NCBI GenBank assembly: GCA_026075535.2
Contig: AP026546.1
Span: 3,534,001 to 3,598,000 of the forward strand
Length of the DNA stretch: 64,000 nt
Source: Tricholoma matsutake
Taxonomy: Eukaryota; Basidiomycota; Agaricomycetes; Agaricales; Tricholomataceae
Direction of reading: 5' to 3'
The position numbers and the translations under genes are program-made. Below, piece after piece: positions 1 through 64,000 of this stretch. Positions within the stretch are counted from its first letter, which is position 1. The number at the start of each line of letters is the position of its first letter. A model generated the notes under the pieces. That model saw only the letters and a program-made list of their open reading frames with translations, searched no databases and was not told the DNA's origin.

Positions 1-29
1 AACACAGAAAGGATGAAGGTGAAGCATAC

Positions 30-1305
30 CAGGGCTTGATCTCTCTCAGACCACTGACGTAGTCGATGGCCTGTTGCACATCCCACACCTGATTCGCGTC
101 GATCATTAGTACCGCCCCAGTTGGACCAGCGTTCTTCCCTCGCAGTTCCTCGCTATTCAGGTCGCGTGGCGCAGTACCTGCCGGCAGGTACTGAGGGTCG
201 TCAATAATTGAACGAATAATTTTGGCACGTCGGAGATCGTTAGCTTGGTCTGCGCCAACCTTCATTTTGAAGTGATTAAAGCCAGCAGCAACAGCTTCCT
301 TGGTAAGTCGTGCAATTTTCTCGTCGGTGTATCCTGTTGGAAGAGAAATGAATCCGAGATAGAAAAGAGAAAGGCGAGAAGACATACCAAGCCATCCTGC
401 AGATGTTACGTATGCAGGATACCTGAAAAGGTCATGATGGTGAGTTGAGCAATACACTCAGATGAATGAAACGATGTACCCAAGTTCCACCACCTTCGCC
501 TCTCGCTCTTTCTTCCCTGCTTCTTTCGCCTTCAGCATAGCCAGTGCTTCTTCTTTCGTGATGGCATCAGAAATATATCGGAATGCTGCGGAACGCACAA
601 TCTCTTCCTATACAAGATGCAAAAAGCCGCTACATGACGATTAACAGACAAAACAAAGCATCCACATACTGGAGTAAAATCGACCACTAGCTTCCATAAA
701 GGCTTCTTTCGTGAACGGGCATACATGTCCCAGACTGCATTGTTGACCGCTCCGGATGCGATGTGAATGACACCTTTCTCCGGCCCGATCCTAGTCGAAA
801 AGGTAAAAAAAAAGCGTAATTAGATGACTTTTGAAGATGTAGACCACACCATCGTAATTGAGGGTCAGCCATCATGTAATCCCAGGTCTCCCCCATATCA
901 GCAAAGAGTTCTTCTGTGTCTTTTCCAAGCAGTCGGTTCGCCACCTCTTTGATCGCCATGCAGACCTGGGTTGGCATGTATTTTAACGTTTCGAAATAAT
1001 GATATGAAAAATCATACTATATCATTACCACGCCCGATGGTGAAGGTCATTCCATGTCCAACAAGGTCAGAGTCCGTCAACAGCGTCACGTACGCCGACG
1101 AGTAATCACAGTCCGTATTCCTGTGTATTTCCATTAGAATTTCTAGACATATTTTATGGAACTGATGAAGATACATGGCATCGGACCCATCTCCTGTCAA
1201 CGAAGTGGGGAATCGTACATCTGCAACGTACAGGGGATTAAACTCACAGATTGGTCTCGATTCCTGAAACTTACCATGAATCTCAAAGCCCGAGACCTTC
1301 ACCAT
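30..1305 (-). CDS. Enolase-superfamily dehydratase (ENOSF1 / L-fuconate dehydratase type), 3' part outside window
   Basis: Eight exons are visible on the minus strand: 1305-1275, 1220-1175, 1120-1018, 965-850, 790-670, 607-480, 422-388 and 333-30. All introns are GT-AG and 44-72 bp. Reading phase is kept across every junction, giving about 294 residues of a family usually near 440; the last exon ends at a donor at 29, so the C-terminal barrel is off the left edge. Motifs match ENOSF1: [15 protein letters not shown] near the start, [53 protein letters not shown] with the Lys pair that holds the general base, and MIDANQ with the first metal-binding Asp. The family dehydrates sugar acids such as L-fuconate in an Mg-dependent reaction. 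The start at 1305 is the only Met that fits the conserved N-terminus. Function is by homology; the substrate is not certain. Confidence 0.85.
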
Positions 1306-1668
1306 ATTTCCTGGCCAAAGCTGATAGATACTTTCTTTAAAATAATGCAAATAGATGTATGGAACGATGAGGAACAGTCCTTGTGATAACAACGTTGAAG
1401 AGCATTGTCACGCAGGGAACGGCACGGGAGTGGTTGAGCCGTGCCCGTGGCATGACAGGCGGATCAATAATTTGATACCGTGACCGTGTTGGGATTCTGA
1501 AATGATTCACTCCAGACTTAGACAGGCACTACAGTCAAGCTATCTCTTGCAAGCACTATAAGGCGGTGCATCTCCAGGAAACGCTGATGTCATTGCGCGA
1601 CGTGTAGCTGTCTTTACCGACACCACCTGTGATCGCGCGGTGACCTTTGTGGTATGTCACACAAAGCC

Positions 1669-2270
1669 GACCCTTTAGAAAACAGATCACATGATTTTCT
1701 TACCATGTGCAGAGATCTTCCGATCTTATCTTATTATAGTTGATTTGGAACGGAATGGGAAGCATACTACATAGTGGACTTGAACTTAAAGCCTGTTGCG
1801 TTCCATACAACTTTCGCGAGGTACATGGAAAGACTATGGCTTTGATCATCGGATCGGCCAGGCACACTTGAAGCCTCGTCATTGAGAATAACAATGGCAT
1901 GCATGCAGCTTGCCTTATCAGGGGAATAAAGTCTTGCCATGCGAGCGTTGGAGCCTGGAGGGCCCTCAATAGACTTGTCCCTAGAAAACGTCGCTTAGGC
2001 TTCTCTGGATTTTCTTTTTCCTTGTCTAATTGCTTCTTCTCGGCCTCTTCATTTCTCTTTTTTGTGCACAGCCCACAGGTCTTCAGGTATTGCAGGTTTG
2101 GTTTATGGGGGAAGTCGCTTTGCACACCTCGAAAAACTGCAGCGCTGACACTTAATGAGGTCTGGCATAGTAGGAATGGGGCGAAGGGAAAATTGATTGC
2201 AAAAACTATCATAGGTGCAAATGAAGCCATAATCTAATAATAGATCCTGACCCTTTAGAAAACAGATCAC
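1669..2270. repeat. 558-bp segment flanked by 22-bp direct repeats
   Basis: The 22-bp sequence beginning GACCCTTTAGAAAAC occurs at 1669-1690 and again at 2249-2270. An 11-bp CACACAAAGCC lies just before the first copy and just after the second. The arrangement looks like an insertion with a long duplication, or a rearranged tandem duplication. The inserted part contains a 176-codon minus-strand open frame (2230-1700) with a K/E-rich stretch that I do not recognise; it has no clear splice or start context, so I do not call it a gene. Confidence 0.5.
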
Positions 2271-5200
2271 ACAAAGCCAGTTTCTCACCTTACGATCACG
2301 AACAATGGTACTACAGTGGTCTTAAGAAAAACTGATATCAAATATTACACTTATTGGATCCGTCGATAATATCTTATCAGGTTTAAGAACTCCACTGGGG
2401 TATTAGAAGAACTATCAAACAAAACACCATTTCTCACGCGGGTTCTGTCACCCACCAGGGGAGGGAATTCAATGAGAATTCTTATCTTCAAAGTTAGGGT
2501 TGGCAAAACATAGTACGTTACTTATATCTTGCATTGAGATCAGAATTTGATATCACGGTATCTTTCACAGTGGTGCGAAGACGGCACTCGCAGGGTACTG
2601 CTGGTTTGAGATAAATTGAGCCACTAACTTAACGAGCGCTCTAAATCAAGGTTAAGTTTAGCGCTTCTGGCACTGCATGTACTTTGATGATGCATGATAA
2701 TGAATTTGGGTATCGAGGCAAAGGCTCATCTAATCGCTCTAACCGTGTATCGTCTGATGAGATGGTACAGAACAAAATTAAACCTACGTTGACAACAGCT
2801 GTAATATCTTAATACCATGAGTATGTAGTCCTTGATAACACCCGATTCTACAACCCATCACCCGAGGCGACCGGGATCATCGGTCTTGGATCCCGTAAGT
2901 TTTCGACTCAGGATTGTTGGCGAACGTCATGATTTTTTTTTCAAGGCGTCGTTTGTATAAGTACCAGCATATATATGCCTACTACGGGTACTCTCCCGAG
3001 TCGCTGAAGGCTGACTGGAAGGCGAGTCGGAGGAGGAGTTAAACTCCGTTGTCAATCAACATGATTGTTCCCACTTTCTCGGGACGATGAACCGGCCGAT
3101 TCAAAACTCCTAAAGATCGAGATCGCAAATTTGGTTTGCTGTAGAATTTCACACCATTGAACAGGTAAGGATCGACTCCGATCGAGGTCATTGAAATATT
3201 TGATGGTTAGGTAGAGTTACTTTTGTTTTTTGGAGTGGTCCTGGTTGTGGAGAGTCCAGCTATGGAATGTTAGCACTAGTTACCAAGCGGTCCATCCCCG
3301 AAGAACATCGTCCGCCAGTTCTATGCACAATGCACATACATGTGCGAATATTTCGACGTCAGAAAACTGCCATTACAACATGTTATCCAAAAGCTTTCAC
3401 GGATAACCTTGATTTTGCCACGCGTTATAATGTTCGGTTCGGTGCAACTTCCCCAAATCACATAAGTACGGCAGAGCTTCGAATTCCCTTCTCTCTGTAT
3501 ATCACGTGGTTGGTCCGTTTCGAACCGCAGGGGGTAACCCTACTCTGAGGTTCAAATTCCTCGGAATCCCTAAGCAGGCGGCGAGAGCAGTAACGTTGTC
3601 ATCCCCATATTAAGCAGGATGGTCTTCCAGAAATGGAATTCTAGTGTCTCAAAGCCTCCCACAAATTGTGGGAAAAATGCTTCCACCAAAAAAAATAAAA
3701 TAAAAAATATCTCGCAGCGTACATTCTTAAAGACGTTAACGTTGTGGGAAGCTAATCATCCCGCGAACAAGGAGCAAGCGAAGGCAAGCTGCTGCGCTGC
3801 ATCCTCGTGTGGTAGTAATTACTTGCCAGTATATCAACTCGGGAACTCAACGGGAACTTGTGAATTCATTTCGGAAGCTCACTCGGATTTCACCGTACTT
3901 TTTACGCATGTTGGTTGGTAACGATCAGCGCGACAATGCGATTTCAGCTTATCTGATTAGCTTCCAAACAAGAAGTGGTGCTTTGGACCTCAAACATCGC
4001 GACTTCTAGGTTCTCGCTGTGCCCTTCAAGTTCTTGGAGTTGAGACGCTCACACTCGTGTAGTGTCTTTCGCGCACGAAGCCTTATATATATATTTGCAT
4101 GTTGGATATAGCTGTATGTGCCATAGCCCGTGCTTCAATGGCGCTAGAAAAAAAACATGAATGTGTATGTAGATATATGTTACCCCCGCATTTTCAGCGA
4201 GATCTGACATGTACAGCTGCTGATCGTGCGTTCTACAGCCATTATGGCTTGTGATTTAGTAGTCTGTGTGGGAATGGTTTACGTGTTCCTTGACGTCTGC
4301 TGTTGCTGGCCTCTTTCTGCAGATCGTTTTTAGACGCTTACCAGCCCGAGTGTGTTGACGTGCCTTGCCGGACTCGGCGCCTGATGAGGTGAGACGCGGA
4401 ACTCGCGATCGGGAGTGGTGAATATAGTATATCTCGAGTTGCAAACATAGATCCTTCCTTCTCATTGAATTGTACCCCTAAGTAAGTCTTCTTTCGATGT
4501 CTTCTCTTTGCACTTGGGTCCCATATGGGATTTGCGAACCTCCACGAAAACTCTAAAAAGTGTGCCTTGTGGGCTAGGGCTCCTGACCTCTCCTGACACG
4601 ACCGCGTGGTTGAATAATAGGAACGGATATTATTCGTCAGCAGCACATGGCGATCGCGGCGGGGTATCTCTCGGAGGCGGCTGCAGGCAAATAGGAGGCA
4701 ACAATTGAAATACTTGAGAGGGGACCTATTTCCGGGTGGCTCCGTGTTACTTTGTTGCGAAGCAGACGGGAATACAAGGACCTGGATCATCGATGGGTCC
4801 GGTGATGACGTCGACGTGATTGATCGATGGCAGGGTTTTTGACTCTGGCTCTGAGTTTGATGAAGGTGCGATTGTGTGCTATTTTCGAAAGCTGGGAGAA
4901 CGGACTTGAGATCGTTCCGTCTTTGTGTTGTGCGAGGGGTCGTGTGTGGTATGCCATGTGTGAAGCAGGAGAACTTGTACGGGAGTAGCCGATACGCAGG
5001 TGGTGGACATAGGATAAGGATGCATGGGAGGAACATGGCATTGCTTAGTTTGATCTAAGATCTGATATTATTGACATTCCGCGTGTTATTAGTTCCTTGA
5101 CACCGGCGACGAGGTGCAAGTCCTCGTTGCTGGGTTTCGTACACGCATATCTCCGTAGTGCTGCGAACATATATATATATAGTTGGCACGGATGCGGGTA

Positions 5201-5378
5201 TGTTGGAATTGATGATGATGGATGCGATAGGCTTGGACACTTCGAATTCTTTCGTAGTAACGGTGTGGCGCGCATCGAATCTAAATGTACCCGATGAGAT
5301 CTTTGAAACCAAGGAATTGCCCATAAACAGTACCGGCGGCAAGTGTGTGGGAACTTTGTTGATCGTACATTTTCTGAC
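2271..5378. other. Intergenic DNA, no gene recognised
   Basis: Only short, overlapping open frames on both strands occur here, none with a recognisable domain or a consistent intron pattern. CpG dinucleotides are frequent, unlike the transposon-rich DNA to the right. The segment should hold the upstream regulatory sequence of the TUP1 gene. I see no tRNA or other RNA gene in it. Confidence 0.5.
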
Positions 5379-5387
5379 TATAAAAGG
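5379..5387 (+). promoter_or_regulatory. TATA box of TUP1
   Basis: TATAAAAGG lies 69 bp upstream of the proposed ATG at 5448 and is followed by a C/T-rich stretch (5398-5447) of the kind that surrounds fungal start sites. The spacing fits a very short 5' UTR. Confidence 0.55.
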
Positions 5388-5447
5388 AGGGCGCCTTTCA
5401 TCACCAAATACCTTTCCCGCTTCCCCACCTGCGCCTCATTCTACCAC

Positions 5448-8194
5448 ATGTCCTCAAGCACCATATACAACGTACGCCTTTATTTCATATCTTCTTCATA
5501 TCTTATATTGCACCCATCGTTCTATCACTGATGCTCAGGCGGACACCGAATCCGTGGCATCACTTGCCCATTTCTGAATTTGACGTTTCCGTGTCAATGA
5601 CACAAACCTCTGGGGCACGTGTTACCTGCCAAACTGCCTACTTTTATCAACTTTTCTCGTCCATGTCCTTTTTTTCACTCATCCCATGACTCACCCTTCC
5701 CAGCAGCACCGTCCCCTTCAGCCTACCGGGCCCCCAACACAAGGGCCCAGCCAACAACAGAGTCATTCAAGGCTCAACGAGTCCTTTGAGGCAATTAGAC
5801 AAGAATTCGACGCTGTCGTATCCGATGTCACTCTTCTTCGCAACCAGCGAGATGAGCTCGAAGCAAAAAGTACGTATCACCTCCCACACTCCATCCATTA
5901 AATCTCATATCTACTATATAGTCGCAGCCCAGATAAATGAGTTTCAAAAAATACATCAATCATTCTATGACCTTGAGGCGCAGCACGGCAAGGTCCGTCA
6001 GCAATACGAAGAAGAGCTTACTCGCCTCCGTGCCGAATTGCATGCTGCTCGGCAACAACAAGGTGCTACTGCCGCTGTCGCTGGTTCAGGCCCACACCCT
6101 ACTGTTGGACCCTCTCTTGGTATCCCAGCTCCCACCGGCCCACCGTCTGGCGCTGGCCCTGGGATCCAGCTCGGCACAGGTCCTCAACCGTACCCTAGCG
6201 AGCCTTATTATCCCCGCGATAGAGACAGGGATAGGGACAGAGATAGGGATAGGGACCGCGAGCGTGAGCGTGATAAGGAAAGGGAGCGGGAGCAGAGGGA
6301 TAGAGAGAGGGACCGCGATCGACTGGACAGGGAAAGGGAAAGTGAGAACAGGGAGAGGCCGAGGGATGTTCGTGCGGTTGGTGTAGATCCGGAGTTTAAG
6401 CGTGGTGCGCTGGGGGATAGGGATCCGAAGCGGTTTAAGCAGGATCGCATGAAAGGTGGTGACAGACCAGGTGGGTATACATGTCAATAGTGTTCCCGTT
6501 ACTCATGGTATCACGCATGCAGACCACTTCAGCCCGTCCCTAGGTCCAGGGCTCACCCCAAAATTGCCACCGCCACCATCGTCCACCGTCAATTCCAATC
6601 CTAGTGCACCAGTGGGGCCAGGGCTGCCTCCGCCCCCACAGCCATCCTCCTCGCACGCACCCTATCCGCCTGCACCGGAAGGCGCACTCGTACCACTTGG
6701 CGCTGGGAGCGGTAGCTTTCCCGACGATTTAGACCCACACAATGTGCCGCCAGAGTTGAAGAAGGAGGGCAGCGACTGGTTTGCGATATTTAACCCCAAG
6801 GTGAAGAGGGTGCTAGATGTGAGTTTGGTGCATACGTTGATGCATGAGAGGTATGTGGCTCCTTATATGGCTTGTGTCGGGATATTTCGGAGCTAATTCG
6901 TCATGTTAGTGTTGTATGTTGTGTCCGGTTCTCGGCGGACGGAAAATTCTTGGCAACGGGATGTAATCGCACTGCGCAGATTTACGATACGAAGACAGGG
7001 ATTAAGACTTGGTGCGTATACGATTCCGCAGTTTCTAAATAAATCTAAACTCATACATCGTTTAGTGTGCTTGTCGACGAGTCAGCCGGGAAGGCCGGAG
7101 ACCTCTATATCCGGAGCGTATGCTTTAGTCCAGATGGCAAGTATCTCGCCACTGGTGCCGAGGATAAACAAATACGAGTACGTTGAACCATCACCTGATA
7201 TATGACATATCATTTTTCTCATGTGCCCCTTTCCGTACGCGTTCCTAGATCTGGGACATCGCGAAGAAACGCATCCGTAATGTATTCGATGGACACCAGC
7301 AGGAAATCTATTCCCTCGATTTCTCGCTTGACGGCCGACTCATCGTCTCAGGGTCTGGTGATAAGACCGCTAGGATCTGGGATATGGATCTCGGCGCGTC
7401 GAAAGTTCTAACCATTAATGACCCGGACTCACTGAATAACGACGCGGGGGTAACGAGTGTGGCGATTTCGCCAAATGGGCAGTTGGTAGCGGCGGGCAGC
7501 TTAGACACGGTAGTCAGGATATGGGACGTGGCTACGGCGCAGTTGGTGGAGAGGTTGAGGGGACACAGGGATAGTGTGTACAGCGTTGCATTTACGCCGG
7601 ATGGGAAAGGGTTGGTTAGTGGGAGTTTGGATAAGACGTTGAAGTACTGGGACGTTAGTGGGTTGAGCAGCGCGGTGGGGAGTAGTGGGGTTGTGAAAGG
7701 CCGGAAGGAAGGTCAGGCGAATGGGGGCGGGGCGGTGAATGGCCCGGGGCAACCTGGGACATTGGCCTTGTCGGGGCTGGGGAGGAAAGAAGGGGAGAAG
7801 GGCCTGTGCACGATGAACTTTACGGGGCATAAGGATTACGTGTTGAGTGTTGCTGTGTCGCATGATGGGCAGTGGGTGGTGTCGGGGTCGAAGGATAGGG
7901 GGGTGCAGTTTTGGGATGCGCGGACTGCGGTGGTGCAGTGTATGCTGCAGGGGCATAAGAATTCTGGTGGGTTGCTTTTTTTTTTTTTAGCTTTTTCTGG
8001 GTTGGGACAGTACAGTGTTGATGCCCTTTTTTTTGCTTATAGTGATTTCGATCGACTTGAGCCCCGCGGGGAATGTTCTTGCTACAGGCAGTGGGGATTG
8101 GCAAGCTCGGATATGTACGTTGTCTCTCCTTTCGTCCTTCAACTTTTTCTAAATGTGTCTTTTTTTCACTATAGGGAGTTATAACACTGTCTAA
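5448..8194 (+). CDS. TUP1: Transcriptional corepressor Tup1, seven WD40 repeats
   Basis: Tup1 works with Cyc8/Ssn6 as a general nuclear corepressor recruited by DNA-binding factors. Nine exons: 5448-5471, 5707-5869, 5922-6470, 6523-6850, 6910-7011, 7066-7177, 7249-7966, 8043-8114 and 8175-8194 (TAA), giving about 695 aa with phase kept at every GT-AG junction. The N-terminal tetramerisation helix is clear ([11 protein letters not shown], then [23 protein letters not shown] sequence). A Pro-rich linker follows, then an RD/RE-rich stretch at about residues 165-215, [16 protein letters not shown], and seven WD repeats from about residue 350 to the end, closing with RIWSYNTV. A Gly-rich insert of about 55 residues separates WD5 from WD6. 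I chose 5448 because the micro-exon MSSSTIYN joined to HRPLQP resembles the N-terminus I recall for basidiomycete Tup1; the alternative start is ATG 5686 within the first intron. Confidence 0.9.
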
Positions 8195-8910
8195 TACGAC
8201 AGCACGCTACGGCACATCGCTTCTCCTTCCCTTCATCATTTTGCGTCTTTATATACTTCCTTCACTGTCCATCTCTGTATCGTTTCCATCATTGTGATAT
8301 CGACATAGTCGCTCCTTTTTCTCTTCTCCTTGCTTTCTCTCTCCTTCAACGCTGTTCTCCCTTGTGCGTATCACGATTTCGAGTATATATTGCGTACCCA
8401 TATTTCACGCAAAGCACACGGGTCTTGTAATTGGCATACTACTGAAGATGTCTGGTGTTGGTGTTGCGGTTGTTGTCTTGTTTGCCCTCGTTCGCAGCAA
8501 ATGCGGTATGCTCAGAGTGAAACTTCACGTGATCATATAGACAATGTGTCCATGCGTAGTCATCCGAGAACGATTTTGTATGTGAGTGCCTCACCTACGG
8601 AATGGGGAGCTTGCTTTATCCCAGTCTTTTCACTCAATGCTTATTAAAGTACATATTTATTCATTGAATACATATTCCCTAAGATCCATCCCATGTGTAT
8701 CTAAAGTGAATCCTAATGCTTTGTAATTGTACCCTGGAGGGGGTCCAATTCGCTCAGAGGCACAGGTGCAGGATAGGACCAGGTATTATAGTGGAAGCAG
8801 CTACAGGGGAACTATACAGGTGTGATTACAGAGGTGATGGTGAAGGAAAGTAGTTAAGTCCGTTCGATCGACAGCAAAGACATATTTATGTTATTGTCAG
8901 TTGTTTGGCA
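8195..8910. other. TUP1 3' flank, no further gene
   Basis: This is T/C-rich sequence directly after the TUP1 stop, followed by DNA with no supported reading frame. It marks the change from gene territory to the repeat-rich region. Confidence 0.5.
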
Positions 8911-9296
8911 CCTTAAGTAAGTGCTTAAGCTGTGCTTGTTATAAGCTAGCTCATGGAATGCTTAAGGTGCTTAAGGTGCTCAGTGCTTAAGCACATTAAG
9001 TAGTCCCAAATATTAAATATTATATTATATCTAAATAATGTTTATAAGCTGACTCATGGACTGCTTAAGATGCTTAAGGTGCTTAGTGCTTAAGCACATT
9101 AGTGTGCTTGAGTGGTGGATGATTGAGTGGTGGATGCTTGAGCTGGGAGGAGATGGTTGAAACAGGACATGAGCTCAGGGTGCTTAAGCAGGGTGTTCAG
9201 TTATTATTACTGTGCATACAATATTACAGGCAAGACATGCTTAAGCTGACTTATACTTAAGCAAGCCATGCATCTAGATGTTAGGTTGCTTAAGCA
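8911..9296. repeat. CTTAAG-rich block
   Basis: The palindrome CTTAAG occurs 12 times between 8912 and 9294, mostly as GCTTAAG or GTGCTTAAGCAC. Two related subunits (about 8950-9000 and 9050-9105) carry the order CTCATGGA, three CTTAAG sites, then AGCACATTA. The block directly precedes the gag of the decayed gypsy element, where a 5' LTR would be expected, but it has no match to that element's 3' end. Confidence 0.7.
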
Positions 9297-9309
9297 AACA
9301 TGCTATAGA

Positions 9310-10052
9310 CTCATCCCCCCCTGCTGAATTTAATGGTGCTCATGTGCAGGGGCATGCATTCCTTAATTCCTGTGAGTTGTACATCAGTCTGCAGTCGCAT
9401 CAATTTGTCAACGATGCTGCAAAATTTTATTGGGCCTTCACATACATGAAATCTGAATGTGCCTATCTCTATGTGGACTGTATTCTGCACCAAACTAAAG
9501 AGCTTGGTTCTCTACCTTTCTCCACTTGGGGTGACTTTCAAGCAGAGTTTGTACACCACTTCTGTCCCCTCAACGAGCACCACCAAGCAGTGACATGGCT
9601 TGAGTCATCCTCTTACCATCAGGCACATTGATCCATGGACGATTATATCGACGAGTTTAAAAATGTGGTGGACATGGCAGGATATGGGAGTGGGCTACCA
9701 GTTGTGGTGAAGTTCTGATGGGGCCTCAATCGAGAGATTCAGGACCAGATTGCACAGATGTTGGAAAGGTGCCCAGCAGACAATGATATCTATGCTTGGT
9801 ATGAAGCTGCTTCACTCTGTGATGAGAACCGACTCACAAATGCAGTGTTTAATGTTGCATTCCATGCTCCAACTACCACTCATGCACCCTACACCTTCAA
9901 TCGAACCCTTCTGCAGTGTAACCCCACTCCTGTCCATCAGACTCCCACCCCAGCCATCAATGTCCCAGTACCAATGGATGTTGATGCAGCCCATAGTCAT
10001 GCACATAGGTTGGATCTCTGCTACCACTGGGGGAAACTGGACACATGGCCAG
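9310..10052 (+). pseudogene. gypsy-3 gag, first part
   Basis: Two open stretches (9310-9630 and 9730-10052, with stops between) encode a retrotransposon Gag capsid region, with AKFYWAFTYM and WGDFQAEFVHHFCP as family landmarks. It then runs to a damaged zinc knuckle, CYHWGKLDTWP, where the expected second Cys is Trp and the His is lost. The frame is cut at 10053 by the hAT element and resumes after its 8-bp duplication at 13471. Confidence 0.75.
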
Positions 10053-10266
10053 TAGTGAATGACACGGGTATGCAGACCTGCACAGGTAAGTAGGATGGGT
10101 ATGTGAGGGTACAGGTATGGGTACGAATTATTGTACCCCTGAGAAATCTGTACCCCTCAGGTGGGTTCACTGGGTACTGGTCACACTTAGGGTGCCCATG
10201 ATCTGTGCCTGGTACCTGTCACCAAGAGGCTACTTACACATCGCTAGTGTTTATTTACTGGTTTCG

Positions 10267-10562
10267 ACACTCAGATGAGTGCTGCAAACCCTTTATTTAC
10301 TTATCTACTGTGTTTAGGTACTAATATACTTATTTTATTTGGGGGGAAGCGACACCCTGAAGAAGGGGTAGCTTGTGGAAGCAGCATCTTATATATTTAT
10401 TACTGGAACCAAACAGTAATAAATATCAACTAATATATAAGATGCTGCTTCCACAAGCTACCCCTTCTTCAGGGCGTCGCTTCCCCCCAAATAAAATAAG
10501 TATATTAGTACCTAAACACAGTAATTAAGTAAATAAAGGGTTTGCGGCACTCATCTGAGTGT
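10267..10562. repeat. Long foldback inside the hAT element
   Basis: Two nearly perfect inverted arms of about 140 bp (from ACACTCAGATGAGTG to the mirror ending CACTCATCTGAGTGT) surround a loop of roughly 10 bp near 10412. A transcript would form one very long hairpin. It may be a separate foldback element inserted in the hAT copy; I could not find its own target duplication. Confidence 0.8.
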
Positions 10563-10661
10563 GTGGGGTACCCATGATGACCACTAGCTGTACCCTTGAC
10601 CCTTATCCACCCTCACCCTTACCCTTTGTTCATGGGTATGGGTATGCACGGGTAAGGGTAC

Positions 10662-10801
10662 TGGAGTGGTCAGGGATGCCCACTCCAGGGTGGTCACGTG
10701 ATCTAGTAGATATACCTGTAGCTAGTCACATGTTAGTAGCTAAGCTTGCTGTACCATCGCATTCCACACCTTCAGCGAGGGAGACGCTCGGCACATCTCC
10801 A
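10662..10801 (+). repeat. Left LTR of gag-only element
   Basis: 140 bp, TG...CA ends with inverted TGGAG/CTCCA termini; partner at 13276-13415. Confidence 0.8.
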
Positions 10802-11061
10802 TCTTGGTGATGAGAGCGCGATTCAACGCACCTACAACTGCTTAGCCTTGTTTTTGCACCTCAGCTTTTTTTTCACTCTTGCTTTTTTGTCTCGCGTGCC
10901 ACGTCACAACGCATAAGTTATAACTTGCATCTAGCTTTGCTTTCAACTTTTAGTCTCAAGTCTCAGCCACTGCACCCAGAACCTAGCCTACAGAGCCACA
11001 GAACCAGAACCTCGTCTACAGAACCAGAACCAGTCCCCAGTCGTTTCCAGAATCTCTCGAA

Positions 11062-13126
11062 ATGACACGGCTCAGCCAGTTTCAAGGCCATAACAAGGAT
11101 GCACTCTCGTGGCTTACACAGATGGACCACATTGTCATATTACGCGCCCGTGACCACGAAAAAATACAGCTATTTTGCGACAAGCTAACATACCGATCCC
11201 CAGCTGAAGCCTGGTTCTTCAAACTACCAAAGGAGTTGACAACACATTGGGAAGTTGTGAGGGAGCTATTTGTTGCAAAGTGGGTGGAAAAACTAGATGA
11301 CGAGGGTATGACGAAGAAGATGGCAGACTTAACACAGGCAAAAAATCCCCTCCAAGCAAAGACAGCCACACTCGACACATTTTCCATAACTACAGAGGAA
11401 CGACCTTCTAGCCAAGCACACCGCGCTCTGAAAAAATTGATCAACAACATTCTCGACTGCCTTGATGACAAGCAAGCACCAGCAACACTCCAGAATTTAA
11501 ACGACAGTGTCTTTATTCAAGGTTTTCGTACTGGCTACAGGGAAGCTTATAAACAATGGGGTGAAGAAGCAGAAGAAAGGCTAGATGAAGCCTACCAAGG
11601 GGGAATAAAGGACGAATGCAAATGATGGAAAGAAACACAGACAAACACCGAACCATGGGACGCACCTACCCCAGCCACCACAACTGTCAAAACAGCCATG
11701 CAGACCAACCCAGCCCCCGACCGTCAGTGTGCTGCCATGCAAGCAGAGCCGACGATGACGAACTCAAGCACCCAAACGATGGCCAATCGCATTGCCACTT
11801 CGAGCACTCAAACCACCTCTAACACCACTGCCGACACCGCTGTGCAAACGACACCCCTCACTGACGAGACCCCCACCAAACCGTCACCACCGACGATGCC
11901 TGCACAGCCCCCATCAATGTTGTCAACGCTGTCAACATCATCGACAACGGCCACCACAACCCCCTCCACAACCTCAAACCAGCCCAAAACACCTCAAAAA
12001 CGATGGCACACTCTGCCGAGTCGACTCATAGACCCCCAGCAAGATCCCCAGCCCCTCCTCTTGAGCCCTAAGCCTCGTCATTCCACTGTCATGCCACTGA
12101 CGACGTCCACAGCAACTCTGGTTGCAACCACCTCTAAGATGACAATTAGGGTCTCGTCTCATACCAAAACGATGGCTACCACCCCAGAGACCACTCACAA
12201 AGCCCTAAACGACACACAGAGCCCATCTACAGCCCAGCAGCCAGAGTTATGCGATGACGAGCAGCTGTGCTCGCCAAAATGCGACGTTTGCTCGATGGAA
12301 CGACCCTGCCAGCCCAGCGATCCCCAACGATGACCTGTACTACCTCTGAGACCTCTCTGTTCCCCCCAGTCCGTGCCCCTGCCCATTCCGCATCTCGAAT
12401 GATCCAAAATGACTGCCATGTCATCGTTGACATGTCCGTCGATGACGGTTGAACCCCTGGCTATGTCCCACCTGGGACCACAAATGGCAGCTGTAAAACA
12501 ATGAGATACACTACCTGGCCTGCCAGAACACCTGCAAAACACATCCGAATGACCCTGCTTGCCCCCAAACCCCCCAAAACAAGCTGTCTCGCTGTCACCC
12601 ATGTCCTACACCCCTGCCATGTCACTAATGACACTGTCGACACCTGTCGCTGCCCCCCATTTGCTGCCTCCGCCCCTATTTCCCCCTGCACACCCCTGCT
12701 CACCTCTGCTCAACCATAAACGAGCTGTTTCGCCACCTCCTGTACGTTTTGACTGGGCCGAAGATGCTGCGTGGTTACCTACTGCCCCAAGAACCCAACT
12801 GCAAGATTTCTCAGCTCTGAGGACAGGCCGTACACAGCCATTCGGGACCCTACGACAATGGACTCAACGACGACGACCTCCCCTGCACTATTTTCCATCT
12901 CGAAATTTTTCTAGTTTAGCTCTGCCTTCTCTCGTTCCACCTCAACCTTTTATTACTCGATGACATCCCACCGGTATAGGACCAGGAAGACCCATCATTA
13001 CTATTCCTGTTGGAGTAGCACCTGTACTCACCACTCCTGTTCCGAAGCTTGACTGGGATCAAGACCCCCAGCTTGCTGACTTGAGTAAGGCCCTTCGAGC
13101 ATTGGGATGGGCACCCCCCTGTTGAG
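11062..13126 (+). pseudogene. Gag-like protein of the gag-only LTR element
   Basis: A single frame runs from ATG 11062 to TGA at about 13124 (about 688 codons). It is interrupted by TGA codons at 11623, 12331, near 12400, 12505 and 12548, and at 12961, with no TAA or TAG. The first 190 residues (FQGHNKDALSWLTQMD; THWEVVRELFVAKWVE) have the layout of a retrotransposon Gag capsid. A long Thr/Pro/Ser-rich region follows, then two short acidic DWA/DWD boxes. No zinc knuckle was found. I recognise the fold type only; the role in packaging is inference. Confidence 0.6.
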
Positions 13127-13275
13127 TTTCATCTTATTTCATTCTTTATCTCAACCATAGAATTTTCTGGCTACAAAATTTTTAGATTCTCATTTTTTAT
13201 TATGTTCACATAGTTTTTTTTCTGGTTGTTTTTCTGCTGGGTGACGAGGATGTCGCCATCTGGGACATGGGTGGA

Positions 13276-13415
13276 TGGAGTGGTCAGGGATGCCCACTCC
13301 AGGGTGGTCACGTGATCTAGTAGATATACCTGTAGCTAGTCACATGTTAGTAGCTAAGCTTGCTATACCATCGCATTCCACGCCTTCAGCGAGGGAGACA
13401 CTCAGCACGTCTCCA
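13276..13415 (+). repeat. Right LTR of gag-only element
   Basis: Direct repeat of 10662-10801, followed by the GTAC duplication at 13416-13419. It is preceded by the purine-rich GGGACATGGGTGGA, a plausible polypurine tract. Confidence 0.8.
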
Positions 13416-13470
13416 GTACGGGTCAGATTTTTTTACCCCAGGGTTACCCATGTCATTCACTAATGGCCAG

Positions 13471-14530
13471 AGCATGTCCCCATTGTCAGGATATTTGCAT
13501 GCTCACCCCTGTGAACTCCTCCAGGACCTGTTGGCGCTTGTAGATGTCGAGGAAGCAAAGGACCAGGTTGCAGAGGAGATCAAGTCAGAAGTTGTAGAGG
13601 AGCAGGATTTTTCTATTCACAATGAGTAAATCATACACCCTCACTGCCTGTCCATAACCACTTTGAAGTTTTGTCAGTTGAATTCCCAGAGGATGAATCT
13701 AATTCCATGACTGTTCCCCTCTCTGACCCTTCAAAGTTGGCTGAAGATGTACCTGCTCTTCCTATCTCTCCCTCTGCCCCATGCCCCAGAATTAAATCAT
13801 GGGAGCGCAAACTACCACACAAATATATTGTTGCATCCACTCCCTCTACACATTCCTTGAACCTAGCAGTCAAACTACAGACTACCAACACTGGACAGAT
13901 ACTCAGTGTCTCTGCACTCCTGGACTCTGGTGCAACTGGTCTCTTCATCAATGCCCATCTCAGGTGCAGTCTTTCCTGGGCTTCATCAATTTCTACCAGT
14001 GTTTTATCAAGAATTTCTCACATCATGCATGACCACTGTTTGACTTGACAGGAAAGGAGGCATGGAGGTGGAATAATGCACAACAGGAGGTGTTCAAAAA
14101 GCTTAAGGAGATGGTCACTTCTGCTCCCATTCTTACCTTTGCTGATGATTTGCGCCCTTTTCATGTAGAAGCTGACAGTTCTGACTTTGCGATGGGCACT
14201 GTGTTGTCTCAGCAGTCTCTAGAGGACCAGAAGTGGCATTCTGTTGTGTTCTACTCCAAAAGCCTTAGTGCTGTAGAGCAAGACTATGAGATCCATGACA
14301 AGAAGAAATGTTGGCAATAATGTGCATGCTCAAGGAGTGGCAACATTTCCTCGAGGGTGCCCAACACAAGGTGGAAATTTGGACGTATCACAAGAATCTC
14401 GAGTACTTTATGACAGCCAAGAAATTGAATCATTGTCAAGCTTGTTGGTCACTGTATCTATCCAGATTCGACTTCTCCTTGCACCACCATCCAGGTCACA
14501 GCATAGGGAAGACCAATGCCCTCTCCTGAT
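13471..14530 (+). pseudogene. gypsy-3 gag end, protease, RT thumb and RNase H
   Basis: After the hAT duplication the gag tail resumes (ELLQDLLALVDVEEAK), with stops near 13626-13670. Then comes an aspartic protease domain with the active site DSGATGLFIN near 13925. At about 13960 the frame changes directly into QSFLGFINFYQCFIKNF, which normally lies after the RT palm. RNase H follows, with FHVEADSSDFAMG and an EQDYEIHDKK box, then GHSIGKTNALS. The whole RT palm including YxDD is missing. At least three frame changes occur. Confidence 0.75.
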
Positions 14531-14739
14531 GTGCAGACCATGGGGATGGCAGCGATGAAAATCAAAACATTGTGTTGTTGCAGCCAGACCTGTTCACCAT
14601 TTGGCCACTGGAAGGCATTGCACCCCAGGGCGAGGAGCGGGACATCCTATGCAACATTCATCATGCAAACCGTAGCTGTTTACACAAGGATGTCGTTGCC
14701 AGAGCTGTTAAGGAACTGAGGTAGGAATCCACCCTTTCC

Positions 14740-15708
14740 TTGCATGCAGCAGAGTGGGCTGAAAAGGAGGACATTTTGTATTTCAGGGATCACATCTATG
14801 TCCCCAACGACCCAGGCCTTTGCTGGCACATCATATCCCAATACCATGACTCACAGATTGCTGGTCATCCTGGATGCTGGAAGACCTTGGAGTCACCTCA
14901 CGGAATTATCGGTGGCCACAAATGTCATGGCTCATTGGTCAGTATTGTCGTACTTGTGACCTTTGCTTATGCACCAAGATTCCTCATCACAAACCCATTG
15001 GCAAGCTACACCCTCTTCCTGTTCCAGAGAGTTGTTGGGATGTTGTCAGTGTCAACTTTGTGGTGGAGTTGCCAGAGTCAAATGGGTTTGATGTGGTGAT
15101 GTGCACAGTTGATTCAGTGGGGAAATGCGCTCACTTTATCCCCACTCATACCACTGTCAGCACCCTGGGTGCTGCCTGACTCTATCTTCACCATGTGTGG
15201 AGATTACATGGACTTCCTGGCACCTTCCTTTCTGACTGTGGCCCTCAGTTTGTGGCAGAGCTCACTCATGAGCTGTACCATCAAACTCCTTGCTTTGACT
15301 GCCTATCACCTGCAAACTGACAGCCAGACTGAGTGAGTCAACCAGGAACTGGAGCAGTACATCTGTATCTTTGTCAATGAGTGCCAGGACAATTGGGATG
15401 ATCTTCTCCCCTTGGCTGAGTTTGGATACAACAACCATGTCCATGCTTCCACTCAACAGACCCCTTTCCTCTTAGACACTGGATGGCATCCACGCATGGG
15501 ATTTGAACCTCGCCAAACTCCCTCACACATTGAGATGGTGAATGAGTTCACAGAACGCATGAGGGATAGCTTGGAGGAGGCAAAGGCAGCCTTAGTGAAG
15601 GCAAAGGACAACATGGCACACTTTTACAATCAATGCCATTCTCTGGCCCCTCAGTACAAGATTGGTGATCCAGTTTATCTTGACTCCAGTGACATCTCCA
15701 CCATGCAT
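14740..15708 (+). pseudogene. gypsy-3 integrase
   Basis: Overlapping frames encode the HHCC zinc region (HDSQIAGHPG; CRTCDLCL), the catalytic core (VNFVVELPESNGFDVVMCTVD) and the distal part AEFGYNNHVHASTQQTPFLL up to YKIGDPVYLDSSDIST. Frame changes near 14880 and 15180 and several stops inactivate it. The coding sequence is cut at 15708 by a solo LTR and continues at 17121 with KKLTHHFLGPFPIVK. Confidence 0.75.
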
Positions 15709-17120
15709 TGATGATGCTCAACCCAGAAACCCAAACAAAACCCACAAAAAGGCTTCGGATGGTATAACACAAGTCAAAGGAAGGATGCGAGGCCCTCTAG
15801 ATGTCACATGTCAGACTGACCATCAAATAGTCATAAAACAACTGCATGTCGAAGCAGTTTGAAGCTAAAAGAATATGTTTCGAGGACTTTCAAGGATTTT
15901 CAAGATGTTCCGATGATTTTCGAGATGTTGCAATATTTTTTGAGGTGTTGCGATATTTCTTGAGGTTTTTTTGAAGAGGTTTTGAGGAATTTCGAGTGTG
16001 CAAATATGTTCAGACACAAGATCGGGGGACTAGATGAGTAGTAGGAGCAAAGCAAAGGCAAATCGAGGGAAGCAAGAGCAAAAATAGCATAATGCGAGGA
16101 ATCTCAAGGAATCTCAAGGAATTTCGAGGAATTTCAAGGAAGTTTAGCGTAAAACACCAAACTTTGGACTGAATAAGACTAAACTGAACTCTCAGATCAC
16201 TGTGATCTGGGAGGAAGACAACAAATTTTTTGTTTTTCTTTGTATCTAGTACATCTTTTTATATAAAATAAAGAAAGTACCTAAAAAGGCTAGAGAACAT
16301 GAGGCAAACATGTGGAAAACTCGAGGCAAAAGACAATAGAAGTATGTATATCAGAACAATAAAGCGAGACTAGAAAGGGTGAATATAACACATGATGAAG
16401 AAATAATAAGAAAGAATGGCTAAAAGCGGACTGTCCTTGTTATAAATTGCATAAAACATCGGAAACTGCTTCGGGCAGATTGTATGCATGCACATGCTGT
16501 CAAAATGTGTTTGATATACTCGAGATAGTGTCCCATGTGTCCAGCATGCGTCCAAAGATCGTTCAAATAGGAAACACTGTGTCTGAAGATGTTTTTCGAG
16601 GCTTGAGGTTTTTTGAAGATTTTCGAAGATTCTCTGGACTTTGTTTGTGGCCCGAAATCGGTGCGATATTGTTTGACAATGGTAGAGGATATGTCTGGCA
16701 TGTGTGCAATGACCATTCAGATAGCGGTATAGTGTCTGATGTCAATTTTCGATGTTCGATGATTTTCAAAGTCAGTCAAGGAGATATCGGACTTGTTCGA
16801 AGGCCGATATCACTGCAATATTGCTCGAAACTGGTTCGGAACTCATCAACGATGTTCCAAGTGTATATCCTGAGCTGTACGAAGGTCGGGGGAATTGTAT
16901 TATGGTGGCCGAAGGCATACAAAGAATTTCGAGGTGTTGTGAAGAATTTCGAAGCATTGCAAAGATTTTTGAAGCATTTTTGTGACTTTGTAGAGGTTTG
17001 TAGAGCTTCGGAGGGGTTTGTATGGGTTTGTAGAGCTTTGTAGAGGTCTGTAAAACTTCATAGAGCTTTGACAATGATTGTAGATGTGTTTTCCGAGCTT
17101 GAATGACAAGGTGGACCTAT
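15709..17120 (-). repeat. LTR copy G1 (solo), inside gypsy-3 integrase
   Basis: This is the reverse-oriented relative of the LTR at 39428-40620. Shared landmarks include the start TGATGATGCTCAACCC, the AAGCAGTTTGAAGCTAAAAG tract, a TATATAAAATAAAG box and an inner run of TTTGTAGAG repeats. It interrupts the gypsy-3 integrase frame cleanly. The outermost 40 bp of the other end are lost or diverged, and I could not define a target duplication. Confidence 0.65.
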
Positions 17121-17510
17121 CAGTGTCCATCCAAGAAACTCACCCATCACTTCCTGGGACCTTTCCCCATTGTCAAGTGTGTTGGAATGCATGCCTATTG
17201 TCTGTGCCTCCCAGCCTCCATGTCCAGACTCCACCCAGTCTTCCATGTCATCAACCTCCTTCCAGCTCCCCCAGATCCATTCCCAGGATGCTGTTCACAT
17301 CCACCACCACCACCTACAGTGATCGAGGGAGAACACCAGCACAAAGTCAAGTTGATCTTGCATGGGTTGAGGAGTCCAATGTGAATGCCCCCTGGTTAGT
17401 CAAGGAATTCCACCAATGGCACACTGCTGCACTGCATCACATTCAAGTCACTGACTTTGGTCATATGCAATTCTGGATGCATCGGGGCAATACATCTTAG
17501 AGAGGGGGTA
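17121..17510 (+). pseudogene. gypsy-3 distal pol
   Basis: This continues the integrase C-terminal region with SKKLTHHFLGPFPIVK, SMSRLHPVFHVINLLPAP and PPPPTVIEGEHQHKVKLIL, the linker that leads to a chromodomain in related elements. The chromodomain itself is frameshifted or lost. The tract ends at the polypurine tract before the LTR at 17512. Confidence 0.65.
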
Positions 17511-17511
17511 A

Positions 17512-17950
17512 TGTAAGGGGACTAGGGGGGACTAGGGGGGACTAGGGGGGACTAGGGGGGGTGCCCTGTGTGTTTCTCCTATTTTTTACATTTGTCCTAT
17601 ATTTTTCCTCACTTCATTTCCTTCTATTCTTTATTTTCTATGATTTTTCCTTATTTTATTACTAATTTCCCTTTCTATCACATTTGTGCATGTTGACAGT
17701 TTTATATTTAGAGGCGGAGTACCTCTCCCAACATCTACCCCTTGGTATGATGTCATTCGGTGGCCTTGATCTGCCTATTTCTGCCTTTTTCCATTTTTAG
17801 ACTATTATTTGATTTTTGCAATCTTCACATATACTGGGCATTGGCAAAGGGGTCCTTAGAGTTTTCTCTTTGGATTTCCCTTTTCTAAGTGTGCCTCCAC
17901 TTCCTGTAATATGTACCATAATTTTAACTTCAGATTTCCCTTTGCTAGTC
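17512..17950 (+). repeat. gypsy-3 3' LTR start with G-rich tandem repeat
   Basis: TGTAAGGGG follows the polypurine tract, then four perfect ACTAGGGGGG units (17521-17560). With the preceding GGGG this gives five G-runs spaced by ACTA, a strong G-quadruplex candidate. The remainder (17560-17950) is T-rich, and its last ~105 bp match the H repeat at 31983-32091. The end of the LTR is not defined. Confidence 0.6.
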
Positions 17951-18054
17951 GAGGTCTTTACACTCCCCCCCCCCAATCCGAGTGGACTCCACTTGGACAC
18001 TTGGACTGTACTTGGACTGTCCGAGGACTTTGCTCAGACTTCTTTGGCTGAAAG

Positions 18055-18817
18055 TGTTATGATTTTGTTATCTGGACCCGCAAGGCCAGGCACTTCATTT
18101 TTCCTTTCTGACACGACATGACTCACTTCTGATGGGAGACACTTTGACGCATGGTGACTCCATGCACCTGAACCCACTCCCACACATACTGTGATACGAC
18201 AGCCCTTTGACATGAGGTCCGTGACGTCGGACACTCATGATCGACATGCTGTGCTGCAGCATGTCCTTGACATCGGATCCTTGACATCAGATCCATAACA
18301 TTGGACACCTCATGCTAGGCATGAGGCTATTCTCTTATTGATCCCTGACATGCTGCACCGCAGCACTCCGCAACATCGGACACCTCATGCAAGGCATGAG
18401 GCCTGTCTTTTCTATTGTTCTTTCTATTTATACTTGATAATGATCCTGCATTCCGATTGGACGATAGGTATCTTCAAACCGTATATAAGCTGTAGTAATA
18501 CTGCCTGTATTCCTCAGCTTGACCTAATTCAATCAACGGTCTTAGACTCAACCAGAACACTCGACAGCTTAGGAAGCCCCTAGCTGTGATAACTCAAACT
18601 CGACAGTTGGAAAGCCTCCAACTGTGATACACGAACTGATGGTCTACTCAGAAAGCCTCTGAGTACGAATAGCCGTAACGACTTGAGGAAGTACCCAAGT
18701 GAAGGCCAGAAGCCCGATACACTAGGAAAGCCTCCTAGTGCGATACCGATATAGTTGGAAAGCCTCCAACTGTGACATACAAAGCCAAGGCTGAGTTAAA
18801 GACCTATAGTCTTAACA
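18055..18817 (+). repeat. gypsy-1 5' LTR
   Basis: 763 bp, with a repeated CATGAGGC/GCATGAGG palindrome region and a series of GGAAAGCCTCC-type repeats near the 3' end. It has about 26 bp more than the 3' LTR around 18240-18270. Confidence 0.9.
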
Positions 18818-19101
18818 AAAGGTCAAGCTGATCTACGCAGTCCACCTACCTAGGTGCAGACACAACGTCTTTCAGACAAAGCCCAGACAGACCTCCAACT
18901 GGAGCATCATCATCAGGAAGAACCCCGTGGTATAGATACCAGGGTCGACTAGTACAATACTTGGAACCAGCACAAAAGTGGTTCTTAAGGAGAACCAGTG
19001 ACGAAAAACCCCGATACCTTGACGAGGAGGATTTTAGATCCTTCGATAAAGAAGAAACCCCAGAACGAGATCCATTCTCCCTATCTGACGACAATGCCAA
19101 C

Positions 19102-19953
19102 ATGTCTACCGAACCCACCGCATCGACCAAGGAGACCAGGATACGAACCCCCTCCGACTTCACAGGGGACTGAACTAGAACTGCGAAGTTCTTACAAGAA
19201 GTGAAACTCTATTTGAGAGTGAACCATGGAATCTACGACACCAACGAGAAGAAGATCATCTTCGCATTGTCCTTCATGAATGGAGGAACCGCTGCGCCCT
19301 GGGCACAGACTTGGGCAGAGAAGGAAGACCTAGGAACCTGGTCTACCTTTGAAGCAATGCTCAAGACAGCGTTCACGCCAATCGATGAAGCTGGCAGAGC
19401 CAGGACAGAGATGAAAACATTGAAGCAGGGACAGGACCTGGAGGACTACATAGCGCAGTTCCGAATCCTGCGAGAGAAGGCGGGAATCAATGATGACACC
19501 GCCCTCATCGAACTCTTCATGGATGGGCTGAACCCCAAGCTCCTTGAAAGAGTTTTCAATATGGAAACGATCCCGATGACCTTGGAAGGAATGATCAACG
19601 CTGCCTCCAAGTACGATGGACAGTGGAGGAGAGCAAAAGCCATAACAGGAAGGCTGCAGGAGGCTTTGACAAGGAAGCTACCAAGCTCTAAAGCAAAAGA
19701 GACCCCACTCAAGATCAACCGACTCTCCTATCAGGAGAGGATCGAACACATGAAGAAAGGGTTGTGCTTTGTCTGCCACCAGCCAGGGCACAGAGCAACT
19801 GAACACAAGAAAGGGGAAAAGAGGACTGAGGACCGGCCATCCCCAAAGAATAAAGGCAAGGAAGCCCACTCGAGGATCCGAGCATTCGTAGGAGAACTTG
19901 ATGAAGAAGAAAAGAAGGGAGCTCTCGCCGCCATTGAGGACGAGGGTTTTTAA
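19102..19953 (+). pseudogene. gypsy-1 Gag
   Basis: The frame starts at ATG 19102 (context CCAACATGTC). It has a TGA at 19171 where relatives carry Arg, and ends at TAA 19951. The capsid region contains KIIFALSFMNGG, WAEKEDLGTWSTF and ELFMDGLNPKLLERV. Near the C-terminus is a zinc knuckle, CFVCHQPGHRATEH, in which the last ligand is His rather than Cys. The end of the frame reads G GGT TTT TAA, and pol is open in the -1 frame across this point. Confidence 0.85.
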
Positions 19954-22780
19954 AGAGGTGGCCTGCCTTGATGCCAGGTACCACTGAACTCTCTGTCTGC
20001 TCTGTACTACTAGCCACTTTGAAGAATCAATCTATGCGTCTAGATGTCAAAGTGGCAGGAACAGGCAGAGGAAAAGACATTGAAACCGAAGCCCTACTCG
20101 ACTCAGGAGCGGGAGGGATATTCATGAGCCATGAATTTGCGGAAAACAGTGGATTTGAATTGCGCCCCCTGGAGAGGATAATCAGAGTCAAGAATGTGGA
20201 TGGAACCCCAAACAAGAGAGGGGAGATCTCCCACTATGCCAGAGGACTCTTAATGATCAACAGAAGGATCTTCCCAATGACATTCCTCATTGCAGGATTG
20301 GGAAGCGAATCAATCATCCTAGGCCTACTGTGGCTCAGAAGAATCAACCCAGTGATTGACTGGAAGATTGGAACCTTCCAGTTCAGAACAAAGGATGAGA
20401 CTTACCCAGAGTTCTCATATGGGAAAGGAAGAACCCTTATTGGAAGGGTGCAAACCGAGAAACCCAATGAAGGGTACCTATCATGGCACCAGAGGGGAAC
20501 CGAAAAGAAGAAGGACCCCCTAGACATGACCAAAGAAGAGTGACAGGCATAGTGCCAAAAGATTGTCGCCAAAGGACAAGAAAAGCTTGCCCTCAAGAAG
20601 AAGACTGCCGAGGAAGAATGAGCATGATGGAAAAAGGTGGCCACCAGAGAGCTGGAGAAACTGGCTGCCAGGAAAGAAGAAGGACGACTGGCAGTAGCCC
20701 AAATAGTTGCGAAAGAGAGGAAAAAACTGGACCTCAAGAAAGAAGAAAAGCGACTGGCACTGGCCCGGATAGTCGCAAAAGCAAGGGAGAAGGTAGCCCT
20801 GAAAAGCAAGAAAGAAGAACTGGCAAAAGAAGAACGCCGAGAGCTATGCCAAAGAGTTGTCGCCAAGGTGAAACTGATGGGAGGAGTCCTCCATGAAGAA
20901 CCAAGAAGAAGCAAGATGCCCATCAAGACAAGAAAAGCGATGATCAAAGAAATCAACGATGAAGAGATTGCGATCACGACTCTTCAAGATGCGGAGCCCA
21001 TTGGGCCACAGGACGAAGAAGACACTGGGAAGGAAAACCCAGCACTGGCAAACCATGAACAGGCAATGGAACAGGCAATGGAACAGACACCCGAACAAGA
21101 AATCGCAGACAATGAACTACTGATCGCCTACATTTGAGGAGAACCCGTCATTGGAATATTCGAACCGGCTAAGACGCCACTGACAGAGGAGTATGACGAG
21201 CCAAGATACAGATACTCCCAGAAGACAAGGACAATCTCTCGAATCGTGAAGGCAAAAGGATCACTGCGATATGCATATGGACAGAATATGTGGATTAGGG
21301 CAAAGACATTGGTCTCACAACACCTGACACATAAGAAGGAAGGAGACCCCAAACAGAAGACCCTAGACAAACTACTCCCAGAACAGTACAAGGAGTACCG
21401 ACGGATATTTGAAAAGGAAGCATCGGAAAGATTCCCAGAGTCAAGGCCCTGGGATCATGCGATCAAACTTAAACCGGATTTTATGGCAAAGGACTGCAGG
21501 GTTTACCCGTTATCGCTGGCAGAACAGAGGAAACTCGATGAGTTTCTCGACGAAAGCCTGAAGAAAGGATACATCCGACCATCAAAATCACCCATGGCAT
21601 TGCCATTCTTCTTCATTGCGAAGAAGGACTCAGATGCACTACGGCCCTGCCAAGATTACAGGTACTTGAACAATGGGACGATCAAGAACACCTACCCACT
21701 GCCACTGGTAGGAGACCTGTTGGACAAACTGAGAGGGGCAAAATGGTTTACGAAACTGGACATTTGATGGGGGTATCACAATGTCAGAATCAAGGACGGA
21801 GATCAATGGAAGGCAGCCTTCAAAATGAACCAAGGGCTGTTTGAACCAACGGTGATGTTCTTTGGATTATGCAACTCACTGGCGACCTTCCAGGCAATGA
21901 TGAATGAGATATTCCATAACATGATCAGAGAAGGATGGCTCGTGATTTACATGGACAACATCCTGATATTCTCCAAGGATCAGAATGAACACCAGGAAAG
22001 GACAAAGAGGGTACTGCAAAGACTGGCAGAAAATGACTTATACCTGAAACCAGAGAAATGCAAATTCGACGTCCATGAAGTGGAATTCTTGGGTCTGATC
22101 ATCTGACCCAACGAAATTGCCATGGACAACACGAAACTGGCAGGTATACAAGATTGGCCAACCCCGACAAATGTAAAGGCAGTCAGATCTTTCCTGGGAT
22201 TTGGAAACTTCTACAGGAAGTTTATCGGACATTTTGTGGAGACAAGCAGACCGCTTAATGAACTGACAAAGAAGAACAAAGCGTTCAACTGGACAACGGA
22301 ATGCGAACAGGCTTTTCAAATGCTGAAAAGGAAATTCGCAGAAGCCCCAGTACTGCTGATGCCAGACCCGACAAAGCTATTCACGATCAAATCAAATGCC
22401 TCAAAACATGCGACAGGAGGAGTGCTGAGACAAAGGGACATGAATGGGGACTGGCACCCGTGCAGATACATATCACATGTGCTAACACCAACAGAATGGA
22501 ACTACGAGATTTACGACAGGGAGCTACTAGCGATAATACGATCGCTAGAAACCTGGAGACACTACCTAATGGGTTCAGAACACCCAGTGGTAATCCTGTC
22601 AGATCACAAGAACTTGACATACTTCTGAACGGTGCAGAAACTGAACAGATGACAGGCAAGATGGAGCTTATTCCTATCGGAATTCGAACTGCAAATCGTC
22701 CATGTGCCTGGATCACAGATGGTACAGAGCGATGCGTTATCACGGAGAGCAGATCACATACCGGAAGAAGACAACAATAA
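19954..22780 (+). pseudogene. gypsy-1 Pol: protease, RT, RNase H
   Basis: In order: aspartic protease (ALLDSGAGGIFM at about 20092), a Lys/Ala-rich linker (20540-20880), RT from RPWDHAIKLKP (21450) through WFTKLDI to the palm, and RNase H ([26 protein letters not shown]). The RT motif YxDD reads YMDN at about 21948-21959, losing a catalytic Asp. Stops: 20541 TGA, 20550 TAG, two TGA near 20619-20627, 21135, 21765, 22104, 22626 and 22650 (all TGA). Where the family residue is clear, for example LDI-R-WGYHNV and LNR-R-QARW, it is Arg. Confidence 0.88.
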
Positions 22781-24274
22781 TGAAGATGTCACGATGCTGC
22801 CAGAGGCAGTATTTGTGAAGTTCATTGACACCAAACTGCATAACTTACTCGCAGGGAGTATCATGAAAGACGACCTGGTGAAAAGCGCAATTGAGGTGCT
22901 AAAGACCAAGGGAATGCTGCTAATAAAGTTGGCATTGGAAGACTGGAAGATAGAAGACGGCCTTCTATTCTTCCGAGACAGGTGCTACATCCCAGACAAC
23001 GGAGATCTACAAAAGAAGCTGGTGCAAAAGTACCACGAAGGAGTGACCAGCGGACACCTGGGACAATGGCAAACAACCAAAATGATCAGGAGAGACTACT
23101 GGTGGCCGGGGATGATGATGTACATCAAGAACCATGTTGCTGGATGTGCAATATGCCAGCAGATGAAGGTCAACATGCACCCGATGACCCCCCACTACAA
23201 CCAATCAAATCTGAAGCAACAAGACCATTTGCGATGGTGATGACCGATTTCATAACTGACTTACCAGAGTCCAATGGTTATGATGCACTCATGGTCATGG
23301 TAGACCATGGGCTTATGAAGGGGGTAATTTTTATCCCTTGCAGGAAAACTATAGATGCATTGGGAGCGGCCACCCTCTATCTAGACAATGTCTACAAACG
23401 ATTCGGCCTCCCAGACAAGATCATCTCTGACAGAGATCCCAGATTTGCCTCGCAGCTGTTCCAGGAGCTAGGAAGACTGCTCAGAATCAAGCTGGCAATG
23501 AGCACAGTGTACCACCCCCAGACTGACAGGGAGACAGAACGGGTGAACCAGGAAGTGGAAGTATACCTACAGATCTTCTGCTCAAACAACCAGGAGAATT
23601 GGAAGCACCTCCTCCTGACTGTGGAGTTCACACATAACCAGAGGACGCACTCTGTACAGAAGAACTCCCCATTCTACCTCATGATGGGCTACGAGCCCAA
23701 GGCAATCCCACTCCCCTACCTGAAGACAAACATACCGGCCATAGAAAAATGAATAGTTGCACTGCAATGGGCCCGAGACAAAGTGAAGGCAACTCACGAG
23801 TTAGCCAGACAAATGATGGCGGAAAGAACAACAAGGCACTTCACCCCATTCAAAGAAGGAGACAGAGTGTGGCTAGAAGCAAAGAACCTCAGAATGACGC
23901 ACGAAACAAAGAAGCTCGCACCAAAAAGAGAAGGATCATTCTCTATCGAGAAGGTCCTGAGCCCACTCTCCTACCCACTGAAGTTGCCAGAACAGTGGAA
24001 GATACACCCTGTATTCCACGCGGCACTTCTTTCCCCTTATAAAGAAACCGAGACACATGGCCCAAACTTCCCAAAACCTCCGCCGGATCTAGTTGAAGGC
24101 GAATCGGAGTACGAAGTGGAAGCGATCATCGGACACAAGAAGAAAGGAAGGACCATGCACTTCCTAGTGAAATGGGTCAGATACCTGACCTCGGAGAACT
24201 TGTGGGAGCCTGAGGGGAACCTGACTAATGCCAAGGAAATTCTAGGGGCATATAAACAGCGACGACAGCTGTAG
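22781..24274 (+). pseudogene. gypsy-1 Pol: integrase and chromodomain
   Basis: The zinc region is present (KYHEGVTSGHLG and CAICQQMK). A 1-bp loss in a C-run near 23196 shifts the frame just before the catalytic core, which then reads MTDFITDLPESNGYDALMV, ISDRDPRFASQLF and YHPQTDRETERVNQEVE, so D, D and E are retained. A TGA lies at 23750. The C-terminus carries a chromodomain (EYEVEAIIGHKKKG; FLVKWVRYLTSENLWEPEGN), the feature that directs chromoviruses to marked chromatin. The frame ends at TAG 24272. Confidence 0.88.
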
Positions 24275-24844
24275 AACCCCCAAGACCAAAACACCCACCG
24301 AACCAACCACAAAAGAAACCACAGAATGCCCACCATCCCATCGACACTACACCTACCATGAACCCCAGCACAGACTGGGCGAACAGTCGTCGACCAATGA
24401 CCACTGATGAACATACTCCCTGGCAGACCTGCATGGATATGCCCGCATGGGATTCCCTTCTGGATTACAAGGGATGATTGGATAAGAAGGATGACCTCGA
24501 CCTGTCCGAGATGCTGTCTCTTTGCCTGGAGAAGCACGAAAGTGGATTACAATTGGGTGAGGGCACAGTATGAAGAGTGGTGCTTTGAGGGAGAACTAGA
24601 CGAGGAGGACTATTTCCCAGAGGACTTCTACATTGATCCAGAAGGACTCGCCCCTGGCAGAAGACCACTATCAGGGGTAAGCGTGCCCCTGTGGAGAGAC
24701 CTGCAGTGGAATACCCACTATGATAACAAGAGCGGATATAGCCTGGCGAAGAGGCTCCTGCTCGGAGAACATGGAGAGTTGGGAACACTGCTGTGCTCCA
24801 ACCGATCCCTCAAACCCCATGACCCCGCCCCACCTCCTGACTAG
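24275..24844 (+). pseudogene. gypsy-1 pol C-terminal extension or accessory ORF
   Basis: In the same frame as the chromodomain, beyond TAG 24272 and two TGA codons, an open stretch of 145 codons (ATG 24407 to 24844) reaches almost to the 3' LTR. It has CPHGIPFW, CPRCCLFAW, WVRAQYEEWCFEGELDEED and a run of acidic residues. The Cys spacing (CPHG...CPRC) suggests a small zinc-binding unit. I do not recognise the family. It may be a C-terminal tail of Pol separated by mutated codons, or a third gene. Confidence 0.5.
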
Positions 24845-24900
24845 AGAGGAGAAAGAGATTTTGATTGAAGTCAGTGACTTTGAAGATAGAGAGAGGGTGA

Positions 24901-25637
24901 TGTTATGATTTTGTTATCTGGACCTGCAAGGCCGGGCACTTCATTTTTCCTTTCTGACACGACACGACTCACTTCCGACGGGAGATGCTTTGATGCATGG
25001 TGACTCCATGCACCTGAACCCACTCCCACACATACTGTGATACGACAGCCCTTTGACATGAGGTCTGTGATGTCAGACACTCACAATTGACATCAGATCC
25101 TTGATGTCAGATCCATAACATTGGACACCTCATGCTAGGCATGAGGCTATTCTCTTATTGATCCCTGACATGCTGCGCTGCAGCACTCCATAACATCGGA
25201 TGCCTCATGCAAGGCATGAGGCCTGTCTTTTCTATTGTTCTTTCTATTTATACTTGATAATGATCCTGCATTCCGATTGGACGATAGGTATCTTCGAACC
25301 ATATATAAGCTGTAGTAATACTGCCTGTATTCCTCAGCTTGACCTAATTCAATCAACGGTCTTAGACTCAACCAGAACACTCGACAGCTTAGGAAGCCCC
25401 TAGCTGTGATAACTCGAACTCGACAGTTGGAAAGCCTCCAACTGTGATACACAAACTGATGGTCTACTCAGAAAGCCTCTGAGTACGAATAGCCGTAACG
25501 ACTTGAGGAAGTACCCAAGTGAAGGCCAGAAGCCCGATACACTAGGAAAGCCTCCTAGTGCGATACCGATATAGTTGGAAAGCCTCCAACTGTGACATAC
25601 AAAGCCAAGGCTGAGTTAAAGACCTATAATCTTAACA
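24901..25637 (+). repeat. gypsy-1 3' LTR
   Basis: 737 bp with the same ends as the 5' LTR and several transition differences. The GAAAG duplication follows at 25638-25642. Confidence 0.9.
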
Positions 25638-25721
25638 GAAAGTCCTGCCAAACTAGATGTCCAGTCGGAGCTGAGTCCTCGGACTGTCTGAGTTGCTTAT
25701 ATAATTGACTGAAAAATCAGT

Positions 25722-25803
25722 GGCTACCGCAGGGATTGAACCCTCATAGTCACATGATAAAGTACATTTAAGGCAACAATATAACCGTTAGACTAAAGTA
25801 TCA
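25722..25803 (-). repeat. tRNA-like Pol III promoter, left end of element A
   Basis: On the minus strand there is an A box TAGTCTAACGG (25795-25785) and a B box GGTTCAATCCC (25742-25732) about 50 nt apart. The acceptor stem does not pair, so this is tRNA-derived rather than a tRNA gene. It points outward, toward the TIR. Confidence 0.65.
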
Positions 25804-25844
25804 TTACAGATAGATAGTTTTATCTCTCTATGTACCACCCTGGC

Positions 25845-26475
25845 TGTGATGACAAATCAACACAGCCATGTCACCAACAATGATGCCAGCTCATCGTCGA
25901 TCATCACCAACCACCACCACCACCACCACTCAATGATGATGCCTCCCTCCCGCATCCTGGTGCCGCCACTGCCCCATGAACACCCCACAGCCATGGGCCC
26001 CATGCCAGCACACAATGAAATGGGCCCAAACGACTCTATTGTCATTTGGGCCCCAGGTGAGTTTTTTCTTTTTTCTTTTCTCATGTTTTCTTTAAGCTAA
26101 CACATTTTTTCATTAATTATAGGTTATATCTATACTGTAGCAGCAAAATGACCCCAAAACCACCAAACGAGGAACAACAATGAGACCATGACCCAGCACC
26201 CACCCCCGCCAGTGAGAGCAACTGCTCGCATGGGGGAGAGCAGCTGCTAACAACGACGACGATGACAGGGAACAACAATGACAGGGAACAACAATGACAG
26301 GGAACAACAACACCACCCGCCCCAGCCCTATGAGCCACTGCTCATAGGGTGGATGACGGGTGGAACGACAACAATTAGGGGAGACCCAAGAGACATCAAT
26401 GTCTCTTGGGTCCTAGGTAAGCTTTTTTTTCTTTTCTCATTTCATTTTTCGATGCTAACTAACTTTTTATAGGTA
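25845..26475 (+). repeat. Intron-like modules of element A
   Basis: Two units have a GGGCCC or TCTTGGGTCC hairpin immediately before a donor: GTGAGT to AG at 26057-26122, and GTAAGC to AG at 26417-26472. Both contain a T-rich tract and a GCTAAC-type branch site before the acceptor. The second unit is preceded by the hairpin CCCTATGAGC / GCTCATAGGG (26326-26349). Confidence 0.65.
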
Positions 26476-26565
26476 CAAACTACTACTGGCAACGACGACG
26501 ATGGGGGGACACCACCACCACCACTGCTGCGAGCCCCTGCTTGCAGGGTGGAAGGTGAGGGTGAA

Positions 26566-26832
26566 GAGACGAGGGGGAAGGGAGATGAGGGGGAAGGGAG
26601 ATGAGGGGGAAGGGAGATGAGGGGGAAGGGAGACAAGGGGGAAGGGAGACAAGGGGGAAGGGAGATGAGGGGGAAGGGAGACAAGGGGGAAGGGAGACAA
26701 GGGGGAAGGGAGATGAGGGGGAAGGGAGATGAGAGGGGAGGGAACAGAGATGAGAGGGAACAGAGACGAGAGGGAATGGAGACGAGAGGGAACAGAGATG
26801 AGGGGGAATGGAGATGAGAGGGAAGGGAGACG
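26566..26832 (+). repeat. GGGGGAAGGGAGA minisatellite
   Basis: About 265 bp of almost purine-only tandem repeats with units of about 15-16 bp. Both strands stay open by composition, not because of coding. Confidence 0.8.
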
Positions 26833-27157
26833 ACGACCCCGCCCCACGCCTACAAGCATCTGCTCGTGGGGTGGTTCGGGGGGGAGAAGAATGGGGCCAG
26901 GAGAGCAAGATGGCCAGGGGACAACCTGGGGAGAGACGAATGCCACCACGAGCAACAGTTGCTCGTGGTGGGTGTTATTATTGATAGTTACAGCCCCCTC
27001 CCCTCGAGCTTGCGAGGGGAGGGCTTAGGATTATACATACTTACCCATATTAATTACCCCTTGCACAGATGCGAGGGGGTCAATTTAATAATCTATTCAT
27101 GATATATATAAAAATTAGATTTCAGTAATAAATAGATATAATGTATGTGACTTTAAA

Positions 27158-27250
27158 TGACTACTTGGCTTAAGTGGTAGAGTGTGCATGTTTGGTCATC
27201 ATGTGATTGCTAGTCCAGAAGTCTGTTGGTTCAATTCCTGCTGTGCACAC
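27158..27250 (+). repeat. tRNA-like Pol III promoter, right end of element A
   Basis: A box TGGCTTAAGTGG (27166-27177) and B box GGTTCAATTCC (27228-27238), oriented toward the right TIR. A near-identical copy lies in element B at 33724-33815. Confidence 0.65.
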
Positions 27251-27518
27251 ATCATTTTGTGAGACTTATAAGAATTTCTGTAAGTCTGGAACTTGGACAA
27301 TACTTTAAAGGTGTAAGTAAATGCACAATTGATGTTGTCTGAGCAAAGTCCGAGTGTCCGAGCAGAGTCCGAGTGAAGTCTGAGTGTCCGAGCAGAGTCT
27401 GAGCAGAGTCCGAGTGTCCGAGTGTGTCCGAGCAGAGTCCGCTCGGACTGGGGGGGGGGAGTGTAAAGTACTGTTGCTAGTCTATTAATTAAGTGGCTTC
27501 TAAGGTTGCCCTTATAAT

Positions 27519-27866
27519 TTGGACAATTTTACTGCTGGTTCAGCAGCAACATGTCCTGTTTGTAGTGAGAGCCTATCTCATAGGTTCTCTTTCATGTCCC
27601 ATCCCCCTCTGGTTAGCATCGAATTAGGGGGAAATACTGCTCTGGAAAACCTGTTCTTTACATCTGGCAATGACCGACATAGTTACCACTTGAGAGGATT
27701 GATATACTATTCAGAAAACCACTTCACAGCATGGTTCTTTGCACAATCAGGAATGGTCTGGTATCACAATGGTTTGTTTACTGGTCAGTCACTAGTCTCT
27801 GAAGGCATGATGCCAATTGAAATACCCCATGAAATGTTGAGAAACACACTGCGAGTACATGTTTGA
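27519..27866 (+). pseudogene. Fragment resembling the C-terminal box of a ubiquitin-hydrolase-like peptidase
   Basis: An open frame of about 115 codons carries a CPVC zinc-like pair and then YHLRGLIYYSENHFTAWFF and VWYHNG. The NHFTA plus W-Y-H-x-G arrangement resembles the His box of USP/UCH-type peptidases that occur as transposon-associated proteins in Agaricomycetes. The upstream catalytic Cys region is not present, and the 5' side is interrupted by element A. I am unsure of the family; it could be another transposon-linked domain. Confidence 0.35.
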
Positions 27867-28388
27867 TGCATGTGCTATATGTAGTGCATACACCCTTTGA
27901 TGCATATGTACAAATCTATCATAGATACCTTCCTTCCCTTTCTTCCCTTTCTTTCCTTTCTTCCTTTATTTTACAGAAAGCATATATATATACAGTAGAT
28001 AGATGCCTGGCCACCTCAGTTGTTTATACAAGGACTGAGGTGAGTGCTGATGTATTCATATATTTATATTGATTACTTACTGTACCTGTAGTATAGTCTT
28101 GTTTATTCTAGGTACAGTACAGTTGTTTATACAAGGACTGAGTATAGTCTTGTATATTCTAGGGTTGACTTCCTACAGGTTATGGGCCACTCCCGTCGTA
28201 TTTGACCGACAGTAGAAAATCTCCTAGCCACTCAATGTTACTATGTCATCTTGATCAGTCCAATCACTTAGCTCTTGGATCACAACTTAATGGAATTGGG
28301 ATTCCCGACACGTTCCTCTTCTGCCCTTTGTCTTTTGATGCCCTCTTACTTGCCACTTCTCTGTGCTTTCTCCTCAAGAATTATTACC

Positions 28389-30451
28389 ATGACTGCTGAA
28401 TCCAGTCCACCTTCCATCTCCCTCATCAAATTATCAGTTCCATATTCCAGTGAGAAGCTGGACAAACTCAAATCTAACTACAAAGAATGGTGCAAGGAAA
28501 TAACTATTGCCCTTTCCTTGAATGGCCTTTATGACTATGTGACTGGTGATATTCATTTGCCCACATCCACTGAAACACAGGCTCTCGCTAACTGGAAAGC
28601 TAATTCCCGCCTCGCATACACCTTCATTGCTTCTAGCATTTCCCCCTCCAAACGTCCTTTTATTGACATCACAAAAGGACCCAATGTCAACTGGAAAAAT
28701 CTCCAAGACCGTCATCAGAAAGAGGGACCTGTCCACCAGGTCCAGCTGTTACAACAGGTGCTTTCCATACAATGCACAAAGGATGTCCCACTCCCTGAAA
28801 CTGCGGAGAGGATCTGCACCCTCATCAAGCATGCCTTTGCCATGGGTGACATCAAAGCCGATCTTCTTTGCTGTATTGTGCTCCTTAATTCCCTTGGTGA
28901 TAATTTCCCTCACGTGGGTTCCATTATTTCCCACAACATTTCTGCCTCCACCACCACCTTCCCATATGGGTCGAAGGACATTCATTTGTTCCTGGAGAAC
29001 AAACAGACTCTACTTGAGAATGATTGATGCAATGATTTGTGTTCCCATGTCGCACTAGCTGCTCATGCCAAGCCTACAAAATCACCAAACATACTTACTT
29101 GCAGGAACCTGATTCGTAAGAGGACTGGGCACACAATGGAGTACTGTATTAAGGCTGGGGGAGGCATGGCAGGGAAAACCATTGAGGAATCTAAAGCCAC
29201 CCATAAGTTAGCACTCGAGAAGAAGTCATCGGGACCCAACACTTCCAAAATCATGGTTACAATGAAGGATGTCAATGGGCGGGCATTTACGGTCATGATT
29301 GATCCTGAAACTAACCCACCACCTACTTCATTCCCAGAGTTTGCTGGTCTAGCTTGTGATCCCATTCCCACTGCCACTATTGATGAAGTGGAATATAAAG
29401 GGTGGGTTGTCATCGAGGAGGAGGTGGCTGCCACTATTGACTGGAATCAATACACCTCTGCACCCATACATATTTCTCCTGACAAGTGTGACTTCATCAC
29501 CCTTTGTCTGACACCACCCTGTTCTGTCAAAGGTGTGGGGGGTACTTCGATTGCTGCCATCGGCATTGGCAACATCAAACTCAGGATAGCTCAGGGCACA
29601 TCAATTATATTATGTAACGCACTTTACATCCCACATTCGGCAGTCCACCTTATTTAGGTGGACATGTTGGCGGACAACTTGAATGTGGTAACACATTTTG
29701 ATAACTTGGGGTGTTGGATTACTGATAAATCCACTGGTGCTTTTGTTGCATGTGGATCACGATTATCCAAGAAACTCTATTCACTTGATCTCCACGCCAT
29801 CACTGCTGACCACGCTTTCACCATACACAAATTACCTACTTTGGAGACATGGCATTGTCACCTTGGCCATGCAAATTACCAATCCCTCTGGGACATGGCC
29901 AAAAAGGGGACACTCACAGGTGCACCTATTGTATCCACCTTGAAACCACCCAAATGTGAATCTTGTGTCCTTGGTAAGCAGACAAAGACACCCATCCCAA
30001 AGAAATGTGAGGAGGGGCCTGGTCATAGAGCAACAAGGAAGTTGGAGAAGGTGTGGGTGGATCTGTCAGGACCACATGCCGTGAAGTCTCGTACTGGGAA
30101 TTCATATGTAATGGACATTGTTGACGACTATACTTCCTTCCCCTGGTCAATACCCCTTTGCAACAAAGATGATTCATATCCTGAATTAAAAGCTTGGAAA
30201 CTTGCTCATGAAAGTGAGACTGGACTCAAGGTTGGGACTTATATCACCAACAATGGAGAACTGAAGTCACATGAAATGGAGGCTTGGCTGAAGACCCGGG
30301 GGACTGATCATCGCTTCACTGACCCCCATACTTCTGCCCATATTGGCCATGTTGAGTGCATGCACCATATGCTTATGGCTAAAGCCCATACAATGCAGAT
30401 CTATTTGGGTTTACCTCCTTACCTGTGGGATGAATTCTACCTAACAGCATC
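28389..30451 (+). mobile_element. Ty1/copia fragment: gag, protease region, integrase
   Basis: One frame from ATG 28389 to about 30451 is interrupted only by TGA 29025 and TAG 29655. It encodes a copia Gag (SLNGLYDYVTGDIHLP; NWKNLQDRHQKEGPVHQVQL), a damaged zinc knuckle (RTGHTMEYC) with a GGGMAGKTI tail, a protease-like region, then gag-pre-integrase (WHCHLGHANYQSL; CESCVLGKQ) and the integrase core (VWVDLSGPHAVKSRTGNSYV; TSAHIGHVECMHH). The motif usually TDNGGE reads TNNGE, losing the second catalytic Asp. RT and RNase H are absent. The 3' side is cut by a hAT-like end at 30452. LTRs were not identified. Confidence 0.85.
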
Positions 30452-30720
30452 TAGTGTTTGAAGGTTCAGTCCATAGGACCGAAGACTGAACTGGACTGAA
30501 CTGTGGTTCATGCTGTAGTTCGGTCCATTTGTCTGAAAAATTGAGTAACCAAAACTGCAGTTCAGTTGCCAGTTCACTTGTTTTGAAAACATTTGAAGAC
30601 CATTATAAGACTGGTTGTAACTGCTTTACAACCAGTCTTTTTACACTTAGATTATGTACCCTATAAGAGTACCAAATAAATATATTTATATACTAATTAC
30701 ATATGTTGTAGATTAAAAAC
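30452..30720. mobile_element. Truncated hAT MITE (left end only)
   Basis: It starts TAGTGTTTGAAGGTTCAGTC and is related to the intact MITE at 62768-63596 (TAGTGTTCAAAGGTCCGGTC). No right end or target duplication is visible. It terminates the copia integrase frame. Confidence 0.55.
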
Positions 30721-30807
30721 TGGGGCACGCCCAAATGAATAGAGGGAAAAGTAAGCTGTTTAAATAGCACTGACCATTTGCACCTGTTTGCATGGTCACA
30801 TGTACTC

Positions 30808-31980
30808 TCATTTATGTGTTTTTGATGCATTTACAGGGGGGGACAGTTTGATCTGGGTGTGCTCCTTAGTAGGGTGTAGCACAGGTGACACCATGGGTTT
30901 CACTGGCAACACCACACCTGTCACCTGTGACACCATACCTGTACACACACCATACCTGCAGGTACAGGTTATAAGCACAGGTTTTGTATGGTGTTTCAAA
31001 ACTACAGTAGCACTTGAGCAACATGGCATAAACTATGTGTAGCTAAAGCAAAGATAAGAGGTAGCTATACTAATCCAACTTTTCTATACTGCTTCAACAC
31101 TTGAATCCACATATAAATTATGATATAATGTTCAATTCTTCTACAAATCATCTGTCAACCTTTTTTATCCATCATGAAGAACACAAAGAAACTAGTAATT
31201 TGCTACATTCTATCTGGGCAGAGTAGTTTTGGCATGAGAGGAGCAATATTTGGAAGGAACACTCAAGGTCACCATGCAAAATAACATCAACTTGACTGAA
31301 TTAGATCATTGTATGTCATAAGATCCCACAGTTCCAGGCAGATACATGTCTTAACAAAACAATTGATTTTCATAAAACTTGATAAAAGTTCTTTTAACTC
31401 AAAGCAAAGAGCTCAGAAGAATTTTGGAACCACAAAACCTGATATGGAATATATCACAACTCAAACCTGTGACAACCTGCAACACCATGTGTACAGGTGT
31501 GGTGTTTCCACAGGTACAGATATACAAACCCATACCTGCACCTGTGCTACCTGCAGGCAGAATACCACAGGTTCACCTGTACCTGTGCTACACCCTACTC
31601 CTTAGTGGGTGCATTAGGCAGCACATCATTATTGGGTGTGCTTGGAGTCGCAATGGGGGGAATATTGGTTGTTGAGCTAGTCTGAAGGGTTCTGATGAAG
31701 TTTTCAATTGTAGATTTAAGTGAATCAATTTGCCTGCATATTCCAGTAATGTCACTTTCCAGCATGTCGAGGCACTCTGATGTGCCCATGGTGCTAGGGG
31801 GTGCATTAAGCGAAAATGGCAGCACAATGAAGGCAGGACTGTCAGGAATGGTGTGTAGGGAGTCTATGGAGCTTTGGGAAGTGTCGTCCACTCTGTGCCT
31901 GCCTATCTTGGGCAGCATGTTCATGATTCCAGGCCTTAGGAGAGAGTTTTCTACTATAAGGGCAACCTTAGAGGCCACTT
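30808..31980 (-). pseudogene. Unknown ORF split by a hAT MITE
   Basis: The minus-strand frame 31978-31606 (about 125 codons: KVALIVENSLLRPGIMNML, then a Ser/Thr/Pro-rich part with LESDITGICRQIDSLKST, a possible short coiled coil) stops at a hAT insertion. It continues beyond it as HTQIKLSPPVNASKTHK to TGA at 30808. Dropping the insert and one 8-bp duplication restores one frame. The family is not recognised; it is probably a transposon-encoded protein given its surroundings. Confidence 0.45.
30870..31597. mobile_element. hAT MITE, 8-bp duplication CTCCTTAG
   Basis: 728 bp with ends TAGGGTGTAGCACAGGTG and its inverse. CTCCTTAG is duplicated at 30862-30869 and 31598-31605. Repeated ACCTGT/ACAGGT motifs near both ends look like subterminal transposase sites. 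No transposase. Confidence 0.9.
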
Positions 31981-31982
31981 AA

Positions 31983-32091
31983 TTAATGGACTAGCAAAGG
32001 GAGATCTGATGTTAAAATCATAGTACATATTACAGGGATTGGAGGCGCACCTAGCAAAGGGAAATCCGAAGAGAAAACTCTAAGGACCTCT
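31983..32091 (-). repeat. H repeat copy, empty-site paralogue of element A
   Basis: Read on the minus strand this matches 17840-17950 joined to 27483-27517, with one copy of TTGCTAGTC, so it represents the target before element A inserted. A more diverged copy lies at about 61030-61180. Element B begins directly after it. Confidence 0.75.
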
Positions 32092-32184
32092 GAGGTCTTT
32101 ACACTCCCCCCCCCAATCCGAGCGGACTCCGCTCAGACACTCAGACAGTCCGAGTTGCTTATATAATTGACTGAAAAATCAGTG

Positions 32185-32260
32185 GCTACTGCAGGGATTG
32201 AACCCTCATAGTCACATGATAAAGTACAGTTAAGTCAGCGATATAACAGTTAGACTAAAG
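32185..32260 (-). repeat. tRNA-like Pol III promoter, left end of element B
   Basis: B box GGTTCAATCCC (32204-32194) and A box TAGTCTAACTG (32257-32247) on the minus strand, as in element A. Confidence 0.6.
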
Positions 32261-32339
32261 CATCATTACAGGTAAGTAGTTATATCTCTCTATGTAATGC
32301 CCCAGCTGTGATGACAAATCAACACAGCTGCATCATCAA

Positions 32340-33246
32340 CAATGCTGGCAATGGCACCACCTCCTCCTTACCTCCTACCCCAATAACCAACAACAGGAAC
32401 GAGCCCAAATGATGGCATTGTCATTTGGGCTCACTTGTAAGTGTTTTTTTACATGATTTTTGTTGTTTTGTTTAACTAACTGATTTTTCCTTAATGATAG
32501 GTTTTATCTATGTTATAACGATGCTGCAGCCTCAAAACCACAACAATGGCTGACACAGCCACCACCCTAGGACACAGAACCACTGCCGCAAGCAACTGCT
32601 TGCAGGGTGGGAACGGGTACAACTGCAAAATGGCAGGACAATGGACTTGGCCAAATGGAACGACAACGCAATGAGGCGACTGGAGATGACTGGAACTGGG
32701 AGATGGAATGACGAGGGGACGAGCAGGAAACAACAAAAGGAAGGCAAAGCAAATGAAGAAAAGGCACGTCTCTTGGGCCGTTGGTAATTTTTTTTCTTCT
32801 TGTTTTTGTTACTAACAAACTTTTTTAGGTATTATCTAGTACTGCTCACAATGACGAGCACTCAGAACCACTGCTGTCAGCAGCTGCTTGCGGGGTGGGA
32901 ATGGGTGCAATGTCGAAACGACAAGAATGGCAACCCCGACAGAACAACAAGACAACGAGACACAGTACCCGCCCCCAGCCCTCATGCCCACCATGCAGGA
33001 TGCACCACCCGCCTCCAGCCTCATGAGCAACTGCTCATGGGGTGGATGGTGGGTGGAACGATGATGATTAGGGGAATGATGACAGCACCAGCCCCAGCCC
33101 TACGAGCCACTGCTCATAGGGTGGATGACGGGTGGAACGACGACAATTAGGGGAGACCCAAGAGACATCAATGTCTCTTGGGTCCTAGGTAAGCTTTTTT
33201 TTCTTTTCTCATTTCATTTTTCGATGCTAACTAACTTTTTATAGGT
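32340..33246 (+). repeat. Intron-like modules of element B
   Basis: Three units have donor, T-rich tract, CTAAC or ACTAAC and acceptor: about 32431-32502, 32776-32828 and 33187-33244. GAGC-NNNN-GCTC hairpins precede or follow them at 32589, 33023 and 33106, with another at 33301. Confidence 0.6.
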
Positions 33247-33723
33247 ACAAACTACTACTGGTGATGACAATGATGGGGGGACACCACCACCACCACTGCT
33301 GCGAGCCCCTGCTCGCAGGGTGGAAGGTGAGGGGGAAGAGACAAGGGGAAGGGAGACGATAACGAGAGTGGAGACACCCACAATGACACCTGCCCCATGC
33401 CTATGAGCATCTGCTTGTGGGGTGGTTTGGGGGGGAGAAGAATGGGGACAGGAGAGCGAGATGGCCAGGGGACAACCTGGGGAGAGATGAACACTGCCAC
33501 AAGCAACTGCTCATGGTGGGTGTTTTTAATTTATTATTATAATTGATACTTACGGCCCCCTCTCCTCGAGCTTGCAAGGGGAGGGCTTAGTATTATACAT
33601 ATTAATTACCCATATTAATTACCCCTCGCACAGATGCGAGGGGGTCAATTTAATAATCTATTCATGATATATATAAAAAATTAGATTTCAGTAATAAATA
33701 GATATAATATATGTAGCTTTAAA

Positions 33724-33815
33724 TGACTACTTGGCTTAAGTGGTAGAGTGTGCATGTTTCATTGTCATGTGATTGCTAGTCTAGAAGGCTGTTGGTTCAA
33801 TTCCTGCTGTGCACA
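33724..33815 (+). repeat. tRNA-like Pol III promoter, right end of element B
   Basis: A box TGGCTTAAGTGG (33732-33743) and B box GGTTCAATTCC (33794-33804). Confidence 0.6.
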
Positions 33816-34064
33816 CATCATTTTGTGAGACTTATAAGACTTTCTCTGAGACTGGAACTCGGACTTTACTTGGACAGTACTTTAAAAGGTGTAAATAAAC
33901 AAACAATTGATGTTGTCTGAGCAAAGTCTGAGTGCAGTCCTAGGACAGTCCGAGTGTCCAAGCAGAGTCTGAGCAGAGTCCAAGTGAAGTCCTCAGACAG
34001 TCCGAGTGTCTGAGTGTGTCTGAGTGGAGTCCACTTGGACTGGGGGGGGGAGTGTAAAGTACTG

Positions 34065-34430
34065 TTTTGTCGGACCATTTTGGCTTATCATTTTGTTGAG
34101 TCATTGGGTCATTTTGTCAGGTCATCATTTTGTCAGGTCATTTTGTCAGGTCGTTTTGTCAGATCATTTTGTTAGGTCATTTTGTCGGGTCATTTTGTCG
34201 GGTCATCTAGTGTTGGGTCATCTAGTGTTGGGTCGGGAGACTTATCTGATCATTTTGTCGGGTCATTTTGTCGGACCATTTTGTCTTATCATTTTGTCAG
34301 GTCATCGGGTCATTTTGTCAGGTGATCATTTTGTCGGATCATTTTGTTGGGTCATTTATCAGGTCATTTTGTTGGGTCATCTAGTGTTGGGTCATCTAGT
34401 GTTGGGTCGGGACACTTATCTGGTTGAAAC
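34065..34430 (+). repeat. CATTTTGTCGGGT minisatellite
   Basis: About 25 degenerate copies of a 13-14 bp unit, with a longer unit (GGGTCATCTAGTGTTGGGTC) appearing twice in each half. It lies between element B and the KDZ transposase fragment and may be a subterminal array of that transposon. Confidence 0.75.
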
Positions 34431-34719
34431 AATACTACTCTAATCACTAATAACACCCAATTGAATAAATGACTTCCTTGCTGTATGAGCAAAATCCTCC
34501 CACATCACCTCCTGTTGTGCAGCATAGATCTTATGTCCATGAGAGTAATCAGCCTCTTTTCTCTTCCTCCACTCTGCTGCCCGATAATTGAAGTATGCTG
34601 TTGTCCATTTCATCTCATACTGAACAAGGGTGTTTTCCTCCGTCGCTCATTCAAATGTTGCTTTTGCTCTCAGCCAGTTCACCCGGTGAACTAGATATAT
34701 CTTTAGTTTTACAAATCAA

Positions 34720-36213
34720 TCAATCTTTCATCCACTCACATTCTTTCATATAATTAGATGACAAACTGTCACCCTCGACATCCATATACCAGAACCATGG
34801 CAATGAATCATGCTTCCATCCAGACTCCTTTGGGTTTATCAATGTAGTACTCATCTTTAAATGGCTCTGATCAAGGATTTGGAATTGATCTAGCATTTCT
34901 TTTGAAGCTCCCAATGACACCAGGGCTTCCCTACCAGCCTGATAGTTTTGAGCATAGAGTCGTAATGCCTGGTCAGTAGAGTGAATAACAGCCCAAGATT
35001 TCATCTTTCCTGTTTTAGGTCCTTTGGGTCAGATCTTCATAATGAACAAGAAAGCTTTCTTTCCCAGCATGAGCCTGATCCCTTTGAGGTTGTCATTGCA
35101 CTGCCCACTCCGAAGTTCTGTCTCAAGCTTTGCCAGCTCCACCAGGCCTTGCTCTCTGATTGCTTTGGAGGTCAGAGATGATGGCAGCGCGATGATGGAA
35201 GTCTCAGGCCTCTTTCCCAATCCCACATCATTGAATGGGTTGGATGAAACAGGGCAAGAGATTAGATCAATCTCACCATCTATCATCAGTGATGAAGACT
35301 TTGGAAGGTTCATAGGAGGAACTGATATTTTCCAATGATGAGTCAGGTCGGAGAAAGTGATTTTCTTTCCTCTGATGATCCAAGATTCTTGTCTTTTCTT
35401 AGTAATTTTGATTTGTTCAGTCATTGTCAGGACACCACCAACTTGTCTCAGGTACCTTTGTAATGACAGCCTGTCACAAGAAAGGAATGAAAATGCTGAC
35501 AATAGCTTTATTAAACACTTACTGAGACTCTTGAATTGAGATTCCTTCTGAAAGGAATTCAACTGCAGAGACTTTGCCCAACAGCTGTTCTCAGCTCAAT
35601 TGTAACTGCATCTCGGCTTTACCTGGGGCTGATCCAGGTAATGCTTGAGATCAGGATATTGGAAATGAGAAATGAAGAGGACAGTACCGTGTTTGCATTT
35701 CAGGGCATAGTAATCCATACTCTTGACATTTTTATCCTGATTTTGTTGTGCCATCATCTCACCCTCTCGCCAAGCTTCTAAATCTGCTGGGGCTGCTGAC
35801 TCAGTCAGTTTCTTATAGGATTCTTCCGACCCCTTCAACAAATTTATTGCCCATTTCATCTTCCAAACCAACGACGATTCTACATTAAATAAGGTAGTCA
35901 ATATTCAGTGTAGGGGAAGGATGATGAGATATTTACTCATGCCAATAAGCTTCTTCCAGTTCGAGTGATTCATGTGGTCATCCAGAATTTCATTCTGATG
36001 GGCCATAGTCGCACCCTTGGCACTTTGGGATGTTTTGTTCAAGACAGCCCACAGAGTTTCCACAATTTTGCCATCAATTACACCACTCCCTGGCACATAT
36101 GCCAATGTATATCTTGGAAGGCAATCATCAACATGTCCTACCACATGAAAGTCCCCAATCGCTCCTGTGATCTTAAGACCTTCTGGGATAGACAGAAAGG
36201 GTGACTGATTCAC
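34720..36213 (-). pseudogene. KDZ-superfamily transposase, C-terminal part
   Basis: The minus-strand exons encode SIPEGLKITGAIGDFHVVGH, then RYTLAYVPGSGVIDGKIVE with the conserved ETLW that follows (E likely the last catalytic acid), MKWAINLLKGSEESYKKL, then TELRSGQCNDNLKGIRLML-like sequence, and a tail with LPWFWYMDVEGDSL ending at TAA or TGA near 34720. Between them are introns with good ends, for example donor GTAAAT to acceptor TGTAG (about 35934-35881) and GTAAGTG to TGACAG near 35520. One TGA lies at about 35029 (Arg in the family). The N-terminal half, including the first catalytic acids, is absent. KDZ enzymes are cut-and-paste transposases common in Agaricomycetes. Confidence 0.75.
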
Positions 36214-36526
36214 TCAGAGGAGAAAGTTGATTATCCACTGACAAAAGATGTCGTTGGAGATGTGCAGTCTCACAGAAGCAGAGGGGAAACACCCAAAAGC
36301 AAGGGCAACAGCTGTGTATAGCAATGCTGTGGTAGCGATGATGAGACAATCCCTAGTCTACATGGATATCAACACGGGATCACATGACCACATAGATCAC
36401 ATGACTGTATCTACTGCATGCAGACCTGAGTGCATGGTTACATGTGCCCCCCTACACAATAGCAACGCCCTTGTTGCGATCTCAACTCTAGATGAAAAGA
36501 AACAAGGAAAATGATGTCTAAAATGC
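36214..36526. other. Unassigned DNA between KDZ fragment and element C
   Basis: I see no supported gene or repeat here. CATGTGA/TCACATG motifs recur. Confidence 0.4.
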
Positions 36527-36867
36527 GAGGTCTTCATCCTCCCCCATGTATTCCTGGAGGAATCCTGGAGGAATCCTCCAGGATTATTGGGAACCAATGT
36601 TCCAGCCATTTGTGACTCAAGTATATATTCCTGGCTCTTCCCATTCCAGGAGGATTCCTGGTTGATTCCTGGTAAATTACACTCTTCCAGGAGGAATTCC
36701 TGGAATTCCCCAGGACTCTGGTACCAGGAATCCACCAGGACTCTACCAGGACTCTACCAGGACTCTACCAGGACTCTACCAGGACTCTACCAGGAATCCA
36801 CCGGGACTCCACTGGGATTTAACCAGGAGTCTTTATTACTACTAAGTAATAAAATAAATGTCATGAG

Positions 36868-36935
36868 CCAGAATTGAACCCTCAGCATTAGATGAAAACA
36901 TCATAGCACAGCCAATATAACCACTACACCACATA
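36868..36935 (-). repeat. tRNA-like Pol III promoter, left end of element C
   Basis: A box TGGTGTAGTGGTTAT (36931-36917) and B box GGTTCAATTC (36880-36871) on the minus strand. This is a different tRNA-like type from elements A and B but close to the right end of E. Confidence 0.6.
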
Positions 36936-37149
36936 GCTCTGCAATGTATATCCACTAACTGCTCTAGGTAGCATTGGGGCAGCTGTGCATGACAAAGCAC
37001 ACAGCCACATCATCAACACTGCCAGCTCATCATCCACATCACCACCACTCTCAATGACGATGCCACCTCCCTTCCACCACCTCCCCTCCATCAACACCTG
37101 TTGCCACTGCTCCTATGGCCACCACCACATCATCTAATGCTGCCAATGG

Positions 37150-37640
37150 CCATATTTGAACCACCTCGGGCCCAAACGACGATGGATGTCGTTTGGGGCC
37201 CAGGTAATGTTTTTTACTTTTTATTTATTGAATTAACTAATATTTCCTTTCCTTCTTTAGGTTCTAACTATATCATGACAACAAGACAACACCAAACAAC
37301 AAATGACGAACGACAAGCGAGCAACAGATGACAGACGACAAGCGACAAACAACAAACAACAAGCAAGCGACAGATGACAGACGACAAGCGACAAACAACA
37401 AATGAAGAACGAAGAAATGGAGAACGACGATGCAGAGAGGGAGGGCCATAAGTAAGGTTTTTTCTCTTATTTTTTTGGTCACTGACAACTTTTTAAGTAC
37501 TAGCTACTGACTACGACAAGACTGGATAGAACACGGGCCCAAACGATGCAGATCGCATCGTTTGGGCCCTAAGTAATTTTTTTTGTTTGCTTTTTGTTTT
37601 TATAAACTAACTAACTTGTTTCGTTTGTTTTATAGGTTCT
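37150..37640 (+). repeat. Intron-like modules of element C
   Basis: The clearest unit has the perfect inverted repeat GGGCCCAAACGATGC / GCATCGTTTGGGCCC (37537-37570), donor GTAATT at 37573, a T-rich tract, ACTAACTAAC and acceptor TATAG at 37635 (63 bp). Related units sit at 37203 and 37453. Confidence 0.65.
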
Positions 37641-38312
37641 ACTCTACTGGTAACGACGGCCGGACATGAGACAACCCAACACACCCACCCCACGCCTGCG
37701 AGCCTCTGCTCATAGGGTGGATTGTGAGTGTGTGCAGTTGACGACAACGATGATGCCACCGCCTACCAGCACCAGAACCCTGAGAACACAAAGCACGGCT
37801 GCCAACCACGACGGACAATGACAATGACACACCACCCACCTCCAGCCCCATGAGCCACTGCTCATGGGGTGGATTGCAGGTGGAATGGCAATGACGGCCA
37901 CCACTACACAGCGGGAGATGGCCAGGATGGCAATGACGACCAGGAAGGGCATGGCGACCAGGAGCAGCACGGAAATGACGCCCAGGACGGCAACGACGAG
38001 GACAGTGACAACGAAGGCCCGGCACCCAGGATGACGGGGACAGGACGACAGGCACGACTCACCAGGCTGCCCCCGCATTTTGCGTGGGGCAGTTTTTTCA
38101 TTTTTTATTTATGGTAATACCTTCCCCCTCACACCTTGTGTGGGGGAGATTTTTTTTGTGTAATTAATGGTGTATCATATCCCTCGCATCCAATGCGAGG
38201 GATGTAGTTAATAAATTTTATTTGATCTTAATTGTGAGCTTCGAGAGAGAAATACCTAAGTGTGAGTTTGAGGGTATAAATACATTTTTATATTGGCAGC
38301 TAATAATTCTCC

Positions 38313-38390
38313 TGTGGCTCAACTGGTTAAGCACTTGTTTGGTTTGTCATGTGATTCCTGATCATGAGTTCTGGAGTTCAATCCCTGCTC
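38313..38390 (+). repeat. tRNA-like Pol III promoter, right end of element C
   Basis: A box TGGCTCAACTGG (38315-38326) and B box GAGTTCAATCC (38374-38384). Confidence 0.6.
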
Positions 38391-38512
38391 TGACCAAGTT
38401 TATTTTGTAGGTACTTTGTGAAATTCATGAAGTCTGAAGCACTTGAAACTCATAAGATATCTCAAATTGACTTTCCATTATGGTATGACTTTAGGGTACT
38501 GAGTCCCACTAG

Positions 38513-38775
38513 ATTCCTGGTGAGTCCCACTGGAGTCCTGGTGAGTCCCACTGGAGTCCTGGTGAGTCCCACTGGAGTCCTGGTGAGTCCCACTGGAGTC
38601 CTGGTGAGTCCCACTGGAGTCCTGGTGAGTCCCACTGGAGTCCTGGTGAGTCCCACTGGAGTCCTGGTGAGTCCCACTGGAGTCCTGGTGAGTCCCACTG
38701 GAGTCCTGGTGAGTCCCACTGGAGTCCTGGTGAGTCCCACTGGAGTCCTGGTGAGTCCCACTGGATTCCTGGAGG
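38513..38775 (+). repeat. 21-bp minisatellite next to the right TIR of element C
   Basis: About 12 nearly identical copies of GTGAGTCCCACTGGAGTCCT plus one base. Because 21 is a multiple of three, both strands stay open over 99-125 codons; these frames are not genes. Confidence 0.9.
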
Positions 38776-38849
38776 ATTCCTGGTCTTCCTGGTAGGACTA
38801 CCAGGATTCCTCCAGGACTCTGTGGGGGAGTGTAAAGTTCAGGATTTTT

Positions 38850-39366
38850 TGATATTTACATCTAGGCCACTTATCAGTAAAGGAAGGAGAAGTAAAACAA
38901 GAAATGCACCTTTCGCAGGGCAACACTGCCTGCATGTGCACTGGACCCTCGGACTCCTCTGACCCCACTCGCGTCTTCAACTTGGTGACTTTCTTTTTCT
39001 TTGGGGACTTGCTCCCCTCAGCCTCGTCACCCAAGCCTGCAGCTGCAGCTGCCTGCTTCTTCTCCACTCTTCTTGCAGCCACTGCTTCCTTCTTCTGCGC
39101 TTCTGCCTCCTGGCATGCCACCTTGGCCTTTGCAGCCTCCTCAGCACCTCCTGTGCCCTCCGCTCCTCCTCTCTCACCACTTCCTCCAGCTCCTTCATCT
39201 CCCATTCCATCTGCTCTTTCATTGCCCGCTCCCTCTGTTTGTGTTGGGCCTTCATCATGGCCAACTTGGCATTCATGGAGATAGCTGGGGGACATATTGA
39301 ATAGGTGGTGGGAGTGGGAAACAACAAGAAAAAATTTTCAACCAACTGCCACATTCGGAAATTCAA
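38850..39366 (-). pseudogene. Coiled-coil, Lys/Glu-rich transposon-associated ORF
   Basis: Two overlapping minus-strand frames give a long charged helix (MNAKLAMMKAQHKQRERAM; EMKELEEVVREEERRAQEVL), then SKSPKKKKVTKLKTRVG and a short Cys pair (LPCERCISC). The order helix, basic stretch, Cys cluster is seen in Agaricomycete repeat-associated proteins with a fungal Zn-cluster-like end. A frame change lies near 39140, and element C's right end cuts the gene after the Cys pair. Confidence 0.45.
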
Positions 39367-39427
39367 CCAACTTATTTGGACTCAAACTCCCACGTGCCTT
39401 GTAGGCTCAGCACTAAGGGGGAAGTAC

Positions 39428-40620
39428 TGTCAAGAACCATTCCTCATCCGATCAGAACCCGCATCCATTGATACATAGGTCCACCTTGTCATTCAAGCTC
39501 GGAAAACACATCTACAATTGTTGTCAAAGCTCTATGAGTCTCTACAGACTTCTATAAAGCTCTACGATCCCATACAAACCCCTACAAAGTTCTACAAACC
39601 TCTACAAACCTCTACAAAGTCATGAAAATGCTTCGAAAATCTTTGCATGCCTTCAGCCACCATAATACAATTCCCCTGACCTTCATACAGCTCAGAATAT
39701 ACACTTGGAACATCGTCGATGAGTTCCAAACCAATTTCGAGCAATACCGCACTGATTTCGGGCCACGATCAAAGTCCAAAGAATCTTCAAAAATCTTCAA
39801 AAAACCTCAAACCTTGAAAAACATCTTTGGACACAGTATTTCCTATTTGAACAATTTTTGGATGCATGCTGGACACATGGGACACTATCTCAAGTATATT
39901 GAACATATTTCAACTGCATGTGCATGCATACAATCCGCTCGAAGCAGTTTCTGATGTTTTTATGCAATTTATAACAAGGACAGTCTGCTTTTAGCTATTC
40001 TTTCTTATTGTTTCTTCATCATGTGTTATATTCACCCTTTCTAGTCCCGCTTTATTGTTCTGATATACTTCTATTGTCTTTTGCCTCAAGTTTTCCACAT
40101 GTTTGCCTCATGTTCTCTAGCCTTTTTAGGTAGTTTCTTTATTTTATATAAAAAGATGTACTAGATATAAACAAAAAGAGAAAAGTCATTGTCTTCCTCC
40201 CAGATCGCAGTAATTTGAGAGTTTAGTTTAGTCTTATTCAGTCTGAAGTCTGGTGTTTTATGCTAAACTTCTTTGAAAGTCTTTGAAAATCCTCAAAAAT
40301 CCTCACATTATGCTATTTTCACTCTCATTTCCCTTGATTCACCTTTGCTTTGCTTCTATTACTCGTCTAGTCCCCTGATCTTGCATCTGAACATATTTGT
40401 GCACTCCGAATTCATCGATCTAGCCACAAAATTCTCCAAAATTCCATGAAACACATTCTTTTAGCTTCAAACTGCTTCGACAAGCAGTCTTTTTATGACT
40501 ATTTGATGGTCAGTCTTTCAGGTGACATCTAGAGGGCCTCGCATCCTTCCTCTAACTTGTGTTATACCATCCGAAGCCATTTAGTAGGTTTTGTTTGGGT
40601 TTCTGGGTTGAGCATCATCA
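39428..40620 (+). repeat. LTR copy G2
   Basis: 1,193 bp from TGTCAAGAACC to GAGCATCATCA (TG...CA). The purine tract AAGGGGGAAGTAC directly before it suggests a 3' LTR in plus orientation. It contains an ATATAAAAAGATG box and TTATTTTATATAAAAAG-type sequence, and related copies lie inverted at 15709-17120 and 58996 to about 60230. The coding part of its retroelement was not found to the left. Confidence 0.65.
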
Positions 40621-41299
40621 CCATCCGACACTTTTCCACAGCTTGAATCCAACTATTCACCAATTCCTCCCATTTCATTCCTGGCTGCCTTGCACTGCCC
40701 ACACTGCTGTGCATCACGCCACCTTGTACAGCACCCATGGCTGCCTTACCAAGGCTGCCATCTCTTTTGCAAATTCAACTATGGACTCCTGTGCAGCCCC
40801 TGCTAAGTAATTTATTTATGCAGTCAAGACACTGCCACAGTTACTGACACATTCCGGACTCTAGTATTTAAGCTTAGTTAGTTTTGACTTGTATTTCTCA
40901 GTTTGTATATTGACATAGACTCGACCAAGCCCCGTCTTCAACTTGCCAATCTAAATCTTGTTCTACTCCTATCTCTGTCCTCTAAGAGTCTGAACTTCAT
41001 TCGACTCAACCTCTAGTTCTTCCTCCCAAGCTTTGGTCTCATCTGAACTTAACCCAAGTCCCTCCGTACTCCTTTCCCACATTTACCCACACTTCCCCGC
41101 TCCTACCTCTAAACTTTTGTTTCAAAATTAGGACACCAGACAAGGTGAAGGGCACAGCTTCTTATAAGCTGAAGCCGAGTCCTTTCTGTTCCCCTTTGCA
41201 GGACCCGCTACAACCAACAACTTTCCATTATCAATGATTCCAATGTACCTTCCAGGATCAGTTCTTAACAAGTCATGCCAGTCCTGTCATTTCCATTAT
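40621..41299. other. C/T-rich DNA after LTR G2, no gene
   Basis: Pyrimidine-rich sequence with TCTAGTATTTAAGC and many CTCG/CTAG steps. It looks like an untranslated leader of a retroelement, but no coding frame supports that. Confidence 0.35.
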
Positions 41300-41478
41300 C
41301 AATCTAAAAAAATTATTAAAAAATAAGAAAAAAACAAGAAAAGAAAAAACTTACCTGTGGCCCAGGAGACAGAAACGATGTCTCCTGGGCCTTTTTCATT
41401 TGGCTTGCCTCCTCCTTGTCCATGCTGTTCCACCCACGATTCACCCCCATGAGCAGTTGCTCATGGGGCTGGATGTGA
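41300..41478 (-). repeat. Intron-like module, minus orientation
   Basis: Read on the minus strand, the hairpin CCAGGAGACA / TGTCTCCTGG precedes a donor (GTAAGT, 41355-41350) and a long pyrimidine-rich tract. A CCCCATGAGC / GCTCATGGGG hairpin lies at 41445-41468. Confidence 0.55.
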
Positions 41479-41484
41479 TGCCCA

Positions 41485-42881
41485 CTATGTGTTTAATGAA
41501 CATTCACACCATGAAGTCAAAAAACTGTGTCCCGCAACCAGATTGTTAGCAATAAGCCAGTAACATTCAGCTTCAGTCCATGAAAGTTTGATATCAAAGT
41601 GCTCTTTAGTGTCCACATAATACAAGCATAAGGGATGCCTATTGTCAGCAGGAGATAGCATAATATACCATAGAGGTGCACCCATGTATGCAATGAGCAA
41701 CCAAATCTTACTGCGCATATATTTTTTACTTGTTGTAGATCCATCACTTTACCATTTATGTTGTAAGTCTGGCCCCACAGACTCATGACATTATGACAAG
41801 TTAATTTACCTATGCCACCGTTACACACTTCCACAGCACTGGCACACCACACACATTGCCAACACAACCACCCTCGCCACCGACACAGCCACCTACGGCG
41901 CATAAACAACTCACCAACACCAGACATACCAATGTCTGGGTTACATTAATTTACCTATGCCACTGTTACACACTTCCATGGTGCCAGCACAGCCACACAC
42001 ATTGCTGCCACAGCCACCTATGGTGCATAAACAACTCACCAACACCAGATATACCAATGTCTGTGTTACAGTGAGTTATGGCCACCCTATGCCGCCAACA
42101 CACTCCCATGGTGCCAACACAGCCACACACATCACCGACACAATCACCCTTGCCGCTGGCACAGCCACCAGCAAATATGACAACAACACACCGGTGACAT
42201 GCACCCTGGCAATGGCACCATACATCCTTATTACCCTTCTATCCACATCCAGCAGTGCCAACATTATCCTATTGATGCGGTACCTTCCTATTATGTGACT
42301 ATGCCCAATGTGGCCCTCCCAAATCACACACTATGCTTGATGCAGCCTTTTACTTACATGGTTGATCTTTTTCTTATATATTACTTATTTTTTATTCCTT
42401 AACCTTCCATGCAACAAAGGTATAGTAACTTCCTATTCTTTTATTTGTAGTAACTTATTGTTCATACTTCCATGCAATGAAGATAATTTGATCCTGTCTT
42501 TTAGTAAACCTAAGTCTAGTGTAGGCTGCCAAACTTGGCATCCTTCCATATGTGATCAAGGTCATTGATGAGCTGGAAGCATGACACCTTGTTGTCAGAT
42601 GCAGGTTTTACTGTTTCTCCACAAGCCATTCATGCCAAGACATTAGCAAGTACATCCTGATCAATGTTAAGCAGTCTATCCATGATGTAATTAAACTTTG
42701 AAGTCTCAGCAAGCAGAAAGCTAGCTCACATCAACAACCTGACTTGTGCATGGCTGAAAGCAACAAATGGGAAAGTCACATCAATCTGGAACTGCTTGTT
42801 GTGGTACATCAGTGATGCACACTTGTGTGTTTTGTCTGATAGATCAGTCAACCCAGTACCACCAAGGCCATAAGGGAATAG
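41485..42881 (-). pseudogene. Helitron helicase-like N-terminal domain, two pieces
   Basis: The upstream piece (42881 to about 42525) has LFPYGLGG, MYHNKQFQIDVTFPFVAFSH and FNYIMDRLLNIDQDVLANVLA. The downstream piece (41718-41485) has MRSKIWLLIAYMGAPLWYIM, then LSPADNRHPLCLYY and WLIANNLVAGHSF. Both match the Helitron-like N region that precedes Rep/helicase. TGA codons interrupt the first piece where Arg is expected. About 800 bp of repeat-rich DNA separates the pieces. Rep and helicase motifs are not in the window, so this is debris. Confidence 0.65.
41820..42200. repeat. Tandem repeat of about 130-140 bp
   Basis: Three diverged units, each with the order CCATGGTGCCAGCACAGCC, GCATAAACAACTCACCAACA, CCAGATATACCAATGTCTG-type sequence. 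It lies between the two Helitron pieces. Confidence 0.65.
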
Positions 42882-43060
42882 CTGTAATTTACACTGCCCC
42901 ACCTATTCCAGTCGGACTCCAGTTATTCCAGTTATTCCAGTTGGACTAACTGGAATCCACTGGGCTAACTGGAATCCATATAGATTCCAGTCATTCCAAC
43001 TGAATTCCAGTGGATTCCAGTGGATTCCAGTATAATAGACTGAGGTTTTAAAAATGTATC
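42882..43060. repeat. Lone left TIR end of the A-family (D1)
   Basis: CTGTAATTTACACTGCCCCA is followed by a TTCCAGT/ACTGGAAT palindromic array, as at the ends of element D2. Its inner edge is about 35 bp from the stop codon of the KDZ-associated gene, and its outer edge joins the Helitron fragment. No matching right end with a target duplication was found. Confidence 0.6.
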
Positions 43061-43092
43061 CATATAAACAACATTGAACATTGACAGAATTG

Positions 43093-45391
43093 TTACATGT
43101 CATCATCACTATCACTATCACTATCACTATTGTTTGCCTTACTTGCCTTTTCCTCTTGTTTTGCAATAACATGTCTAGTATGATAAAATAGCATGCTATG
43201 CAGAAACCAGTTGAAGTTACCAGGTGTCATTTTCTTTAACATTGATTCATATCCTCCCATCCATGCATTTGACTGTTCACAAGCCTGTTTGTTGCATGTT
43301 AGTCAAGTATCATTGTTACATGAAACAAGTATCAAAGCTTGCCTGTGTGTTGAATGCATGTCTGAAACAAGATTTGCCTTGTTTATCTTTGGCTTCAACA
43401 ACCAGATTAGGTGCAGAGCCATCTGCTGGTGCAGGATTACACCATTTCCTGCAAAGTTCATCATCATCTTGATGGTTGATGCAATGATAAGCATCAACAA
43501 TAAATTGTGTTGTCTTTTCCCATGCCCTTTCCCATGATCCATTCCTGAGAGCAGTTCAAAGTACCAGGCATGCTTTATCAATGCAAATGTAATCTGGTCT
43601 GGACTCTTCAGTATGAAAAACCTTCTCCAAAAGTGCCAAAATATTGGTTGGTGATTCAGCCTTTTGGAAATTTTGCCCAGGCAACCACAACACCACATAG
43701 TTCACATATTGTTTCAATGCAGTAAAATCTAGGAGCACTGAAATAATTTTTATGCTCCATTTCCAACATTGGTTCATCGTGTGGTTGTTCTGTTTGCTCA
43801 TTTGTTGAAATCCAAGGCAGCTTTTCAGCTGGCCTTTGTGTAATTCTTTGAAAACCAGGTGCAGACTGTCTTTTATGTTGAGTAATGTATTTCTTCCATT
43901 GCTGCTGATGCTGTTGACATGCTTGTGTTGCTCTGATTTTTTTGTTGTCACAGTTGTGAACACAGCATTTTGCACCATGGGTTTGTTCATGTATTGCACA
44001 AAAGATGGCACCACAACAGTTTATGAGATCATCTGCACAATTTTCATAAGCACAGTGCTTTGGCCCAAGCATGTTCCATCAACAACCACCATCTTTACTG
44101 GTGCTTTGTCAATGTCCATGCCATCTTCAGAGGTGAATGCAGATCTTGAACCAGAAGATGATGAACCAGATGATGATGAAGAACTGGAATCAACAGCTTG
44201 TGGAGAGGCTTGTTCAACCTCATCAACTCCAACTACAGCAGCAGAAAGAGCAGCTGGAGTAGTATCAGAAGTTGTTGCAATGTAGTCATGAGTGCATTCT
44301 GAACAAGCATGTTAATCTGCAGCTCTGAAAACTCCATTTTAACCAAGAATCAAGAAAGCTTCTTTTGTGATTTCACCAATTGCAAGATTATCCTGAACTG
44401 ACAGCTCCATATCAGCAGAAGCAGCAATGGTGTGGATGGACTCCTGAACAAAGGCCTGCCAGATTTGACAATGTGACAACCAATGAAACCCATGTTGCTG
44501 TGTTTTTCCAAAAGAATTATTCCAGAATTCCATGTATGCTGAGGCTGAGGCTTGAAAGCTGTACATGGCATTCACAACAGCATTTGAGAAAACCTGATCA
44601 ACCCATACACTTTGACCAACTTTGAGGTATTTGGCAGAATTCAAATACAAGTTGGTGAACTGGTTCTCTTCATTGATTTCTGGAGTGCACTCATGATTGA
44701 CACTATATGATGTCATGCAATTGGGGCATCTTCCGGTAAGAACTGGAGCATTCTTGTGAATGGTATTATTTTTCACAAGTGTTGCCAGGGGAATGTCTCT
44801 TTGTTTGGTTGTCTGAACAAGAGACCAAAATCCACATCCACTTGTGACACATTGATATGAAATAGGACAAATGATATGCACAGCTTCAATTGCTGTATAT
44901 GATATTGGGTTGAGAGCAGTTTTTAGATGGCCCTTTTTGTTGTATCTGATGAGGCCCAAGTGCTGTGCCAATTCATCAAGTTTGGTTGCAATGTTGCTGA
45001 CACTGTGGTTTTCAGAAATGCCTTCATACCAGTCAGATTCATGCAACAGGGATGCACTGTTGTTCACTTTTGCATGTACTGCCCATGACAAGCTTTTGAT
45101 CCAACTGTTGATAGCAGATATGATTTCTTCTTTTGCAAGTGAATACTGTTGTCTTGCATGTAAACTGAGAAGATCAGGATTTTTGGTCATTGTAAACAAC
45201 AGTAATAAGACTGTTGAAAGTGAGATGTCAGCTGAGAAGTTTTTTTGGATGAATTGACTGAACGAGAGAAATATCAATTCTGGAAATGGGCTGAATTCTG
45301 ACAATGCAGCAGCTGTGGACAGAAAACTAAGACCCAGCAGAATCCACAATGGCAAAGGTAGACAGCAAAGACTTGAAAACAGCCAGAGCAT
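43093..45391 (-). pseudogene. KDZ-associated cysteine-cluster protein (CxC5 and CxC6 type)
   Basis: The N-terminal part (45391-44339) has an unrecognised helical region and a CxC5-like cluster (CPISYQCVTSGCG...CPNC). After an acidic Ser-rich linker, a CxC6-like cluster follows (LGPKHCAYENC, GAIFCAIHEQTHGAKC, CDNKK, TQACQQH), then FYCIETICELCGVVVAW, ESRPDYICIDKACLVL and the tail QACEQSNAWMGGYESML ending in SDSDSDSDDDM and TAA 43093. The pattern matches proteins encoded alongside KDZ transposases. Two 1-bp frameshifts (near 44065 and 43677), a TAA for Gln and a TGA where relatives have Arg inactivate it. One intron (43342-43285) has GC-AG ends with a CTAAC branch site. Confidence 0.7.
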
Positions 45392-45477
45392 TGCTTTTGG
45401 GCAATTGGAGTCACTAAAAGAGGGGACTTAGAACTATAACATGGTTGGATTGGGCCATTGTATCTACTTACACAGCC

Positions 45478-47753
45478 TTAGATTTCTTCTTTTTCCTGCC
45501 AGTTACTTCTTTTGCTTTGCCTTTGCCCTTCTCCTTCTCCTTCTCCTTCTCCTTTTCCTTTTCCTTTTCCTTTTTCCATCTGAGTTTCTCCCATGTCAGA
45601 TCCTGCCTCTCTCTCTCCCTTTGTCAAACCCTCTCCCCCATTTGCCAGCCACTCCAGAAGATCAGAAAATGCATATGCAGGTTTCAATATTCCCACAACT
45701 CAATATCTGAGAGCTTGTCATCACTGTTCTCAAGCCAAGACACCATCATAAGATAAGCAGAAAGCTTTGGAAAAGCCTTCCTATATGTCAAGTGCCACTG
45801 TAATTTTCCCTTGAAAATGCTGATGATATCCAACTGTGTCTAAGGCATGACACGGGTACAGGTAAACCCATGATAATATGGTTACAGGTATGCATGGTTA
45901 CAGATATGGGTTGGAAGTTGCCATACCCAGGCAATACTGTATGGTGTTATGGGTATGATGCAGGTATGCCAGTGCTAGGATTTTGGTCAGGTGAGTGATC
46001 ATCTGACCTTGTGGATTCACTCATGACACTTCTAATTTAAAACTATAGGATGATTCATGACCACCACCACATAGCATCGTGGCCCAAATGACGTCTATCG
46101 TCATCTGGGCCCTAGGTATTTTTTTCTATCTTTTGTTCTTGTTTTTTTAACTAACTAATGTTTTTATTCGACTTTTAGGTTCTAATGGTGCTATAACAAT
46201 GAGACAACACCATCGACAGCACTGCCCCACCACCATTGCAAGACAATGGCTGCATTGCAGCCCAAATGACATCTATCGTTGTTTGGGCCCTAGGTATTTT
46301 TTTCTATCTTTTGTTCTTGTTTTTTCCTAAATAACTAATGTTTTTATTCAACTTTTAGGTTCTAATGGTGCTATAACAATGAGATGACACTGTCGACAGC
46401 ACCGCCCCACCACCATTGCGAGCCTCTGCTTGCAAGGTGGATAACAGGGATGGGAGCGGCGATGAACAAGAAATGACACACCCTGCCCCCAGCCTCACAA
46501 GCAACTGCTCATGGGGTGGATCACAGGTGAGATGACGATGACGAGCAGCAGTGGACCTGAGGACCACCACCACGACAGCAACCACTGCCACGAGCAACTG
46601 CTCATGGGGTGGAAACAGGGAGCAACGAGTTTCATTCTGGGTGACTATGGCCACCCCCCCCCCCCCCCTCTCGCTGCAAACAGCTGCAAACATGAGTGGG
46701 GGGGGTTTCTTGTTCGATATATTAGTTTAATCTAGTGTAATTATATTATTAAAATACATATTCATGTCAAAACCCGTGGTAATACTGCACCCTTAACCAT
46801 AGGGGTACAGTGTTGATGGGTACAGGTGTGGGTACCACAAAATATATCTGGGGGTTACCCATGTCATGCCCTACCTGTGTCAGCTTCCAATCAAAAACTT
46901 CTCTCAACTTTCCACTCTCCCATAATATATTGCAGGTCTTGACAGCCACCAAGCATGCCTTGTGATTGGTTAACTCAATCAGAATACTGAGAGAAGCAAT
47001 CATCTTGTCCTTGAACAGAGAGCCAGAGACAGAAAGAGGTGTAGACATGTGAGTTACAGGTGGGGTAGTACCAGTAGAACCAAGTGGAGTTGAGACAGAT
47101 AGCACAGGAAGGGATGTGGGTTGTTGTTCCTGATGTAAAATAAATATCAAGTAATCTTGATGGAGACTGTAAAAGTGTCTCACATAACAGACCAGAAGAA
47201 TATAGTCTTTCTTTTTCTTAATCCATTCAATGTCTTCATCAAACGATACTGCAGCATCATATTGGCCTTTGTCAGTCCACTCTCCTTGTTTATAAACAGA
47301 TATTTGAGGGTTGGTTTCTATCATGGGATTATTGTAAATGATAATAGACATGCATCAAGGCTCCATACTTTCAATTGGAGACCACTTTGTGGCAATAGAT
47401 TTGAGGATGGGTGCCATAGAAAACTGAACATTGACTTTGAGAATATGGAACGGCTTGACTTCAAGAGAATCAACTGATGAGTTATAAATATGTTCTTTTT
47501 CTGTCCTTAAAACTGGAGTCTCAAGATTGTCATTGTCACCTGCATCAGCAAAATTGAAGACATTCCCAGTGGCACATCCACACATATGTCCACCAGTAGT
47601 GCGGGATGATCCATGGAGAGCAGACAGTGGACTGGATGGTGGACTAGTCATATGAACATCTATGGGTGCTAAAAAGCAAAAGCAGAAGTAAAGACCTCCT
47701 ACCTGGATCTCGAAACCCTTTGGTTTGGACCATGGATGTTGCACCAGGAACAA
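45478..47753 (-). pseudogene. Unknown transposon-linked gene, split by a hAT MITE
   Basis: Minus-strand frames read from about 47750 (Ser/Pro-rich start), through KQGEWTDKGQYDAAVSFDED, IEWIKKKKDYILLVC, LLIELTNHKACLVAVK-like sequence and SGKLREVFDWKLTQ to the hAT insertion at 46873. Beyond it the frame continues as LDIISIFKGKLQWHLTYRKA, SAYLMMVSWLENSDDKLSD and a Lys/Gly/Glu tail ending at 45478. A 1-bp frameshift lies near 45705. It sits in the same orientation just upstream of the KDZ cysteine-cluster gene, so it may belong to the same transposon. Function unknown. Confidence 0.5.
45841..46873. mobile_element. hAT-type element carrying two intron-like modules
   Basis: 1,033 bp. The ends are TAAGGCATGACACGGGTA and the inverse of TAGGGCATGACATGGGTA. 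The flanking 8-mers are ACTGTGTC (45833-45840) and CCTGTGTC (46874-46881), 7 of 8 matching. Its interior holds GGGTA subterminal motifs, two tandem intron-like modules (about 46116-46178 and 46294-46359) and GAGC/GCTC hairpins like those in the TIR elements. No transposase. Confidence 0.85.
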
Positions 47754-47994
47754 CTATGATGATACATTAAAAAGACCAAGTCATATTTTTTTTCATCATT
47801 GAGGAGCCACCCAGCAAAAGATCTGCTGTAATTTACCCTCCCCCACCTATTCCAGTCAGAGTCCAGTTATTCCGGTTATTCTGACCAGATTCTGGTTGCT
47901 CCAGATGCTCAACTTAGAGTATATACCCTAATGGATAGTCAAATTTCAAGTCTTAAGTTGTCAAAGTGCCTACAAAATATATTTGTGCAGAGTA

Positions 47995-48082
47995 AGGATT
48001 GAACTCAAGACATCTTGATTAGAGTGATCACATGACAAACCAAACATGTGTGCTTAACCAGTTGAGCCACAGGAGAATTATT
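47995..48082 (-). repeat. tRNA-like Pol III promoter, left end of D2
   Basis: On the minus strand: TGTGGCTCAACTGGTTAAGC, then GTCATGTGATC and GAGTTCAATCC. Close to the right-end sequence of element C. Confidence 0.6.
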
Positions 48083-48164
48083 AGATAGTAATATAATGTT
48101 TATTCATGACACTCTAATTTTTTTTGGAGTAGTGAAAGATCAAATTTTTTGAATTAACCACATC

Positions 48165-48425
48165 CCTCACATTGAATGCGAGGGAGTGGGGATGATTGTG
48201 ATTACATAGATAAACAAAAAATCCTCCCTCTCACAAGATGCGAGAGGGAGTTTTATTTATATACATAAAAAGCTAACCCCTCACGCCGAACGCAAGGGGG
48301 GAGGTAAAAACATGAAGAAAAAAATCCCTCCCCCATGCAAAATGGGGGAGGGGGGGGCACAATACTAATAAATAATTAAAAGTACAAAAAAGATCCCTCC
48401 CCACATGAAGTGCGGGGGAGGGGGA
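48165..48425 (-). repeat. Array of five GC-rich hairpins
   Basis: Stems such as TCCCTCACATT..AATGCGAGGGA (48168), CCTCTCACA..TGCGAGAGG (48223), CCCCTCACG..CGCAAGGGG (48277), CCTCCCCCAT..ATGGGGGAGG (48328) and CCTCCCCACAT..GTGCGGGGGAGG (48397) are spaced 40-60 bp apart. Confidence 0.65.
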
Positions 48426-48959
48426 GGGGACGTGACCCCGCTGTTGTCTGTCCTTCCACCCACGATCCACCCCACGAGCAGTTGCTCGTGAGGCTGGGGG
48501 TAGGTGGCTTGTTATTGTTGTCATTCCACCCATGATCCACCCCACAAGCAGTTGCTCGTGAGGCTGGGGGTGGGTGGTGTGTCGTTGTCATCTCCTGTCC
48601 CTGTGCCTGGGCGTCATTCCACCCACAATCCACCCCACGAGCAGTTGCTCATGAGGCTGGGGGTGGGTGGCTTGTCGTTGTTTGTTGCTGTTGTCCCCTG
48701 TCTGGATTTGTGTTTTTTTCTTTTTTTTTTTGGGGGGGGGGGGGGGGGTTTGGGTGCATCAGTGCGACATGGCACGAGTACAGAGGTTGGTGGGTGCTTA
48801 CTAGGCAGGTACCCTTCCGGGGTCTCCTGGCATCCCTCTGCACCCTCCTAGCCCATGTCGACAGCCTCACATCCCATTTGAATGGGGAAGAGGGGATTGG
48901 GTGGGCGTGGGCGTGGGTTGCGCATTTTTGGTCGTGGCAGGTCGTCCCCAGTAGTATAC

Positions 48960-49500
48960 AACCTAAAAAGCAATAAATTACAATTAGTTCATTGATAAAA
49001 ACAAAAAGAAATAAGAAAAAACTTATCTATGGCCCAAATGATATTGCCGTCGTTTGGGCCTGCATTCCATCCAGTCAGCTCGCATTTTTCATCGTGGCAG
49101 GTCATCCCCAGTAGTATACAACCTAAAAAGCAATAAATTACAATTAGTTCATTGATAAAAAGAAAAAGAAAAAAGAAAAAAAAAACTTATCTATGGCCCA
49201 AATGATGGCAACGTTGTTTGGGCCCATGTTCCATCTGGCAGTAGAGTAGAACCTATAAAACAAAAGAAACAAATTAGTTAGTTTATAAAAACAAAAAGCA
49301 AACAAAAGAAAACTTACTTAGGGCCCAAACGACATGATCTGCATCATTTGGGCCTGTGTTCTGTCCAATCACATCATTTGGGCCCATGTTATGTCTGGCA
49401 GTCGAGTAGGACCTATAAAACAAACGAAACAAGTTAGTTAGTATGAAAAAACAAGAAGCAAACAAAAAAAAACATACTTAGGCCCCAAACAATGTGATCT
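48960..49500 (-). repeat. Four tandem intron-like modules of D2
   Basis: On the minus strand each unit has a TTTGGGCC hairpin, donor GTAAGT or ATAAGT, a pyrimidine-rich tract, CTAACTAAC or a degenerate form, and acceptor TATAG or TTTAG followed by GTTCTA or GTTGTA. Units repeat about every 120-160 bp. Confidence 0.6.
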
Positions 49501-50004
49501 GCGTCATTTGGGCCCGCATTCCATCCAGTCAGCTCATTTGAAGGTGGTGGTGATGGTGGCATTGGGTGTGGGAACGGTGGTGGTGGGTGCGCATGCAGTG
49601 GTGGTGGTAGAGTGGAGAAGAGGAGGAGGCAGCGTTGGCGACAGTGGTGGTGGTGGTGGTTGTGAGCTGGCAGTCACGTGTCACGTGTCATGCATATGCA
49701 TACTTATTAATTATTCCATTAATGGCTGTGATTAACAGTACTTTACAGTCCCCCACCTGTCCTAGTGGACTCCGACCAGACTGACCTGGAGTCTGACTGG
49801 AGTCCAAGTGGAGTCCGAGTGGAACTACACTAAGTCATGTAGAGTTCAATCCCCCACTGGAGTCCAACTGGAGTCTGAGTGGAGTCCAACTGGGGTCCGA
49901 GTGGAATGCATTTCAACCAAATGATAAGTCAATTAGATATGAGCTCAAAGGACTTTGGACTTGGTGAATTTCATAAAGTACCCACAAAATAAATTTGTGT
50001 ACTG

Positions 50005-50092
50005 CAGGAATTGAACTCAAGACCTCACCATAAGGAATCACATGACAAACCAAACAAGTGTGCTCAACCACTTGAGCCACAGGAGATTTATT
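50005..50092 (-). repeat. tRNA-like Pol III promoter, left end of E
   Basis: On the minus strand: TGTGGCTCAAGTGGTTGAGC, then GTCATGTGATTCC and GAGTTCAATTCC. Confidence 0.6.
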
Positions 50093-50277
50093 AGAAATCA
50101 ATATAAGGTTTATTTATGACTCAACTTTTCATATTCTTCGAGGAGGCATTTTTCAAACAATTAAGATCAAAAAAATTTAATTAACCACATCCCTCGTGTA
50201 GGACATGAGGGAGTGGGTATAATATAATAATAAACAAAAAAAACCCCTCTCACAAGATGCGAGAGGGGGGGGATTAT

Positions 50278-50678
50278 TGTTAGGGCGACACCCACTATCT
50301 GCTAGCTAAGACCGTGCAGGTTCTCTCTACAAGATGGGGGCAGGATCCGCGCTCGTGATGGGGGAATTGATGGTTTTGATGTGAGGGGTTATTAATAGGT
50401 GAGTTTGTTGAGATAGGCCTTTCACACCAAAAACGTAGGTGGAATACCTAAGAGAACACAACTGGGGTCCCCTAGGCATATATTTATGGTTTATATACTA
50501 TGTTACACATATTGTACATTGTTGTTACCGATGCACTTGTACATGCGCGTACATTTTGATGCGTGCGAAATAAAATTCTCACACTATCAAAGTGTAGCAT
50601 CATTTGGCATCATGTAGCATAATTCGACATAATAAAATAAAATGAAATTTTATTAGGTAATGGGGTGGTTTCCTAACA
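50278..50678 (-). repeat. gypsy-2 3' LTR
   Basis: 401 bp; differs from its partner mainly by transitions and a 4-bp insertion (GGTG) near the end. Confidence 0.9.
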
Positions 50679-50689
50679 TTACCCCCCTT

Positions 50690-52276
50690 TTATGCCTCGA
50701 CTTCCAGGTGAGAAAATATTATGTTTGTCCCCTCTGTGAAATTTTGGTAAGGCCGGAATTTCATCCCCTCATACACCATTCTTGCAATGCAATGCGGAGC
50801 ATTCAGATTACGTTTAAAGAATTGGGTGATTGCGTTACGCGCTCGCTTACAATTCTCTTTGGGTTCCCATGAATTATTTTCGTCGGTATAGTTTTTCCAC
50901 TTTATTAAGAACTCCAATTTGTTCCGTCGAAGACGTGAGTCTAGAATTTCTTCAACTATGTATTCTGGAGCACCTTCTACTATTATCGGAGGTTGTGGAG
51001 TAGTTTGTTGGCCAGGAATAGTGGGTGGGCGGTAAGGGCGTAGGCAGGATACATTAATCTCGGGATCAATCTTGAATGATTGGGGTAATTTTAGCACTAC
51101 CACATTAGGCAAGATTACTTTAGAGATCGCATATGGGCCAACTTGTTTTTCCGTAAGTTTCCTCAAAGGTTGTGGGATATTCAGGTCCTTGGTACTTAGC
51201 CATACCAAGTCACCAACTTTGTACTCTGGAGCGCGTGCTCGAGTACGATCCGTGTGTCGCATCATGTCATCACATGCTTTCTTCAATGCCGCCTCTGCTT
51301 CCTCTTGTACCTTTTGCATCTTAGATACAAAGTCTTCTGCCGACTGTACTTTGACTTCCCTTCTGGGTTCTACTCCCATGCGAGGATGATATCCATAATT
51401 CGCGAAAAAGGGTGACATATGAGTAGCCAAATGGAATTTGTTATTGTGGGAAAATTCGGCAATTGCCAACCATTCGGGCCAGTCGGTTTGTCGGTAGTTG
51501 ACAAACATACATAGGTACTGCTCCAACTCCTGATTCATTCTCTCTGTCTGCCCATCAGTCTGCGAGTGATATGCCATAGATAATTTAGTTTGAATTCCCA
51601 ATATGTTGTTTAGTTCTCGCATAAACACGGAAGCAAATTGTGGTCCGCGATCGGAGATAACGGTATCGGGTAACCCATGTAACCGCCATACCTGATTTAG
51701 ATAGAGGCACACCAAGCCCAATGATGAGGTTTCTGTAGTAGTAGGAATAATATGGACCTCCTTTGTAAAGCGGTCGCATACTACGAATATTGCATCGTAC
51801 CCTTGAGCCTCGGGTAATCCAGTAATAAAATCCACAGATATATCTTGCCATGGCGCTTTAGGTATAGGGTTCGGCATTAATTTTCCTGCAGGTTTCTCTG
51901 GAAATTTCTTCCCCCTCATGCACGTATCACATCCATCCACATACCCCAACACATACTTCGAAATTCCAGGCCACCAATAATTTCTCATTACTAATTCCAA
52001 TGTCTTCCATCTTCCTGGGTGTCCGGCAATCAGTGTATTGTGATGTAACCAGACGATCTCCCTTCGCAAATCCTGATCCTTCGGTACATACACTTTTCCT
52101 TGAAACAACACCAACCCTTGTTCCTCAGCCCATTCATCTCCTTTGATATTACCTTTCTTCTCTCCCTTCAGAGCTTTCACGGCTTCCACTACTTCATCGT
52201 CCATTTCCGAACATTGTCTAATTTTAGACAACATTTCCATTTCCGAGCTATCTATTAATAGATGCCCTTGATGCAT
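50690..52276 (-). pseudogene. gypsy-2 Pol: integrase and chromodomain
   Basis: A 528-codon open frame continues from RNase H across one TAA at 52295. It has the HHCC zinc region (HHNTLIAGHPGRWKTLEL; CDTCMRGK), the core DISVDFITGLPEAQGYD, ISDRGPQFASVFM and YHSQTDGQTERMNQELEQY with D, D and E intact, the GDLVWLSTKDL C-terminal region and a chromodomain (EYIVEEILDSRL; FLIKWKNYTDENNSWEP). It looks functional apart from the upstream stops. Confidence 0.92.
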
Positions 52277-52294
52277 AGCGCAAATGCGAAAGTA

Positions 52295-54654
52295 TTAGGT
52301 TTTGAGTAAGGTAACATTTTTATTGTCCTCCTCCACCCCCCTTTTATGATCAATACGTCTGGATAATGCATCTGCTTTCCTCATTAAGCTTCCCGCTTTG
52401 TGGACCAAGTGAAAGTTGAAATGCAATAGGAATAGTGCCCAACGCGCTTGCCTGCGATTAAGCTTTTTAGCAGACATAAAGTATTGCAGATTTTGATGAT
52501 CCATCCAGATCTCAATCTGATGCGTACATCCCTCCAAATAATGCCTCCACACCTCCAATGCTCGTATTATCCCCAACATCTCTTTGTCATGCACATCATA
52601 ATTCCTCTCCACATCATTCAACCCTTTTGACAAGTATGCACAAGGATGCCATTTGTCATCTTCGCACAGCATTGATAATACCGCTCCAGTAGCAAAATCG
52701 GATGCATTGGATTCCACTCACAAAGGGCGTGTGAAATCTACTGGGGCTAATATTGGTCCCTCCACAAACTTCCTCTTCAACTCCTCAAACGCTGTCTGCT
52801 GCTGCTCTCCCCACCTCCATACTACTCCCTTTTGCATAAGGTTATGTAAGGGTGCAGCAATTTTAGAAAAATTGTGCACAAAGTGATGATAATAATTTGC
52901 GAGTCCCAAGAAGGCTTGAACCTCCTTGACATGGGTGGGTGCAGGCCAATCTGTGATCGCCTGTACCTTGATCGGATCCATTTTGATCCCGTCAGGGCCA
53001 ATCAATAATCCTAGGAACTTAATCTCGCTTGCCCCAAACACACACTTCTCTGGTTTCAAAAATAGATCGTTTTCCGCCAACCTCCGTAGCACCTCCTGCA
53101 CTATCACCTCATGATTCTCTTCATCCTCTGTAAATATCAGAATGTCATCAATAAATATTATTACCACGCCTTTGTCTATTACATCCTTGAAAATGTTGTT
53201 CATCATATTTTGAAAGGTCGGGGGACTATTAGTCATCCCAAAAAACATGACAAGCGGCTCAAAGGATTTTTGACGTGTGGCAAATGCTGCCTTCCACTCA
53301 TCTCCTTTCTTTATTCATACATTGTTGTATCCCCATCGTAAATCCAATTTTGTAAAGACCTTGGCTTTTCCCACCTTGTCAATTATTTCTGAGATCAACG
53401 GCAGGGGGTACGCGTTCTTCACTGTCCACTCATTCAAATACCTATAATCTGTACACATCCTCTTCCTTTGGTCTTTCTTTGGCACGAAGAATATTGGTGA
53501 CGTCTGCGGTGATTTCGAAGGTCGTATGTATCCTTTGTGCAATTGCTCCTTCAGGAATGCATCCACTTCTTCTTGTTCCATGGGAGATAACAGATATACC
53601 TTCGACTTCTTCGGCACAAACCCTGGCTTCATCTCAATCGCATGATCCCATGGCTTCCACACCGGCATTCACTCAGACTCCTTCTTCTGGAACACTGACA
53701 GATGTTCATGATACACTTTTGGCACCCATTCCTCCACTGGCTTCTCCACCTTCATGATATTCTTGTCCCATGACTGTCCTCCACGAATTGTTCTAAAGGT
53801 TTGCTTCTGCTCTTCTTTCTTGATCATGATCGGAACTTCCCCATTTGGCATTTCCTCATCCTCCACTTCCTCCATTGTAACAGAATACTTTCTCGGACGT
53901 TCTTTCTCTTTCTTTTTCCTTTTTTCCTTCTTCATCTTCCTCCCATACACATTACATTCCTTAGGACAACGAGTCATTTGTACTTTCCCAGTTTTCCAAT
54001 CAATTTTGGGATTATGCTTCTGTAACCACGGACATCCTATTATTAGATTGGTTTTCCCAAGATCGCACACTTCGAATACGGCTCACTCCTGATGCTCCTG
54101 ATACTTTAGTACCATAGTCACCTCCTCCTTGATAGTTCCTCCATGATTGACTGTTCCATCAATATTGTACACCATTATAGGTTGCGCCAGCTTGCGTGTG
54201 TTAATACCGTTTCTGGTAATTAAGGATCAATTAATAAATAATCCTGTAGCACCACTATCAAGCAATGCTTCCACATCAATAGCTGCATGCATGTCCACTG
54301 TCTTCAATCCCACAGTCAAGGTGATTTCTGGTTCTATTCATGCAGAGCGAATAAAGAATTTAGGGGTTTTTGGAAATAGTGCTCGGCAATTTTCTTGGTC
54401 ACGTGATTCATAACAGTTGTACTCCTCCTCGATTTCCTTTTCTGATTTACTCTGGGTTTCCTCGGATACTAATACATTGTAACGATTCTGGGTCACCAAT
54501 GGGGAAACCTTCACTGGGACTCTTCCGCAAAATTCTTCTGCTTGCCTTCCTCTGGCTTCACTTCCTTGATTGTAGCTTCCCTAATCTTTCTTTTCTGCCT
54601 ACAATTCCTAGAAATGTGTCCTAACTGCCCACAGTTAAAACATTTAAGTGGGGC
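52295..54654 (-). pseudogene. gypsy-2 Pol: protease, RT, RNase H
   Basis: Protease has DSGATGLFIN near 54255. RT runs from [13 protein letters not shown] through [13 protein letters not shown], with the palm FIDDILIF intact (YxDD variant), to FLGLANYYHHFV. RNase H starts VESNASDFATGAVLS. TGA codons at 54338, 54227, 54083, 53669, 53315 and 52718 (plus-strand positions of TCA) fall between otherwise continuous sequence, and TAA at 52295 precedes YFRICAMHQG. Restoring only these points would give a single frame, but no repair is proposed here. Confidence 0.9.
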
Positions 54655-55528
54655 TCATCTCCCTGCTTGATCAACCTCCATTGCCTCTGCTGGTGCTGCT
54701 GACTCCGTAACTATAGGTGTCACTGCCATGGCCGGTGGCTGTGCCCTCGGAGCTTGTGCCTGAGGCGCCTTTCCTTTCTTGGACTTTCCTCCTGATGACT
54801 TTCCAGATTTACTACTTCTGTACATCAACTTTGACTCCGCCTGTTCCTGCCGATATTGCCAGTCAAGGCGCATTGCCCAATTATACCACTCATCCAATTT
54901 CTCTGGCATAGAAGGTAGTCGAAGCTTCTGCTTTGAACTGCAAAATAAATTCATCTGCCATTAAGGAACCTTGGCGCATGGTCTTTAATTTAGCATTGGC
55001 TGTCACCTTTGGATTAGGGTCTCCAAACTGTGCCTCCAATCTCTCCAGAAATTCCTTGAAGGTTGCAAATGGTTTATTTCCCATGGCAATTTGATTAATA
55101 GCCTCGTTTCTCCAGAACTGTGCTTTTCCCCCCTGAATGTATGAGAGAGCAAACATAATCCTAGACTCGGCTGTATGAAACTCTGGCTTCCTCCCATGGA
55201 TGTACAATACTATAGAGCTGATGAAGGATTTTGTATTCTCCATGGTACCGTCAAAGATTTGTGGGGGCACGTACTTAGGTAAGCACGCTTTTCCATTTCC
55301 GGATTTCTCTGCTGTCTCATCCTCCTGCGATATCCACTCCACCATCTCCTCCATCTCATCATCTCTTTCTCCTGTCGTCTCTGGCTGTACTTCCACTTGT
55401 CTGGGCTGTGATGCTGCCAATACTGACACTAATTGCGACATTTGTGCTGTGAGCACATCAATTTTTGCCTCTAGTGCTGGTATGGGAACAGGATTAGGAC
55501 CGGGATTAGAAGTTGAAGGTTCGGACAT
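54655..55528 (-). pseudogene. gypsy-2 Gag
   Basis: From about 55528, MSEPSTSNPGPNPVPIPALE, a helical stretch, then IMFALSYIQGGKAQFWRNEA and FLERLEAQFGDPNPK mark a Gag capsid. Near 54940 the frame jumps (FILQFKAEAS to PSMPEKLDEWYNWAMRLD), consistent with an internal deletion of the central capsid part. A basic SGKSSGGKSKKGK stretch follows, then TGA 54655 and the zinc knuckle CFNCGQLGHISRNC just downstream. Confidence 0.88.
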
Positions 55529-56015
55529 AATTGTAGAATCTGTGATGAATCACTTCTTCGACAAATTCAAAATTTTTTCTTCGAGACCTCTCCAAACGTT
55601 TATGGGTCACGTGATAAGGTTCGTCGAGGTTCGTCAATCGTTCATTGTTCGTCAGGTGCCTATTTTGACACTTCGGATCAATAACCCTTCCAACAGTGCC
55701 TGATCTCGGAGATAACACTGAATTTGGCTTGTAACTAAAATAGTTGTCCAAATAGAGTAATGTAAATCATAACTAAACCAGATCCGATCAGTTGTCTGGT
55801 TGCAGCTGTCCTAATGACGAGTGCTGCCTCTCGATCACTGGCAGTCACAATGTAAGGCGAGGCCTGGCATTGGCTTATGAAAGAAAAGGTAGATTACATA
55901 TATACAAGTACTTCTGGCTCATGCCGAAAGGATGAGTAATCGGATGTGGCGCGGTGAAACAATGACATATGCACAAGTAAGAGAAGGTGCACTGATATGG
56001 GTAGTTGTGTTCTTC

Positions 56016-56412
56016 TGTTAGGGCGACACCCACTATCTGCTAGCTAAGACTGTGCAGGTTCTCTGTACAAGAAGGGGGCAGGATCCGCGCTCGTAATGGG
56101 GGAATTGATGGTTTCGATGTGAGGGGTTATTAATAGGTGAGTTTGTTGAGATAGGCCTTTCACACCAAAAACGTAGGTGGAATACCTAAGAGAACACAAC
56201 TGGGGTCCCCTAGGCATATATTTATGGTTTATATACTATGTTACACATATTGTACATTGTTGTTACCGATGCACTCGTACATGCACGTACATTTTGATGC
56301 GTGCGAAATAAAATTCTCATGCTATCAAAGTGTAGCATCATTTGGCGTCATGTAGTGTAATTCGACATAATAAAATAAAATGAAATTTTATTAGGTAATG
56401 GGTTTCCTAACA
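56016..56412 (-). repeat. gypsy-2 5' LTR
   Basis: 397 bp, TG...CA, followed on the right by the ATTAT duplication. Confidence 0.9.
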
Positions 56413-57120
56413 ATTATGACTATGTACATAAAAAACTAAACCCCTTGCGCCAAACATGAGGGGGGGATTCGTAAGTACTACAATATATATACCCCTTGCA
56501 TTCAGTGCGAGGGGGGGGGCAGAGATAAATTAAAAATAATAAAGACCCCTCCCCATGCAAAATGTGGGGGAGGGGGGGGTTGGGGGATGCGGTCTGGGGT
56601 GGGTGTCATTGCCCACCCCTTCTCGCATGCGTCCATCGCCATAGCAAGCCGCACCTGTCATCCACCCTACAAGCCTCTGCTCGTAGGCATGGGGATGGGT
56701 ACCGTGGTGGTCATAGCCCTGGTGTACCCACCATCCACCCGACAAGCAGGTGCTCGTCGGCATGGGTTGGGTGTGTTGTCGGTTTTGTGGGTCTCCTAGT
56801 TCGGAGGGGTTGGGGGGAGTGGTCAGTGATGTGGCATGCGAGGGAGGGGGTAGGTGGGTGCTTACCAGGTGGGTATCCTGCTCTGCAGGTTTCCCAGTAC
56901 CCCTCTGCCATCTCCTATCCTTTATCAACACCCTCACATCCCGTTTGGATGGGGAGGAGGGGGCTGGCATGGGTGTCATCGGGTCTGGGTCGTTCTGGGT
57001 CCTGGTGCTAGTAGGCGGTGTCATCATCGTCATCATCGACTGCCCACACTCACAATCCACCCTATGAGCAGGGGCTCGTAGGCGTGGGGTGGGTGTGTTG
57101 GCTCGTTTGCGGGTGGTGGT

Positions 57121-57500
57121 GTCATTACTAGTAGATTATAACCTAGAAAACTAAAAAAACGAGTTAGTTAGTTTATAAAAACAAAAATCAAATGACAAAA
57201 ACTTATGTAGGGCCCAAACGACACGATCTGCGTCGTTTGGGCCTGCGTTGGCTCGTTTGTGGGTGGTGGTGTCATTACTAGTAGATTATAACCTAGAAAA
57301 CTAAAAAAATGAGTTAGTTAGTTTATAAAAACAAAAAACAAACAAAAAAAACTTATGTGGCATCGTTTGGGCCCATGTTGGCTCATTTGTGGGTGGTGGT
57401 GTTGTTACCAGTAGATTATAACCTAGAAAGCTAAAGAAACAGGTTAGTTAGTTTATAAAAACAAAAAGCAAATGAAAAAAAAAACTTACATAGGGCCCAA
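57121..57500 (-). repeat. Tandem intron-like modules of E
   Basis: Three to four tandem units of about 120-130 bp on the minus strand. Each has a CAAACGA..TCGTTTGGGCC hairpin, a donor such as ATAAGT or GTAAGT, a T-rich tract, ACTAACTAAC and a TCTAG or TTTAG acceptor next to GTTATAATCTAC. Unit-to-unit identity is high, indicating recent tandem growth. Confidence 0.65.
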
Positions 57501-57635
57501 ATGACATGATCTGTGTCGTTTGGGCCCGCATTACATCCAGTCGGCTTGTTTGTGGGTGGTGGTGATGGCGGATTGGGTGTGGGAGCGGTGGTGGTGGGTG
57601 TCCACACAGTGGTGGTGGTAGAGCGGAGAGGAGGG

Positions 57636-57676
57636 AGGCGGTGTCGACGGTGGTGGTGGTGGTGGTGGTGGTGGTG
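57636..57676. repeat. GGT microsatellite
   Basis: A run of GGTGGT near the right side of E; it generates open frames with His or Gly runs only. Confidence 0.85.
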
Positions 57677-57775
57677 AGTGATGAGCTGGCACATTTGATG
57701 ATGCAGCTATATGCTTTGTCATACACAGCTGCACCACGGTATCTAATGCAAATAGATGATACCTTACACAAGGTA

Positions 57776-57852
57776 CTGTGGTGTAATGGTTATATTGCAT
57801 ATTATAATTACATAAGCAACCTACAGGGATCTGGGTTCAATTCCTTTTCTTA
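57776..57852 (+). repeat. tRNA-like Pol III promoter, right end of E
   Basis: A box TGGTGTAATGGTTAT (57779-57793) and B box GGTTCAATTCC (57834-57844). Confidence 0.6.
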
Positions 57853-58159
57853 CACACTTTTTCAGCGGAATCCGACTGGACTCTGACTGGACTCCACTGG
57901 ACTAGTCCAAGTGGAATCCAGTGTTTGAGTGGATTCCACTCAGAGTCCGGTTGGACTGGACTGGGACTGGACTGGCAACTTTGCAGGCAGTTGGCTGGTG
58001 ACCAGTCCCAGTGGACTCCAGTCAGACTCCAGTCGGACTCTGGTCAGTCTGGTCAGACTCCAGTTGGAGTCCACTAGGAAAGGTGGGGGAGTGTAAAGAC
58101 CTCATGATTAACTACGTACCTTGGTTGGGTAATAAAAGTATTAAATGTATGCCCAAGAA

Positions 58160-58245
58160 TAATTGCTTGGTAGCTCAGTGGTTAAGTGTGCTGTTATGTG
58201 TGCAGACCCAAGGTCGAGTGTTCAATTCTTGATGTGTGTCGAACT
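58160..58245 (+). repeat. tRNA-like Pol III promoter, right end of D2
   Basis: TTGGTAGCTCAGTGGTTAAG and GTGTTCAATTCTTG; a sister copy lies at 61765-61855. Confidence 0.6.
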
Positions 58246-58995
58246 TTTATTTGGGAAAGCACGTGCATTCCAGTTATTCCGGTTAGTCCGGTTATTCCTG
58301 TTATTCTGGTTGTGATGAGTCTGGTCAGATTCCGGGGATTCCAGGTGTAAATTGGATCCTTATTCCGACTGGAATTGTGTTGCATAGGGAAAACTACATA
58401 CAAAAAAAATTCCACCAGATTCCAGAAATTCTGGAAATTCTGGCCGGACGAACTGGAATCCAACTGGAATAGGTGGGGGAGTGTAAAGTACTCAAGATCT
58501 GACACAAATTCTAGATTTTAAATTACAACTACGACAAATTAAAATACTTTTAGACCTAAGGGCTACTACATAGACGATGGTCAGGATGTAATCAGTAACA
58601 GAAAACAAAGGGGGGGCTTGCCAGTCATTGTGGTACCCCCATTGTTGTTGTTGCCATCCCTGGCCTTCTCACTGGTGGTGGTGGTGGTGTCGACCTCCCA
58701 TCATTGGTGTTGGCATTGGCATTGTTGTCTGTGGCCTTCCTGCTGCTGGTGTTGGTGGTGTCAGCCCCATCATTGGCATTGTTGTTGGTGGTGTCATCAC
58801 AGGTCTTGGGGCCTCCATTGTGGTTGTCACCCCAGCCATCCCTGTGGCTGGGGTTGTCATTGGTGTTCACATCATCAATTTGGGCCTCTTTGTTGTCATC
58901 AACCTGGGCCTCCTCGTTGTCACTGTCATTGTTGTTGTTGTTGGCATTGGTGTTGTTGATGGCCTTGCTGTTGTTCTCATTGTCAGCCTCCCCAT

Positions 58996-60230
58996 TGATG
59001 ATGCTCAACCCGGAAACCCAAACAAAACCCACAAAATGGCTTCGGATGGTATAACACGAGTCAGAGGAAGGATGTGAGGCCCTCTAGATGTCACCTGTCA
59101 GACTGACCATCAAATAGTCATAGAACAACTGCTTGTCGAAGCAGTTCGAGGCTAAAAGAATGTGTTTCAAGGACTTGCAATGATTTCGAGGGGTTGCAAT
59201 GATTTGTGAGACGTTGCAATGATTTGCGAGGTGTTGCGATATTTTTCAAAGAAGTCTTGAGGAATTTCGAGTGCGCAGATATGTTCGGATGCAAGATCGG
59301 GGGACTAGACGAGTAGTAGAAGTGAAGAAAAGGCTAATCAAGGGAAGCGAGAGTGAAAATAGTGTAATGTGAGGAATTTTGAGGAATTTTGAGGAAGTTT
59401 AGCATAAAACACCAAACTTCGGACTGAATAAGACTAAACCAAACTCTCAAATCACTGTGATCTGGGAAGAAGACGATGACTATCTTGTTTTTCTTTGTAT
59501 CTAGTACATCTTTTTATATAAAATAAAGAAAGTACCTAAAAAGGCTAGAGAACATGTGTAGAACATGAGGCAAAAGATATGAGTTAAGGCACAAGGCCAA
59601 AAAGGAGACTGGAATTTGAACAAGAAAGATATATATCATATGATGAAAGAGTAATAAAGGGTATAGAACTAAAAGGGGACTGTCCTTTGTGTATAAACTG
59701 CGCTAAGTCTCGCAATAATGCGTCCAGCAGGTTCTGTGCATGATAGGGACTTGGAACGAGGCTGACCTACTATCAGCAGGTTTGAGCACAAGTTGGAATA
59801 CTTCCTGGCACATGGTATTCCACCCACTCACAGTCTCTTGATATCGATCGATGATGCTCAACGATGCTCGACTGCATTTGATACGATATTTGACGATGTT
59901 CGATGATGCTTGACCGCATTTGACAATGCTCGATGATGTTTGATCGTGTTCAATATGATGCTCGATCACGTTCAACGATGCTCGATCATGTTCGATCATG
60001 TTCGATATAATGCTCAACCGTGTTCGATACGATATTCGACAATGTTTGATTGTGTTTGACGATGCTTGACACATTCGATGATGCTCGACCATGTTTGACG
60101 ATGTTTGATGATGCTCGATGATGTTCGATCATGATATCGCGCTTGGTAGACTTGGTCAGGAGTGGTTGCGCTGCTTCTGGGACCTCGTGCAAGTTATCCA
60201 ATGTGATTAGAATGTGGCCAAAATGGTGAA
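58996..60230 (-). repeat. LTR copy G3
   Basis: It begins TGATGATGCTCAACCC and shares the first 700 bp with copy G1 (15709) and the inverse of G2. The inner half has been replaced by a TCGATGATGCTCGA-type minisatellite (about 59850-60140). The right boundary is approximate. Confidence 0.55.
59850..60140. repeat. TCGATGATGTTCGA minisatellite
   Basis: Degenerate short repeats rich in CGATG, CGATC and TCGA. Local CpG density is high compared with the surrounding transposon DNA. Confidence 0.7.
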
Positions 60231-60480
60231 TCGGCCTTTGAGCCAAGGGGACAACCTATCACCATCATTGTTGTTGTTGGCCACAGGCTCCCCATTGCTC
60301 GTGCTGTTGTCACTGCTGTTGTCATTGCTGTACTGGCCCCCATCAGCCTTGTCCCTGTCATTTTCATCACTGGTCTCCTCTTCGCTCTCCTCACTGTCAC
60401 TGGAGGGGGCCTGCTGTGCTCAGTGTTGACCAGTGATGCCCTGACCAGGAGGAGGAGACAGGAGACTCACCTTGGCCAAT

Positions 60481-61685
60481 TGAGCATGTTTGGGGGGGGG
60501 GGGGGGGCAATAGAGACTCCGCTCACCTTGAGAGCAAGTTCAGCTCTATGAAAGAAAAAAAGAGTGAGAAAAGATGATAATAAGAAACATACCTTAAAGG
60601 GGCAGCTGAAGCCACACTGTAAGGGGAACCCTTGATGAGCACTCACAAACCCCTACAAACCTCTACGAAGTTCACAAACATTCTTTGAACAATCTTCGAA
60701 CTACTCGAACAAACTTCAAACCCTTTGAACTGTCTTTGAACTCTTTGAACTCCTCGAACATTCTTTGAACAGTCTTTGAACTCTTCAAACTCCTTGAACA
60801 TTCTTCAAACAACTTTGAACTGCTTTGAACTGCTCCACCCCTCACCTACAACCACACCCGTACTTTGACAATACCACAGAAGTCATGGGATGACTTTCAA
60901 ACACATTAGGATGAAGCGGGATGACCTTCTGATGTGCCCCTGGTGGTGCTCACTTCCTTAGTCCCACTTCCATATGGAGACTGAATTATTTTACTTCATC
61001 ACACAGTCCCGGGTATATAGTTAGCACCCTCTGCAGGGAAACACCTTAGACTTTTCTCTTTGGTTTTCCCTTGCAAGGTGTGTAGATATTTCCTTGTTCC
61101 ATTAGTTTATCTAACACTTTGGTTTTCCCTTGCAAGTATTGAGCTCAGGCTCTGATCATAAGGTTGCCCTTACATGCACCCTGTCCTTTCAAGGTCCTGT
61201 AAAAGGAGTAGAATGTTAGTACCATAATGATGATAAAATGAAACATACCTTGAAGGGGTGGCCAAAGCCACACCCTGTCCTTTTGAGCCTTTTTTCGAGG
61301 TCCTGTAAAAGGAACAGAATGTTAGTATCATACTGACTGGATAAAAGAGCTGTGTTACTTACCTTTTACTACCTTTCCCCATCCCAGACTGTTCCTCTTC
61401 TTCCTTCTCCTCATCTCGCTTCGCTTTCTTTGAGCTGTCATTTTTGAGTGCTGACATGGCATGTAACCATTTGTGGGTTTGCAAACCTGACTTGGGTGGG
61501 GATTTGGCTGGCAATGGGCCAGATCCCTTGTTGCATTGGTTGGCATGGGTGTTTGGCATGGTTCTTGATGGGGGTGGTTGGCGGATGTGGTTGCAATGTG
61601 TTGGTAGGTTGGGTTAATGTGGTGTGGTTGTGTGTGAGAGCATTTGTGACAACACATCACACAGCTGTGATGCACTATGACTGAT
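60481..61685. other. Low-complexity and repeat debris
   Basis: A run of 19 G at about 60488-60508, a TTTGAACTC-type degenerate tandem array (60660-60830), an H-repeat relative with TTTGGTTTTCCCTTGCAAG repeated twice (61030-61180), and paired copies of CTTGAAGGGGTGGCCAAAGCC-type sequence. No gene supported. Confidence 0.45.
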
Positions 61686-61689
61686 GATG

Positions 61690-62106
61690 ATTTGTTACCA
61701 CACACCTTAATTGTGTAATAAAGGTATTAAAGGGTAATAAATGTATTAAATGTAGGTAGGAATAAGTGCTTGGTAGATCAGTGGTTAAGTGTGTTGTTCT
61801 GTGTGTAGACCCATGTAGACCCAAGGTCAAGTGTTCAATTCCTGCTGTATGTGAAACTTTTATTTGGGAAAGCACATGCATTCTGGTTACTCTGGTTATT
61901 CCAGTTAGTCCATGCATTCTGGTCATTCCGGTTGTGATGAGTCCAGTCAGATTCCAGGGATTCCAGGTGTAAATTGGATATTTATTCTGACTGGAATTGT
62001 GCTGCATAGGAAAAACTACATACAAAAAAAAATCCACCGGATTTCAGAAATTCCAGAAATTCTGGCCAGAATAACTGGAATCCAACCGGAATAGGTGGGG
62101 GAGTGT
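61690..62106 (+). repeat. Lone right TIR end of the A-family (F)
   Basis: A tRNA-like sequence (TTGGTAGATCAGTGGTTAAG; GTGTTCAATTCCTGC), a TTCCGGTTA/GGAATCC array and the end GGTGGGGGAGTGTAACATACTC. It is about 85 percent like the right end of D2 by eye. The left partner was not found. Confidence 0.65.
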
Positions 62107-62149
62107 AACATACTCCTCACATTCCTAATCCACCATCACCACCACCCAC

Positions 62150-64000
62150 AAATGAGCTGACCAGATGGGCCCTACATAAGTTTTTTTTTGTTTGCTTTTT
62201 GTTTTTATAAATTAACTAACATGTTTCTTTAGTTTTCTAGGTTCTAATTTACTGGTAATGACACCACCACCCACAAACAAGCTGACTGGATAGAACACGG
62301 GCCCAAACAATGTGATCTGCATTGTTTGGGCCCTATGTAAGTTTTTTTTTGTTTGCTTTTTGTTTTTATAAACTAACTAACTTGTTTCTTTTGTTTTATA
62401 GGTTCTAATCTACTGATAATGACAGATGGATGTAAGACAACCCAACACACCCACCCCACACCTGTGAGCCCCTGCTCAGAGGGTGGATCGTGAGTGTGTG
62501 CAGTCAATGACAACAACACTGCCACCTACCAGCACCAGGACCCCCATAATGTGAAGCACTGGGGCCAACAACACACTATCCACCTCCAGCCCCTTTAGCA
62601 ACTGCTCGGGGGGTGGATCATGGGTGGAATGGCACTGGTGACAATGGAAAATGGGGGACAATGACAGGGCAATGCCAATGCCAACACAGAACAACAGAAA
62701 CTGACCCAGCAGGTGAACAATGGCACCCAGCCCCAGACCATGACAGCACCCTGTTCCACACCATGAGTAGTGTTCAAAGGTCCGGTCTATAGGACCAAAA
62801 AAAAGACCAAAACTGGCTGAACTGGACCAATTAGGACCGGACCAGCGGTCTATTTATGGACTGGTCTTTTGCAGTCCAGTTGCAGGTCTTTCATTTTGAA
62901 AAATAATGTAGGACTGCAAAAAGACCAGTTTAAACCTGTTGCAACCAGTTAAACATTATGTGTGTTACATAACCATGTAACTATGACTATTACCTTTAAT
63001 TTGACCTTTGGTTCATCAAAAACGGTCAAGAATTGAGAAAGATATGACCAAATTCATTGTGGTACAAGTTTTTCTTTTGTTCAACTTGTATTAGAATCAC
63101 TTTGATTCTAACTCACTCATATTTTGATCATTTTGCTTCATTATATTTTAGGATATGGAGATTTTATGTAGGTAAATATGCTCACCATCCATCAATGTAA
63201 GATATGCATCACATAATTTATGGTTGTCACATTACATTTTGCCCGCATCTTTACCAGATGTAATTTGGTTTCAGTCATAGCTACATCACATCTCCATTAA
63301 ATCTCTTAAAAATTGGATCAAAAGCCAGGTATTTACAAGCTCTATCATGTTAAATTATTTCTTAAAGGTTCCGAGTGATGATTGTTGAGATACAGATGGC
63401 TTATATTAGCACGACAAATTTTACATCAAAAAACTGGTCCAAACCAGTCTTTTTTCGGTCCATTAACTGAAAAAGACCAGTCCCAGGTGGTCTGGTTCAG
63501 TCCCCCCAATATCTGGGTCAGTCCTGGACCAGTTGCAGTTGTGGTTGCCCCATTTGGGGGTCAAAAAACTGGACTGGACTGTACCTTCGAACACTAACCA
63601 TGAGGAGGAAGGCAAGAGCCCAAACAACATCATCATTTAGGCTGTAGGTTTTTTTTTTTCTTTTTTTTGGTCTTTCTTTTACTAAAAGTTGTGTTCTTAG
63701 GTCAACAACAAGCACCTCCAGCAGACAACGATGCCCATGGCACCAGACACCTCCGCTATGAGCAACTGCTTGTAGGGAGGAAGACTGGTGCATCAGATGA
63801 CAACAACAGAGGCAGGATGGTGAGAGATGCCACAATGAGGGGGGAGGAATGGTGATGACCACAACAATGACAATGAATGGGGGATGGGGAAGGGGGGACA
63901 GAGGGAATGAACCACCTGCCACTGTTGCGAGCCCTCACTCACATGGTTGATGGGCAGTGTTTTGATGAGGGGAGGGAATATTGTTGCCCCCCCCCCAATT
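62150..64000 (+). repeat. Further module-bearing element J, right edge of window
   Basis: Two intron-like modules (about 62177-62240 and 62337-62401, the latter with GTAAGT, CTAACTAAC and TATAG), GAGC/GCTC hairpins near 62466 and 62592, then a hAT MITE and another degenerate module (63653-63700). TIRs are not visible, so the element probably continues beyond 64000. Confidence 0.5.
62768..63596. mobile_element. hAT MITE, 8-bp duplication ACCATGAG
   Basis: 829 bp. The ends are TAGTGTTCAAAGGTCCGGTC and the inverse TAGTGTTCGAAGGTACAGTC. ACCATGAG is perfectly duplicated at 62760-62767 and 63597-63604. Subterminal GGTCC/GGACC and CCAGT/ACTGG motifs are dense at both ends. No coding. Confidence 0.92.

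What the first reader, a model, noticed from the sequence alone, without database searches (positions are those of the whole stretch)
17951..58493. A family of large non-autonomous TIR elements with outward-facing tRNA-like promoters at both ends
Elements A (17951-27473), B (32092-34064), C (36527-38843), D2 (47826-58493) and E (49737-58103), plus lone ends at 42882 and 62106, share one anatomy. Ends are close to GAGGTCTTTACACTCCCC and CAGTACTTTACACTCCCC. Inside each is a short palindromic array whose unit differs per element (TCCGAG, CCAGGACTC, TTCCAGT). Then comes a tRNA-like A-box/B-box pair pointing toward the end. The centre holds hairpins and intron-like modules. tRNA heads are normally a SINE feature, so a TIR element with one at each end and 8-9 bp target duplications is unusual. 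I know of no described family with this layout, but I could not search.
Basis: partly seen in the sequence, partly recalled or inferred. Interest (0 to 1): 0.9.

Follow-up and report, generated by a model that had tools for sequence, protein, structure and literature searches.

The report
Mushroom DNA transposons with tRNA-like ends
These are abundant cut-and-paste jumping genes of a mushroom genome, moved in all likelihood by a larger relative that codes a cysteine-rich protein, and unusually most ends of the small ones carry a tRNA-gene-like unit that points outward, a layout I could not find described.

Summary
Real, but smaller and better explained. A, B, C, D2 and E are 1.9-2.3 kb non-coding TIR elements; A and E look large because LTR elements sit inside them, D2 because E does. 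The lone ends (42882, 62115) bound a decayed coding element, F, split by D2. Elsewhere in the genome the same ends flank 5.7-6.8 kb elements coding a CxC5/CxC6 (KDZ-associated) protein, with 8-bp target duplications (16 of 29 elements, 0 of 812 mismatched pairs) and empty sites. Non-coding subfamilies share end sequences with particular coding ones, so they are probably partners. The tRNA-like units hold up: 52 of 83 ends have one pointing outward, 1 of 83 inward; TTTT follows the B box within 45 nt in 51 of 52, so transcription would stop inside the element. Fifteen unit types keep boxes and spacing while linkers are near random. None of those searched scores as a tRNA. Transcription is untested; the best guess is Pol III/TFIIIC landing sites that insulate or open the ends. 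A CxC5/CxC6 insert of unclear class that broke MSH4 in Pleurotus (PMC7641404) is probably a relative.

The parts
17951..27473 (+). Element A, TCCGAG subfamily, X end left, Y end right; 9-bp duplication TTGCTAGTC; interrupted by an LTR element
18055..25637 (+). LTR retrotransposon nested in A (LTRs 18055-18817 and 24901-25637; duplication GAAAG)
   Evidence: empty site in L046 and L047, L049 did not align there
25713..25797 (-). A, X-end tRNA-like unit (A box, B box, T-run), pointing to the X end
   Evidence: read by eye; homologous to the unit in B (family D10)
27166..27258 (+). A, Y-end tRNA-like unit
32092..34064 (+). Element B, TCCGAG subfamily, uninterrupted, 1,973 bp; no duplication found
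32174..32258 (-). B, X-end tRNA-like unit
33732..33824 (+). B, Y-end tRNA-like unit (Rfam tRNA 18.6 bits, below the 29-bit cut-off)
36527..38842 (+). Element C, CCAGGA subfamily; no duplication found
36851..36931 (-). C, X-end tRNA-like unit
38315..38406 (+). C, Y-end tRNA-like unit (B box 468 bp from the end, so missed in the 480-bp scan)
42882..62115 (-).
   Evidence: collinear with L018, 90.9% over 3,015 aligned columns; empty site of D2; no duplication at F's own ends
43093..45427 (-). F coding part: CxC5 (44339-45427), CxC6 (43656-44078), C-terminal exon piece (43093-43302)
   Evidence: Pfam PF18718 E 1e-25, PF18721 E 2.3e-9
47826..58493 (-). Element D2, TTCCGG subfamily, Y end left, X end right; 8-bp duplication AAGATCTG; interrupted by E
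47974..48069 (-). D2, Y-end tRNA-like unit
58171..58248 (+). D2, X-end tRNA-like unit (B box one mismatch from the pattern)
49736..58103 (-). Element E, CTAGTGG subfamily, Y end left, X end right; 8-bp duplication TGATTAAC; interrupted by an LTR element (boundary uncertain by 1 bp)
   Evidence: empty site in L037, L038, L039, L043
50278..56412 (.). LTR retrotransposon nested in E (duplication ATTAT)
49986..50080 (-). E, Y-end tRNA-like unit
57779..57848 (+). E, X-end tRNA-like unit (T-run 1 nt after the B box, another further on)
61774..61861 (+). F, X-end tRNA-like unit
   Evidence: read by eye, resembling D2's X unit; F's right end was too diverged for the scan
33150..33244 (+). Example of a hairpin joined to an intron-like module (in B)

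Best explanation
A-E are non-autonomous partners of at least four co-resident subfamilies of a cut-and-paste DNA transposon whose coding members (5.7-6.8 kb) encode a CxC5/CxC6 protein. Shown: shared ends, 8-bp duplications, empty sites, subfamily-related end sequences, outward tRNA-gene-like units (A box, B box, T-run). Inferred: the CxC5/CxC6 protein is the transposase and reads the subterminal repeats of its own subfamily. Inferred and weaker: the units recruit TFIIIC/TFIIIB and Pol III, make an RNA of roughly 90-110 nt that stops inside the element, and work mainly as chromatin boundaries that keep the ends (and, at the X end, the neighbouring transposase gene) open in a repeat-packed genome. 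My sub-confidences: element identity 0.93, CxC5/CxC6 protein is the transposase 0.8, units bind the Pol III machinery 0.55, boundary role 0.3.
For: Coding elements with these ends and a duplication of at least 7 of 8 bases: L018, L019/L020, L024, L025 (TTCCGG), L027, L028 (CTAGTGG), L033 (CCAGGA); L032 (TCCGAG) has 9 bp. All elements: at least 7 of 8 in 16 of 29, 0 of 812 mismatched pairs; free register 20 of 29 and 6 of 812 (L019 and L020 are one duplicated insertion; L031's right flank was cut off and counts as a miss). Empty sites: D2 site in 3 of 3 and E site in 4 of 4 relatives tested. End sequences related partner by partner. CxC5/CxC6 Pfam hits; C-terminal motifs conserved across subfamilies. 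Units, recounted: outward 52 of 83 ends, inward 1 of 83; TTTT within 45 nt after the B box 51 of 52, against 15% of random 45-nt windows. Fifteen unit types with boxes picked by hand: mean pairwise identity A box 0.63, next 5 nt (outside the search pattern) 0.64, B box 0.83, linkers 0.29-0.31; T-run 13-20 nt after the B box in 14 of 15. Contig C1: 23 of 35 Y units of one type lie 243-768 bp from a facing end, 0 on the wrong strand; another type gives 23 end-unit pairs on the expected strand, 1 on the other, 0.59 by random shift.
Against: No transcript, ChIP or transposition data. No tRNA hit at the Rfam cut-off; two units searched alone gave 18.6 bits and nothing. In coding elements 12 of 17 X ends but only 2 of 15 Y ends have a strict unit (13 and 3 with a looser B box); L031 and L032, both of TCCGAG type, fail both scans at the X end, the L032 unit being seen by eye only. 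With the looser B box 7 of 83 ends also match inward, none with TTTT. No PF18758 (KDZ catalytic) hit in the 10 coding ORFs tested; hhalign with one canonical KDZ gave no support; both AlphaFold models were poor. 13 of 29 elements lack a canonical duplication. E's repeat counts are mixed and those of L033n fit no named subfamily. TATA-like sites upstream in only 25 of 55 units (background 0.16).
Confidence: 0.72

Rival explanations
1. The tRNA-like units are inert remains of tRNA genes or SINEs caught by an ancestral element and carried along.
For: No cloverleaf score (window; window and 23 loci; best single unit 18.6 bits; listed host tRNAs 41-61 bits); a Y unit is absent from most coding elements (2 of 15 Y ends strict).
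Against: Fifteen types keep A box, B box and T-run spacing while linkers are near random; outward orientation 52 against 1.
Confidence: 0.3
2. The units are independent SINE insertions near the ends.
For: A/B-box heads are a SINE feature; at least 58 of the 81 Y A boxes listed on contig C1 had no exact TACTTTACACTCCCC end at 1-3.5 kb on the expected strand.
Against: Similar place relative to the ends, one orientation, several subfamilies, no SINE tail or own duplication noticed by eye in B, C, D2, E; unpaired ones may pair with other or mutated end types (not tested).
Confidence: 0.07
3. The elements belong to MULE or hAT rather than to the CxC5/CxC6 lineage.
For: 8-9 bp duplications also occur there (recalled).
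Against: The matching coding elements carry CxC5/CxC6 and no MULE or hAT domain in the 10 ORFs scanned.
Confidence: 0.04
4. LTR (Copia) machinery moves the CxC5/CxC6 fragments, as PMC7641404 suggested for Pleurotus.
For: LTR elements sit inside A and E.
Against: These LTR elements have their own LTRs and 5-bp duplications, while the TIR elements have TIRs, 8-bp duplications and empty sites.
Confidence: 0.03

Closest known systems
KDZ (Kyakuja/Dileera/Zisupton) DNA transposons, e.g. Cryptococcus KDZ1-3 (PMC12810828, passages read)
   Same: TIR DNA transposons of fungi, 8-bp duplications (KDZ1; KDZ2 and KDZ3 4-8 bp), cysteine-cluster protein
   Different: Cryptococcus ones are 9-11 kb with 139-241 bp TIRs and CxC1 plus KDZ domains; here CxC5/CxC6, no PF18758 hit, short imperfect terminal match plus subterminal repeat arrays, tRNA-like units
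CxC5/CxC6 insert in poMSH4 of Pleurotus ostreatus (PMC7641404, passages read)
   Same: 6,792 bp, ORF of 739 aa with CxC5/CxC6, multicopy
   Different: The main text has no occurrence of 'inverted repeat', 'target site' or 'tRNA'; the authors suggested Copia involvement
tRNA-derived SINEs (recalled)
   Same: A/B box head, loss of cloverleaf
   Different: Here two units facing opposite ways in a TIR element with 8-bp duplications and a terminator after each unit
MITEs and other non-autonomous TIR elements (recalled)
   Same: Non-coding, share ends with a coding partner, high copy number
   Different: About 2 kb, with an interior of hairpins and intron-like modules found in several subfamilies

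Membership tests
KDZ superfamily | 8-bp target duplication | tested here: met
   reference values from PMC12730594 and PMC12810828 passages (Laccaria Kyakuja make 7 bp)
KDZ superfamily | KDZ catalytic domain PF18758 in the coding partner | tested here: not met
   10 ORFs scanned, no hit up to E 1; distant homology left open
KDZ superfamily | CxC cysteine cluster | tested here: met
   PF18718 and PF18721
KDZ superfamily | D-D-E catalytic triad in an RNase H fold (recalled) | tested here: inconclusive
   motif order similar by eye to one canonical KDZ; hhalign and AlphaFold gave nothing usable
CxC5/CxC6 transposons (working name) | coding partner with the same ends | tested here: met
SINE | internal Pol III A and B boxes | tested here: met
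SINE | retroposed structure: one head, tail, variable duplication | tested here: not met
   TIRs and 8-bp duplications
tRNA genes | cloverleaf (Rfam RF00005 above 29 bits) | tested here: not met
   window and 23 loci, two units alone
Pol III transcription unit | Pol III occupancy or transcript | not testable with these tools
   no RNA or ChIP data
MULE / hAT | superfamily transposase domain | tested here: not met
   no such domain in the 10 ORFs

The most novel reading that the evidence does not exclude
Pol III units are a working part of the transposon: TFIIIC/Pol III complexes assembled at both ends bring or keep the ends together and open (TFIIIC sites are known from recall to cluster and to act as boundaries), so that transposition depends on the host tRNA-gene machinery; the hairpin-intron interior of the non-coding partner is a second, conserved RNA-based part.
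Probability: 0.17. Interest if true: 0.87.

Novelty: new variant of a known kind. Interest (0 to 1): 0.64.

Why it matters
It gives CxC5/CxC6 genes, present in many copies in two mushrooms (here, and in Pleurotus by PMC7641404) and so far without a clear mobile form that I could find, a defined DNA transposon with ends and duplications, and so offers a simple answer to how such a fragment broke MSH4 in sporeless oyster mushroom. It also shows, in a family with more than two thousand matches to its end patterns in one genome, tRNA-gene-like units placed near the ends of a cut-and-paste element. If they work, a DNA transposon uses the Pol III machinery; if not, their keeping of boxes and spacing across fifteen divergent types needs another cause.

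Tried and rejected
Read-out promoters: unlikely, since a T-run follows the B box inside the element in 51 of 52 strict cases. Functional tRNA genes: rejected for the units searched. Large elements: rejected, nested insertions. Fold of the CxC5/CxC6 protein: two AlphaFold jobs, mean pLDDT 34 and 36, unusable, so no fold search was run. Profile comparison with one canonical KDZ protein (L053): no support; the alignment is shallow. Rfam microRNA and snoRNA hits below the cut-offs were taken as chance hits, mostly on hairpins. One search counted one end (L027, 76) through a slicing error; one search recounts without it, so 53 became 52 and 52 of 53 became 51 of 52; one search carries the same single error. 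In the TTCCGG coding X ends the strict scan picked an inner B box (GGTTCAACCC), while one search used the next one (TGTTCGATTC). One search had one wrong row (C, Y unit); redone. One search's intron pattern missed E's modules; one search replaced it. Papers: searches for a described TIR element with Pol III or tRNA-like ends, or for CxC5/CxC6 elements, gave no description of this layout in the listings; most subscription papers, Repbase and Dfam were not searchable.

Full report
Source. The window is C9:3534001-3598000 of an unnamed assembly of 161,040,721 bases in 13 contigs. This fits the telomere-to-telomere Tricholoma matsutake assembly, 13 sequences and 161.0 Mb (PMC10211490, abstract start in the listing). 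The species name is inferred.

What is in the window. The stated ends are there. The sizes are not what they seem. A is interrupted by an LTR element at 18055-25637 with a 5-bp duplication GAAAG. E is interrupted by another at 50278-56412 with duplication ATTAT. So the nest is LTR element in E in D2 in F. Empty sites agree: the D2 site is empty in L018, L024 and L019 (3 of 3 tested) and the E site in L037, L038, L039 and L043 (4 of 4 tested), with a single copy of the duplicated bases. For the LTR element in A, 2 of 3 relatives tested show the empty site (L046, L047); L049 did not align there.

Duplications. In 29 elements with both ends in view, 16 have at least 7 of 8 matching bases in one fixed register, 11 of them 8 of 8; among 812 mismatched left/right pairs there are none. 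With a free register the numbers are 20 of 29 and 6 of 812. A and L032 have 9 bp. L019 and L020 are one insertion duplicated with its flanks, and L031's right flank was cut off. In the window A, D2 and E have duplications; B, C and F do not.

The coding partner. F has a reading frame with CxC5 (PF18718, E 1e-25) and CxC6 (PF18721, E 2.3e-9). A search of the genome with the CxC5 piece gave 115 matches. I fetched 20 of these places. Fourteen show both ends; they are 5.7-6.8 kb, 8 of 14 have the 8-bp duplication at 7 of 8 or better and L032 has 9 bp. They fall into four subfamilies, and each goes with one kind of non-coding element. By repeat counts: TCCGAG for A, B, L046, L047, L049 and L032; TTCCGG for D2, L037-L039, L043 and L018, L019, L024; CCAGGA for C and L033, L035. 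For E the counts are mixed (6 of TCCGAG type, 4 of GTTGGACTCC type; L027 and L028 have 4-5 and 10), so its pairing with L027/L028 rests on 89-91% identity of the ends. One further non-coding element (L033n) fits none of the four. Coding and non-coding partners share roughly 100-250 bp at their ends, up to 400 bp in the TTCCGG subfamily. I take the CxC5/CxC6 protein to be the transposase, which is inference: PF18758 was not found in the 10 ORFs scanned, and the motif order (VVVDG, YICIDKAC, YHYxNH, CNPAP, ACEQLNAW) resembles one canonical KDZ protein by eye only; hhalign gave no support and AlphaFold failed.

The tRNA-like units. I call the end upstream of the coding gene X and the other Y. Over the 83 ends with 480 bp of inside sequence in the window and fetched loci, 52 have a strict A/B-box pair pointing outward and 1 inward; with a looser B box 61 and 7 (which corrects by one). 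TTTT follows within 45 nt of the B box in 51 of 52 strict and 58 of 61 loose outward cases, mostly at 13-20 nt (43 and 56), where a tRNA gene's terminator would be, and in none of the inward cases; a random 45-nt window of these ends has TTTT in 15%. By class: coding X ends 12 of 17 strict, coding Y ends 2 of 15, other ends, mostly non-coding elements, 38 of 51 (45 of 51 loose). Many of these copies are related, so they are not independent. Fifteen unit types, coding and non-coding, with boxes picked by hand, have A-to-B distances of 47-64 and a T-run 13-20 nt after the B box in 14 of 15; mean pairwise identity is 0.63 in the A box, 0.64 in the next five bases, which were not part of the search, 0.83 in the B box, and 0.29-0.31 in the linkers. 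X units are seen in coding elements of all four subfamilies, in L032 only by eye and with a degenerate B box; a Y unit is in coding elements of one subfamily (L027-L029). They do not score as tRNAs: ARAGORN found none in the window, Rfam none at E up to 1 in the window and 23 loci, and of two units searched alone one gave 18.6 bits against a cut-off of 29 and the other no tRNA hit; the listed host tRNAs score 41-61 bits.

Whole-genome check. The A box of one Y type (up to 1 mismatch) occurs 1,112 times against 0 for the reversed pattern, another 345 against 0. On contig C1, 23 of 35 units of the second type lie 243-768 bp from a facing end and none from an end on the wrong strand. For the first type, 81 units and 100 ends give 23 pairs on the expected strand, 1 on the other, and 0.59 on average after random shifts. 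At least 58 of the 81 are not paired by this exact pattern; other end types or decay may explain that, which was tested only for the GAGGTC end on part of the contig (2 more of 56 units, 20 with either end).

The interior. Non-coding interiors hold 2-6 perfect hairpins of at least 7 bp against shuffle means of 0.4-1.2 (12 elements; 5 of the 12, with 2-3 hairpins, do not exceed the largest of 30 shuffles); coding interiors stay within the shuffle range (1-7 against means of 2.2-3.5, 6 elements). Of 67 intron-like sites, 38 have a strong hairpin directly before the 5' splice site, against 12 of 256 displaced sites, some of which lie in the same elements. In 33 anchored hairpins two inner pairs covary (A-T 20 and G-C 13, 33 of 33 paired against 24.9 in shuffles; 30 of 33 against 14.8); others do not exceed shuffles, the anchor fixes the CCC/GGG pairs, and few independent changes are involved. 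Interiors of different subfamilies are partly collinear at 68-82% local identity, similar to or somewhat above the coding DNA between subfamilies (66-71% in the longer matches), which suggests old partners that diverged alongside their coding elements. The role of the hairpins and introns is unknown to me; splicing control is the plainest guess.

How it works, most likely. Cut-and-paste by the CxC5/CxC6 protein acting on subfamily-specific subterminal repeats. The units probably bind TFIIIC/TFIIIB; because a terminator lies inside, any RNA is short and internal, so a boundary or opening role is more likely than read-out. At the X end of coding elements the unit lies between the end and the gene and faces away from it, a place that would suit a boundary. 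That tRNA genes and TFIIIC sites act as boundaries is recalled; one search lists papers on it, of which I saw only the listing.

Known work. KDZ elements of Cryptococcus have CxC1 with KDZ domains and 8-bp (KDZ1) or 4-8 bp duplications (PMC12810828, passages). Zisupton makes 8-bp duplications, two Kyakuja of Laccaria 7-bp without TIRs (PMC12730594, passages). In Pleurotus a 6,792-bp CxC5/CxC6 insert broke poMSH4; the authors found no KDZ gene near such ORFs and suggested a link to Copia elements (PMC7641404, passages). That insert is probably of the present kind. The matsutake repeat paper PMC6980582 has no occurrence of KDZ, TIR, DNA transposon, MITE, SINE or tRNA in its main text. My searches for such a layout found none in the held library, by listing.

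Noticed in passing
window 45831-46875: An insertion inside F relative to L018 holding two hairpin-intron modules and GC-rich hairpins, apparently a fragment of another non-coding partner.
   Followed up: partly
window 62116-63960: Hairpin-intron modules directly beyond F's right end, apparently another non-coding element fragment.
   Followed up: no
window 34065-34360: Tandem repeat TTTTGTCGGGTCA starting right at the right end of B; may explain the missing duplication there.
   Followed up: no
window 10357-10472: Long inverted repeat (about 45-bp arms) that gives weak microRNA matches below the cut-offs, on both strands for one family.
   Followed up: no
window 15706-16319 and 58993-59574: Diverged duplicate repeat (pieces of 82-93% identity) 43.3 kb apart, the second copy inside F.
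   Followed up: no
L019 and L020 (C8:11.24 Mb and C8:10.79 Mb): Same insertion with the same flanking bases in opposite orientation: a segmental duplication on one contig, not two insertions.
   Followed up: partly
whole genome: 165 matches (lower bound) to the canonical KDZ domain PF18758; none of the places listed there lies inside the 20 fetched CxC5/CxC6 places, but the list was cut.
   Followed up: partly
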